From Chloranthus sessilifolius (taxonomy: Eukaryota > Streptophyta > Magnoliopsida > Chloranthales > Chloranthaceae): a stretch of DNA of 64,000 nucleotides. The translations under genes were made by a program, and so were the position numbers. The DNA is taken from contig CM037597.1 in NCBI GenBank assembly GCA_021018995.1, positions 35,404,936 through 35,468,935 of the forward strand, in the 5' to 3' direction. The notes under the pieces were generated by a model. The model was not told the DNA's origin, made no database searches, and worked only from the letters and a program-made list of their open reading frames with translations. Below, piece by piece: positions 1 to 64,000 of this stretch (its first letter is position 1; each line of letters opens with the position of its first letter).

Positions 1-59
1 GCTGACAAATGAAGGACAACACCTCAAGGAGGTGTGCCAGTTGTGGAAACAAAGGATAG

Positions 60-620
60 GGCTTGTCGAGAGGTCACTCCAAGCTGTCAAGAGGTTGGGA
101 TGCTCAAATACCAAGCTGTCGAGAGGTTCCCAGTACCTGTCGAGTAGTTGAGACTGAAGGAAGCAACCTTTCGAGAGGTTCTGGAGGTGTATGCCAAGCT
201 GTCGAGAGGTCCAAAGGTGGAAAAGTGAAGATCTCGAGAGGTTGGTAGAACTTGTCTAGAGGATTAAGCTGCAGCGAAAGAACATGTCGAGCAGGAGGTT
301 GCAACCTATCTATAAATTACCTGAAGCTGCACTCATTGGCGTGAGGTCGAATCAACTTGTCAAAAAGTAGAGAGCAACCTGTCGAGAATGTACCTGAAGT
401 AATGAAAGAAGTCGACATGATGTTGTATAACCAGTCGACAGGATGAATGGAGACTAGACAGAATCTGAGAATTGTGTCAATCCTGTCAACTAGTTCAGCT
501 GAACCTGTCGAGATGTCAAGGAACCTATCGAAAGCCTATCACAACCTGTCGAAATGGACACCAAATAGACTCAGGACCTGTCAATAGGTTCCCTGAACCT
601 CTCAACACTCGAATTTGGAG
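60..620 (+). repeat. Dispersed CCTGTCGAGAGGTT motif array in LTR U3
   Basis: A short motif with the core CCTGTCGA, usually continuing GAGGTT, recurs more than a dozen times at irregular spacing upstream of the LTR TATA box. Several copies are slightly altered (TGTCGAAATGG, CTATCGAAAGCC). The same core, AACCTRTCGA, fills the corresponding part of the G LTR (15545-16135). Its position in U3 suggests a promoter-associated repeat; the function is not known. Confidence 0.75.
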
Positions 621-846
621 CTTCTCAGTGCCTTTCACAGCAGTTTCCAACTCCAGTGCTTTGTGCACACATTCCAAGGCACATCAACAACCCTTGGGGG
701 TATTTTTGGAACATAAATGGGCACAAATGGGAACCTCCTAGCTAACTCACATGTACTTACCAGTTCGGACCAATTAGGGGAGAGCTTCTAGAAGAGAAAT
801 CAGCCACATTAGCAGCTGAGAATAACTGAATTATTCTCTTGAGCTC

Positions 847-892
847 TGATTGGTTGAAACAGATCTAAGGATAGAGGGGAAGAGTATAAATG
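847..892 (+). promoter_or_regulatory. LTR core promoter (CAAT-like and TATA boxes)
   Basis: GATTGGTTG at 847-855 (an inverted CCAAT) is followed about 30 bases later by TATAAATGG starting at 885. Both lie just downstream of the motif array, where the U3/R boundary of an Athila-type LTR is expected. Confidence 0.55.
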
Positions 893-1378
893 GCTAAGAA
901 GTTGCAGAAATGAACCATCTAGAAATTGAGAGAACCAGAGCCAAATTCGAATTCCTAAAATTCCTTCCCTCTTTCTTCTTTCCCATTCATTCTCTAGACC
1001 AACCATGGTTGGCTAAACCATTTAGTAGCTAGGGTGAGGTTGAGAGCTGTAAATTGAGAGGTTCAATAAGTTCTAGATCACTTGCTGTTATCTTCAATTT
1101 TTTATAGTTTTATAAAGTGACAACTCTTAAAACCTCTCCTCTTTCTTGTTTTGACTTTGTTTTAAACTAGGATAGGCTAGAGTGCCAGATCTGATACAGA
1201 TATGGAGATTTACCTTATTTTAAAGCACATTTCCCTGTGGACCTACCCTCACTTACCCCTTAAAGCTTGCTACAATGGCCCTGGTTCTTATAGGATTGGT
1301 TGCTTATCTAGATCCATTTCCCTGTGATTTAGTCTTTTAATTTGATGTTTTAACTCTTTAATAATTGTAAGGTAAGCA

Positions 1379-2125
1379 AGCCAACATCGAGTGGGTGACC
1401 AATCCGGTTACAAAGCCTAAAACCCTTGGGGAAGCGCTTTAGAATACACTGAAACATCCTTGTATCCCTAGGTACGGTGAGGAGGGACCCAAAATAACAA
1501 GGAAAAATAGTCCCCGATAGCCCAACTTTCAGAAAACCAAAAAAAAAGACCAATTCGGGCCTGCTGTTGCTGTCTCAATATATATATTTATATTTAGCCT
1601 AGCGTGTATAATATACACGCTAAGCCAAATCTCTAAACATTTAGCCTAGCATATATAATATATACACTAGCTTGTTCTGGCTCAAGCAGCCTGAATCTAA
1701 GGCCTTTTTCCACCATTCCCGGACACCCTGCTTGGTAGTTTTTTTACTCCCGATAAATCCCACACTTTGATGCCCAAAACACCCTCACCGGTCAAAAGAG
1801 GCCGCCCTCTTTTTTACTCTTTCGAGGGATCCGGTCGCTTTCCCTTGATTCTTTTGAAGCGCATCGGGATCCCACCATGGGAGATATTAGGGGTGTGAAC
1901 CCCCCTGAAACGGGAGTTCCAAGGCCCCAAAAAAGCACCGTAAGAAGGTTCAAATTTTTTATCTAAAATTCGAAAAAAATCAAGAGAAATCAAAACCCAA
2001 AAAGTGAGAAAGCGTGTGGTGCTGGAACAACGACATCGCCTTGTTCTCCATCATTCCGTAGGGAAAGGAGAAGACGAGTTTTTGGTCCTCACCAGAGGAA
2101 CCCGTTCCCAACCTGCCAATAAACC
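1379..2125 (+). other. Untranslated leader of element A
   Basis: No coding sequence is visible. The phrases around 1420-1550 and 1700-2100 match B's leader (57650-58530). These include AAAACCCTTGGGG, the G-rich GGTGAGGAGRGA, the CGCATCGGGATCC-like segment and the run just before the gag ATG. Two AT-rich palindromes (1594-1672) occupy the place where B has its GGCGCAACTA palindromes. Confidence 0.6.
1594..1672. repeat. Two imperfect palindromes around AGCGTGTATA/TATACACGCT
   Basis: The first unit (about 1594-1627) pairs AGCGTGTATA with TATACACGCT and is flanked by TTAGCC and TAAGCC. The second (about 1641-1672) is a diverged copy, again starting TTTAGCCTAGC. They replace the differently sequenced palindromes found at the same point of element B. 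Confidence 0.7.
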
Positions 2126-5100
2126 ATGTCATGGGTGATTGATCCTACCTACGTCGACCCAAATTCATCCCCACCACATTCCCCAACACATTCCCATTTA
2201 GAGGATATACCCATATCCGATTACCCCGCCCCATCCCGATTCAATGTCACCAGACCATAAGGTGCACCCATTTTCCCATCCACCACTACTCAAAATCCAA
2301 CCCATCCCCCACATCAACCCAACATATACCCTATTTTTCTCACACATCAACTCAGGTCATGCCCAATTTCCCCACATTCACCTAGGTCATGACCAATCTC
2401 CCCTCATCCACTCTACCTACACCCCACTTTCCATCCATGTCCAATCCAAATACACCCAATTTTCCTCACCCATCTACCCAAACTATGCCCAAAATTTCCC
2501 AATCCATCCAACATGCACCCAATTCTCCCTCCTACACCCAGGTCATCCCAACTTTCCACCTACATCTACCTAAGCCATAACCAATTTCCCCCCGTCTATC
2601 CAAGTCATGCCCATTTTCTCCTAGGCACCCCCCTCATCAGGTGAACCTTCCACTTCCTACCCGACCCCATGTCCATGATGGAGGACATGATGAGGGCTTA
2701 CACCACATGGAAGGCTTCCCAAAGCTGCCCTAACCCATTCCAAACACCCTCAAATCCCCAACAAACCCTTCAAAATCTCCACACCCCATTCCCCCCAAAC
2801 TCTAATCAACCACCCATAATCCATACCACCTAAGGCCCCTCCCATCAACCATGGGGCTATCCGAGTGGGCCTCAAAGGTCCAATACTCAATCCCAAGCCC
2901 ATCAAGGCCCAAACTCAAGGGTCTCATTTTCAAACCCTCCATCGTTCCCCCAAATTTTCACATATACCTATACCCAACATGTCCCCATTCCCCTTCCATC
3001 GTCAAATCCATCATTCCCCCAATTCCCCACCTTCACTTACACCCAAGTAATAAATCCATCCCATTCACTCCATCAACCCGATACGGGCCGTGCACATCCA
3101 CACCCATCACACCCATCTCAAACCATCAACCATCCCCAATTTATTCATCAACTCACTCGCAACCAAATCATCCTGATCCTCATCAACCACTATGGCCTCA
3201 TTAGGCACCCGCCCAAGGTCCACAATTCACTCATCCCATCACCCCATAAGGCACACAACAAAGCTTTCCCGGTGTACAATGGTCCCACCTGGCACCCGTC
3301 CAACCCACTCAGAACCAATAAGACAGCCTCTTCCTCCACCATATGTTGATCCACAGTATGAAGAGGATGAGATCAGGAATAGTGGGACCCATGTAGGGGC
3401 ATTCCCCAATTTTTATCCCCCACCACCTACACTCACCAACCCACAGGCAATCCAAAGTGAATGGAGACAGCCTGTTGAGGGACCAAGCCCACTATCTAGG
3501 GAGTCAGACCTGTTAAAAGAACAGATGGAAAAGATCTAACAATAGCTGATGAAGATGGGTGGAGCCGAAATCCATGCCACTGATTTTTCCGACCCATGCT
3601 TATTTGTAGAGGTACCTCTACCCCAAAAGTCAAGATGCCAACATTTGACAAATACAATGGCACAGGTAACCCTATTGCACACCTCAAGTCCTACTGTGGG
3701 GACATGTGACAGTACGACAGAGACGAACGACTCCTCATCAAAGTGTTCCAGAAGAGCCTCACATGTCTAACTTTGAGATGGTTGACCTCGCTTGAACTAT
3801 TTATGATTAAAACTTGGAAAGATCTGACCCACTTGTTGCAGGAATAGTATGTTTACAATATAGACGTCAAGCCCCATAAATTTGATCTAGCTCGGCTAAA
3901 GCAGAAGCTCAATGAAACATTCAGTGACTGCCTAGGGAGATGGAGAGCCTTGGCAGCCCAATTAAGAAACTGAATACCTGACGATGAGCAAATCGAGATG
4001 ATCTCGAAAAGCACCCTACTAGTCATCTCAGATTTCTTGGTGTACCAGCAATAATTCAGCTTTGCTGACTTGGTAAGGAATGCTAATTGTTGCGAGGATG
4101 CAGTGAGAGAGGGGCAATTAAACAAAATCATAAACAGCGGGGTCCACAAATTCATAGAGCAAAGGAGCGATAGAAGGGCTGGGAAAGATGTACTGACAAT
4201 CATAAATACACAGCCCAACACTAGTATAGCTCCATTCCAGTTCAAGGCAGCATAGCCAGCCCCAACCCAAGTCGAACTAGTACAGATAACAGAAAATAGG
4301 CAAGGGGCATAGATGACCCCAAAACAAAGAAGGGCCCAATTCAATCTAGTTTTTATGCCATTAGGGCAATCCTTGAACATCCTGTTACCGTTGTCGGTCG
4401 AAAAAGGACTTGTCACGCCCTTCCAACTGCGTCTGCCACTAATTCCAATCCCAAGAAATTATGACCCCAATACTCATTGTAATTTCCACCAAGGACTAGG
4501 TCACCCTACTGATCGATGCTTCCCCCTGAAGCATGCAATACATGATCTGATAACAGCTGGGAAAATCATTTCTTCGGCACTTCCCCTGACAAATTAGCAT
4601 ACAAACATTCATCAAGTTCTGTTACCACCGCATCCACTAGAAGGAACGGGCCCGAGGCCCACCATCAATATGATAGAAGAAGATGGAAGAGTTTGATCCT
4701 TCAAAATATATCAGTGTCAGGGAGAACTTCATTGCACCAAGGCAAGGAAATCATGAAGATGGGAACATAGGAGTAATCGAGCCCTTAAACTTGGCTGATT
4801 ACTTCCCCAATCTCACACCCCAAGTGGACCCTTAGATCTAAGGATGTATTTTCTAATACCAGATCCCATCGATTATGTCCAATCCAACATTTCTCCATAT
4901 CAACCATATACAACAGCAACCCCTACCAATTACTTGATGCTCAGTCTTTCCCCATTCCCCACTCAGGTACCGATTAGCTACCATTGGCCTCACTCGGCCA
5001 CATCACTGCCAATGCAGTTATCCACAATTCCTATAGACCCCATTTGGCCCACTTTTGCCACTCCTTCAACCTATCCACCTCTAGCAGAAGTTAACCACGT

Positions 5101-6364
5101 CTCATCTAGTTACTCGACATCACCAATCTAGGAGCCTTCGACTAACTCGTTTCAGATCCCAGGGCCGACCTATGACCTCCACTAGATCCTGCTCAATTAC
5201 AATCAGACAGACGTCAATGTGGGGAGCAGCTGAGAGGGGACAGGGTAGTTGATTTCATTACATGGACTGGGAGGAGCTCCAAGCAGCTTGAGGTACCAGT
5301 ACCATCTCGTCCAGAAGAGAAAAAGGAACCCCCAACAGTGCACCCATTTAAAAAATTGAGTCAAAAATACGCGCTGGAAACACAATTTAAAAGAATGCCA
5401 GCTCACATCACCGTCTGGGACCTATTAATGACGTCTCCGCTCCATTACCAAGCTCTAATGGGAGCTTTGAAAGATGCACATGTATCAAACAAAGTATCCC
5501 AGATGAGGTAGGGCAGATAATTGGGTAGGTCTTGGCTCCTAACGCCATCTCTTTCTCAGAAGCTGATCTTCGAAATGAGGGAAACAATCATTCCAAACCT
5601 CTCAATATCATGGTAGAAGCAGGAGACTTGGTAATCCCACTAGTGCAAATAGACAACGAATCGACGTTAAATGTGTGCCCCCTAAGAACTGTAACGAAGA
5701 TTGGGATTGATCCCTCCACGTTTAGACCAGCCAGAACAAGCTCAAGAGGATTCGATAACACAAGGAGAGAAATAATAGGAGAAGTCGATCTGGAGCTCAT
5801 CGTTGGGCCAATAACCTTCTCCGTCCCATTCCAAGTTATGGACATCAAATCCACCTTCAATCTACTACTGGGATGCCCATGGCTGCTCGAAATCGGAGAA
5901 ATACCTTCCACCTTACATCAAAAGCTCAGATTCGTATCAGATCAGAAGGTCATCACAATTCTGGGTGAAGGACAAGAAGAAAGAGAAAAGGTCACACACA
6001 ACAGCGAGAGCCTTAAGTGTTGGATGTGTCCCACATAACTGAAGACACAGATCTCCATAACTTTCAGTATGATGTGTCAGTGGTAATCTCTGAACCCCTC
6101 AAAGGAGTCACTGTAAGGATAAGAGGGGGAATGATTGCAGTTGTAGGGATGCTCCAAAAATGGGGTTACTAGAGAGGTAAAGGTTTGGGCCCTCGATTGC
6201 AAGGCAGGAGGGACCCAGTCAGAGCAAAGGGTGGACAACGAGTTAGATTCAGCTTTGGTTACAAGCCTACTGAAGAAGAGGTCCAAGAGGCCAAAGAGAA
6301 AGCCCAAACCATCGCTGCAGCCAAAGCCAGGGGGATAGACCTAGAAGATGAACCCCGATCGTGA
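2126..6364 (+). pseudogene. gag-protease-G-patch polyprotein, element A (broken)
   Basis: The start MSWVIDP is shared with B. The order is a Pro/His-rich N-terminal region (to about 3480), the retrotransposon gag domain (about 3550-4090, with KYNGTGNPIAHLKSYCG and GRWRALAAQ), and a C-x2-H-x4-H-x4-C knuckle (4478-4522). A second proline-rich linker follows, then an aspartic protease (about 5590-5990) whose active site reads IDNES where B has IDNGS, with LLLGCPWL as the C-terminal motif. Last comes a G-patch (about 6125-6210, with GMIAVVGMLQK and GKGLGPRLQG). Gag packages the RNA and the protease cleaves the polyprotein. Many in-frame stops and several frame changes make it non-functional. Confidence 0.85.
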
Positions 6365-7005
6365 CCTCACATCTGCAACACGTTCGTGAGTGCGGGGGTC
6401 ATCAAAATAGACTAGAATGAGGCAACACAGCTGACCGCACACAAACCGGTAACCACTATCCACCCAACCAATCCCCAAATCATCCCTCCTAATGTTGAAA
6501 TCGACTTGGCCTCCCTGTCCCTTTTTTGAGGAAGAGATACCCATGCTTGTACAGCCACCCATCCTGAACCATTCCAAGTCCATGTTAACCTTTGAGGACT
6601 AGGTTCAAGATGAACAAATGATAAACATGATGGAGGTTGACCCTCAAAAGCCATCTCAATCACCCTCCTTCACTCAACCAGGTAAAGGTGTGACATCTCA
6701 GGTAAGGAATTGGGCGTCAATACCCCTAACTCTGGAAGCTTTGAGTGGCCTGAAATTCAGCACCTGCTTCTAACAAAAAAAAACCTATAAAAAGGGAGGA
6801 GATCCCTTGGCAGGCAATACCATGTGTATATAGAAACCCGCCTTGCCAAGGGCCCATCTCCGAAGAAAAGGAAAACCATAAAAAAATAGAAAAAATATAA
6901 AAAACTCTAGAAATATTATCTTTTAAAATCCTCGAGAAAATTAAGAAAAATGATGCCTTAATTGAAGAGCCCACCTGACATGAAGCCAACCTCTTTGCTA
7001 TAGAA

Positions 7006-8759
7006 ATGCAAGGAGAGGTAGTAGTCACAGATCTGGATGGCGAGGAGTTAATCGAGGAGATTTCCAATGAGCTCCTTGAGCAGTATGCCAATTTTGAGTA
7101 TGGCCCTACCCCGATCGTTGAAGAAACTGAAGATGTTAATCTGGGTATCGAGGATGTTCCTAGAATCACTAAAATCGAAACGTCGTTGTCTCTCGAGGAA
7201 AGAAAAAGCATGATTGATTTCCTTCGGTCATACCAAGACATCCTTGCATGGTCATACGAGGATATGCTTGGTTTGAAAACTGATGTGGTCGAGCATGAGC
7301 TGTCGCTATATCCCGACGTTAAGCTAGTCAAGCAGAAGTTGAGTCGCCTCCGGCTAGAGTGGATGTTGAAAGTAAAGGATGAGGTCATCAAATAGTACGA
7401 TGCCAGATTTCTCATGGTCTTCAAATGCCCGTAGTAGTTGACCAATATTGTACCGGTATTAAAGGAAGATGGAAAGGTTCGTATGTGCATTGATTTCAGA
7501 AACCTCAATAAGGCAATCCAGAAAGATGACTTCCCATTGCCACACATCGACATCTTAGCCGATAACACTATAAGGCATGAGATGCTTTCATTCATGGATG
7601 GATTCTCTGGTTATAACCAGATCAAGATGGCAAAGGCAGACCGAGAGAAGACAACGTTCATTACTCCATGGGAAACATTCTGTTACCGAGTCATGCCGTT
7701 CGACTTAAAAAATGCTGGGGCAACATATCAGAGGGCAATGACAACACTATTTTATGACATGATGCACTGAGAAATCAAGGTGTATATTGACGACATGATA
7801 GCCAATTTTCAGGAGAGAGGTGATCATCTGGTGAACCTCCAAAAGCTGTTTGAAAGACTGAGAAAATATAGGCTGCTCCTGAACCCTCAAAAATACATAT
7901 TTGGCACCATGTCAGGAAAACAGTTGGGCTTCATCGTTAGCAGAAGACGCATCGAGGTTAACCCAATCAAGGTAAAAGCTATTATTGAAATGCCACCACC
8001 ATCGACCGAGAAAGAGGTCAGAGGCTTTTTGGGCAGAATACAATATATAAGTCGGTTCATTGTACAGTTAACTCCTATATGCACTCTAATTTTTAAATAA
8101 TTAAGGAAAGATTCACCAGTTGAGTGGAATGATGACTGTTAGGCAACATTCGATAAAATCAAAAGTTATCTTCTCAAACCTCTAGCTTTAGTACAACTAC
8201 TACCCGGGAGACCTCTCTTGATGTACCTCTCAACAACAAAAGTTTTAATGAGATGTGTCTTAGGCCAACATGATGAGACTGGGAGAAGAGAACATATGAT
8301 TTACTACCTGAGCAAGAATTTTATTGATTACAAGACACACTATTCTTATCTAGAGAAAATATGCCTGGCTCTCGTATGGGCTACATAGAAGCTCCGTCAC
8401 TACTTGCTATCTCAGATAGTCCTCCTTCTAACACGAATTGATCCACTGAAATAGTTATTTGAAAAGTTGGCTCTCACTGGATGAATTGCACATTGGCAAT
8501 TACTTCTATCTAAATTTGACATCACGTATCTCACACAGAAGTCAATCAAAGGGCCAAACACTCATTGATCATCTTGTCGAGAATCCATTACCCGGCTACG
8601 CTCTGAGAATCGAATTCCCTAATGAGGACATCTTGTTCCTAGCAGAGGATGACACAGAAGAGGCAGAGGAGTCCTGGGTAATGCACTTTGACGGGGCATC
8701 AAATGCCGAAGGTCAAGGAGTCGACGCTATTCTAATTTTGCCAAAAAGGTTTCACATAC
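7006..8759 (+). pseudogene. Reverse transcriptase and RNase H region, element A (broken)
   Basis: The pre-RT stretch contains LAWSYEDM. The RT palm starts at TNIVPVLKEDG (7441), continues with VRMCIDFRNLN and LPHID, and has the catalytic box YIDD at 7783-7794. A gypsy RNase H follows (YYLSKNF, ALVWAT, LRHY). A second, archaeal-type RNase H begins at about 8670 (WVMHFDGASN) and is cut off at 8759 by the LTR of element H. In-frame stops include 7393, 7432-7437, 7768 and 8098. The dual RNase H is a Tat/Ogre hallmark. Integrase is absent. Confidence 0.85.
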
Positions 8760-10193
8760 TGTTGTTGCTCTTTATGTTGTTCTAATTAAGTCTTAACCTA
8801 TTGCAAGCGCACAATGGAAATTGTAATACTAGCATAGGATCGTTCCCACAGGGAAATGAATTATCTTATATTTCGTTATACTACAAACTTATATCTATCT
8901 TTAAGATCCTAAACTGCTTGAGAAATATGAATAAAAGAATGATTTCTTAAATTAATTTGCAAAAAATAAATCCTAAATCCTCCTTCAGATTGTGGTTGTC
9001 AATCACAATCTTCAGCTATCAGATATTTATAAATTTAAAATACCGTTACACTATATCTCAGACCTTTAGAATTTGGGCTTCAATAAAAAACTAGCATCCT
9101 TCAACATAGATCTATACTAATCTTTAATCTACCAAAAATTTGGGGGTCAATCAAACTCCAAAAAATCAAAGATGAAAAATAAAAAACGTTACACTAATCT
9201 ATAAATCTCAACCTGAATCGTCAATTCAAATCAAAACTTGGAGATGTTTACAAAGCAATAAATTGCAGTAAAAATAAATATAAACTAGAAAGCAATAAAA
9301 ATTATCTTTCACCCCTCAGCCGCAGGTATCAATTCCTTATGAGAAACCACAGATATCTATACTAATCTTTCAGCCCTCAATTCCAGTCGTCAATTGTGAT
9401 CGAGGAACCTTGGATATCTAAACTAAACTACTATAAATTTGATCGAAAGAAAACCCAACCTCAGTTGTCAATTGATGCTGAGAATTTCTTCGATGATTAA
9501 TTCCTATACCGAGCTCTCTTATTTATAGATCATAAGGAGTTAGTTTACATTGATCTAATTCTAACAAAAGAAACTACTAAAATAAAAGATTCCTATTATA
9601 ACTTAAATTTTAATCCTATCTTTTCCTAGCTATGAATGGTAGATGCGCTTCTGAACTTTCTCCTTTAGTTCAGTAATAGTCTTTTTAGTCTTTCGTCAAT
9701 CTTCTCAGATCCATGAATGGCCAAACTTCTAATTTATGAGTTTTTCTAATCATATTCATGGCGGTGTATATCTTCTTCACATGATTAGCAGCACAAGAAA
9801 TTTATTGTATACAATCGTAAATTACGATTCTTTTCTTTTTACAGCTTTCACTCTCAAGACGATTCTTCATTTACGATTGGTCACTTTTCCCCTTTGTATT
9901 GCATTGAACGTTTTTTAGAATCGTAATTTACAATTTCTTACTTTCTTGTCTCTTATTCAACTTCGTTCAATCGTCTTTTATGATTTTCTAACTTTAAAGC
10001 AAATGGCAAATCATCTTTTACGCTCCATCGTCATTCTTACTGCCTTCTGAGTTCATTTTTATAAAGTTTAACACTTTAGCTCTCTTTTGCTGATTTTCCT
10101 TAATATATGCACATCATTAACTTGTTAGTAGTAAACTAAGGTCTACCATCACTATGTTAAGGGTGGTAAAATTGTAAATTATGTGACTGATCA
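8760..10193 (-). repeat. LTR of element H (reverse orientation)
   Basis: Read on the minus strand it starts TGATCAGTCACATAATT at 10193, directly after a purine-rich tract, and ends ACAACA at 8760, so it has TG...CA termini. The phrase TTCCCTGTGGGAACGATCC near its end (about 8848-8860) resembles the other Athila-type LTRs here, but the rest differs from G, F and the left-edge LTR, so this is a separate family. CATAC (8755-8759) is the presumed target duplication in A; its partner is not visible. Confidence 0.65.
9813..9935. repeat. AATCGTAA-A-TTACGATT palindrome and partial copies
   Basis: Positions 9813-9829 form a perfect palindrome with 8-base arms around a single A. Related half-copies (TTACGATT, ATCGTAATTTAC, CAATCGTCTTTTA) recur up to about 10020. 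It lies in the U3 half of the H LTR, where other families in this window also carry short inverted motifs. Confidence 0.6.
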
Positions 10194-11040
10194 CACCTCC
10201 AAACTTACGCTTTGCTAGTCCCTAGCAAACAAGGAAATATAAAATATGCTAAACTAAGAATTTAAATGCCACTTTCGTAGGGAGCACGATTGCATTTAGC
10301 AAATGCAACAAGCCTTTAAACCCTTAGGTGATCCCTAGTGGAGGAGTTGTAGTCTCCTGGAGGTTTTTTGAGAAGTTAGCTACAAAAAAAAAAATACTAA
10401 AGTTATGCAAAAATTAAACTAGAGTTAAACTAATATGTACAAAAATTGTATATCTCCCCCCAAACTTAAGCTGAACAATGCCCTCATTGGCACAAAAAAT
10501 AGGGGATACAAATTTTGTTTTTTTTTACCGTAAATTACTTATAATTGCTGATATTGCACCAGGTGGAAAATTCTTATTCTAAGAGTTTCCCCCAAACTTG
10601 AGGAAAAATACATCCAGCTTAATCTCAGTAACAAAAATGGGAAAGAAAAAATTAGAAACATTAGCTATATTATGAAGTTAGTCAAAGAAAAATTTCATAT
10701 ATTCAAGGAATATTTATAATGTCATGGAGAGAAATTTATAGATATAAAGTACTGAAAAAGTAAAAACTAATTACTTGAAAGTATAAACCTAGGAAAAATC
10801 TAGACACACTATCTACGACAATGGCAACAACTTCCAAGAGAAGAAGATTTCTTCGATAAAGAATGGTCCTCAGCTTCTAACCACCTTTAATCAGAGACTC
10901 TCATTCCTTCCTACTAAAGGAGTATCCACCCCTAGGAAGGGTCGCAACTCTAAGAGCTATCGAAACACTTCCCAATGACCATCAAAATCTCTCCCAAATA
11001 AAGCACATCACAGGTCTTCCTCAGAAGAAATGCAATGCCA
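10194..11040 (-). mobile_element. Element H 3' internal region with polypurine tract
   Basis: On the minus strand the sequence before the LTR reads GGACTAGCAAAGCGTAAG then TTTGGAGGTG. The latter is a typical plant gypsy polypurine tract, ending at 10194. Further upstream in the element there are other purine runs (near 10457-10463 and 10590-10597) but no coding motif. The right edge, near 11040, is set only by the change to LTR-like TCGA motifs. Nothing else is visible here. Confidence 0.5.
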
Positions 11041-11433
11041 CTGTGGAAGTCTTTTGAAGAGTCGAGCAGTTGGTTCTACCTGTCAAAACATCCAGTTCCT
11101 ATCGAAATCATTAGATATCCTGTCGAAATCCCCATGAAACCTAACAAAATGTAGATTAGGCCTATCGAAGGCTTCAAAACCTAGACAAAGCTGCCTTTCT
11201 GGGCACCCTTAGCTTCAGCCACTTATCAGGCTCTGTTACTGTGTGGCCCTATGATTGGATTCTTATGTGGATGAGCTCCCCTTATCTTAGGGCAGCTGGC
11301 AAATTTGAAAAGATGATCCACTAGGGAACATGGCATATTTATTTCAAAAGAATTCTACTAGAGATGCAAAGTAAAAACAAATCTAAAACAGAAGCAAAAT
11401 ATGGTATATATGATACATACTCAACTGTAGGTG
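11040..11433 (+). repeat. LTR-like fragment with CCTATCGAAA motifs; otherwise unexplained
   Basis: Between 11080 and 11180 the plus strand carries TTCCTATCGAAAT, TCCTGTCGAAAT and GGCCTATCGAAGG. These are the U3 motif of the left-edge LTR but in the opposite orientation to element G. No LTR terminus or target duplication can be placed. It could be a recombination scar joining H and G, or the real 3' region of G. Confidence 0.35.
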
Positions 11434-14014
11434 CTAATCTGGAGGATCTGGAAGGTTAACGGCCTCCCCATGTTCCTTGAATTTTTCATCTTTCTTGGAT
11501 CCATTCCTCAGCAGTTGTTCAACCCTTGGTTGCAATTTTGTCTCTATAGGCCACTCATTGTTCTGCAGCAGCTGTTGAGGATTCTCATGCAGAGCCTCCT
11601 CTACCTCTGCAATGGAGAAACAGGTTTCATCAAAAGGGGGTTGAGAGTTGGTGCTGTACACATGCAATTTTACTTTCATGTTGCCAAAGGAGACCTCCAT
11701 GATTCCAGATCTGCACTGAATGCAGGCATTTGCAGTGGCCAAGAAGGGCCTGCCCAAAATCATAGGGATGGTTGAAATACCTTTACTTGGCTCCATATCT
11801 AGCACCACAAAGTCCGCAGGGTAAAAAAAATTGTCAACTCCCACTAGGACATCTTCAATGACTCCCACAGGCTTCCTATCAGACCTGTCGGCCAGTTGTA
11901 AAACCATAGGTGTAGGCTTCAAGTCTCCCAGGTCTAATTTTTCATAGACTGCATAGGGCAGCAAGTTCACACTGGCTCCTAAGTCCAATAGGGCCTTCTC
12001 AATTTTATGATCCCCAATGATGCAGGGGATAGTAGGCACTCCAGGGTCTTGAAGTTTGGTGGGGGTTGCAATGGATAGAATGTGTTTTACCTTCTCTGCT
12101 GAAAAGACTTTCTTGGACAAGTATGTCCTAGACTGTCTTTTATGGGTGCATAACTCCTTCAGAAATTTGGCGTAGGCTGGGACTTGTTTGATGGCATCAA
12201 GTAAAGGCAGATTGATCTTTACTTGTTTGAAAGTCTCCATCATTTCCTTAATTTTGCCCTGCCCTTTGTCAAAAGGGGAAGGTCTTTGGAATGCCTTAGG
12301 AAATGGCAAGTGTGGGGGTGTTCCCTCACTTGCAGCCTTAGCCAATGGGGCTTCTTTCTTTTTGATTTTTTCTTTTCCTTGGGGATCAATATCATCCTCT
12401 TTATTGACACTGGGTTGTTCCTGCAGGTCCACCACTGGTGGCCTCTGTTGTGTTCTTGGAAAACTCCTTCCATTATCTTCCTTCAAACTTCTCATAGGTT
12501 CACAGCCCACTTGATTGTCCACTAGCCTACCACTCCTCAAAGTTGTCACAGATTTGGCTTCCTCATAGGTGGAGGAAACTTCTCCCACTACAAACTGTCT
12601 TTTTCGATTATCCTGTGGTTGGCTAGGTAACCTTCCTCCTTCTCTCTTAGTCAAAGCATCAGACAGCTGACCAAGCTGGTCCTCTATCTTTTTGATGCTC
12701 TGGTTGTGAGAATGCACAGTTTGGGTTAAAGTGTTCAAGTTCTGTAATGAAGATAGAACTTGTTCCTCAAAAGATGGTGTTCTCACAGCTGGAGTAGGTG
12801 CAACTTGCTGCACAGGAGGAGCTACAGGTTGGGCTATGGTTTGCTGATAATGAGGTCTTGGGGCATAACCTTCTCGATAAGGCTGAGCATTTCTGTAGGG
12901 CATGGGCTGCTGGGGCTACTGCTGCTGTTGGCTGGGGTATCCATCTTGTCTCCACCTCAAATTGGGGTGGTTTCTCTTGCTGCCCATAGGCTTGAGTTCT
13001 GACCACATGTTACATACGAAATCAGGAAATTGGGCAGCTGATGGGCATTCATCTAGGGAGTGAGCAGGGGACTGGCATATAGCACATGCCTCCTCCACTC
13101 TAGCAGCCACAGGTGACTGCATTGCTCCCATCAGCTTATCAAACTTCAGAGTTAAGCTGTCCACTTACCTTTCCAACTCACTTGGCACTCACTTCATATA
13201 TCTTTCCTCTTGAGGTGTTCTCTTTCATCAATTTGGAAGGGTCTAGATCTCTTGCTAAGGTTTCCCTTTGCATAGAGTTTTCACTGATGATGTCAAAGAG
13301 TTCCCATGCCTCCTCAGCAGTTTTATGAAGATAAGTGCCTCCACAAGAGGCATCTATCATGTCCCTACTCTTTGAATCAAATCTCTGGTAAAAGCTTTGA
13401 ACCAGTTGCCATTCAGGGATTTGATGGTGGGGGCATTTCTTGAGGAGTTCTTTAAATCTCTCCCAGGATTGATGAAAGTCTTCAGTTGGATCTTGGGTAA
13501 AAGTGATGATACCCTTCCTCAACTAGCTGGTCTTTGACATAGGAAGGAATTTGGCCAAAAATTGGCATTAGAGATCACTCTAGGACTGTATACTGTTAGG
13601 TGGAAGCAGAGATAACCAGGTCCTGGCTCTTTCCTTTAATGAAAAAGGAAAGAGCCTCATCCTAGTTGCCTCCTCCCCCAAACCTGTGATGTTGAAGGTG
13701 CTACACAGTCCTAAGAATTCATCTATATGCTTATAGGGATCCTCCTTGGTCAGGTCATGAAATGAGGGCAATATTTGAATGATGGACGATTTGATCTCAT
13801 AATTTCCTTGAGCAGCAGGGAATTGAATGCAGAAGGGGGAATTGTAGATCCCTGGTGCATTGAATTCCTTGAGAGTTCGAGGCTGCTACTGCTCACCCAT
13901 TTCAACATATTCAAATTCAACAGCTGTGGATGTAGTTGGTCTGGTTCTGAGAAGTCTTTCAACCTCTGGATTTAGTGGAATAATCTCAGGTTGAAGAGTT
14001 CTCCTACCAAACAT
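11434..14014 (-). pseudogene. Athila-type gag-protease (lightly broken)
   Basis: The frame is read from MFGRRTLQPE (14014). Gag shows the capsid-type region (DPYKHIDEFLGLCSTFNI, LSLLPPNSIQSW-like, FHQSWERFKELLKKCPHH) and a perfect zinc knuckle CAICQSPAHSLDEC (C-x2-C-x4-H-x4-C, about 13085-13045). The C-terminal 489 codons (12903-11434) are uninterrupted and hold the protease: active site LLDLGASVNLLP, then GRPFLATANA. DLGAS is usual in Athila. Upstream there are about six stop codons and one frame change near 13170. The frame ends NLPDPPD and stop, where Athila would normally run on into RT. Confidence 0.85.
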
Positions 14015-14299
14015 ACAACACCCACAATTGAATGCAGAGTAAATCCTCACACAACAAATAAGAACACACAATTGATTAACTAATCTAAAAAATTAATAGA
14101 TTTGAAAATAACAGGGGAGAAGAGATGCAAACTATAGAGCAGCCTTCAGCACAACTCTCCTCTCATTCTGTACTAAGATCTGGTGAAATGGACATAAAAA
14201 ATACTGAAAAATAGCAAAACTCACAAATGCAGTTAGTAAAATCAAACAAAAACTAAAAATATATGATCAAAACTTAGATCTATCAATTTCTAAACTGCT

Positions 14300-14317
14300 T
14301 CCCCGGCAGCGGCGCCA
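14300..14317 (-). other. Primer-binding site, tRNA-Asp type
   Basis: The minus strand reads TGGCGCCGCTGCCGGGGA a few bases after the LTR end. This is the usual Athila/Tat PBS, complementary to the 3' end of plant tRNA-Asp. It fixes the orientation of G and the approximate end of its 5' LTR. Confidence 0.85.
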
Positions 14318-14323
14318 AAAACT

Positions 14324-16381
14324 TGTTGTGGATTTCCAGTGTGCTGATTTATGATGTAAAAATCAGGAGAAAACAGAGATGGATTCAGCACGTCTAAAAT
14401 ATCCTAGACCTGTAAGATACAGGGTCCTTTGTATTAAGCTTTAAAAGAATGGTAAGTAAGGGAATGCCCACAGGGAGGCTGGTTAGAAATAGGATAAATC
14501 TACAGATCTGTGAGAGATCTGGCACCCTAGCTATCTCTACTGTAGTAAAAGACAAGGGATAGTTTTGAAATGAGGTGTCACTTAAACTAAACTACAAATA
14601 AAATGAAGATTATTTTGGATCAAATATGGAGCCTCAGATCTTGCAGATGGAATGGTTTAAAAACTCAGAAAATGGAGAAGAACAGCTTGGAGATTGTCTT
14701 CACTGCAATCAGGTTGAGCTAAGCATATTACAGGGGTTCAAAAGCACACAAGTCCCTCGGTGGCCTCACAGAGCCTTGTCAAGCATAGTTGCAGGGTATA
14801 AATTCCACTTCAAATCACAGGATCCACCTGGCCTTAAGGCTATGATCTGTCCACTTTAATGGTCACAGACCATCCTAGAGATCTCCTACAAAGCCAGAGC
14901 CTCAATTAGAACAATTGAAACCACAACAGATGCTGTAATTTCCAGGTCACAGATGCAGGAAATTACAGGGATATCAGATCCAGGGAATTCAGATGACATC
15001 CAAGAGGTCTACCAGTTAAGTGGGTGAGCTGATCATGTAACTCCTCTACACAAATTTGATCGAGTACCAAAAGGCATCAAAAGAGCTTTAGATCTAATTA
15101 AAATATTGAAAACAACATTTACATTGCAAACAAGGTCACTCTTACAATGGAATGCTCTCAGATCTGTAGTCTGTGCAGCAATTAACCCCAGCAACACTCT
15201 TAACCTTACCCAATTACAGATCTAACTCACTCCTTGCTGCTCCTAGGGATTTAGCCAACCATCGTTGGGCTAAAGGAGGGAAATGAAATCTTGCTACACG
15301 TTATGATCTCTGGAAAATTGCTCAGAATTTTGATCCCCCCCAATGGTAATTGGGGGTCTCAATATATAGCTTTCTCCTCTATTTTTCTCGCTAAAAATCA
15401 CTTCTAGAAGGTTGCCAGAGTTTGTTAGAGTTCTGTTAAAGCACGTGGGTCGGTTAGGGCTTTCTAGGGCATCTTCTAGAACATCGCGCCTGTCTCCAAA
15501 GTGCCTCAGTTTGCATGCGATAGGTCACCAAGTCTCAATGTGTGCATAGCATAGTTTCTAAGAAGTTCAGCACACGATTTCGACAGGTTGGAGAAGCTTC
15601 CGACAGGTTCAAAGTGAGCTTGTAGTTCCTTTCGATAGGTTCCCTGGTCTCTTCGATAGGTACCGATAGGATGAGTTCTCTCTTTGAAGCTTTAGGGTCC
15701 TCAGCCCAATATCTAGAGTATTCGATAGGTTGGCTGAGTAGTTCGATAGGTCTAGTGGTCCTTTTCGACAGGTTTAGCTCTGTGTGCCGTCATCCCGATA
15801 GGTTGGCTCCCATTCCTATCGAAAGGCTTAAGCATACTTCGATAGGTTCAGTTTCAACATCTTCATTTCGATAGGTTCAGGGAGCCTTCGACAGGTTGGA
15901 ATCGAGCATTTTAGTCCTTTCGCTAGGTTCTCAGATCCGTTCGATAGGTTCCTTTGACACTTCAGGCAAGTTTTCGACAGGATAGTTTCTTCTTTCCTTT
16001 CTTTGCTCGATAGGTTCTGAAATCCTATCGAACTCCTCAATCCATGTGACTTCATCCTTCTTCTGCCTTTGAATCCTATCGAACCCTTCTCCAACTGCAT
16101 GAATTCTTTCCTTTTAATCCTTAGCTCCTATCAAAGTCTTCTGGCATCCTCTTGATAGGATGTTTTAGACCTATCTTCAGTTCTTTCTCCTTGTTCTGTT
16201 GCTGGGTCTGCATGGTGCTGAGAGATGCCTTCTTTGTGGGCATTCTTAAGTGGTTTGCTGCATTATTACCAGATTTCCCTGCTATCTACAAAATACACTC
16301 AACAGAAGCTTTTTAGTGTGCTTGCAGGTCTATGAAAGGTCAGGTTAAAAGGTGCAAAGTGGCATTTTTCACCACTTAACA
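14324..16381 (-). repeat. 5' LTR of element G
   Basis: Minus-strand TGTTAAGTGGTGAAAAATG at 16381 marks the 5' end, nearly identical to the start of LTR F (62560). The 3' end, about 14324, is ...CCACAACA just before the PBS. A TATATATT box lies near 15358-15368. The segment at about 14440-14560 (GTGCCAGATCT, CTGTGGGCATTCC on the minus strand) matches the left-edge LTR. No intact gene is inside it. Confidence 0.85.
15545..16140 (-). repeat. Dispersed AACCTATCGAA motif array in LTR U3
   Basis: About twenty copies of the core CCTATCGAA or CCTGTCGAA (seen on the plus strand as TTCGATAGG) occur at irregular spacing upstream of the TATA box. It is the same type of array as at 60-620 but with a different consensus third base (A rather than G) and usually AA rather than GAG after TCG. 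Confidence 0.8.
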
Positions 16382-19020
16382 GCTCTCTATGAATAACAAT
16401 AAACACATTAGTTGACAAGCTCAAGATGCTAACAATTAACAAAATTATATTTGTAAAGATACCTACCAATCGGTCAATATCAGATCATAAGCAGGCCTCC
16501 ACTTCTCGGCCGGCCTGCTGCTGACTGCATAACAACTCAATCATCGTCGCCTGACGAGCAACCTTGCCCTCCCTCTGAGACTGTCCAAAATAAAATAAAA
16601 TGAGACACGAAAACCATGTCAGAACGACTAGAAGACCAAGTCCACATAAAAAAAAATGTGAATTAACTCACCAGGAGCCGTCGAGTCTTCGCTAGCCGAG
16701 CCCCAACTCATCCTCCGCTACCTTAGCCTGAGCCATCGAGGAGGCTAAGGAGTGCAGAATCTCCTCATTCGGATGAGGAGTGCACCCCATCCGCTCCATC
16801 GCCCTATGGAGAGTGTCTAATGCCCCCGCACGCTCGCGGTGAGGTGGCCCTGCTCCAACGCAGCCAACCTCTCCCTCAAAGATGACGCTGACTCCGACCC
16901 ACCGATCGCGAAAGAGCCACTCCCGTGGAAGCGACGTGTGAAGAGACACCCGCCACCCAACGCACTAAATCACTGTGCATACTCCCGGGTGTCTACCTCG
17001 TCACGAGCCCCTGTAACCCTGGTCCCCCTAGCTCTAAAATTTGCTACCTGAAGTGCCATTCGCTCTGTGAAATTTCAGTAAGGAGGGCCTGTCATCCTCT
17101 ATGCCACTCTGTGGAGAATCTCTAGAGGGACTCCCTGAGCAAGCTCAAATTGTCGTACCACTTGAGAAGTGTGGATCCTCTCCACCCCCTCAAAACAATG
17201 GACCAATATATCCACATCAAAGAAGGGTTGGCCAGATTGAATCACTGGCACGCCGACATCCTCCCTCATCCGCATACGACCTCTAAATCACCTACAACCA
17301 AACAAGTGAGCCAACCCATCAACAAAGACCCAGATCCTAAAACACCAAAACAAAAATAAACATACGCATGATGATCAATACCTGCCCTGCATGCATATCC
17401 TCAAAGAGGCCTTGTGCGGTTTGAATATTCGAAGACGAACGACGACCCCTCAACGCCTCCCTCCACACATGCATCCATGGAAATGTGAATGTCATCTCCA
17501 ACAGAACTCCCAGATGAAGAAAAGCAAAATGGTCATACGCCCAGAACTAAAAAAAAATAAAATAGAAGAAACGCTGAATAATTAAAGACCAAAAAAAAGA
17601 GATGCTATGACATTAATTAACTAAAGCTCACCTGGAGGAAGGGAAGAAAACGTCTGATCAACGCGGTGCCCTGTCCTCGACGGTAAAGCTGCTCATAGAG
17701 ATGTGTCAATGCGGCCGCACCCCACGCGTAGGTGGGGAATTGGTCCAAGTCCCCGAGAACCATAAAAAATAACCCAGTGACGCATCCCTGATTCGTAGAA
17801 GAGAAGAGTACCGCACCAAGGAAGTGCATCAAGAATGCTTAAAGCACCCTATCAGCAACCAACCCTGGCTCCACTACTGGCTCCCGGCCCGTCACTACCA
17901 CACAATGCGCATCATAGGTCACCTTTGCCTCTGAATGGCGCTTTGAGGGGACGAAGCCACTCATAAATGTATCGAAAAACTAAGTGACTCGACCTACACC
18001 TGGCCCCAAGCCGCTTGACCTATACGGCACACCAAAGATCTCCTCACACACCTCCAAATAATGTCTCGCCATCCGTCTTGTGATAGGCTCATCCTCAAAA
18101 TGAAGATCGGTGATACGAACCCAATCCTCCGGAGTGGGTAACATCATGCCTACTAGAAAGAGAAGAGCCTGATGCTCCTCCCTCCACCTCTCTAAGATCG
18201 CTGCAATCAGGCCACGATCTACCTAAAAGGGTTCCAGCTCCAGGATCGGTCAGAAATTGAAAGACACAAGCTGCGCCCGCTAGTACTCCGGTAAGGCACG
18301 GTACCAAGTGTGAGACTCAGTCCATGCTGAGCTGATAGCTAGCTGCGGGGGCTCCTATTGAGCGAAACACAAATAATAACAGTAAGACTAACACATACCC
18401 TTGATGAAAGAAAAATGAATCTAGAACTAAAAGTGATAAGAATAACTGAATAGAAACATGACCTATCTCTAGATGCTATTATGATACATGAGTGAGCACA
18501 CAACCAAGTGCAATGCAGGTTTGACATAAGTTATAAGGGTTTCCAAATCCTAATAAGCCTATGTCATAACCTAAGTGGCTAAGAAAATGAAAGAACTCTT
18601 GCTCATGAATGCTTACCCGGCCTCGAGCGAAGAAGTCCTCTAGTGGGAAGTGTCTGCGATCTCGATGCTCTTCACCCTGGTGCTCCGCAGCCGCAACCTA
18701 AGCCCTCTCACCCTAAGGTATCACACCCTCAACCCTCTCACCCTCATCCTCAGCGCTCCTCTGCTCAATCTCGAGCACCGCCTCCCTGACCCTCGACTGG
18801 TCAACCTCTAATACCTCCTCTTTAACTACCTCCCAAACATCCACCTCCCCGACAACCTTGGTTCGAGCCTCGGAAGTCTCACCTATCTCTGCCCCTAACA
18901 TCCTGTCTAACTCAGAAATGGTAATATCGTGCCTACCACCACCCTCAGACTCTATCCTAGAATGAAGAGCTTGAAAAACTGAACAGAATGAAAGAAACGG
19001 CACCTGAAACGAATGATCGG
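16382..19020 (-). pseudogene. Plant-mobile-domain gene, copy in element D (5' exons)
   Basis: This is the antisense PMD gene of D, read leftward from the TATA box at 19125. The first exon is acidic (ETSEAR, EVDVWEVVKEEV). Exon 2 (about 18354-17630) carries the PMD signature: LELEPF then VDRGLIAAILERW, LEVCEEIFGVPYRS, LMHFLGAVLFSSTNQG, and LGDLDQFPTYAWGAAALTHLYEQLYR. Exons 3 and 4 follow, then part of 5, with GT-AG borders in the same places as in C (for example CTTCCTCCAG then GTGAGC). D keeps about 57 bases of the PMD core that C lost. Several in-frame stops are present. G is inserted in exon 6. Confidence 0.8.
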
Positions 19021-19124
19021 ATCATGAAATATCACGAAAACATGAAAATTAAAGCACAAAGAAACAAGTAAATAGAGAATCGAAGACTAACACGGATCGC
19101 ACGACGAAAATGAAAAATTTTGAA

Positions 19125-19134
19125 CTATTTATAG
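19125..19134 (-). promoter_or_regulatory. TATA box of the antisense PMD gene, element D
   Basis: The minus strand reads CTATAAATAG followed by TTCAAAATTTTTCATTTTCGTCG, co-linear with 29610-29640 of C. The 400 bases upstream (plus coordinates 19135-19520) are rich in GCGC and GCGTAAT motifs. Conservation between two diverged copies supports a real promoter. Confidence 0.7.
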
Positions 19135-20228
19135 GACACCGCTGAATCACGCGCATAAATTCAGGCGCGCAAACTAATCACATACCACTTCCACCGTGTT
19201 TAATTCAGTTCTCATGACCGGTCTTAAGCGCACAAACCAATCGTCGCCCGCCCAAACTAACCTGAGCATTTGGTTGCTCGCAGCTTACTGAGTGCGTAAT
19301 CACTTCAAGCATCCACACAGTGGCGTGCGAATGCTAATGGTTGCCCGTATAGTGACCAGCCACTGCCTTGATCACGTGCCTGGTATCTACGTTTAATTCG
19401 ATCAAATAATAGGAAATTGGTGCTTAATAACCTTCTGATGCTCTGAACGTGCATCTACCCTCTGGCGCGCAATTAATTTATGCGCCCGGAGTGAAGCACG
19501 CAATTCCCCAAAAAATGCCCAGAACATCACATTCATAGGCCCCTAAATTAGTTGATCTCCGACACTATTTACTAGCTTAAACAACGCCCTTGTTAAGCCC
19601 GATCCAAAACATTCCAGACATAAAGAAATCTGCACCCGGGAAACTAAAATAAAATGCTATAGACTAAGACCAAACTAAAAAATGCCCCGACACCGTTTAC
19701 ACACTTCAACCAAAACTAAATAAAAAAAACTTGCCCCAACTAAGGCGAAGCTAAACAAGAAAAATATCCCTAACATCACCTAAACACTTCAGACTAAGAC
19801 CCAAAATCACAAAAATGCCCCCCATCATCCACTCACTTGAAACTAAACTAAACCAAAAAAAAAAACTACTCCTAGAACACCCCATATCAAAATAAATAAA
19901 TAAGATCAGACCAAAGTTAAATAAATAAGTACCACGCTCAAAACCAAATCAAAGCAAGCTACCAAATAAACCAAAATTTACTAAATAGAAATTGCCACAA
20001 ATGAGGTAAAATTAAAAAAATTAAAAAAACATAATCTCTTCATAAATAAATAAATAATTACAGAATACAGCGAAGGCATACCCTCTGAATATACAACTTA
20101 AAATAAAAAACTTAAAATCCGCATGTTCAGGTAATGCCTGAATCCGGATTTATTCGGGAAACTAGAGATCTCAGAGAAGCCCGGAGGGTGGAAGCACCCT
20201 GAACAAATTCTAGCTGTAATAACCTCTT
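19135..20228 (-). other. PMD promoter and upstream spacer, element D
   Basis: No gene is seen. It contains GCGC-rich motifs close to the TATA box, several minus-strand GGGGCATTTTTT motifs (near 19510, 19690 and 19815), A-rich tracts, and at 20072-20085 the hairpin GAAGG-CATA-CCCTC equivalent to 28660 in C. Confidence 0.6.
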
Positions 20229-21893
20229 TGTTGGTACGTGCTTTTTTTGGGCTCCTCTCAGTTCCCGTTGAATCAGTGGCTCAAATTCTGTCTAGGTGAA
20301 CTTTAGCAATGCGACATTTAGAATAAATAAATAAAGAGGAATTTTCTAGGAAGGTTCCTAGTTTGTTGCGATCGCCAGCTGCAGATATTTAACAATGCTG
20401 CAACACGTCAGTGATCACGCTGTGAAGTGGGTGTAGGTTACTTCTATACTGAATCGTCCGCCCGTTAACGTCAGTAGCAGTGCTTCTCTTAAGTTTAGTT
20501 AGTTTAATTCTCCTCTTGTTTCCCTTTGTAATTATAATTCTGGTCAGTTTAGATTTCCCAATTTTATTATTATTGTGCTATGATTGTGTGGGCTTATTGA
20601 GGTGAGTTATATTAGTGTTCTGATGCTGTCAAGAGTCCGATGAGCATCAAGGTTCTGGTATTACTAAAAGTCCAATCAGTTTCAGTCTCCTATTGGTACT
20701 AGGAGTGCATATCTATCAGTTCCAATAATATTCTAATTAAAATTAAGCATGCTAATTGTATTGGGATTCTAATTAAAGCAATTGTAGTAATTTTACTATA
20801 ATTCTAATTGAAATAAAAAAAATTGACTTTCTCTACGAGCCTAATTATAGCAATAAATTTAATTTTCTATTATAATATAAAAAAAAAGGACTGATTTATC
20901 TACGATTCTAATTATTGATGGATTAATGATGGCAAAATGTAACTAATCATGAATAAACTAAATTTCTTAGAATTTGGATTTGGAATAATCGATTAACTAA
21001 ACTAATAGAAAGGAAATTCTAATCTAATACTCTAATAATTATATCAAGGCCTAATTAATGTGAATAATTAATTATGTCTGGATATAAACTAATTAAAGCA
21101 ATTTATTAATTCTAAAAAAAAATCTAAAAAAAAAGGGGGGGGGGGGTTTGGGCCTGCTATGCTAAGGAGGATTGGCCTCATTCCCGAGTACCCTCCGTAA
21201 GCTCTCTTGGGCAAATCGGGTAGCTGAGATTAAAGAGAAAAAAATTAAATTTTGAATGTTAAAGTAATATTTTTTTTGGGCTTTTCAGAATTGATTTCAG
21301 AATAGCAATTGCGAATTAGATTGTAAACTAAAATTATAAGACTAAAATTAATATTTAGAATTTTTGAAGGTATTGAAATAAAAAACTAAAATTAAGGTTA
21401 AATTTTTAAGACTAAATTCGCGTTTGAAATCGAGAAATTAGGCCGTATGATTAAGGACTGGTTCTGAATCAAAGGATTAGGACCAAAAAATAATGATAGG
21501 ACTATGAATCGTGATTTTAGAATTGAATTAATGCCTAAAATTGATATATTGGACCAATGGATTAATGATTGGTTCTAGAAACAGAGAACTAGAACCATAT
21601 ATAAAGAATTTCGGTTTGAAAAGTGGTGCTACGGTCTAAGACTAGAAATAAAATTAAAAATTAATAGATCTAGAGATTATAAGCTACGGTTGGAAACTAA
21701 AATATTAAATCCTTACCTAAGGGGGGTTGGGGCTGCAGAGAGAAATCTCGAAAAGTAGAAGCTTGAATCTAGAAATCATGGTTAGGTTCTATGGGTTCGT
21801 GCTCGAAATTCTCTGGTTTCGAAATTTACCATCTCCTCTCTCAAAATTTGCAGCCACTTTTCGTCGAACCCCCGGGTGAGTTAAGAAAAAAAT

Positions 21894-21903
21894 CTTTTAT
21901 AGG
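21894..21903 (-). promoter_or_regulatory. LTR TATA box of element C (3' LTR copy)
   Basis: The minus strand reads CCTATAAAAG about 2.3 kb from the LTR end. It is conserved in D's LTR (51063-51071, plus strand) and recognisable in C's 5' LTR (45814-45822). It lies downstream of a GCGC-rich region and should drive the genomic RNA. Confidence 0.6.
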
Positions 21904-21996
21904 TTTTTCTCCAATTACGCGCTTGTTTACGGGCATTTAATTGGATTACACACTTGAATTCTGGTGCTTATTCGCTTTGAGTCGGTCACCGACTCG

Positions 21997-22001
21997 GTGA
22001 G
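21997..22001. repeat. Target-site duplication GTGAG, left copy
   Basis: GTGAG here and at 23686-23690 flank the solo LTR. The uninterrupted site is present once in C's other LTR (CTCAGTGAGCGACC near 45915). Confidence 0.95.
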
Positions 22002-23685
22002 TGTGCAACCGTGAGATTTGTGACGATCCCATCGCGGCGATGCGCTCGCTTACAAAAAATATAGAGTCGCCACCCGAAGCTTTTGGTGTCCCAGGAAACC
22101 TAAATCATTTTTATGAGCACCGAAGTGCTAAAAATAAGACTCTGAATCCGGTCCACACCAAAGGTTCTTGGGTAGGGGCTTCGGTTATCGATTGGGAAGG
22201 TGTTAGGCACCCAATCAACCTGCTTAAAGCGGTCTCTACTAAAGGCCAAAATAAAAATGATGTAAAAGAAAAGGAAATGGCTTCCTCTTACCCAAATGGA
22301 TCTTAAATCCTATTTGTGCCCCTCCGTTCCTATAAAAAATTTGGCGGCGTAACTGCACAAATGGGAGGATGAGAAGAGCTAAAGAAAAGATAGGAGAAGA
22401 AAGGGGAGAGCCGGAGCTCTCGGGCCCTTGTAGCACCATAGAGGAGCCTTGCGTTGGCTTGCTTTGATGAGCTTTTGAAGGCTTGTATGGTATGGAATGG
22501 GGTTCGAACTCCTAAGGCTTGAAGCTAAGAGGTAGAGAAGGAAGGCTAAGGGATTACACACACCTAACCTAAAGGCTTTTAGTGAAATGCTAAGGTCTAA
22601 GGGAGCTTTTTGAAATCTGGAATTTGTATGGGAAGTGTGCACCAAAGGGAGAAAGATCTTCTCACTTTAAGCTCTTTCTCTCTTAGGCCAAAATTCTCAA
22701 CCCCTAAACAAAGGCGTGGGGCGCTCTATTTATAGGAAATGGGTGGATTAGGAGGCTACTTAAGAGTTAAATAGGTTTAGCAATTAGGTAATCTCACATC
22801 TAAGGATTCCTAGGGTTTTTGGAGCCTTGAGATGTGTGGAAGGGTCCTCTAATGGTGGATGATGGGGTGAGGCCTTAAGCCACTTAAAGGGTTGCAAATA
22901 GGGTGCAAATGGGTGCAACAGAACTAGCAAAACACACCCCAAAGTCGAGGTGGTCAACAAGTCAAACCCCAATCATGAAATTTGGGGCAAAAACTAACAG
23001 TTAATATTGATATACTTGGCGCAACTAATAGTTGCACTAGGCAAATGTATAGTAAAACAGTGCCTGAAAGTTGGCTATCCGAGGTGGGGTCCACAATTAA
23101 TACTAGCGCAACTATTAGTTACACCAGGCTTAAATCCTGGGAAAAGTGGCCTGGTGCAACTAATAGTTGCGCCAGGTAAAATTATCACTGACACAACTAT
23201 TAGTTGTGCCAGGCCATTTCTGGGGAGAAATAGCCTGGCATAACTATTAGTTGCGCCAAATCCCTAGGGGGGACCCACCTGATTTTACTCTTTTGTCCTT
23301 CGAGTTCGGACCGCCGTATCTTTTGATGTACAACTCCTACTGGGAAGATTCTTAGACCGTTAGAAAGTTGACACCCTCTACTTTTTAATGGTATGAAATT
23401 TGTTCATAGTAGATGGCCGTAGCTAGTTTCGGTGCACCCCTCCTCATCCATAGCCTAATAGTGTTCGATTTAGGGTTCAGAATGAGTTCTAAGGGTCGAG
23501 ATTGGTTTCTAAAGGTTCAGGGTAGGTTCCTAAGGGATCTATGGGGATTTCTTAGGGTTTGGGGTGATTCCTTAAGGGTTCTAGGATGGTTCCTAAGGGT
23601 TTCATACATGCCATCAAAAGCCCAGAAGTGTGCCTCTCTTGAAAGGTGTTTCGATCGGGCCTTGGGTCAAATTTGGGTGTCTACA
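22002..23685 (-). mobile_element. Solo LTR of the A/B retrotransposon family
   Basis: Minus-strand start TGTAGACACCC at 23685, end CGGTTGCACA at 22002. It matches B's 5' LTR (55379-56997) over its length, including AAAGCGGTCTC..., the leader-like text ACCAAAGGCTCTTGGGTAG-like, and the palindrome array. It is 1,684 bases, flanked by GTGAG duplications. There is no internal sequence, so it is the product of LTR-LTR recombination. It is the youngest traceable event in this nest. Confidence 0.95.
23013..23258. repeat. Array of five GGCGCAACTA-TAGTTGCGCC palindromes (solo LTR)
   Basis: Units lie at about 23015-23041, 23103-23129, 23150-23175, 23188-23213 and 23233-23258. Each pairs a GGCGCAACTA-like arm with TAGTTGCGCC around a single A or T. 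Substitutions are scattered (CACAACTA, GTGCAACTA). The same array occurs in B's LTR and again in B's leader. Confidence 0.9.
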
Positions 23686-24260
23686 GTGAGCGACCGGCTG
23701 ACTTGCTCAATGAGTCTCCTAGTCCTAACAAATTAGGAGTAATTGTGTGCATGTTATCATGCGCTCAATCTGATTAAGCGTTGAACCTGAAATATTTAAT
23801 CAAGGAAATGTAGGGGTCAAGGGTAGTAAGACTAGGTCGGGCGTAGGCCAATTACGCGCTGGTGGTGAAGCGCTCAATTTGATCACGTGTCCTATTTCAG
23901 CCGCGTAATCAAGTCTCTAATCGGTCTAGGAAAGGAAGTTTGGTCTGAAAGGTGGACTGGTCATGCGCTTGTGGTTCTGTGCGCAATTGAATTGTGCGCT
24001 GGGTTTCTAGCACATAATTCGGGGTTGTCCAGGTATGGTCTCTAGAATGAAATGCAAGACTATTATTTCAATCTGCATTCCAGCTATATATTGCTGCTTA
24101 GTATATAGTCTCCCTACACTGGGATCTGAGCTACATAACTATTGTTTCAGCCTGCGTTTAGCCATGTACTATTGCATGGTCCCACACCGTAGGTTAAAAG
24201 GGTTAAAGGTTGATCGAACAAGTTTGTATACTCTGAGAAGGCAAAATGAGGGTGTCTACA

Positions 24261-24275
24261 GATGCCCCTCTTCGG
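24261..24275 (-). other. Polypurine tract of element C
   Basis: The minus strand reads CCGAAGAGGGGCATC directly before the LTR start TGTAGACACC. The same purine run precedes D's 3' LTR (50376-50389). It is the expected plus-strand primer site. Confidence 0.8.
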
Positions 24276-25646
24276 CGTGCTCTTGCGAAATAAGAACGCG
24301 TCGAAGAAGTAGACACCCCTCATTCGAGGTGCTTTCTCGTTTCACTTAGGAATTCACAAATGTGAATTGGGGATGCTAACATGACATGCTTGGCTTTCTT
24401 ATCTATCAGTGCAAGCTTAAATGGAGCATTTAGGGGCCCAATGGTAGCTTTCGAAAGGCACTTTTCGAATCTGTGGGTACATGGTGCATCCCGTCATATG
24501 GCGCGAGCTAACAGAGGGATATGGCGTGATTAAGGTACCAGGGGGTGTCATAAAAATGTTCATAAGGTTCAGGGACCGATAATACAAAAGAAAGAGTGCA
24601 ATATAATATCGAAGGCTTTAACAAGTCATGTTAGACCGAGCACGTCATTGCTCACACCAATGCGCGTCATGCGTTCCTTTTCCAATATGCGTTTGTAAGT
24701 TCTTAGATTGAGTATATTTGTTATTCAGTTTTCCATGTGAAAGGGGTCGATTTGGGATGGTAATTAAGGTGAATTTTGTGAGGTGTGATCAGTTGAATTC
24801 TGCACAGTGGCGCATGCGCTTGATTCATCTGGGGTCGATCTTTTAAGTAGGGAATTCTAGTCTTAATGTATCTGAACAGATGATTCTGCGCAGTGGCGTA
24901 TGCGCTCAATCCAATTCTGCACAGTGGGATATGTGCTTGATTGTAAGTTCAGGGGGTCTTTAAGTTGGGGAATTCTAGTCCTAAGGTATCTAAACAAGTG
25001 AGTCTACGCAGTGGTGTATGCGCTCGATCCAATTCTGTGCAGTGGGATATATGCTTGATTATGAGTTTAGGAGTTAAAAGTCAGCTTTATGGTATATGAG
25101 TGATGAGACGCTTAATCGATTTTTTTGCTATTTATTATTTTTTTTTGGTATTTAGAAAAAGGGTGAATTGGGTCTATTTACTTTGTTACTTTTTTTCTTT
25201 TTTTTTTGTTTTTTTTGTTTTTTTTATTTTTGATAGTATTGTTCTTGTGATTTTTTTGTAGAAGATATTTTTTGTGTTTTGAAGCAAGTAAGAGGGTCTC
25301 GAGATTTTAAAATTCTAGGGATTTTAACTTAAGATCAATTCGGTGGTAAAATGGAAGAAAACATGGCTATCGAGACATCAATGAGCAGATCCACCGGTAC
25401 GGGATTTGTGGACCCGACCGTTTATGTGGTTGTCAAGATGAGACTTGGCATGCCGGATACTCCATCTGACCTTCTCGACGAATACTGATGATTATCTCTT
25501 ATGGGAGGACTACAGTAACTCGCGAGTCAAGAGAGATGGGTTTTGGAAACATTTTGACTTAATCAAAGATAACTATATTTATAAGAAATATCGAGTAATT
25601 GAAAAATGAGTAATACTTACCGGATTGTGATACTTACCTGGGTTGT

Positions 25647-26530
25647 GCAATGGGACTTGTGATATTATAGCGGGGTGTTGTTGCGATGGGGCTTTGAAGT
25701 TGTCTTTTTTTTTTTTTTTTTGCTTTATCTGCTGCGGCGGTTGGCGGTTGTCGGTGTGATGTAGCATCTTGGGGAAGGTGATGTCGCGATCTGACAAGTG
25801 GTATTGTGGTGATATCGCGATGGGACTTTGAATAGTCTTTGACAATATGTTTGTGTTGTAGCTTGGCATTAGTGGGATGCGATGGGACATGGGAGGAGTC
25901 CCAAGTTTTTCTTTTTTTTTTGCTTTCGTCCGTTGTGGTATCTGGTGATCATTTATATCGAGTAATTTGAGAGGAAGATTATTTGTTTTAGCGATCGGAC
26001 CTGATTGAGCCTTCTCCCTTTTTTTTCTTTTGGTGCAGTGAGCGTGTTGTTTGAGCTTTCCGAGCAATGGTGTCCGCAATGGGAGGTGTAGCATAATTTG
26101 TGGTGGGACACTGGTAGGATGTTTTCACATTGGGATGCTGATCTCTTTGTTTAACAGATCTTGGGTTAGGTGAGCTCGCGTTGTGGTTGCGTTGTGTTGG
26201 CTTTTTGACGTATTTGCATTCTCAGAATTTTCGATGGGCCATGGGGGCGTGGCTACAATTTTTGCAATGGGATCGGATATTGGGATGGTGTCATGCATGC
26301 GTGTTTTTTTGGTGGGATGTGCTTGGGTGACTGCACGAAGGGGCAGGAGGGTTTTGATTAAAGAATATGGTCAGGGGTGACTATGTCATGTGAGGCATGT
26401 ATGTCTTGTTTGTTATAGGACCAGGGGTGTGGTCGACGTTTTTGTTTGGGTTATGTGATGGGAGTAGAGTGAGCGGCTGCTCTTTTTTCGATGTGGATAG
26501 CTTATAAGGCTCTGCGATGGGACAAAGGGA
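25647..26530 (+). repeat. Dispersed CGCGATGGGAC repeats, complementary to the element's PBS
   Basis: Examples: TGCAATGGGACTT (25647), TTGCGATGGGGCTT (25680), ATATCGCGATGGGACTT (25812), ATGCGATGGGACAT (25877), CCGCAATGGGAGG (26074) and CTGCGATGGGACAA (26511). On the element's sense (minus) strand they read GTCCCATCGCGAT, the complement of the PBS TGGTAATCGCGATGGGAC. D has a parallel set at 48442-49005. Confidence 0.7.
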
Positions 26531-26559
26531 ATTTTTCTCAAATCGGGATCAAACTTTGT

Positions 26560-26940
26560 GTAAAAATCAGGAACGCACCTGTTTCCCATCGCGTGATCCG
26601 AATGCGCGCCTATTTTCTAGCGTGCGATTCAGGGTCTAAGGGGCTGATTACGCGTGTGGATATGGGCGTGTGATTTTATTGCGTGCTTAAGTATCTGTCT
26701 GTGATTGAAGGGTCACCAGGTCACTGTGTGGCTGACTTTTCATATTGTGCGGCACGGGGAGGTTGTTTGATTGGATTGTGCGGTTGTTGAATAGCGTGGG
26801 ATCAAAGCATTGTGCCGTTTGCGCCGACAACAATTTCATTGCGCGCTTGAATCTTTGCACACGTTTTAAATTAAGCATGTTATTCATGGCGCGTGATCGG
26901 ATTAAGTGCGCGTAGTTAAGCGTGCGATTGGGGTCGTACT
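26560..26940 (+). promoter_or_regulatory. GCGC-motif cluster upstream of the second antisense promoter
   Basis: Within 380 bases the plus strand has CATCGCGTGATC, AATGCGCGCC, AGCGTGCGATT, TTACGCGTG, TTGCGTGC, TTGCGCGCTT, GGCGCGTGATC, GTGCGCG and AGCGTGCGATT, ending at the TATA box. Similar clusters precede the PMD TATA box and the LTR TATA box. Confidence 0.6.
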
Positions 26941-27480
26941 CTATATAAGCATGGGAGGCTTCATTTGTTTCTCATTCTCTGGTTTAGTCTCGAGTATTGA
27001 CTTTTCTGAGTGTTCTGGTGTTTCGACGATATTGAGCAATCTAACCGTCAGATTGGGATGGGGTTTCTTCCTATATTCGTTATTTCACATGATCTTTGCC
27101 CTGCGGTGATGCTCGAGGACAGTATTGTCTTTGGAATGAGGGTGATGGCCTTCACACCATTCTTTTCTAGGGAGCAGTGGAGGCAGCGTTGCAGAGGCAG
27201 TAGAGGAGGAGAAAATGACAGGGAGAAGAGGTGCTGTAAATGGAGGGATGTATCCCTAACCCATTTTCTATCGCTTCTACCAGTGGAAACATTTCTGAAG
27301 CCTTCGATTGGACGTTCTGCTCCTCGCTTTGGCTCATTGTAGTTTTTGTTTTCGTTTTGGGTTGTATGTTAGGTTCTAGGATTCGTTTTGGGTTGTAATT
27401 CCGGAGGTATGCCTCCGGCGATATTATAAAATTTTGAATTATGAATAAAGGGGCATTTTTTGTAGTCTATTGTGCTCAGT
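26941..27480 (+). other. Second antisense transcription unit of element C (TATA box, small frame, 3' hairpin, AATAAA)
   Basis: A TATA box CTATATAA starts at 26941 (D: minus strand, about 48023-48034). After about 160 bases a small frame begins at ATG 27108 with MLEDSIVF and runs 78 codons; in D the equivalent starts MLVDDIIL and stops after about 45 codons. The sequence around TTTTCTAG/GGAGCAGTG looks like a splice acceptor in both. A hairpin CCGGAGG-TATG-CCTCCGG (27401-27418) and AATAAA (27443) mark the probable 3' end. Conserved signals with a poorly conserved frame suggest a short or non-coding RNA, or a decayed small gene. No homology is recognised. Confidence 0.45.
27401..27418 (+). other. 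3'-end hairpin CCGGAGG-TATG-CCTCCGG
   Basis: A perfect 7-base stem with a 4-base loop TATG, followed within 30 bases by AATAAA. In D the copy is GGAGG-CATA-CCTCC at 47535-47548 (plus strand), with CTTGTAA downstream on the minus strand. Related hairpins occur at 28660 and 33681 in C. Confidence 0.75.
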
Positions 27481-28244
27481 TAGTTGGTTTAAATTAATGG
27501 ATTAATTAGACTTATCTAATTTGTTTGACGTAGTTTTAGGATTTGATTTAGCTTAGTAATATAGATTTTAGATTTACCCAGGGTTATCTCGAGATCAGTT
27601 TACTTTGTTTAGAGGGTTTAACTGGTTCTATCGAGCTTGTTTGGGGCATTTTTTTCAGTGATCTTGAACAAGTTAGATTTTGTTTTATTTTGTTTAAGGT
27701 ATTTGGTTTCATTTAAGGTATTTTGTTTGAGATTTTTTTGTTTGAGGTTTCTGTTTGAGATGATACTTGTTAATAAGGTGTGGGTTTTCATGGGTTCTAG
27801 ATGGTGGTTGGGTGTTTCAATCCTATTGGCCTATCTAGACTTGGGGGATTTGTGGTTTTCAGAGGGGCAAGTGTTGTGTGATTATTGGTTTATCTAGTTT
27901 TGTCACAGATTGTGTTTTTTTTCTAAAAGAAAAGGGGGTATGTGTATGGTTTTGGATTCAATTAGATTGGGAAGGTTTCAAGATGTGTGACATTTGTTTA
28001 TGGGGCATGGTTTATAAATGCATGAGTCTAAGGTTTTTGGCTTGTTGTTTCCTTATTTATTTCATTTTAAGTTTAAAGATTAAAAGTTTTTAGGGGATAT
28101 CTTGTGTTTGTAACTTTGGGCATTTTTTTGTTCATTAATGTCTTTTATTCCTCTCTATTTCGCTTCCCGGGTATTGGACCCGAGGATTTGTGTTTATTAA
28201 GTAGATTATGAGAATGGACGGGATTGTGAATTCAGGGTGATACT
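27481..28244. other. Spacer with GGGGCATTTTTT motifs
   Basis: No gene is visible. GGGGCATTTTTTT (27640) and TTTGGGCATTTTTTT (28110) and pyrimidine/purine-rich runs are present. It is co-linear in reverse with D's 46800-47490. The palindrome-like CGGGTATTGGACCCG (28168) is also kept in D as CGGGTCTAATACCCG. Confidence 0.5.
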
Positions 28245-28358
28245 AGGATTGGTGCTATCAATCCAACTCGAAGTGCCTCTCCATCGGGTGAAGAGGTGGA
28301 GGAGAAAAAGGTGGTAGAGAGGAAACCCAAGGATAAGACAAAGTCAGAGTTCTCGTGA
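28245..28358 (+). CDS. Small antisense exon-like frame, conserved in element D
   Basis: After an acceptor-like ATTCAG the frame reads GDTRIGAINPTRSASPSG, continues with EEVEEKKVVERKPKDKTKSEFS, and stops at TGA. D encodes the same end (EEKKVEQRKPKDKTGSEFS, stop, minus strand about 46768-46640), also after an AATACAG acceptor. Conservation of the lysine/glutamate-rich C-terminus and of the stop between diverged copies suggests a last exon of a small charged protein. The upstream exon is not identified. It may be chance conservation between repeats, since only two copies were compared. Confidence 0.3.
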   Translation, partial: RIGAINPTRSASPSGEEVEEKKVVERKPKDKTKSEFS

Positions 28359-28659
28359 CTGATGCCTATTTTTCCTCGGTAGGCTCTGCAGATTCAGTGT
28401 TACTTGCTCCTCATTTTTTAATGTGTCCAAGGGGAGCTTCTAACAGTGGGTCCATAGGTCATGGGTGGCTTTCTGTAAGCCACTCTCTCCTTTCTGCCAG
28501 CTCGAGGTGAGGGGAAGATGTCGTCATGGTTAGAATTTGTTCAGGGTGCGTTCCTCCTTTGGGCTTCTCCGAGATCTCTAGTATCTCGAATAAGTCCGGA
28601 TTCGGGCATTGCTTGAATGTGCGGATTTTAACGTTCTTATTTTTAAGTTGTATATTCAA

Positions 28660-28671
28660 AGGGTATGCCCT
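28660..28671 (+). other. 3'-end hairpin AGGG-TATG-CCCT
   Basis: A 4-base stem with loop TATG, followed by CATTGTAATG; TTGTAA is a plant far-upstream polyadenylation-type element. D retains GAAGG-CATA-CCCTC at 20072-20085 (plus strand view). It probably ends the transcript containing the 28245 frame. Confidence 0.55.
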
Positions 28672-28679
28672 CGGTGTGC

Positions 28680-29255
28680 ATTGTAATGATTTTTATTAAT
28701 CTATGAAGTGATTATATTTTAATTCCATTTGTGGTTATTCAATAATCTTTTTTGTTTTATTTAATTTATATTTCGTTTGTCTCATTGCGGGTGTGATGCT
28801 TTTGGTTTTAATTTGGTTGTTTATTTTAGATCTGGGTGCGTGTTAAGGATAGTTTATCTTCCGTTTAGTTTTGAGTATTATAGAGGCAATGTGAGTATTT
28901 AATCTTATTGAGGACACGTGAAGGTGTTGGGGGCATTTTTTTGGTTGAGGAAAGTGGAGGGGAGAGCATTTTCCTTGCGTTTTAATTGTTTATTGTGAAG
29001 TAAAGGGCATTTTTTCTGGGTTTTCTTTTGTTTATTTTGAATTAAGGGGCATTTTTATTTATTTATTTATTTATTTTGTTTATTTTGAATTAAGGGGCAT
29101 TTATTTTTATTTTTTTGGGGTTGTAAATTTTCTTTAAGTTATGAGTGTTTTAGGTTGGTCTTATCAAGGGCGTGATTTAAGTTGATAGTGAGTGTCAAAA
29201 TGCTTAACTTAAAGTTGGAGTTTACTGTCCTGGGCATGTGAAAATTTTCATTTTT
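28680..29255. other. Spacer before the PMD promoter
   Basis: No gene is seen. At least four GGGGCATTTTTT-type motifs occur (28930, 29007, 29045, 29095) together with a (TTTA)n tract at 29052-29080. Confidence 0.55.
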
Positions 29256-29259
29256 CTGA

Positions 29260-29610
29260 GAAATTACACGCTTCATTCACGGAGCTTGAATGAATTGCGC
29301 GCTAGGACGTAAACGCGCATTCAAAGGTGCGGGAGGTTATTAAGCATCAAGTCAGTCGCGTTTAATTTGATTAAGCGCTTGTTTGGATGCGCAGGATTAG
29401 CTGACCCTTGGCATTCACGTGCTACTTTTTGGGCACATAATGTGATTGCGTGCCTAGTGGGAATGCGCAACCAAGTCGTCGGGTTATAGTGAGCGAGCAA
29501 TGATTAGATTGCGCGCTCAGGATAGGGCGTTTGATCTGAATTAAACGCATAGTGTAATGCGCATGATTAAATTGTGCGCTGGGTTTTTGGTGCGTGATTC
29601 GAGCGAGTTC
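29260..29610 (+). promoter_or_regulatory. GCGC-motif cluster upstream of the PMD promoter
   Basis: About a dozen copies of (A/T)TGCGCGC, AAGCGCTT, AATGCGCAT and GTGCGTGATTC occur in 350 bases, ending just before the TATA box. The same kind of cluster is found upstream of D's PMD TATA box (19140-19500) and in the LTRs. Confidence 0.6.
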
Positions 29611-29618
29611 TATAAATA
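29611..29618 (+). promoter_or_regulatory. TATA box of the antisense PMD gene, element C
   Basis: TCTATAAATAGTTGAAACC; TATAAATA begins at 29611. It is conserved with D (minus strand 19125-19134). Transcription would start about 30 bases downstream, opposite in direction to the retroelement's genomic RNA. Confidence 0.75.
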
Positions 29619-29789
29619 GTTGAAACCTTTCATTTTTGTCGCATTATCCGTTTTAGTCTTCGATTCTCTAGTTTCCTAGTTTTCTTGTGCTTGGGTTTTC
29701 ATATTTTCACGATATCTCGTGATCTGGTCGTCCATTTGAAGCGCCATTTCTTCCATTTACTTCAGTTTTTTAATTTCTTTATTCCGATA

Positions 29790-32700
29790 TAGAGGGTGAG
29801 GGTAGTGTCAAGCATGAGGTCATTATTTTCGAGTTAGAGAGGATGTTGATGACGGATGTGGGTGAGACTTCTGAGGCTCAAACTGGTAGTATTGCCATAG
29901 AGGAGAATATTAGGGAGATGGTCGTAGAGGAGGTCCCTGAGGGTGACTAGATGGTGGTCAGGGAAGAGATACCTGAGGTTGAGCCGGGGGTAGCTGAGGA
30001 GGAGAGCGAGAGAGCTGAGAGTGAGCAGGGTGAGGAGCAGCCAGGCGCAGAGCCTCGGGATCGCAAGCACTATCCGCTGGAGGATTTCTTTGCTAGAGGG
30101 CAGGTAGGTCCCTGTAAGCAAGAGTTCGTTTATTTTCCTAGGCATTCAGGTTATGACATAGGCTTATTAGGATCTGTAAACCCTTCTAATTTACGTCAAA
30201 CCTGCATTGATTATTTGTTGCGTGCTCGCTCATGCATCATGCTCGCATCTAGAAATAGGTAAGTTTATGTTCAGTGTTCTCATCATGTTTTGTGTGCCTG
30301 TTGTAAGTTGTCATAGCGCTTGAGACATGTCTTATTCATTTTCAACTCCTTAATTCATTTATCTTTCATCATAAGTATGTGTTAGTCTTATTTTTATTGT
30401 CATTCTTTTGGTCGTTGTGGTCGATAGGAGCCTCCGCAGCTGGCTATCAGCTCGGCATGGGGTGAGTCTCATGCCTGGTATCGTACCTTATCGGAGTTTC
30501 AGCGAGAGCGGCTGGTGTCTTTTGATTTTGGGATAATTCTAGAGTTGGAGCCCTTTCAGGTAGACCGAGGCCTAATCACAGCGATCATAGAGAGGTGGAG
30601 CGAGAGGCATCAGACGCTTCTCTTCCCAGTTGGTATGTTGTTGTCAAATCCAGAGGATGGAGGGACAGTATTTGGAGGTGTGGGAGGAGATTTTGGGAGT
30701 CCCTTATAGGTCGAGTGGATCAGGGTCAGGTGTGGTTTGGGTTACTTGGTTCTTCGATACATTTGCGAGTGGCTTCATCCCTCCGAGGTGTCATTCGGAG
30801 GTGATGGCGCCCTATGAGGCGCGGTGTGCGATAATGGCAGGTCAGGAGCCCATGACCGAGCCAAGGTTTGCTGCAGATAGGGTGCTCCGAGCATTTCTGA
30901 TGCACTTCTTTGGTGCAGTACTCTTTTCATCTTCGACTCGGGGATGCATCACCGGGTTGTTTTTGATGGTTCTCAGGGATCTGGATCAGGTCCATACCTA
31001 TGCGTGGGTGCGGCAACGTTGGCGCATCTCTATGAGCAGTTCTACCGTTAGGGACAAGGCATCACGTTGATCGGAGGTTTCCTTCCGTTCCTCCAGGTGA
31101 GTCTTAGTTTAATTGGTATCATGGTGGTCCTTTAGTTTTGCTAATTTTTGGTCTTAGTGGTTTTTAATGGTCCTTTTGTTTGTTATTACTGCTTTTTTTT
31201 ATAGTTTTAGGCGTATGATCATTTTGCTTTTCTTCGTCTGGGGTTTCGATGGGGGTTACATTCACGTTTCCTCGGATGCACGTGTGGAGAGAGGTGTAGA
31301 AGGGTTGTCAGTGGTCTACTGATCTTCAGACCGCGCGGGGCCTCTTCGAGGATATGCATGCGGGGCAGGTATATATCGCCATGTTTTCGTTTAGCTTTAT
31401 TTTGTTATGGGATTCTTAGGCTTTGTTAATGGGTCAATTTGTTCATTTGGATAGATGATCTAGAGGCCCTACGATGATGTGGAGGACGCAGTTGAGGCGG
31501 TGATTGAGTCTGGCCGGCCCTTCTTCAATGTGGACATATGGGTCCATTGTTTTGAGAGGGTAAAGAGGATTCACACCTCTCGAGCAGAATGGCAGTTGGG
31601 GCTCGCTCAGGGAGTCCCTCCAGGGGTTAGCCATAAAGTAGTGAAGAGGATGACCAGCCCTCAAGGCCAGAATTTTGCAGAGCGGATGGCGCTCCAGATA
31701 GCCAATTTTAGAGCTGGGGGGACCAGGGTGTCATGGGGCGCATGACGAGGCGGATGTAAGAGAGTATAGGAGGTGGTTCAGTGCGTTGGGTGGTGGGTGC
31801 CTCTTCACACGTCCCTTTCATGGCAGTGACTCTTTCACGATCGGTGGGCTAGAGACAAAGTCGACATTGAGGGAGAGGTTGGCCGCATTGGAGGAGGGCC
31901 ATCTCACGGTGAGTGTGCGGGGGGCATTGGATGCTCTCCATAGGGCGATGGAGCAGATGGGGCATGCTCCTCGTCCTGATGAGGAGATGTTGCACTCTTT
32001 GACCAACTCAGTCGCTAGGGCTAGGGCGATGGAGGATGAGTTGGGAGTTCGATTAGCGGAGGCTCGACAGCTCCTGGTGAGTTAATTTATGTTCGTTTTT
32101 CTTATTATGATGTGGACTTAGTTTTTTGGACGTTCTGACAAGGTTATGGTATCTCGCTTTATTCTGTTTTAGACAGTCCGAGAGGGAGGGTGAGGTTGCT
32201 CGTCAGGCGGCCTTGCTAGATGTTTACCGCAATCAGCAGGGAGCTGACTAGGAGAGAGTGGCCACTCTACGCTCTGAGATTGATCGATTGGTAAGTGTCT
32301 TCATAAGTATGATTTCGCTTAATTGTTAACATTGTGGGCTCGTCGACTGATACGCTTATTATTATTTGTAGAGAGCCGAGCTGGCTGTCGGAGGTCCTGC
32401 TCTGGCATTTGATCCATCTTTAGTTGCTTCCTCTAGTCAGGAGGATCTAGCGATGGCTCAGCTTTGGGCTGAGCTAGAGCATTGGGTAAGTTTCGTCACT
32501 CTTTCAGTTTACTTGTGTCATCATAGCGGTTTGTTAGGTGTTATTGTTATGTTTTCTTAATAGTTTACTAACATCATGTTGGCGTCTCAGCACAAGGTTG
32601 CTGAGGACCTCCGGACGAGGGAGGTGACTGCTGCCTCTTTATGCCCAGAGAGTCAAGTATAATCCATGATTTTTGATGTGATTCTATTTAGGTTGTTTTG

Positions 32701-33615
32701 TCATGTTTGTCTCTGAAATACTTTGCGTTGTTTTGCTTGGTTTTTTCGTGCAGGTTATTTCGGATTCCGCTCCCGAGGCTCCTCCTCAAGGATCCATTCC
32801 TATCCCTACTCAGGTATGTTTTAATTCTTGTGTTTGTAGTCTATTTGTCATTATAGTATTTTTCTGATGCATTTATCTGCTATTGTTGTAGCCACCTACG
32901 TTTGTTATTCCTTTCATGCCGCCTATCGATCCCATGATCGCCGAGACAGTCTAGCACCTTCTGAGGGAGAGGGCGGATCTGGTATGGTCTTTTCTTATTC
33001 AAAATTTTTTTTACTTTCAAATATGTATATGTTATCTCCCTTTGACTTGGTATGGTTATGTAGGTTTGTCAGCTTGAGGAGGCGCGGCTAAAGGTGACGC
33101 GAGCATGCGCCACTCCAGAGGCAAGGCGGGTCCTCGGAGAGGTGGAGAGTCGTGAGGATCTGATGATCGAGATGATGGTCACACAGAAGACTCATGCCGA
33201 GGCATTGGAGGCTGCGCGTCGGTAGGTGTAGGCAGAGATGCAGGTCGCCCTGGGTCGGATGCAGTATCTTCTGGGGAGGGAGTGAGGGGCGCGAAGATTA
33301 GCTAGTCGGTTTGGGGGATTAGAGTTGACGGATACGAGGTCTTCATCTGGGCAGTCTCGTCACACATCGCGTGATCGTGCCAGGAGTGATACTCGCAAGG
33401 ATTCTATCACTCGTGGGTATCCAGGTGGGGATCCTCCTCATTCTCGATCGAGGCGGACTGTCAGTCAGGCAAGTGAAGGGGGCTCCGTAGTGGGGTCGCA
33501 TCGTCTAGAGGTTCCAGCGACTCCCGACGTCGGGATCATTTTTTTAGAGGACCAGTCTACGGACCATCGAGCCGATGATATTGGGGATAGTGGTGCTCGA
33601 CTGTCCCAGCGATAG
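29790..33615 (+). pseudogene. Plant-mobile-domain (PMD, aminotransferase-like) gene, ten exons, antisense in element C
   Basis: Exons read from GT-AG borders and comparison with D and E: 1 (about 29790-30103), 2 (30428-31096), 3 (31205-31368), 4 (31455-32076), 5 (32173-32290), 6 (32372-32485), 7 (32591-32656), 8 (32754-32813), 9 (32892-32981), 10 (33064-33615). Exon 1 is acidic. Exon 2 is the PMD core (VDRGLITAIIERW, LEVWEEILGVPYRS, FLMHFFGAVLFSSSTRG, LRDLDQVHTYAW). Exon 4 has a helical ERLAALEEGH...LHRAMEQMG stretch. Exon 10 is Arg/Ser-rich (SRDRARSDTRKDS). PMD proteins of the MAIN/MAIL type act in the nucleus in gene and transposon silencing; that role is not shown here. Breaks: a stop in exon 1 (29948), about 57 bases missing near 30656, a one-base loss near 31010, and stops in exons 3, 5 and 10. 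Confidence 0.85.
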
Positions 33616-33678
33616 CGTAGGGAGTAGGTGTGTGCATGTGTATGTTTTGTCCATTATGAGTGCGCATTGTATATACAG

Positions 33679-33692
33679 GGGGGTATGCCCTC
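33679..33692 (+). other. 3'-end hairpin GGG-TATG-CCC after the PMD gene
   Basis: GGGGGGTATGCCCTCG followed by ACAATTGTAAAG. It is the third member of the TATG-loop hairpin set in C. It lies 65 bases after the PMD stop codon with a TTGTAA element next to it, so it probably marks the mRNA 3' end. Confidence 0.55.
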
Positions 33693-33795
33693 GATGACAA
33701 TTGTAAAGAAAAAAAAAATGGGAAAGAAATTTTTTTACACATATATATTGAGATTTTGAGTTTAGGTGTACCTGATCAGCTGCTTTTCTTTTAGT

Positions 33796-33914
33796 TACCT
33801 CCTGCGTCTACTTTTTCTTTTATTCCTGGTGCCGTCTATCATCATCGGGACTTGGGTGCTTTGTCAGCTAGCCCGGTGGTGATTGAAGGTCGCTTTGTAT
33901 CTACACATGTAAAG
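33796..33914 (+). other. Exon-like segment downstream of PMD
   Basis: Bounded by CTTTTAG and AAG/GTAATG, the segment is open in one frame (PPASTFSFIPGAVYHHRD, then SASPVVIEGRFVSTHVK). No second copy is present in the window for comparison. It may be an extra 3' exon of an alternative PMD transcript or a chance open stretch. Confidence 0.25.
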
Positions 33915-33940
33915 GTAATGCCATTAGTAATTTTTGTTCT

Positions 33941-33964
33941 CCCCCTTGCTAGTTGTCAAGGGGG
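33941..33964. other. Inverted repeat CCCCCTTG / CAAGGGGG
   Basis: Perfect 8-base arms separated by CTAGTTGT. On the sense strand of C the first arm reads as a purine-rich GCAAGGGGGAGAAC, so it could serve as an internal polypurine tract or as a stem-loop. Confidence 0.5.
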
Positions 33965-35264
33965 TAAGTAACTCAGACCGGAGCCTGGTAAAAAAGGTAG
34001 ATATATACTTTTTTCTTTTTTTTTTTCTCTTTTTTTTCTACTTCCTTTTTTCTCTTTTTTATAAAAGTAACACAACAGGGAAAGCAAATAACTATTGTAG
34101 CAATAAGAACTAAAAGTAAGAATAAAAAATAAAATAAAAATAAAATGCCCAGTGTAGGGGCATGATTGTATTGGCAGTACAGTGTCTTCGGTAGCTTTCT
34201 CTGCACAGTAACTTCGACGTTCTTCATCTTTTGGTGAACGAATCGGCGATTTTGATGTGATTCTCCTTTTAATCCAAAAAAATGCCCCAGCGTGTAGATG
34301 CAATGGAGCTTTTCTGGGCTTTTGATGAGCACTATGGGTCTAAGTGAAGTCGTGGGTATTTGGTGAGTTAGTCTTGGAGAGGGCATTCATCAATACTGTC
34401 ATCAAACTAGGAGAAGGTCTCTTTGATCAGGTCAGTTGCATATGGGGTTTATCTTAGGGGGGGTAGTGGTCATCCTATCCCGTGGTCATTAGGGAAAAGT
34501 ATGATAAGTATAGTAGGTGATTGCATCAGTCGTCATTCATGAGTTTTCGATTTCATTCCTTGGAATATCCTGCGAGGCTTCCAACTTATCATCTAAAATA
34601 TAAAAAGAAGTAGAAAAGGGATAAGGCTCAATGATGTGGGGAATAATTTGTACCTAAATCTTCACAAAAGAAATGAGTAGCAGTCTTTTTCTCGGGGGAA
34701 TGCGGGGTGCCATGATTGAGCTCTCCGTCGTGTTTCGGTACCATCAAAATCTCACATTCTATGGTTAGCAAGAGTTTGTCCTCCTCCAGCCACCTTACGA
34801 CAATATCTAGTAGTATAGGGATATCAGGGGTGCCCTCGCAGCTTGCTTATACACTTCTGGTGAAAGATGTCCTCATGGCCTGCTTATGCTTCCTTGAGCT
34901 CATAGACATGTTCATTCGTCGTAATGCTCTCGCTCAACTTTTGATATATAGATATATTTTGAAAGCATCCTGCTGGTGTAAGAATAATGAGTTTTGATTG
35001 AACCTAGCATCTTCATGTTTTTACTCTAACGTCTCCTCCAATGGCGGGGGAAGGGGAATGAGTATTAGGTGTTACTTATGCTTTTGAAAGAGATTGGGTA
35101 GGTGACTAGTCCTTTGTCAGATTGTCCGAATAAGAAGGTGGGCGATAAGTGAGAGGTCTCAAGAATATTCTAGGGATTAAAGGCATACAACCAATGAATG
35201 GGTCGTGACGACTACAGGGGTGATAACTATAAGTATTCAACCACGGGATGTGATGATCATAGGG
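33965..35264 (-). other. Spacer between integrase and the antisense PMD gene
   Basis: No conserved coding sequence is seen. A T-rich run lies at 34008-34065 and two minus-strand GGGGCATTTTT-like sites lie near 34145 and 34280. The longest open frame (about 137 codons, minus strand) is lysine- and hydrophobic-rich from the T/A run and has no recognisable motif. Confidence 0.5.
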
Positions 35265-36649
35265 CTAAGGGTAATATTTTCTAAAGTACATGGCATTCCA
35301 CAAGCTAGGGAGTTCTTCCCAGTCTTGGTTCGTCAGTTTGTAGGCATTGCCGGGGTATGCGGCTGTTATGACGTAAAGGCCTTCCCAGTTCAGTTTCAGT
35401 TTTCCTTTTGGATGGGCGTGTTTAGAAGGCATGACCTTCTTCAAGACTAATTCTCCAATATTGAAGGCTTGTTTAAGGACTTTCTTATTGTAAGCCTTGG
35501 CCACTCTCCTCTGATATACCTAAGCGTGATCAGATGCCCTTAGACGTGTATCATCGAGCTACTCTAGCAGTGTGATAGCTCATCATCGAGTTGAATCTAT
35601 AAGGATGGCGCTTGTATTTCATAGGGTAGGACGGCCTCCATCCTGTAGGTAAGGAGGTAGGGAGTTTGGCTGGTGGCCATACGAATAGAAGTCCGATAGG
35701 CCCAGAGTGCTTCTGGTAGTCGTTCAGGTTAGTCGGCTCCATTGCTTGTTTCTACTGTACGTTTCATAATTCGAATCAACGTTTTGTTGGTGGCTTCTGC
35801 TTGTCCATTTCCTTGAGGTTAGAATGGTGAGGAGTGGCGTAGATCGATGCTGAACTTCTTGCATAACTTCTTTGTCGTCTTTGTAATAAGCTGCGGTCCA
35901 TTGTTGGTGACAAATATCCGGGGCACTCCAAACCTAGTGATGATATTGCGCATGATAAACTTTATGAGCGTGGAAGCAGTGATTCTGACGTATGATTCGG
36001 CTTCTGCCCATTTAGTATAGTATTCGGTTGCTGTAAGTATAAACACGTGCTTACGAGTGTTCCCAACTATGTCTATGAAAGGTTCGATGATGTTGAAGGC
36101 CCACATCGAGAATGGCCATGGCGAGGTCATAGTATTTAATGCAACTGATGGAGCTTTGATGACTGCAGCGTGTTCTTGGCATTGCTTGCAGAATTGGATG
36201 TAGAGGTGGCAATCTCTTATCATTGTCGGCCAGAAGTAGCCTTGTCATGTAATTTGATCGGTAAGTCTCTGTCTACCGGCATGGGCACTGTAGGCGCTAG
36301 CGTGTGCTTCTCGGATGATGTATTGTCCTTCGACCGTTGTAACGTATCGTAGCAGTACTCTTTTAGTGAAGGCTTCTTTGTATAGTGTTTCGCTAAGAAT
36401 GCAGAATCTGGCACATCGGTTCCTTATAGTCTTTGATTCGATCTTTGTAGCATAGGGAGGAATGTACTGATGTTCGAGGAAGTTCCAAATGTCGAAATAC
36501 CATGGTTGCCAGTCGTCGGTTGGTGATCTTTCAAATATGAACATAGCGATTTCAGCTCTTGACTTGTCATCCTTTTCCGGAGTAATTGCTTCCTTTGATG
36601 TCGTGCTCGTGGGAAGGATTGGTAATTCTCTCTTGACGGTCCATGCCAC
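35265..36649 (-). pseudogene. Integrase, element C (catalytic Asp residues lost)
   Basis: Order on the minus strand: a pre-integrase region, zinc finger (REAHASAYSAHAG ... CKQC), catalytic core, then a C-terminal domain with GKLKLNWEGLYVITAAYPG, the GPY/F-like module. No chromodomain follows, which fits the non-chromoviral Tat/Athila clade. In the core the first acidic position reads AFNIIEPF (Asn codon 36092-36094) and the second VTNNGPQ (Asn codon 35903-35905), where gypsy integrases have Asp. Only the Glu (GQAEATN) remains. Stops also occur near 36240, 35820 and 35540. Integrase would join cDNA to target DNA; this copy cannot. Confidence 0.88.
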
Positions 36650-36699
36650 AACATGGGCGGGTACTGTTAATTTTTCTATGATGAAGGTTTTGGTACTTT

Positions 36700-38863
36700 A
36701 TCCAAGGGGTATCTGAATTACTGAGGCTAGTATAGCTAGGGAATCTGCAAGCTCATTTTTTGATCTAGGGATTTACGTAAAAGAAATTCTTTCAAATTTG
36801 TTTACTAAATATTGAGCAGTTTCTAAATATACCATTAGTCTCCTTTCCTTAGTTTTCCATTCTCCTATGACTTGTGAGATTACTAGCTTAGAATCACTGA
36901 TCGTTTTTAATTGTTTTACTCCTACTTGTAGTGCTGCTCGTAGTCCAGCTATGAAGGCTTCATATTCGACAACGTTGTTAGTGACTGGGAAATCTAGTTG
37001 AAAAGCTTTAGGTATGACAACTTCTTACGGGCTCAGGAGGACTATCCCAATGTCTTTTCCTTTGTAGTTTAGAGCGTCGTCAAAATAAAGGGTCTATGAA
37101 GTCTTATCGGGCTCTTCGTTATGAATTGTGAACAGGTCTTCATTGGGAAAATCCGCGTGTATAGGTTCATCATTTGGGAGTGGGAGGTTTGCGAGATAAT
37201 CAGTGAGGGCTTGTCCTTTAATCGATTTCTGCGTGACGTAAGTGATGTCGAATTCTTGTAATAGCATGTGCCAGCGAGTGATCTTTTCAGATGTTGCGGG
37301 CTTTTCGAATACATACTTCAGAGGGTCCATTCGAGCTAGTACTAATATCTTATGTTCTCCGAAGTAGTGTCGCAACTTGGTCGAAGCCCATATCAGTGTG
37401 AGACAGGTCTTTTCCATGGGAGTGTATTTTTGTTCGTATTCGACCATTGTCCTACTAAGGAAGTAGATAGCCTTCTCTCTCTTACTATCTTTTTCATATT
37501 ATCCCATAATTACTCCCATTGATTTGTCGTTTGCTGAAAGGTAAAGGATTAGGGGTCTTCCAGGAATTGGGGGTAATAGTATTGGTGGGTTAAGGAGGTA
37601 CCTTTTAATGTTATTAAAGGCTTGCTAGCACTAGTGATCCCACTTGTACTCGGTTCTTCCTTTAAGTAGTCTATAGAAAGGATTGTATCTGTCTGAATGT
37701 TGGGAGATGAATCTCCTGATAAATTGCAATCTTCCTATCAGGCCTCGTAATTTTTTGATATCACGGGGAGGTGGCATCTTAAGGATGGCTCTAACTATAG
37801 CAGCGCCAACTTCATTCCCTCGCTTGCTAACTATAAAGCTGAATAACTTTCTGGAAGTGACTCCGAAGACACATTTCCTTGGGTTCACTTTCAGCTGATA
37901 TTTTTTACCTCTTTATAGTACCAGTCGGAGTGCTTCAACATGTCTTGCCTGCATTTGGGACTTCACTAATATATCATCGACATAAACTTCTACGCATTTA
38001 TGCATCATATCGTGAAAAATAGTCATCATGGCGCGTTGATACATAGCTCCAGCGTTCTTAAGCCCAAAAGGCATGACGACGTAACAGTAAATTCCCTAGG
38101 GTGTGGTGAAAGAAGTCTTCTCTTGGTCGGACTTAGCTAATTTGATTTGATTATATCCTAAGAAACCATCTATAAAGGATAGCATCTCATGCCCAGCAGT
38201 GTTGTCGACTAGAGTGTCAATGTGTGGAAGTGGGAAGTCGTCTTTTAGGCATGCTTGGTTGAGGTTTTGAAAATCAATGCAAACCCGTACTCTTCCATCC
38301 TTCTTAGTGACAGGTACTATGTTGGCGACCCATTTAGGATAGTGGACAACACAGATGAATTTGGAGTTGTGTAACTTGTCAACTTCCTCTTTGACTTGAA
38401 GAGCTATTTGTGGGTGCATCCTACAAAATTTCTGCTAAACAGGCTTTACATCGGGTATTAAGACAAGACGATGTTCAACTAAATTCGAGTTTAAACAGGG
38501 CATATCTTCATAAGACCATGCAAAGGAATCGAGGTGTTCTTACAAGACTTATGCAATTTATTGGAGTTCCTTAGGATTGAGCGTTGCGCTAATCAACAGC
38601 TTTTTGGGTTTCTCTTTAGTGCCAAAATTAAGTTCTTCGACAGGTTTCGCGGCAGCTCAAGTTTGCTCATCGAAATGCTTGATAACCCATTGGAGGTCCT
38701 GCATCCCCTCGGCGACTGGTGTTCCTTCCTCCTCATCAGTAAGCTCATATATTGTGAAATTACTACACTGGAGATTCGATTTTGTGAGAATTAACCCTTC
38801 ATCGATGTAATTTATGACAGAGAGATCTTTCGTCAAGGCTACTGATTCTTCTCTCAAAGTCAT
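36700..38863 (-). pseudogene. Reverse transcriptase with two RNase H domains, element C
   Basis: The pre-RT segment has FAWSYEDMP. The RT palm shows VANIVPVTKKDGRVRVCIDF, LPHIDTLVDN, MPFGLKNAGAMYQRAM and the catalytic box YVDD at 37973-37984. The first RNase H includes YFLSRTM, TLIWASTKLRHYFG and WHMLLQEFDI. The second, archaeal-type RNase H (about 37080-36720) shows LYFDDALN, TNNVVEYEAFIAGL, ISDSKLVISQV and NELADSLA, so its Asp-Glu-Asp-Asp set is visible. Dual RNase H is a Tat/Ogre trait. About ten stop codons interrupt the frame (for example after TSFTTP at 38096). Confidence 0.9.
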
Positions 38864-39470
38864 GAAGTATCTCGTCAGATATGATCACCGGCTTGTTATT
38901 TAGTCGGGATGCTTTACGTCCTAGTGTAGAAGATAGGATAGTAGTCTCAGAAGAAAGGTCTCCTTGTTAATTGGATGATGGATTCAGGACGAAGGGTTGC
39001 CTTTCTTTTTTGAGGTTTTCTAAATTTTTTGAGTTTTATATTTTTAGTTTTTTAAGGTTTTCTACTTTTTCTATTTTTAAAATTTTTCATAGTAGATATG
39101 GTACAGGGTCGGTCACCTCAAGAGGCGCCGGGAGAGCTGCTTCCTCTAATTGAGGGAGCGAGACGGCCGCTGGAGCCGTTCGAGCGATTTTTTGAGAGAC
39201 ATGGACTTGTTCTGAAATTGGCATTTTTTTTTTGGAGTCCTCATCCAATGAGATATTCTGAATAAATGACGTGGGTGACAGGGGAATCGTAGTTTGGATT
39301 CCCTCTATCACATTGATTGCCTCTTCCTCAAAGAATCTCTGGAGATCATAATCTATCATTATCATCCTTGAAGATATGATATGGTTGCTCTTCTCGCGAA
39401 GGGGGGTCTCCTAAAGGATCCCTAGGAGGAGGGAGCTCTTTCTCTTGATCTTCATAATATGTCAAGATGA

Positions 39471-40015
39471 GTATGCATGCTCGGCAATGAGGCTGCTAAT
39501 GGTGAAGAACGCAGGGAGATTCCCAAGGGCATTCCCATCCTTCAGAATTGATGATAATATCAAGTTCACTTTCCTGATTTGATAAGGCTTGAAGTCTTTG
39601 GTTGGCTTGTTCTGCTAATTCGAGTGCGGGGAGGTCTATCCAATAGTCCTTATCATCAATTGGCGGAGGTCGCCACTCTTCCTCGAGCGATTTCCAAAAT
39701 ATTTGGATTTGTGGTGCATCTGGGGATGGAGTGTCTAGTTCAAACTCCTCTTCGAACTCTAAGAGTGGGACGTGGGCATTTCCTCTGGGGTTAGTCAACT
39801 GGCTATCAGAATTCTCTTCTTCTTGCGTCGATAACGGAGTCGGTGAGTTATTGCTTGTTTCCATCATTACAGGGTCGGAGCCGTTCACTTCTGTCATCAC
39901 AGAATATCAAATTTCACTAGAGAATTGCTCTAATATGTGAGTGCACGCATTGCAACGGGGTTGATATGGGTGAGAGATACAAAGTGAGTTCCACGGGCAT
40001 TCCCATCCTTTAAGG
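39471..40015 (-). other. Duplicated Cys/His module GWECPW...C...H...CxAC
   Basis: Two copies in the polyprotein between G-patch and RT: KGWECPWNSLCISH then QPRCNAC (about 40011-39945), and EGWECPWESPCVLHH then QPHCRAC (about 39542-39474). Spacing is C-x5-C-x2-H then C-x2-C. About 130 codons of acidic, Pro/Glu-rich sequence separate them. The pattern looks metal-binding, but I recognise no named family. Confidence 0.6.
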
Positions 40016-41275
40016 CCAAGGCAGAGGCTAATGTTATACGAGCTAAACTCCGCTTGTGAGGCATCATCTTCTTCCCACATTGAGTATAAATGTTCTCTAT
40101 TTCCTTGCGAGGTAGCTATGTGGAAGTCCTCATCATTAGTGGATTCCCAATCTTTTACTTGTGGGTCAGGCTCGGGAGGTTCTTCCTTCCTCCCCTCTAT
40201 GGGCTCTTTGAGATCAAACAAGGGTTTGACTCCTTCAAGGGGTTTATCAATGTCACCTTTTAGGTTCATCAAATCACTGAATACTTTAGCCATTTATTCA
40301 ATTTCCACTTCTTGAGATTTAGTGAAGGATACCTCTTTCTGCTTAGGTACATTGGCTTTCTCAGTGGTCCCGTAGACGAAGTGATCATATAGAGACCATT
40401 TTGGTGAGGTAGGAAACAAGTCGACTTGTGAGCCGTCCGATTGGTAACCCAACCCTATGTGCTTGCGTATTTTTGTTGGGACGACAGGTCCTATACGACC
40501 TTGCTTATTCTTTCTGAGTCCGGTATGAAGAATGTATCCAAGTTGGTACATAAGATCCCATCCCTTTGTTGCAGTGGGGTTGATGTCATAAAGCTTGGCA
40601 AGGTTTGGACCAACCACTCTCCTCATCAACTCTGGTCGACACGTCAAGGGAGAACTAGGATGGGTAGGGGGCAGACTTCCGCTACGATTGTCTCCTCTAG
40701 GATTCGAGTCCTTTGAATATGGCCTATATTCAACACCTAATCATGAGCCATTGGTATGCTCACCGCATAATCAGTGTCTATCTCCTGGAGGGGTGCATCA
40801 GCGTATATACGAATGATGGAGTCCTCATATAGGAACTTGATGCATTGATGATATGTAGACGTGACAGCCTTCATTGATTCTAACCACTTTCTTCTAAGAT
40901 GAGATTGTACGTGCTAGTAGAATTAGAAATATGGAAGGTGATGTCCTTTGTCACAGGTTCAAGGCAAACCTGGAGTTTAATAGTCCCTTTAACAAAATGA
41001 CGTGAGCTGTCATAAGCTATGAGTGACAGGGCCGAGAGCCTGGAGTCTTGTTCCTTGTATTCGAGCGTCTTTAACGTCGTGAGCGGATAAATATTGAGTC
41101 CTGCTCCAGTATCCACTAACCCATGAGGTACAGAGAATCCTCTAATAATGACTGTGAGATATATAGGAGTGGCACTCCCACGGAGTGACTCCTTAGGCAC
41201 GTCCGTGTCGGTGAACATAAGTGCTGGAGGTTGTGCCATGACCGAGGTGATTTGATGAAGCTCATCTAGGGTCAT
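39900..41275 (-). pseudogene. Aspartic protease and G-patch region, element C
   Basis: The protease has the active site LVDTGAGLNIYPL and the C-terminal STYNLIL motif (41275 to about 40880). A linker of about 80 codons with breaks follows, then a G-patch (40647-40530: GWDLMYQLGYILHTGLRKNKQGRIGPV). After it comes an acidic region with KEEPPEPDPQ. The protease would release gag and pol products. G-patch modules bind nucleic acid or helicases in other proteins and occur in several Tat-lineage elements. The DTG triad is intact here, unlike the DNG of the A/B family. Confidence 0.85.
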
Positions 41276-41948
41276 GTCCTCGTCTACCTATGTGTCCTCA
41301 AGTGTCCTTACCAACAATCGATGATGATCAGGGGATTTCTTGATGAGCTCTAATATAGATATCTGAGCTGGGATCTTTTGAAGGTGCTATAGTAGGTCGT
41401 ATTCTTGCCCTGGCTCGAGTGTAATCTTTTTGCATGGCCGATGAGCCTTAGGCGCGGGTGGTTGAAGTGGTTGAGGTGCGGGAATTAGCAGAGGAATGAT
41501 GTGAGGTGGGGGCAGAAAGTGAACCTCTCTTTCTCTTGCGTTCCCGTCTAGTTATGGTGCATTCGTGCAATCCTTATTTCGAGGGAAAGGAGGAGGTGGG
41601 TAATTGGTTTCGGATTTGAGAATTGGGCAAGTCGCCTATTGACTGAACCTAGCATGGCTCGACATCAATGTATTTGCAAAGCGAGTAAAATTAGAGGTTA
41701 GAGCGTGGGCCTGCACGACGCTGTTCCAAGGTGGGAGGTACTACGTGTAATCCTCTTCTTCTAGGAAAGCTGAGACTAGGGTCTCATGCGGGTCATAAAG
41801 TTTTTCTCGCTCGCCTTCCTTTATGTTTAGTGAGCAATCAACCTTCGTTTCGTTTTCTAGGTTGGGGCTCTTCCAAGTGACACTTTCTATCCACACAACA
41901 ACTTGGGCTACAGTTTGAAGAGCATGATCTCCAAACTCGGGTTCAGAA

Positions 41949-44055
41949 TTAGATGAGGGGGGGTGGTGAGGGTGTCGATTCAAGATTTGGAGGGGTTGAA
42001 GGTTCTGGTGGGGAACGATGGAGAAATGGTCTCCTGGCCTTAAAGGTGTGGACTCGTATCTGGGTGAATTTTGGATAGGGTGGTAGGTTTGGTGGAGCGA
42101 TGCGAGTGATCAAGGTCAAGGGATGTGGGGGTGAAAAGACTCCCACAGGGGTAGTAGGAGCGTTGGAGGGTTGGATGCGAGTGATTAAAGCGGAGGGTTG
42201 GAACGAGGGTTGACTGGAGAGATCTACGGTAGTGACCTGGGCCGGTGCCCCTTGGTTGTGATTAGGCATGGGGTTGTTTATGATCCCCAAGTTTTGTTGG
42301 GGTTGGTTGTCACTAGGGTTAGGATTCCTCAATGCTTCCCAATCAATTTGGTTCCAATCGCTCATGTCATAGATCACGTCTCGAGGACCTAACGGTCCTC
42401 TAAGCTGTGTCCAGTATATTGATGGAATGCATATTATTTACTGTAGTCTAGATTTGTAGGCCATGGGCGAGGTTTTTTTGGTGGGAATTGGAGGAGGTTC
42501 TGGGTGTTAAGAAATCGAAAAATATTGGGGATTCTATCAGGTAGAGGGGGATAATGTTCCCGCCGTAGTTGGTATGGGCCTTTAGTTGGATTAAAATTTT
42601 ACGGTGGGGGGACATTATTATAATTTGACGCGTGGGCCGGTCAGTTCTGTGTTGCTTTTTGGTTCTGATAGGTATTGGGGTATTGATTTCTATTTTGGTA
42701 TTGACCTTGACCCTGGTTTTGGCCTTGGTTCTGGCTTGCGTATTTGGATTAATTAGCACCATGATTCTAGTTGGTATACCGTTGTTGGTTTTGATTTTGT
42801 CCGAAGTTGCGCGGTTGGAAGCTACCGTTATTAGAACTTTGTCCTTGGTTAACAACGGTGTTGACCTATTCAATCCCTAAGGCTTTCTTATTATTTTTTG
42901 ACTTGGATTCGCTAGAGGAGCCTATTTTGGACGTAACGATAGATAGGGCAAGGTCTCCACCTTTAATGTGTCGTGCTAGTCGGGATGCCCGATAATGAAG
43001 TGCAATGAAGTCAGGGCAATCGCTTATGACGAGCACGCTCTTTAACAGTTCCCTAGTGTTGTCAATGATAATGTCAACTGAGTCCTTTTCTTTCATTGAG
43101 GTGCCGGTCCTCGTAGCAAGTTTTCTCCATCGAGCGACGAAGTCAACAAACTCTTTATCAGGTCCTTGCCTGGTGGCCATCAGGTCACTAAGGCTGACTC
43201 TCTCTTGGACAAAGTATTTGTATTGGTCTAAGAACTGACCAACTAAATCGTCAAAGGTTTCAATCTTATAGAGCGAGAGTCCCGCGGACCAGTCTAAAGC
43301 TTCCCCTTCTAATGAACGTTGAAAGTAGTGAATGAGAAGTCCCTGGTTGTCACGTATGGGCCGATAGTCATTGCAAAAGAGTGCCAAGTGATGGCTCGGA
43401 ATTCCCGTGCCATTATATTTGGAAAATTTTGGCGGTTTGAATCCTATAGGTAGGTTAAATTCGACATCCCTGCAAAATTTATCAAACCCGAATGAATAAC
43501 CAGGGTGCTCCCTCTTGGCCATGTACTCGTCAAGCATTTTTGGGAGATCTTCGATCTTAATGGTATTGTCCTTTGGCGCAAGCCGCAAGCTAGCCCTATC
43601 TAATGCATCGTCATTAAAGAATGTGTGAGCATGTTGCCATAATGATGCGGCATGAGCTGACATTGTACTCGGGGTAGGCGGTGGTCTTTCTTGTCGCTCT
43701 TGCTCTTCCAAATTGTGTTGTCCCCTAATGGTTTCATATGCAGCAGCCAATCCTCGAAGCAACTCTTCGGAGTCATCGCCTCCTCTTTGTATTCTTTGGA
43801 TGCTAAGTTATACGATTTGTTGAGTGGTGTGGGTTTGTTCAGAGCTATTATTTCTATCGTTATGGCTATTACTAGCATGCGGTGTAGAGAAGAGGTTCTC
43901 TTATTCACCAGTCATGTGAATTTCGGGTGTCATGGGCTAAAGGTATAAGGCGACTCTTCCTTGTATGCGAGGTTGTCATTAAATCCTCACTGCGGAGGGT
44001 CTCCTAAACTTACTGTACGTATGCCAGACATCTCAAGTCTTTGACGAAGACTCAT
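41949..44055 (-). pseudogene. gag, element C
   Basis: The probable start is ATG at 44055 (MSLRQRLEMSG). After a stop and a frame change it continues through TPEIHMTGE to the 298-codon open stretch 43762-42866. This contains the gag domain: FKPPKFSKYNGTGIPSHHLA, FQRSLEGEALDWSAGLS, FLDQYKYFVQ, FVDFVARWRKLA. A Gln/Asn-rich tract (QGQNQGQGQYQNRNQYPN) follows near 42700, then a degraded knuckle (YAFHQYTGHSLED) and a proline-rich tail beginning MSDWNQIDWEALRN (to 41949). It would coat the genomic RNA. Frame changes and stops after 42866 make it a pseudogene. Confidence 0.85.
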
Positions 44056-44142
44056 ATATCTAAAAAGGAATCTAAATGATACGATGAAAAAGGAAATAAG
44101 GAAATAAAATAAAACTAACTATCTATGAAAAAGTTTGCGAAA

Positions 44143-44162
44143 GCGTCCCATCGCGATTACCA
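44143..44162 (-). other. Putative primer-binding site of element C
   Basis: Three bases after the LTR end (ACCAACA, then GAC) the minus strand reads TGGTAATCGCGATGGGACGC. It starts with the TGG needed to pair with a tRNA CCA end. I cannot name the tRNA with confidence. The core ATCGCGATGGGAC recurs, in reverse sense, many times in the 3' part of the element. Confidence 0.65.
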
Positions 44163-44165
44163 GTC

Positions 44166-46487
44166 TGTTGGTACGCGCTTTTTCTGGGCTCCTCTCGGTT
44201 CCTGTTGAATCAGTGGCTCAAATTTTGTCCAGGTGGACTCTAGCGATGCGGCGTTTGGAATAAATAAAAAAAGAGGATTTTTCTAGGAAGGTTCCTAGTT
44301 TGATTGCGATCGCCAGCTGCAGATATTTAAAGACTGACGCAATCGGTGATCACTAGTGAAGCGGTGTAGGTTACTTCTATCATCGAATCGTCATCTGACG
44401 CGTGTGATGCTTCTTTTTAGTTTAGTTAGTTTAATTCTCCTCTTGTTTCCCTTTGTAATTATAATTCCGATTAGTTTAGATTTCTCAATTCTATTATTAT
44501 TGTGCCCTGATTGTGTGGGCTTATTGAGGTGAGTTATATTAGTGTTCTGATGTTGTCAAGAGTCCGATGAGCATCAAGGTTCTGATATTACTAAAAGTCT
44601 AATAAGTTTCATTCTCCTATTGGTACTAGGAGTGCATATGTATTAGTTCCAATAATATTCTAATTAAAATTAAGCATGTTAATTGTACTAGGATTCTAAT
44701 TAAAGAAATTATAGTAATTTTACTATAATTCTAATTGAAATAAAAAAAGACTTTCTCTATGGGCCTAATTAAAGCAATAAATTTAATTTTCTATTATAAT
44801 ATCAACAGAAACAACAAAAAAAAGGACTGATTTATCTATGATTCTAATTATTGACGGATTAATGATGACAAAATGTAACTAATCATGAATAAACTAAATT
44901 TCTTAGAATTCAGATTTGGAATAATCGATTAACTAAACTAATGGAAAGGAAATTTTGATTTAACACTAATAATTATATCAAGGCCTAATTAATACGAATA
45001 ATCAATTATGTCTAGATATAAACTAATTAAACAATTTATTAATTCTAAAAAAAAATGGGGGGGGGTTTGGGCTCGCTATGCTAAGGAGGATTGGACTCGT
45101 TCCCGAGTACCGTCTGTAAGCTCCCTTGGGTAAATCGGGTGGCTGAGATTAAAGAGAAAAAAATTGAATTTTGGATCGTAAAGTAATATTTTTTTTGGGC
45201 TTTTAAGAATTGATTTCAGAATAGCAATTGCGAATTGGATTGTAAACTAAAATTATAAGACTAAAATTAATATTTAGAATTTTTAAAGGTATTGAAATAA
45301 AAAACTAAAATTAAGGTTAAATTTTTAAGACTGAATTCGCGTTTGGAATCGAGAAATCAGGCCGTATGATTAAGGACTGATTCTGAATCAAAGGATTAGA
45401 ACCAGAAAATAATGATAGGACTGTGAATCGTGATTTTAGAATTGAATTAACATCTAAAATCGGTATATCGGACCAATGGATTAATGACTGGTTCTAGAAA
45501 CAGAGAAATAGAACCAGATATAAAGAATTTTGGTCCGAAAAGGGGTGCTACGGTCTAAGACTAGAAATAAATTAAAAATTAATAGATCTAGAGATTATAA
45601 GCTACGGTCGAAAACTAAAATATTAAATCCTTACCTAAGTGGGGTCAGGGCTGCGGAGAGAAATCTTGAAAATTAGAAGCTTGAATCTCAAAATCATGGT
45701 TAGGTTCGGTGGGTTCGTGCTCGGAATTCTCTGGTTTCAAAATTTACCGTCTCCTCTCTCAAAATTTGCAGCCACTTTTCGTCCAACCCCCGTGCGAGTT
45801 AAGAAATTTTTTTTTTTATAGGTTTTTCTCCAATTACGCACCTGTTTACGGGCATTTAGTTAAATTGTGCGCCTGGATTTCGACACTTAATCGCTTTGAG
45901 TCGGTCATCGACTCAGTGAGCGACCGGCTGGCTTGCTCAGTGAGTCTCCTAGTCCTAACAAATTAGGAGTAATTGCGCGCATGTTATCATGTGCTCAATC
46001 TGATTCAGCGTTGAACCTGAAACGTTTAATAAAGGAAACGTAGGGGTCAAGGGTAGTAAGACTAGGTCGGGCGTAGGCCAATTGCGCGCTGGTGGTGAAG
46101 CGCTCAATCCGATCACGTGTCCTGTTTCAAGCACGCAATCAAGTCTCGAATCGGTCTGGGAAAGGAAGTTTGGTCTGAAAGGTGGACTGGTCATGCACTT
46201 AGGGTTCTAGCGCAATCGAATTACGCGCTGAGTTTCTGGCGTGTAATTCGAGGTTGTCCGGGTATGGTCTCTAGAATGAAATGCAAGACTATTATTTCAG
46301 TCTACATTCTGGCTATATACTGTTGCTTAGTATATAGTGTCCATACGCTGGGATATGAGCCACAGAACTATTGTTTCTGCCTGTGTTCAGTCATGTACTA
46401 TTGCATGGTCTCACATCGCAGGTTAAAAGGGTTAAAGGTTGATCGAACAAGTTTGTATACTCCGAGAAGGCAAAATGGGGGTGTATA
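44166..46487 (-). repeat. 5' LTR of element C
   Basis: Matches 20229-24260 without its solo-LTR insertion, 2,322 bases. The 3' end (44166) is ...GTACCAACA. The 5' end reads TATACACCC at 46487 where the 3' LTR has TGTAGACACCC, so the terminus has suffered a small change. The TATA box lies near 45814-45822 (minus). A long plus-strand frame near 46117-46527 is a shadow and is not kept in D's LTR. Confidence 0.9.
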
Positions 46488-47559
46488 CTCTTCCCCTTGC
46501 CCTGAGCCAGCAGAAAAAAAAGAGTGACTCACGGAAAGCCACCCAGGAATTGCAGGATCCACCTTTAGAAGCTCACCTTGGACACCATAACAAGGAAGAG
46601 CAACTAATATGGGATCTGCAGAGCCTACCGAGGAAAAATAGGCATCGGTCATGAGAATTCTGACCCTGTCTTATCCTTGGGTTTCCTTTGTTCCACCTTT
46701 TTCTCCTCCATCAATTCCCTTAGCATGGTAGCAATTCGACTGCTACCCTGTATTCCCAATCCCGTTCATTTTTAAGAATTCATGCAATAAACACAACTCT
46801 TCGGGTCTAATACCCGAGATACAAAAAAGAAAGAAAGAAAAGACATTAATGAACAAATTAATACACGAACAAAAAAATGCCCCAAAATAATCCCAAACTT
46901 GAAATAAGATTCAAAACAACAAGAACCCAAAACTTTTAACTCACACATTTATAAACTATACCTCCTGAATTACCAAATGATAGGTATCACACCTTTAAAT
47001 CATTCCAATCTAATTAAATCTAAACCAAGCACATACCCCTTGGAAAGACCACAAGCCATGACAAACCTAGATGGACCAATAATCACACAACACTTAGCCT
47101 AAGAAACACTAATCCCCCCAAGCCTAGATAAACCAATAGAATTAAAACATTTAACACCCATCTAGAACATTTGAAAACCCACCCCTTTTAAGACTCATGT
47201 TGAATCAAACAAAAGTCCAAAACTCAAGTTAAAATCAAACCTTAAACCAGATAAAACTTTAAATAACAACTCTCTAAAATGAGACCCTGACAGGTTTAGG
47301 ACCAAAAAGAAAAATGCCCCCAACAAACCAAACAGAACTAAATAAATCCTCTAAACCAAGCTCAATAAAATGAGTTAACCACGGGATAAGCCTTGAATAA
47401 ATTCGGAATGTATCCTAAAAATTAAAACCTAAAATAAGTCAAACAAATCAGATAAATTCAACTAATCCGCCAACAAAAAAAATAAAAATAAGATGCCCCT
47501 TTATTCATAACTCAGAAGTTTTACAAGTATCATTGGAGGCATACCTCCTGAATTTACAA

Positions 47560-48034
47560 CCGAAAACAAAAACCTAAAACTTTAACCTACAACCCAAAAT
47601 GAAGACTAGATTCAAAACGGAGACGAAGTGAGGAGCAAATTTCGCTTGGAGTGTCCAATCGGAGACTTCAGGGTGCATTGGTCGGAAAACACATCCCTCC
47701 ACTTTTTACTCCTTCCCTTCCGCTATCTTCACCTCCTCCGCCGCTGCCTCCTCAATGCTGCTTTCACTGCTCCCTGAAAAGGATCAATGTGAAGATAAGT
47801 GCTCTCATTCCTAATACCGCCCACTCTCAAAATAATGTCATCCACGAGCATCACTTTAGGACAGAGATCATGCGAAATAATGAATATAGAAAGAAACCAC
47901 ATCTCAATCAGACGGTTAGATCATTCAATATCGCTAAAACACGAATTTCAGAATACCAGATATCAAGAAAAAGGTCAAAACTTGAGACTAAACTAGTGAA
48001 TGAAAAACAAATGAAAGCTCTATCTATTATATAG
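47560..48034 (-). other. Second antisense unit, copy in element D
   Basis: From TATA (minus strand CTATATAATAG, 48034-48023) through a small frame starting MLVDDIILRVGG (ATG near 47852) to the hairpin at 47548-47535. The frame differs from C's after the first codons, but the acceptor-like TTTTCAG/GGAGCAGTGAAAG and the 3' signals are shared. A plus-strand frame of 127 codons over the same bases is not conserved in C. Confidence 0.4.
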
Positions 48035-48441
48035 AGTACGGACTTAATCACACGCTCGAACACCTGTGCTTAACTTGATTACGCGCTACACACGCTGCGC
48101 ACAATCCAAAACATGCACTACCACCAAAACGCGTAAATAAGCCATTGCCCGCACCAACTATGCGACGCTTCGATCACGCGAACTCCACAAACCGCTTAAA
48201 TCTATCAAACGACACACTGCCGCCGCGTGACTTGAACGGTCACCCGTACAATGACCTGCTGACGCCTCGATCACACGCCTACATTATAACGCATAATACA
48301 ACCGCCCACACTCCCACACGCGTAAATAGCCCTACAAGCTCGAGATCACACGCTCAAATATAGGCGCGCAATCATATTAAGCAACCTAAAATAGGCTCGC
48401 AATTCCTGACTTTGAACGAAATCTACACCCTTAAGATTCTT

Positions 48442-49005
48442 TTATCCCATTGCGATCAAGATTCTTTGTCCCATCGCGTAGTCTCAGGTTGTTCCAAAAA
48501 AAAAGACATACTCACCCATCCCATCACGTACCCCTTTACATGAGAAGGAAGCATTGACAACACCTATTCCCATCGCGATAACATGTACACATGCGATATC
48601 ACTTAAATATCTAGTCCCTTCATAACCATACCCTCACGTCCCATTGCGAGAAGCCGAAAGCAGATCTCTCGAGAATGCGAGCATGCCACCACTAACTACG
48701 CTCAGTCGACATCCCATCATGAACATCACTATCTAAAAAGGAAAAAAGCTCAGACAACAGATGCCATGCCGTATAATGAAAATAAGGAAAGATCGATCAT
48801 AGCCCATTGCTAAGTCAAAGAGCTCTCTCTCTCTCCCGAATTGATCCCCACGTCTCACCATGACTCACCCAGCATGCAACCAAAGAAAGAGAGAAATCCC
48901 CAAGTCCCATCGCTACATCATTTCTCCTAAGCAATCACATCACAACCGCCAAGCCCTGCCACAACAGACCCGAAGCGAAGAAAACTCACCAAAGTCCCAT
49001 CGCGA
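48442..49005 (+). repeat. Dispersed GTCCCATCGCGA motifs in element D
   Basis: Copies include TATCCCATTGCGATC (48442), TTGTCCCATCGCGTA (48466), ATTCCCATCGCGATA (48567), CGTCCCATTGCGAG (48638), AAGTCCCATCGCTAC (48903) and AAGTCCCATCGCGACAC (48992). They lie in the sense direction of D and are complementary to the family PBS core. Confidence 0.75.
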
Positions 49006-50375
49006 CACTACAACATCACCAGACCGCACAAGCTACACACAATCCAAGTAAGTATCACCCCCAGGTAAGTACTACCCACCTTTTTATTTTACTCGATATT
49101 CCTCGTAAATATATGGTTAGCTATAATTAAGTCAAAATGTTTTCAAAACTTGTTTCTCTCGACTCGCGAATCACTGTAGTCCTCCTATAAGAGACAATCA
49201 TTAGTACTCGCCGAGGAGGTTTGATGGAGTATCTGGCATGCCAAGTGTCGTCTTGACAACCACAATAACGGTTGGGTCCACAAATCTCGTATCGGTAAAT
49301 CTGCTCAGTGACATCTCGAAAGCTACATTTTCTATTATTTTACCACCGAATTGATCTTAAGTTAAAACCCCTAAAATTTCAAATTTTCAAAACCCCTTTA
49401 TTTCACAAAAAAAACCTTTACTTCATAAAACAAAAACAAACAAAAAAAGAGAATAAAAGAAAAAGAGAAGAAGAAAAGAAGAACAAAGCAACAAGATAAA
49501 TAGACCCAACTCTCCCTTCTTTAAATATAAAAAAAAAAAAATTGATTAAGCGCCCCATCACCCGCGCACAATAAATTACACTTGAACCTGACCTTTAACT
49601 CCTAAGATCGTCTGAACTTGCAATCAAGCACATATCCCACTGCACAGAATTGGATCAAGCGCATACTCCATTGCGCATAATTGTTTGTTCAGACACATTA
49701 GGACTTAAATACCCAACTTACAAACCAACCCCTGAACTCGCAATCAAGCGCATATCCCACTGCACAGAATCATTTGTTCAGACACATTAGCACTAGAATT
49801 CCCAACTTAGAGGCTGACTCCTGATGAATCAAGCACACGGGCCACTGCGCAGAATTCAATTGAGCACACCTCATAAGACCCCACTTCAATTATCAGCCCA
49901 AACTAGCCATTTCCCTGGGAAGCCAAACATTGAGTATATTTAATCTATGAACTTACAAACGCCTATTGGAAAAGGAACGCCTGACGCGCATTGGTTTGAG
50001 CAATGACGCGCCCGGTCTGACATGACTCGCAAAGCCTTCGATATTACATGATACTTTATTTTATTATTATCGGTCCCTAGACCTTGTTTTGTATATTTGA
50101 TTGATGCCCTGGTACCTGGATTGCATAAAATCTCTTTGTTTGCCTGCTCCATGCGGTGGGATGCGCCATGCATCCACAGACCCGAAATGTGCCCTTCGAT
50201 AGCTATCATTTTCCCTTCAAATGCTCCATTTTAGCTTGCACTGATAGATAAGAAAGCCAAGTATGTTATGTCAGCATCACCAATTCACATTTGTGATTTC
50301 CCAAGAGAAACAAGAAGACACCTCGAATGAGGGGTGTCTACTTCTTCAACGCGTTCTTACTTCGCAAGAGCGCGC

Positions 50376-50389
50376 CGAAGAGGGGCATC
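50376..50389 (+). other. Polypurine tract of element D
   Basis: CCGAAGAGGGGCATC ends at 50389, directly before the LTR start TGTAGACACCC. It is the same as in C, on the opposite strand. Confidence 0.8.
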
Positions 50390-52883
50390 TGTAGACACCC
50401 TCATTTTGCCCTCTCGAAATATATAATTTTATTCGGTCAACCTTTGACCTCATAACCCTAATGTGGGACCATACACTAAAATAATAGTACATTACTGAAC
50501 ACAGGCTGAAACGATAGCTCTGTGGCTCAGATCCCAATGTAGGGAGACTATATACTGAAATAATAGTATATAGTCGGAATGTAGACTGAAACAATAGTCT
50601 TGCATTTCAGATTAGAGAGCAAACTCGGACAACCCCGAATTAAATGCCTGAAACCCAATGCGTAATTCGATTGCACGCTAGACCACAAACGCACAATCAA
50701 TCCCCCTTTCAGACCAAACTTCTTCCTGCATTCATCTGAGACTTGATCACGCCTAAAATCGCTACTCTGACGGATTGAGTGCCACCCACCAAAGACGTTA
50801 ATTGGCCTATGCCCGACCTAGGCTCACAGTCCTTGACCCCTAAGTTTCCTTGATTAAACGCTTTTGAAGAAACGCTTAATCAGATTGCGCACGTCCTAAC
50901 AAGCGCGCAATTAGCCCTAACGCTATTAGGACTAGGAAACTCACTGAGCAAGTCAGGCGGTTGCTCACTGAGTCGGTGACTGACTCAAAGCAATTAAGCG
51001 CCTAGAGACTGACATGTAATTCAGTTAAACGCCTGAAAAACATCGCGTAATTGAAGAAAAACCTATAAAAGATTTTTTTCTTAATTCGCCCAGGAGGCTG
51101 GGCAAAATTTCTAGAGAGAACGGATTTTTTTGGGATTCTGAAACCAGAAAACTCCGAGGACAAACCCATAGAGCAACCTAGTCATGATATCAAAATTCAA
51201 GCTTTGAATCTTCGAGATTTCTCTCCACAGCCCCCGATCCTAGGTAAAATTCTTAGTTTTAGACTTAGGATAATTCACATAGGTTTAATTATTAGTTTTA
51301 ATTATAGATTTTAATTTTCAGTCCGAGACAGGAGCACCCTTTTTTTAGACCGCAAATATTTTATATCTGGTTCTAATTCTCCGAATTCAGAACCAGTCCT
51401 TAATCCGATGGTCTAATTTATCGATCTTAGGCTTTAATTCCATTCTAAAATCTTAATCTCCAGTCCTATCATTAATTTCTGGTTCTAATCCTTGGATTCT
51501 AGAACCGATTCTAGAACCAGTCCTTAATCATACGGTATGATTTTTTGATTTCGGACCCAAATTCATTCCTAGAAATTTAAATTCTAATTTAAATTCCTTA
51601 TTTTTCATATATCCAAAAATCCTAAATATTAATATTAGTTTCTACAATTCTAGTTCATGATTCAATTCACAACTATTATTCCGAAAAATCCTAAAATACT
51701 ATTTTACAGTCTAAAATTTAATTTATCTTCAATCTCAGCCATCCGATTTGCCCAAGGGAGCTTACGGAGGGTACTCGGGAACGAGGCCAATCCTCCTTAG
51801 CATATGGGCCCAAAACCCTTTTTTTTAGGAATTCTAGAATTAATTAATTTCTTTTTCTTATTTTTTTAGTATAATTAATTAGTAGATTTATTTTATTTCA
51901 GCATAATTAATTAGTTAAGTTAATTAGATTTTAGTGTGATCGATTAATTTCTTCAAATAAAATTTTAATTGGTTACTATCTTGCTTTAATTAGGGTTCAA
52001 TATGATAAATTCATTCCTTTGATTAGATTTTTAGTATAGTTAATTCACTGCTTCAATTAGAACTTTAATCAAATTAGTTTATTTACTTTAATTAAAGTTT
52101 TAAGAAAATTAGTCTATTCATTTTAATTAGATTTTAATCAAATTAATTCCTTTGCATAAATTAGAGTTTCAGTAGAATTAGTTTTCTATTTTGATTAGAA
52201 TTCTAGTAAGACTGCTATACTTGATTTAATTAGAATTTCAATACCACTAGTATACTTGCTTAGTCTGAATTCTAGCACAATTAGCATGCTCAAATTAATT
52301 AGAGTTTCATCAAGACTACTACATGTGCACCCCTAGTATAATTAGGAGAGCTGATCATAATCAGACTTCTAATGGGATTAGGGGACTACAATTAATCAGA
52401 ATCTTAGTAGTATTAGGATACTAAATTAATTAGAATTCTAATGAGATTAGGAAGCTAAAATTAATTAGACCCCTAATAGGATTATAATATTAGAATAGAT
52501 TCACTCACTCTAACAAATTCACAGCTAAATTCACAATAGAATCAGGGAAGTCTAAAATGACTAGAACTATAACCATAAAGGGAAATAAAGGGGAAATTAA
52601 ACTATCAAAATTAAAAAAAAGACATAGCTGCTGATGTTCGCTGGCGGACGATTCGGTATAGAAGTAACCCATACCCGCTCTCAAGCGTGATCATTGGCGT
52701 GTTGCAGCATCGATAAATATCTGCAGCTGGCGATCGCAACAAACTAGGAACCTTCCTAGAAAACCCTTTATTTTTTTTGCCTCCACTATTCCAAACGTTG
52801 CATCGCTAGAGTCCACTTAGATAGAATTGGAGCCACTAATTCAACGGGGACCGAGAGGAATCCAGAAAAAGCGCGCACCAATA
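50390..52883 (+). repeat. 3' LTR of element D
   Basis: Starts TGTAGACACCCTCATTTTGCC and ends GCGCACCAATA, followed by TGCTG, the presumed target duplication in element E. It is 2.49 kb, matching C's LTRs in reverse, with a larger AATTAATTAG-type expansion at 51840-52500. The TATA box CTATAAAAG is at 51063-51071 with GCGC motifs upstream (50640-51055). The last 260 bases (GCGATCGCCAGCTGCAGATA on the minus-strand view) are the best conserved part. Confidence 0.88.
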
Positions 52884-55378
52884 TGCTGTCCCCAGTATCA
52901 TCAGCTCGGAGGTCCGTACACTGATCCTCCGAAAACACAATCCCGACACCCGAAGTCGGCGAAACCTCTAGACGACATGGCCCCGCTACAGAACCCCCCT
53001 CGCTCATCTAGCTAATAGACCGCCTCGATCGAGAATGAGGAGCACACCCAGCGAGAATCTCATGAGCGATCGAATCCTCACGAGCTCGCCCCTGACACGA
53101 TCACAGGACATGCGACAAGACTGCCCAGACGAGGAACACATAGCCCTCGACTCTAATCCATCAAGCCGACTAGCCGGCCTACGCGCCGCTCGCTCACTCC
53201 TCGTCAGACGATACTGTAGCTGATCCAGGGACACCTATATCTCCACCCGTGTCGTCTGACACGCTGCCTCTAAGGCCTCAGTCTGAGTCCTCTGCGTGGC
53301 CATCATCTCAACAAACAGGTCATTGCGACTTGGGAGCAGAGTTCGGAACAGCCTGCACAGAGAACCAAATAAATTACGAACATCAGATAATACTATAATG
53401 ATAAATAAATTACAAACACAATAACTAAAACATATCTGAGAAGAGATGGGAATAGACTCCTGAGGGGGAGCCTCGGGAGCAGAGTTCGGAACAGCCTGCG
53501 CAGAAAAAAAAACAAGCCAACACAAGATATGTCAAAATAAATAGAATGAAATAACCTAAATTGAAGAATACTACACCAGAAATTATACCTGACTCTCCGG
53601 GTGTAGAGAGGCAGCAGTCGCCTCCCTCGTCCAAAGATCCACGGCAACCCGAGGCTGAAATACCACATAATGTTAGTAAACTATTAAGAAAGCAAAACAA
53701 TAATAACAAACTAATGCAATAACACAAACGAGATAAAAGATTTAATGGAACTTAGCCAAGGCTCTAGCTCAGCCCGAAGCTGAGCCATTGTTGGATCCTC
53801 TCGACTAGAGGAAGCAATTGAAGATGGATCAAATGCCGGAACAGGACCTTCGACAGCGAGCTTGGCTCTCTACAAATAATAATAAACACATCAGTTAGCG
53901 GACTCAGCTAACAATTAACCAAAACCGCATTCATATAGATACTTACCAATTGATCAATCTCAAATCGCAGACTGGCCGCTACCTCTCGGTCAGCCTACTG
54001 CTGACTGCGATAGACTTCCAGCATGCCTTCCTGGCTGGCAACCTCGGCCTCTCTCTCAGATTGTCCAAAATAAAATGAGATACCACAACCATGTTAGAAT
54101 GACCAGAAGACCAAGTCCACATAATACAAAAACCAATAAATTAACTCACAAGGAGTCGTTGAGTCTCCGCTAGTCGAGCCCCCAACTCATCCTCTGCTAC
54201 CCTAGCCTGAGCCACCGAGAGGACCAAGGAGTGCAGCAACTCCTCATCCAGATGAGGAGCACATCCCATTTGCTCCATCGCCCTATGGAGATCATCTATC
54301 GCCCCTCGCACGCTCGCTGTGAGATGGCTTTGCTCCAATGCAGCCAGCCTCTCCCTCAATGCCTACGCCTACTCTGGCTCACTGATCGTGAAAGAGCCAC
54401 TCCCGTGGAAGGGATATGTGAAGAGGCGCCCACCACCCAATGCACTGAACCATCTCCTATACACTCAGACATCCGCCTCGTCACGGGCCCTTGTGACCCT
54501 AGTCCCCCCAGCTCTAAATCCACTATCTTAAGTGCCTTCTGCTCCAAAAAGTTCTGACCAGGGGAGCCGGTCATCCTCTACGCCACCCTGTGGAAAATCT
54601 TCTGAGGGACTCCCTATGAAAGCCCCAACTGCCGCACCACCCGAGATAGATTGATCCTCTCCACCCTCTCAAAACAATGGATCCATATGTTCACGTCGAA
54701 GAAGGGCTGACCAGATTGGGTCACTAACACACTCGCATCCTCCTCTGCCGCGTATGGCCTCCAAATCACCTAACAAAATAAACAAGTCAACCCATCAATG
54801 AAGACTTAGAGCCTAAAAACTCGAAACAAAATGTACATATGATGATATATATACCTGCCCCATGCGCATATCCTCGAAAAGGCCTCGTACGGTCTGAAGA
54901 TTCGAAGACTAGCGACGACCCCTCAATGCCTCCCTCCACACGCGCATCCGCGGGAACGTGAATGTCACCTCCAACGAAACTCTCGGACGAACAAAAGTGA
55001 AATGATCATGCACCCAAAACTAAAAAAAAATACAAAAGAGAAATGTTAAATGGCTGCTACGACAAAAAGAAAACTAAAGATGTCGTGACACTGATTAACT
55101 AAAACTCACCTGGAGGAAGGGAAGGAAACCTCCGATCATCACGACACCCTGTCCCTAACGATAAAGCTGCTCATTGAGATGCGCCAATGGGGCCCCACCC
55201 CACGCATAAGTAGGGACCCGATTTAAGTCCCTAAGAACCATCAGAAATAACTCGATGACACATCCCAGGTGACTCGAACTACACCCGGCCCCGATCCACT
55301 CGATCTATATGGTACACCAAGAATCTCCTTACACACCTCTAAATAATTTCCCACCATCCGCCTCATGATAACCTCTCT
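52884..55378 (+). mobile_element. Element E: third copy of the PMD-bearing family (fragment)
   Basis: Only the antisense PMD part is in the window. It is cut on the left by D's 3' LTR and on the right by B. It is co-linear in reverse with C 30690-33600. As host of both D and B it is the oldest member of the nest. Confidence 0.85.
52884..55378 (-). pseudogene. Plant-mobile-domain gene, copy in element E
   Basis: Read leftward: part of exon 2 (55378-55114: YLEVCKEILGVPYRSSGSG), with about 190 bases of the PMD core missing after VVRVTW, so FLMHFFGAVLF is gone. Then exon 3 (about 55010-54860), exon 4 (about 54775-54150: RERLAALEQSHLTASVRGAI, LHRAMEQMG), and the small exons 5-9, down to the last exon with SSGQSCRMSCDRVRGE. 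Intron borders coincide with those of C. An exon-8-like segment APEAPPQESIPIS appears near 53470 and an extra GCAG/GTTCGGAACAG block is duplicated (53336-53357 and 53479-53500). Stops are frequent. Confidence 0.8.
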
Positions 55379-56997
55379 GTAGACACCCAAATTTGGCCTA
55401 AGGCCCGATCGAAACACCTTTCGAGAGAGGTGCAATTCTGAGCTTTTGATGGCATGTATGGAACCCTTAGGAATCACCCTAAACCCTTGGGAATCACCCT
55501 AGATCCCTTAAGAGCCTATCCCAAACCTTTAGAAACCAGTCTCGACCCTTAGAACCCATTCCAAACCCTAAACCTAACCTTCCCAGGCAATGGATAAAGA
55601 GTGGTGCACCAGGACTAGCTAAGATCTTTTACTAATATCAAATCATATACCATGGGAAAGAAGACTTCTCCAGCTTTTCAACGAACTAAGAATCACCTCA
55701 ATCAGAGTTGTATATCAAAAATTATGATCATTTGAAAATCGACTTTTTTTGGAGGGATTTTTTGCCTGGCGCAACTAATAGTTGCGCCAGGCCATTTTCC
55801 CTCTGGATTTGCCTGCCGCAACTAATAGTTGTGCCAAGTCTTTTTTCCCCTGAAATGGCCTGGTGCAATTAACAGTTGCGCCAGGTATAAATGGGTCCCC
55901 CCACCCCTCGCGAAGCCAACTTCCAGGCTACTGTTCGTTACTATTTTACTGTACATTTGCCTGGCGCAACTAATAGTTGTGCCAGGCATATGAACAATAA
56001 CTGTTAGAATTTACCCTGAAAATCGTGATTAGGGTTTGACTTATTGACCAACTTGACCTTGGGGTGTGTTTTGCTAGTTCTGTTGCACCCATTCACTACC
56101 TATTTTCAACCCCTTAAGTGGCTTAAGGCCTCACCCCATCATCCACCATTGGAGGACCTTCCCACACATTTCAAGGCTTCAAGAACCCTAGGAATCCTTA
56201 GATGTGAGATTACCTAATTGCTAAACTCATTTAGCTCTTAAGTGGCCTCCTAACCCACCCTTTTCCTATAAATAGAGCCCTCCTCCCCTTGGTTTAAGGG
56301 TTAAGAAATTTGCTTAAGAGAGAAAGAGCTCAAAGTGAGAAGTTCTTCCTCCCTTTTGTGCACTATTTTCACCCAAATTCCAGAACCTCCCAACCTCATT
56401 TCAAGCTTGTTCTTGCATCCAAAACCCTTATCCTAGGTGTGTGTGATCCCCTAGCCTCCCTTCCCTACCTCTTAGCTTTAAGTCTTAGGAGTTAGAACCC
56501 CGTTTTTCACCATATAAGGCCTTCAAGAGCTCATCAAAGCAAGCCACGCAAGGTTCCTTTACGATGCTACAAGGGCCCGAGGGCTGCGTCTCTTCCCTTT
56601 CTTCTCCTATCTCTTTCTAGCTCCCTCCATCCTCCCATTTGTGCCGTTACGCCGCCGATTTTTTGGTAGGAACGAAGGGGCACAAATAGGATTCTAAGCC
56701 CTTTTGGGCAAGAGGAAGCTATTTTCTTTTCTTTCACTTCATTTTATTTTTGGCCATTAGTAGGGATCGCGTTAAGCAGGTTGATCGGGTGCCTAACACC
56801 TTCTCGATCGATAACTGAAGCCCCTACCCAAGAGCCTTTGGTGTGGACCGGATTCATAGTCATATTTTTAGCACTTCGGTGCTCATAAAAATGAACTAGG
56901 TATCCCGGGACACCGAAAGCTCCGGGTGGCGACTATATTTTTATCGTTAGAGAGTGCATTGTCGTGACGGGATCGTATCGATTCCCACGGTTGCATA
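55379..56997 (+). repeat. 5' LTR of element B
   Basis: Starts TGTAGACACCCAAATTTGG and ends CACGGTTGCATA, two bases before the PBS. It matches the solo LTR 22002-23685 in reverse. A TATA-like CTATAAATAGAG lies at about 56268-56279. Palindromes occupy 55764-55990. The last 250 bases (GCCTAACACCTTCTCGATCG onward) are strongly conserved with the solo LTR. Confidence 0.92.
55764..55990. repeat. Four GGCGCAACTA-TAGTTGCGCC palindromes in B's LTR
   Basis: 55764-55792 is perfect, with 14-base arms (GCCTGGCGCAACTA and its complement) around one A. Others are at about 55811-55837, 55857-55885 and 55959-55987, each with one to four mismatches. Confidence 0.92.
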
Positions 56998-56999
56998 GA

Positions 57000-57017
57000 T
57001 GGCGACTCTGCTGGGGA
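57000..57017 (+). other. Primer-binding site of element B, tRNA-Arg type
   Basis: TGGCGACTCTGCTGGGGA follows the LTR end after GA. It resembles the complement of a plant tRNA-Arg 3' end (…CCCAGTGGAGTCGCCA) with two differences, and Ogre-type elements typically use tRNA-Arg. Confidence 0.75.
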
Positions 57018-57175
57018 TTTGCTAGTAGAGTTTCCCCTTGAACTAGCCCTTTTATTTTTTATTTTTCTTTTTCTAACATATTATTGCTTTTTTTTTTAGT
57101 GTATTTTTGCTATTTTTTTTTACTCACCCCTCCGATTAAGTATTTTTACTTACCCCTACTTTTACGTCATTTACG

Positions 57176-57350
57176 AGCCTTAGCCGATTGGCGGGCCTAC
57201 TTGCGCATAGTCTTTATTTTCCTTACTTTTCCGTCATTTTAGTGCCTTAGCCGATTGGCGGGCCTACTTGTGCATTGTCTTTTAATTTCTTTTAAATTTT
57301 CATCATTTAAAGTGCCTTAGCCTATTGGCGGGCCTACTTGCGCACTCATA
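57176..57350 (+). repeat. Threefold repeat in B's leader (about 67-70 base unit)
   Basis: The phrase GCCTTAGCCGATTGGCGGG then CCTACTTGYGCA begins at 57177, 57244 and 57314. Intervening bases are T-rich and more variable. The repeat starts about 160 bases after the PBS and ends at an ACTCATATCCC segment. Confidence 0.85.
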
Positions 57351-57845
57351 TCCCAACAGTGGATGCCAGCCGGTAGTGGTGGCACGGGATAATCACCCCC
57401 TGTCTTTAAACTAAAGAAAACTTCCAAAAAAAAAGAGAAAAGCTTTGAAAAAAATTAAAATTGAACCAAGTTAGGGAGCTTAATTAATTTATTTTTACGG
57501 GGTAGATTTTCAAAGGGTTGGGTTTAGGCACACATACTACTACTCGGGTCTTAGTATGACGGCAGCCCTAGTGGTGATGATCCAGAAAAGTCCCAGCCCA
57601 CATAGTATCTGAGAAAGCGCTTGCGCTGGAGGTATATCGGGTGGGTTCCCATTCCGAAGCTTAAAACCCTTGGGGAGCGCGTTAGCGAGTTATACCGGAC
57701 TCAATCCTTTAGGTGCGGTGAGGAGAGAATCGATCATAAAAAAATAGCTTAATTCTCGGAAGCCTAGCTTCCACAAAAAACCAAAAAAGAAACTCATTTC
57801 AGGCATCAGTGGCTGCTGTTTTCTATTCTGGAGAGGCAGTTTTTG

Positions 57846-58016
57846 CCTGGTGCATGTATTAGTTGCGCCAGTGTAAAAACACTGGAATTTATAACTAGCG
57901 CAACTAATAGTTGCGCTAGCTATAAACTCAAAGATTTTACCTTGGCGCAACTAATAGTTGCGCCAGTGTAAAATTTCTCCCCTGCAACCTTGGCGCAAGT
58001 ATTAGTTGCGCTAGGC
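57846..58016. repeat. Four GGCGCAACTA palindromes in B's leader
   Basis: Units at about 57846-57872, 57896-57922, 57942-57968 and 57990-58016, arms as in the LTR array. They lie outside the LTR, in the internal leader, which shows the same palindrome invaded two places of one element. Confidence 0.9.
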
Positions 58017-58020
58017 CTAT

Positions 58021-58535
58021 TTAGCAACACCCAGCCTGAATCCTTAGCCCTTTCCACCTCCTGAGTTCCCCGATCAGTGTGCATAGTGCCTTGTTTAGGC
58101 CCCGCCATCTCCGACACCCAATACGCTCCTGTCGGTCAAGAGAAGGCAACTTCTTTTTAGCTCGTTTCGGGGGATTGGGTCATTTACCTAGATTTCCGTG
58201 CCTTCAATAGATCGAAGGTTCTCCTTCGATTCTTCTGAAGTGCATCGGAACCGTCGCCACGAGTCTTGAATTAAGGTATGAGAGCCACCCAAAAAGGGAA
58301 TTCTAAGGCCTCGAAACCTTTGTTTTTCAAAAAAAAGTTTTCATAAAATTCAAAAAATATATATAATCAAAACCCAAAAAACAAAATTAAAAAAAATAAA
58401 AAAAAAATATATATATATATAGTTTGTGGTGCCGACACAACGGCATCATCTTGCCCTCCGTCGTCCCATAGGGGAAGAAGGACGAGGATATTTGGGCCTT
58501 ATCCAAGGCACCCTTACCCGACCCGCTCCCAAAGA
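58021..58535 (+). other. Rest of B's leader
   Basis: No gene is seen. Segments match A's 1700-2125. An A-rich stretch at 58325-58410 runs into a short (AT)n microsatellite at 58407-58421. Confidence 0.6.
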
Positions 58536-61500
58536 ATGTCGTGGGTAGTGGACCCGGCCTATGCCGATCCCGACTCATCCCCGCCACATTCTCCAACCCA
58601 CTCCCATTCGGGAGAAGTCTTTTCCACCATCCCCCTCACCCAACCCCCTTTTACGGTTACCGGCCCATTTGGCGCCCCCATTTTCCCAACCGATACCCCC
58701 CGAAATATCCAAAATCCAACTCCCCATTCTCCATCTTTTGCCCAAATCATGCCCATGCCAAACCCATTTTCCCAATCCACATCCATGCTCCAATTCCCAT
58801 CATCCCCCTATAGACCCAATCCACCAACATTCACATACACCACTTCCACCCTATCCAACCCCCACAAAATCCTCTATCCATCCGGGTCATGCCCCTTTTT
58901 ATCGGGGACATGGCCAACTTTCCTCATCCCTCCTCATCATGCCCCCATCATCCCAAAACATGCCCAATACATCCCCTCATCCACCCCCTACACCCCCACC
59001 TACCGTGGCCATGCCCAATTATACCGGGGCCATGCCCAAAAATTCCACCACCTCCATCCATCTATACCCCATCACCCCTTAAATCCACCATCCACATCTC
59101 ATCCTCCTTCCATGGCCATGATGGAGATGTTCCAAGCCTACTCCTTATGAAAGGCTTCTCAAAACACCCCCTCTCCTCCACACCCCATGAACCCATCCCA
59201 TACCCTAACCAATCTCCATGCCTCACTACCCCATGACCCCCATCAACCCCCCATAATCCACACCACCCAAACCCCCATTACCCACTTAGCCCAAGGCCTC
59301 ATGGCCCAATCTCCAAGCTCCCACATACCCCAAGGCCCATTGGCCCAAACCCCCTTTTTTCACATATCCTAGGGCCCCATGGCCCAATACCCCACCACCC
59401 AAGCCTACCCAGGGCCCAGACCCACCAAGGGCCCATGGCCCAAACCCATCAAGGCCCACTAGGCCAGACCCACCAAGGGCCCATGGCCCAAACCCATCAA
59501 GGTCCACTGGGCCAGACCCACCAAGGGCCCATGGCCCAAACCCATTAAGGCCCACTGGGCCAGACCCACCAAGGGCCCATGGGCCCATCCCCTGGTGGCC
59601 CAGAGTGAAGTCCAACTGACGGCCGAGAAAGCAACCCCCATGTCCAAAGAGTCAGAGCAGCTGAAAGAACATCTAGACAAAATACAAAAGCAGCTGATGA
59701 TAATCGGTGGTGCTGAAATCCACGCCACAGACTTCACAGACTTATGTTTGTTCGCTGAGGTCCCCCTACCCCCCAAATTTAAAATGCCAGCCTTCGACAA
59801 ATATAATGGCACGGGCAATCCTATTGCACACCTGAAGTCCTACTGCGGGGATATGTGCCAATACGGGGAGGACGACAGACTACTAATAAAAGTCTTTCAA
59901 AAGAGTCTGACCGGGCTGACTTTAAGATGGTTCACATCATTACAACCGTCTATGATGAAAACATGGAGGGACTTGATGCATCTCTTTCAAGAATAGTATG
60001 TCTACAATATAGACATTGAGCTGTGTAAGTCCGACTTGGCCCGTTTGAAGCAGAATCAGAACGAGACCTTCAGCGACTACTTGGGGCGATGGAGAGCATT
60101 GGCAGCTCAGGTCAGGAACAAAATACCTGATGATGAACAGATAGAGATGATTTCAAAGAACACTCTGCCAGTGATCTTTGATTTTCTTGTATACCAACAG
60201 CAATCTAGTTTTACTGATTTGGTGAGGAATGCTAACCGCTGCAGGATGCCATTAGGGAAGGGCGGTTGAGTAAGAATACTTCAGGGGGCCCTAGCGGGGT
60301 CAGAAGATTTTATGAACAAAGGAATGAGAAGAGAACAGGGGGCAATGTCCAGAACATAGCCAACACCGGGCCAAATAATAATACTGCTCCATTTCAATTT
60401 CAGGCAGCCCCACTAGCACCAATTAGGCCTGAGCAGATGCAAAGAATGGGGAATGGGCAAGGAATACAAATGAGCCCGGAACAGAGGAGAGCCCGCTACA
60501 ACTGAGTCTTTACACCTCTGGAGCAATCTTTGAGTGTAATTTTGCCCTTGTTAGTAGAAAAGGGATTAGTGGCTATCCGCCAATCGTAACCCCCTCCTCA
60601 CTCAATCTCAAAGAACTATGACCCAAATACCCACTGCAATTTTCATCAAGGTCCGAGTCACCCTACTGATCGCTGCTTCCCATTGAAGCACGCCATCCAA
60701 GAATTAATCGATGCCGAGAAAATCATTCCCCTTGCACCCTCTCAACATACTAATATCCCCCAAGTGCCACTACCCCCACATCCTACCGGAGGAACAGGTC
60801 CCAGACCCACCATTGGAATGATAGAAGATGAGGAGGAATTTGAATTTGACCCATCCGATTATATCAGTGATCGGGAGAGTTATGTGGCACCGCTGTTAAG
60901 AAACGTTGAAGAGAGGAATATAGGGGTAGTTGAACCCCTAAACTTGTCAGATTATTTCCCCAACCCAACTCCACAAATTGAACCCTTGGATCTCAGGGCA
61001 TACTTTCCATCGCCCACACCCGTCAATTATGTGAATATCAATACATACCAACCTTACACCACAACCCCCATCAATTACTCGATGAGCCAACAGGCCCCCA
61101 ATCCTACACTCGCACCCACCAGTTATCAATGGCCTGCGCCCGCCCCGTTTCAACTACCACCATACACCACAAGCCCCATCGATTACCCTTTAAGCCACCA
61201 GCCCCTAATCCAACACTCACGCCCGTCAGTTATCAATGGTTTGCACCCACTCCATCACCCCCAGCTCAACCACCAGCAAGTTCCCCCACCCCGGTCAATT
61301 ACCTAACGGCCCATCAGATCCCCCATCTGCCACCAGCACCCACTAGCTATCAATGGCCTACTTTTACCTCCTTCCCTCTAATGCCACCACCCTCAAGCTT
61401 CACCACCCCCATTTGGCCCAATCTTTCCACCCAACCCACTGCCACCGAGGTGAATCAAGTATTGCCCACACCTCCTAAGCCGACAGTACAAGTACCTCAA

Positions 61501-62559
61501 GAACCGGCAGCCATACCCTTCCAGCTCTCGGGACCCACATATCATCCTCATCAGGTCCCGCTAAGCTATGAAGAAACAGATATCAATGTCGAAAGCAGCA
61601 GTAGAGAAGGGGTAGTAGATTTTGTTACTAGATCAGGGAGGATATTAAACCAGTCAAAAATACCAGCAGCAGCACAGGCCCAACCTGAAGGAAAGAAAGA
61701 TAGCGCGGTGAACCCCTTCGAGAAGATGAGTCGAGAACATATACTAGAGACTCAGCTGAGAAGAATGCCTACCCATATCACTGTATGGGATCTGTTAATG
61801 ACGTCCCCACTCCATTTTCAAGCATTAATGGCTGCATTAAAAAATGCGCATGTATCACTTCAAGTTAGCCCAGATGAAGTCGGGCAGATAATTGGTCAAG
61901 TGATGGCTCCAAATGCCATTTCATTTTCTGATGCCGATTTACCTGAGGAAGGAGGTAGCCACTCAAAATTTTTGAATATAACCGTTGAGTCCGGAAATAT
62001 GATTATCCCCTTGGTACTAATTGATAATGGGTCTGCATTGAATATATGCCCGTTGAGAACTGCCACCAAGATTGGGGTTGATCCGTGCATGTTAAGGCCC
62101 ACCAGAACCAGCGCTAGAGGGTTTGACAATACTAGGTGAGAAATAATGGAAGAAGTTGATCTTGAGCTATTGATAGGGCCAATGACCTTTTCTATCTTGT
62201 TTTAAGTCATGGATATCAAATCCTCATTTAATCTGTTATTAGGGCGCCCATGGCTACATGAAGTCGGAGCCATACCTTCCACATTACACCAGAAACTCAA
62301 ATTTGCATCTGAGAATAAGATTATCACAATCATTGGAGAGGGGCACAGTGAGAAAGAAAAGGCCGCCAATACCATTGAAAAACCCAATATGTTGGATGTA
62401 CCACACACCGTCGAGGACGTCGACCTCCACAGTTTTGAGTATGAGGTGTCAGCTATACTCCCAGAACCCATTGAGGGCATCATGTCTAAAATGAGAGGTG
62501 GTATGATAGCGGCAGTGGTAATGCTCCAAAAGTGTGGCTATAAGAAAGGAAGGGGTCTG
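58536..62559 (+). pseudogene. gag-protease-G-patch polyprotein, element B (cut by LTR F)
   Basis: Starts at ATG 58536 (MSWVVDPAYADPDSSPPHS). A Pro-rich N-terminus carries a 16-residue repeat (59417-59590). The gag domain (about 59690-60245) has KYNGTGNPIAHLKSYCGDM, FQKSLTGLTLRWF and YLGRWRALAAQ. A knuckle CNFHQGPSHPTDRC lies at about 60640-60680. A second Pro/Tyr-rich linker follows. The protease has LIDNGSALNICPL (62019-62057) and LLLGRPWLHE. The G-patch begins RGGMIAAVVMLQKCGYKKGRGL and is interrupted at 62560. Stops at about 59149, 59994, 60503, 62137 and 62203 and a frame change near 60245 disable it, but long stretches remain open (336 codons at 61129-62139). Confidence 0.9.
59417..59590 (+). 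repeat. 48-base minisatellite coding for a 16-residue repeat
   Basis: CAGACCCACCAAGGGCCCAT recurs at 59417, 59465, 59513 and 59561, an exact 48-base period, about 3.6 units. Its translation is RPTKGPWPKPIKAHWA. The period is a multiple of three, so the gag frame is kept. Element A lacks this array at the equivalent place. Confidence 0.92.
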
Positions 62560-62814
62560 TGTTAAGTAGTGAAAAATACCATTTTTCACCCCTAAACATG
62601 AGCCTTGAAAGACCCTTGAGAAGACTAAATAAGTGCTTTAGTGTGCATTTTACAGCTAACCAATCAGACAGGTCCAAATCCGAAAAGCATCCCAAAAAGA
62701 TCAAAAAGCTGACAGCTCATGTCAAGTTTAAAGAAGGAGTGAAGAAACAGCCTCAGCAATGGCTAAAGAGGGTCTAAAAGAGCAGACAAAGACCTGAAAC
62801 AAGAGAGAGAGCCA

Positions 62815-63140
62815 TTCGCAAAGAAAAAATCAAGTTAAAAGTCAATTCGCAAAGAAGAATGGGAGCCTAGAGTTCAATTCGCAAAGAACTTCTACTATTC
62901 GCAAAGAACCTGAGACTAAGCGAAGAGAGAATAAACTGCAAATGAGCTTTTCGAAAGGATACAGAACTGTTCGAATAGAAGATTTACCTCTGCGAAAAGA
63001 AGAGAAGACCAATTCGAACAAGAACTGAAACCCCACGAAAAGATCTCCTGAAGCCAAAATGCTTTGCGAAGAGAGCTTCTAGAGCCAAACTACTTTGCGA
63101 AAAAGCCCTTAAACTATGCGAAATGGCATTCTGGGGATTT
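62815..63140 (+). repeat. TTCGCAAAGA motif array in LTR F
   Basis: The core TTCGCAAAGA or TTTGCGAAG/TGCGAAA recurs about ten times at irregular spacing in U3. It takes the place of the CCTRTCGA arrays of the related left-edge and G LTRs. Confidence 0.75.
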
Positions 63141-63423
63141 GCAGGCCGTCCGAAGGGTATTTCAGGAAAGATTGCACGCGCCCCAATACAATCAAAAGAC
63201 CAGGAACATATCGGAAGGTTCCAATCAAGATCCGAAGGCATATTCCCACCCATGTGAACGCCCAAAGTTAAATTACTCCGGAACTTCCAAGCTCAAAGAA
63301 TTTCAAACCCATAATGTAATTGATGCTTCGCACCGATTAACCGATCGAGCATTTCCATTGGCCAAAACAGATCCGGATCCCCGTGCTCAACCCTCATTGG
63401 GCAATCCAGATCTAAAGCATTCG

Positions 63424-63470
63424 ATTGGTCAATCCAAATGGCGCGCAGATGGAGGAAAAAGTATAAATAG
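63424..63470 (+). promoter_or_regulatory. LTR F core promoter
   Basis: ATTGGTCAATCCAAATGG (63424-63441) and GTATAAATAGAG (63461-63472), with the expected 30-base spacing to a transcription start near 63500. Confidence 0.65.
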
Positions 63471-64000
63471 AGAAGCCATTACGCCCAAATTGGGCATCCA
63501 GATTTTAGAGTTTTCATCTCTGCTTTCTCATTCGGTCCGATAGCTTATCCGAACCCTGTAATCCCTTCTTGTAGTTTACCCTTGAGAGCCATTGTGAGTG
63601 ATTTGTACTTCCAAGTTCGGATTCAAGACGTAAGTCCGAGGGCTCTCTAAGAAGCCGTGCTCGTAATTGTAATTTTGGATTTTAAACGTTGTCAGTAATT
63701 TGTGTCTTCTCCATTGGAGTCATGTCGAGGGTTCAATGTTCACCTTAGTGCATTAGACTTCTTTAGATTCACTCATCCGCATGCAACTTCCCTTAATTCA
63801 TCACCCTTGAATTAGCGTTGGTAACCTAATTCTAGCAAGATTTACTGATGATGTTCATGTTTACGAACTAAAGAATAGGCCACAACTATTGGATGATCTG
63901 TGACCATTTAAGTGGATGATCATAGCCATAAGTCTAAACCTATTCCTTAATTCGATTTATTTCTCTTACATCTCTTGGTAGCCAGATGAAGATTGAGGCT

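Follow-up and report, generated by a model that had tools for sequence, protein, structure and literature searches.

An antisense, multi-exon plant mobile domain gene predicted in a giant Tat/Ogre-type retrotransposon of Chloranthus sessilifolius

Introduction

Retrotransposition is expected to strip introns from the genes it carries. How, then, could an LTR retrotransposon come to hold a gene of about ten exons? The locus that raises this question lies in a 64,000-nt stretch of Chloranthus sessilifolius DNA (GCA_021018995.1, CM037597.1, positions 35,404,936-35,468,935 of the forward strand), referred to here in its entirety as the window. The window looks plant-like and is a nest of Ty3/gypsy-type elements. 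A preliminary description of this DNA had proposed a complete retrotransposon of ~24.6 kb that bears, on its antisense strand, a self-promoted plant mobile domain (PMD) gene of ten exons, the introns of which keep their positions in three copies.

Our analysis leads us to consider it probable that this element, called C below, is a dead giant of Tat/Ogre type, and that the cargo of its family is an antisense PMD gene of about ten exons with its own TATA promoter and 3' end, the introns of which survive copying. If so, a selected gene with some nine introns, present in three copies, would show that the antisense strand allows an LTR element to keep spliced genes. The PMD gene of C also offers a concrete object for studying what transposon-borne PMD proteins do.

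Results

Element C is a single LTR retrotransposon inserted in a relative

Element C occupies the minus strand of the window from 20229 to 46487 as a single LTR retrotransposon, with LTRs of 2.3 kb and a perfect 5-bp target site duplication (TSD), CTCTT, on both flanks (Table 1). Self-alignment of the LTR pair yields 213 differences in 2,308 aligned columns (K2P 0.100), which corresponds to an insertion age of about 3.8 My at a substitution rate of 1.3e-8 per site and year, or about 7.1 My at 7e-9. The 3' LTR is interrupted by a foreign solo LTR that is 76-83% identical to a related LTR further along the window (about 55373-56995); subtracting the 1,684 bp of this insertion and its own 5-bp TSD from the 26,259 bp spanned leaves an element of 24,570 bp. 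A polypurine stretch, GAAGAGGGGCATC, adjoins the 3' LTR of C and is also found beside the 3' LTR of a second element, E (about 50377-50389). A primer binding site complementary to tRNA-Arg is a trait of the Ogre/Tat lineage. The sequence following the 5' LTR of C, TGGTAATCGCGATGGGACGC, was not recognized as a match to any tRNA, and the one following the related LTR, TGGCGACTCTGCTGGGGA, is complementary to tRNA-Arg.

C sits inside E, a relative of opposite orientation, and the two halves of E join into one sequence homologous to C at 26.7-28.8 kb. Because the E sequence on the two sides of C joins into one relative of C's 28.5-kb region, the empty site is visible; together with the LTRs and the TSD, it shows that C arrived by retrotransposition. 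E is the older element, lies on the plus strand and received C as an insertion; the LTR at its end in turn interrupts the PMD gene of F, a third relative. The antisense layout of the PMD gene is seen in full in C, and the PMD genes of E and F are antisense to the orientation of their own elements.

Table 1. Features of element C and its relatives E and F, in window positions
Feature	Position	Strand	Basis or remark
TSD CTCTT, left copy	20224-20228	.	
3' LTR of C, interrupted by solo LTR	20229-24260	-	self-alignment to 44165-46487
Nested solo LTR, 1,684 bp, TSD GTGAG, foreign to C	22002-23685	.	TG...CA ends, TSD
Polypurine tract adjoining 3' LTR of C	24261-24273	-	minus strand reads GAAGAGGGGCATC
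Putative second antisense unit	26942-28690	+	TATATAA 26942-26948; stop about 28356-28358; 3'-end motif 28661
Predicted TATA box of PMD gene, TATAAATA	29611-29618	+	inside 12-base block CTATAAATAGTT that E shares unchanged
PMD exon 1, acidic N terminus	29843-30103	+	end is the least certain boundary
PMD exon 2, domain core	30428-31096	+	PF10536 below cut-off in C, above in E; 53-bp and 1-bp gaps vs E
PMD exon 3	31205-31368	+	
PMD exon 4	31455-32076	+	
PMD exon 5	32177-32290	+	
PMD exon 6	32372-32485	+	
PMD exon 7	32591-32656	+	
PMD exon 8	32754-32813	+	
PMD exon 9	32892-32981	+	C only; unalignable in F, past end of E
PMD exon 10	33064-33615	+	terminal stop
3'-end block of PMD gene	33667-33709	+	holds GGGTATGCCC
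Integrase, in pieces	35268-36697	-	core exceeds its cut-off; zinc-binding and SH3-like hits do not
Second RNase H (RVT_3)	36776-37024	-	Pfam
Reverse transcriptase and RNase H, in pieces	37097-38434	-	Pfam; piece 37634-37912 without hit
G-patch match, weak, between protease region and RT	40297-40740	-	15.8 bits vs cut-off 22
Protease region	40883-41287	-	VDTGA by eye; without Pfam hit
gag	42869-43807	-	Retrotrans_gag 3e-7
5' LTR of C	44165-46487	-	self-alignment
TSD CTCTT, right copy	46488-46492	.	
E: exons 1-5 and the very start of exon 6 of its PMD gene, with upstream DNA	16380-20223	-	
E: remainder	46493-52883	+	3' LTR about 50390-52883
F: PMD fragment with exons 3-8 and portions of exons 2 and 10	52884-55372	-	E inserted here

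Domain order points to a probable Tat/Ogre element

A Pfam scan of ten stop-free pieces of C identified, above the cut-offs and in order along the element, gag, reverse transcriptase (RT), RNase H (RH), a second RNase H and an integrase (INT) core. The second RNase H, an RVT_3 match, lies between RT_RNaseH and rve, as the aRH of Ogre/Tat elements does, and the overall order is the gag-protease-RT-RH-INT of that group, with the protease recognized by eye alone. In angiosperms, an additional RNase H at this place characterizes Ogre and Retand elements (PMC6317226). Combined with the PMD gene, this domain order points to C being a probable member of the Tat/Ogre lineage of Ty3/gypsy. Rfam at gathering thresholds gave zero matches within the window, and, among eight further pieces submitted to Pfam, the four from 25.6-27.4 kb had none.

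In C, pol is fragmented and the PMD gene contains stops and frameshifts (see below); hence, the earlier word "complete" holds for the structure of C and not for activity.

A ten-exon model of the antisense PMD gene

The PMD gene lies between the integrase and the 3' LTR of C, on the strand opposite to the element, in the arrangement first described, and was recognized through PF10536. This domain matched in four of nine pieces scanned: one piece of E (17620-17838) exceeded the cut-off (39.6 bits vs 34.9; 4.7e-10), three (two of C, one of E) fell below it, and the other five were without a PMD hit.

The exon model was drawn by eye: when the three elements are aligned along the PMD strand, blocks resembling exons stand out, flanked by GT and AG. 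In C, the nine resulting GT-AG introns carry splice dinucleotides at all 18 predicted ends, whereas shifting the set of intron ends by 1-60 bases in either direction gave at most 7 of 18. The model can be checked at introns 1-5 in E and at introns 2-8 in F, some of the latter at one end only; E from the exon 6 donor on, where it is not homologous, and F past the exon 8 donor, where it is unalignable, were excluded from the count. Splice dinucleotides are present at 10/10 ends of the five introns still held by E and at 10/13 ends in F (donors 5/7, acceptors 5/6). Splice junctions are thus mostly common to the three copies, and the claim that introns keep their positions in all of them can be checked, and stands, for introns 1-5 in E and for most ends of introns 2-8 in F.

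With every exon translated from whichever copy is still in frame there, all nine introns come out as phase 0. In C, eight of the ten exons have a length divisible by three, the exceptions being the shifted exons 3 and 4, and T makes up 47% of the introns against 25% of the exons. The splice counts fit the original number of ten exons, with the reservation that the first intron is uncertain. We dropped an exon-1 end at 30258, whose phase is incompatible with exon 2, even though conservation between C and E is good over 30104-30258. The PMD gene of C is itself broken: exons 1, 2, 3, 4, 5, 9 and 10 contain stops, and exons 2-4 are affected by frameshifts. Stops or frameshifts occur in every one of the three copies.

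Predicted promoter, 3' end and a second antisense unit

The PMD gene is predicted to have its own promoter, given a TATA box conserved between C and E and a similar block at a second antisense unit upstream. This agrees with the self-promoted layout proposed at the outset. The second unit also keeps its TATA box and stop in E. The block that follows its TATA box (26960-27023) resembles the PMD leader (29629-29692; 0/300 shuffles), and its 3' end (28648-28689) resembles that of the PMD gene, both containing GGGTATGCCC (0/300 shuffles for the motif at 28661 against that at 33681); the single control pair of this shared-end test gave 300/300. A motif at 27404 failed as a shared end (148/300 shuffles against the PMD end, 38/300 against the end at 28661). 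In C, the last coding stretch of the second unit ends, as read by eye, in ...EEKKVVERKPKDKTKSEFS, and E has the same stop. Judged by these resemblances, the 3' region of C holds at least two putative antisense units with similar ends, and the second one, with its PMD-like promoter block and 3' end, is new here.

A conserved TATA box that opposes the LTR promoter would also suit a unit that acts as RNA, pairing with the genomic RNA to form dsRNA and siRNA, and not as protein, an idea that has been published for antisense ORFs (PMC7264820). We regard such a role as improbable here, as the selection on codons described next is not predicted for a unit acting through RNA only, although both roles can coexist.

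PMD exons evolved under purifying selection

Differences between the copies concentrate at third codon positions. For positions 1, 2 and 3, they amount to 0.212, 0.183 and 0.333 between C and E (third vs first plus second, p 3e-10), 0.195, 0.208 and 0.288 between C and F (p 5e-5), and 0.202, 0.168 and 0.311 between E and F (p 2e-6), with an uneven excess that is absent in exons 3 and 6 of C-F. These counts do not cover exon 9, the beginning of exon 10 or a further 20 bases in exon 4, with stop codons masked (15 in C-E, 17 in C-F and 12 in E-F).

In the PMD frame, NG86 dN/dS between the copies is 0.29, 0.34 and 0.28 (0.22-0.34 over the exon sets tried). The other forward frames gave 0.84-1.23, the C-E introns 0.69-0.81 and the reverse frames 0.37-1.09, a control weakened by one low reverse frame (0.37-0.51), probably the one in which degenerate sites coincide. 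Values of 0.28-0.34 against 0.84-1.23 place the PMD gene under selection before these copies died, and, because the copies decayed after insertion, they should understate the earlier constraint. This ratio had been named in advance as a test of the PMD exons, and neutral evolution was not borne out.

Could the PMD region nevertheless be the neutral fossil of an old, unneeded capture, and the exon model a pattern read into decayed DNA? The stops or frameshifts in C, E and F would fit, as would the lack of a third-position excess in some exons and the near-equality of summed exon and intron divergence (23.8% vs 27.6% in C-F, a small gap; the C-E sums include non-homologous columns past exon 5). 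Against this, the third-position excess holds overall in all three pairs, dN/dS in the PMD frame is far from that of the other forward frames and of the C-E introns, the splice junctions are retained, and a transcript-named protein, P0001 (below), agrees with the model at two of them. We consider the neutral reading quite improbable and already largely refuted.

Protein relatives of the PMD gene

As a query for protein searches, we used exons 2-3 of E in one broken reading, with X at stops. Two proteins among 1,120 candidates were found, the better being P0001, catalogued in EukProt under a Trinity transcript name, with 44% identity across 254 residues. P0001 crosses junction 2|3 gap-free, and at junction 3|4 it passes straight to the exon 4 sequence of C (68% identity over 40 residues) and of F (58% over 45). 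A wider search found at least six proteins among 7,997 scored candidates, P0001 being by far the best among the matches listed; another scored 7,990 candidates and found at least 797, of which the best 120 were listed. P0001 supports the exon model and not expression of C's family, and its gene may be intronless or not TE-borne. The predicted structure of P0001, from a 34-row alignment, had a mean pLDDT of 47, not good enough for a fold search.

In a 19-row tree, comprising the window reading and 18 of 125 proteins found, the window PMD and P0001 form a pair (100/100) separated from the remaining 17 rows, of which 10 bear the name MAIN-LIKE in their sources. Because the program flagged long branches and the rows include no PMD-A reference or Arabidopsis protein, this placement is only suggestive of a PMD gene separate from the MAIN-LIKE proteins. 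The tree does not support the link to MAIN/MAIL as worded in the preliminary description. The PMDs of Gypsy elements have been assigned to separate clades, PMD-A1/A2, exclusive to Gypsy (PMC5418596).

A recent capture by C of a MAIN/MAIL gene from the host, placed antisense, is highly improbable. MAIN/MAIL genes do share the PMD, and PMD-C genes have been captured by MULE transposons (PMC5418596); however, the same gene is present in two other elements with exons that differ from C's by 23-24%, and both the tree, with its flagged long branches, and the clades of Gypsy-element PMDs speak against such an origin.

Discussion

How introns could survive copying

We propose that the PMD gene is standing cargo of C's family, held between the integrase and the 3' LTR. 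The genomic RNA would be complementary to this gene, its introns would read CT...AC and would be left unspliced, and, being unrecognized in that RNA, they would be kept as the gene is reverse-transcribed whole. The splicing logic behind such survival of antisense introns is established, and, on the alignments of the window, antisense copying appears to be the best explanation for introns common to C, E and F; these shared junctions support the original suggestion that the introns outlast retrotransposition. Spread by DNA-level duplication, which would render intron retention uninformative on retrotransposition, would suit related copies lying close together in one window and the incompleteness of E and F, whose mode of insertion is only partly visible. 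It is scarcely credible, however, for C, which is bounded by an LTR pair and a perfect TSD, has left its empty site recognizable in E and runs opposite to both E and F, in a nest where E meets F at an LTR end.

Returning to antisense copying, the PMD gene would have been transcribed from its own promoter, spliced and translated in C's ancestors, and we infer that it is transcribed and spliced in this species. Its product would most likely act in the nucleus as an accessory factor, tuning either silencing by the host or transcription of the element itself. A counter-silencing role has already been proposed for transposon PMDs (PMC8616336), as has accessory regulation for antisense ORFs in general (PMC7264820). 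A bolder version is unlikely but worth stating: the antisense strand would be a safe place for spliceosomal genes, the two units would be a tandem pair with duplicated promoter and 3' end, and the selected ten-exon PMD would antagonize host MAIN/MAIL1-PP7L silencing.

Comparison with known systems

Neither a PMD gene in an Ogre element nor an antisense accessory gene is new in itself. The open literature searched, supplements aside, describes PMD in Ogre/Gypsy elements, antisense accessory ORFs and Penelope copies that retain introns, but gave no nine-intron antisense gene, nor any other multi-exon antisense gene, in an LTR retrotransposon. The earlier expectation that the association of PMD with transposons is known, and the present layout perhaps not, fits this literature on both counts. 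Ogre/Tat elements with a PMD resemble C in their giant size, the second RNase H between RH and INT and the PMD accessory gene, and the PMD is present in 57% of Ogre elements (PMC6317226). The passages on these elements describe uninterrupted extra ORFs of at least 250 codons and, supplements aside, none that is a ten-exon antisense gene (PMC6317226, PMC5418596). Because Ikeda and colleagues applied Fgenesh to PMD loci associated with TEs (PMC5418596), their data may include PMD models with introns.

The aORF-3R genes (maize Grande gene23, RIRE2 and Retand TRP28) are, like the PMD gene of C, antisense, located between pol and the 3' LTR and conserved across copies, and an own promoter has been reported for the Grande antisense gene (PMC7264820, PMC11963269). 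The word "intron" has zero matches in the texts of these two papers. The domain of the aORF-3R genes is different from C's PMD.

HBZ of HTLV-1 is spliced, with one intron, from an LTR promoter. Its protein is unrelated to the PMD of C, and it resembles the PMD gene in being an antisense gene of a retroelement (PMC11963269).

Bdelloid Penelope-like elements share with C the spread of intron-containing genes by a retroelement, and an antisense template is one explanation offered for their intron retention (PMC3846280). There, however, host genes are mobilized in trans, whereas the PMD gene of C is resident cargo of an LTR element; the passages on Penelope set it against all other retrotransposon types (PMC3846280).

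Finally, the Arabidopsis silencing proteins MAIN and MAIL1 share the PMD with the window gene (PMC5418596, PMC7156037). They are products of host genes in clade PMD-C, whereas the window protein stands apart from the MAIN-LIKE rows of a tree that has no Arabidopsis row. The PMD gene of C also offers an object for studying why host silencing proteins share this domain with transposons.

Additional features of C and neighboring elements

Upstream of the antisense plant-mobile-domain (PMD) gene carried by C, a minus-strand Ty3/gypsy LTR retrotransposon probably of Tat/Ogre type, lies a second antisense unit (plus strand), with a promoter block resembling that of the PMD gene and a 3'-end block resembling the corresponding block of that gene. 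The C-terminal reading of this unit is basic, and its stop is identical in C and in E, the older relative that holds the C insertion. Short hairpin-like motifs, GGAGGTATGCCTCC, GGGTATTGGACCC, and GGGTATGCCC, recur along the antisense strand at 27404, 28169, 28661, and 33680; among the three motif pairs tested, significant likeness was found only for the 28661 and 33680 ends.

Features accompanying the retrotransposons of the window
Feature	Coordinates	Position and remarks
Solo LTR	22002-23685	Nested inside 3' LTR of C; TSD GTGAG
Tandem repeat, 118-bp unit	24842-25071	Stretch preceding 3' LTR of C
Second antisense unit (+)	26942-28690	Upstream of PMD gene; TATA box present
G-patch match, sub-threshold	40297-40740	C, between protease region and RT
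LTR related to the solo LTR	55378-56995	Precedes a primer site
Tandem repeat, 67-bp unit	57157-57344	Window's last element
Tandem repeat, 48-bp unit	59416-59587	Window's last element; 3.6 copies, 95% match

Yet another element begins with the LTR related to the solo LTR, after which comes a tRNA-Arg-like primer site; this element interrupts the PMD gene of F, a third related element.

As for the G-patch match in C, PMC9289625 places this domain among the frequent extra domains of plant Gypsy elements.
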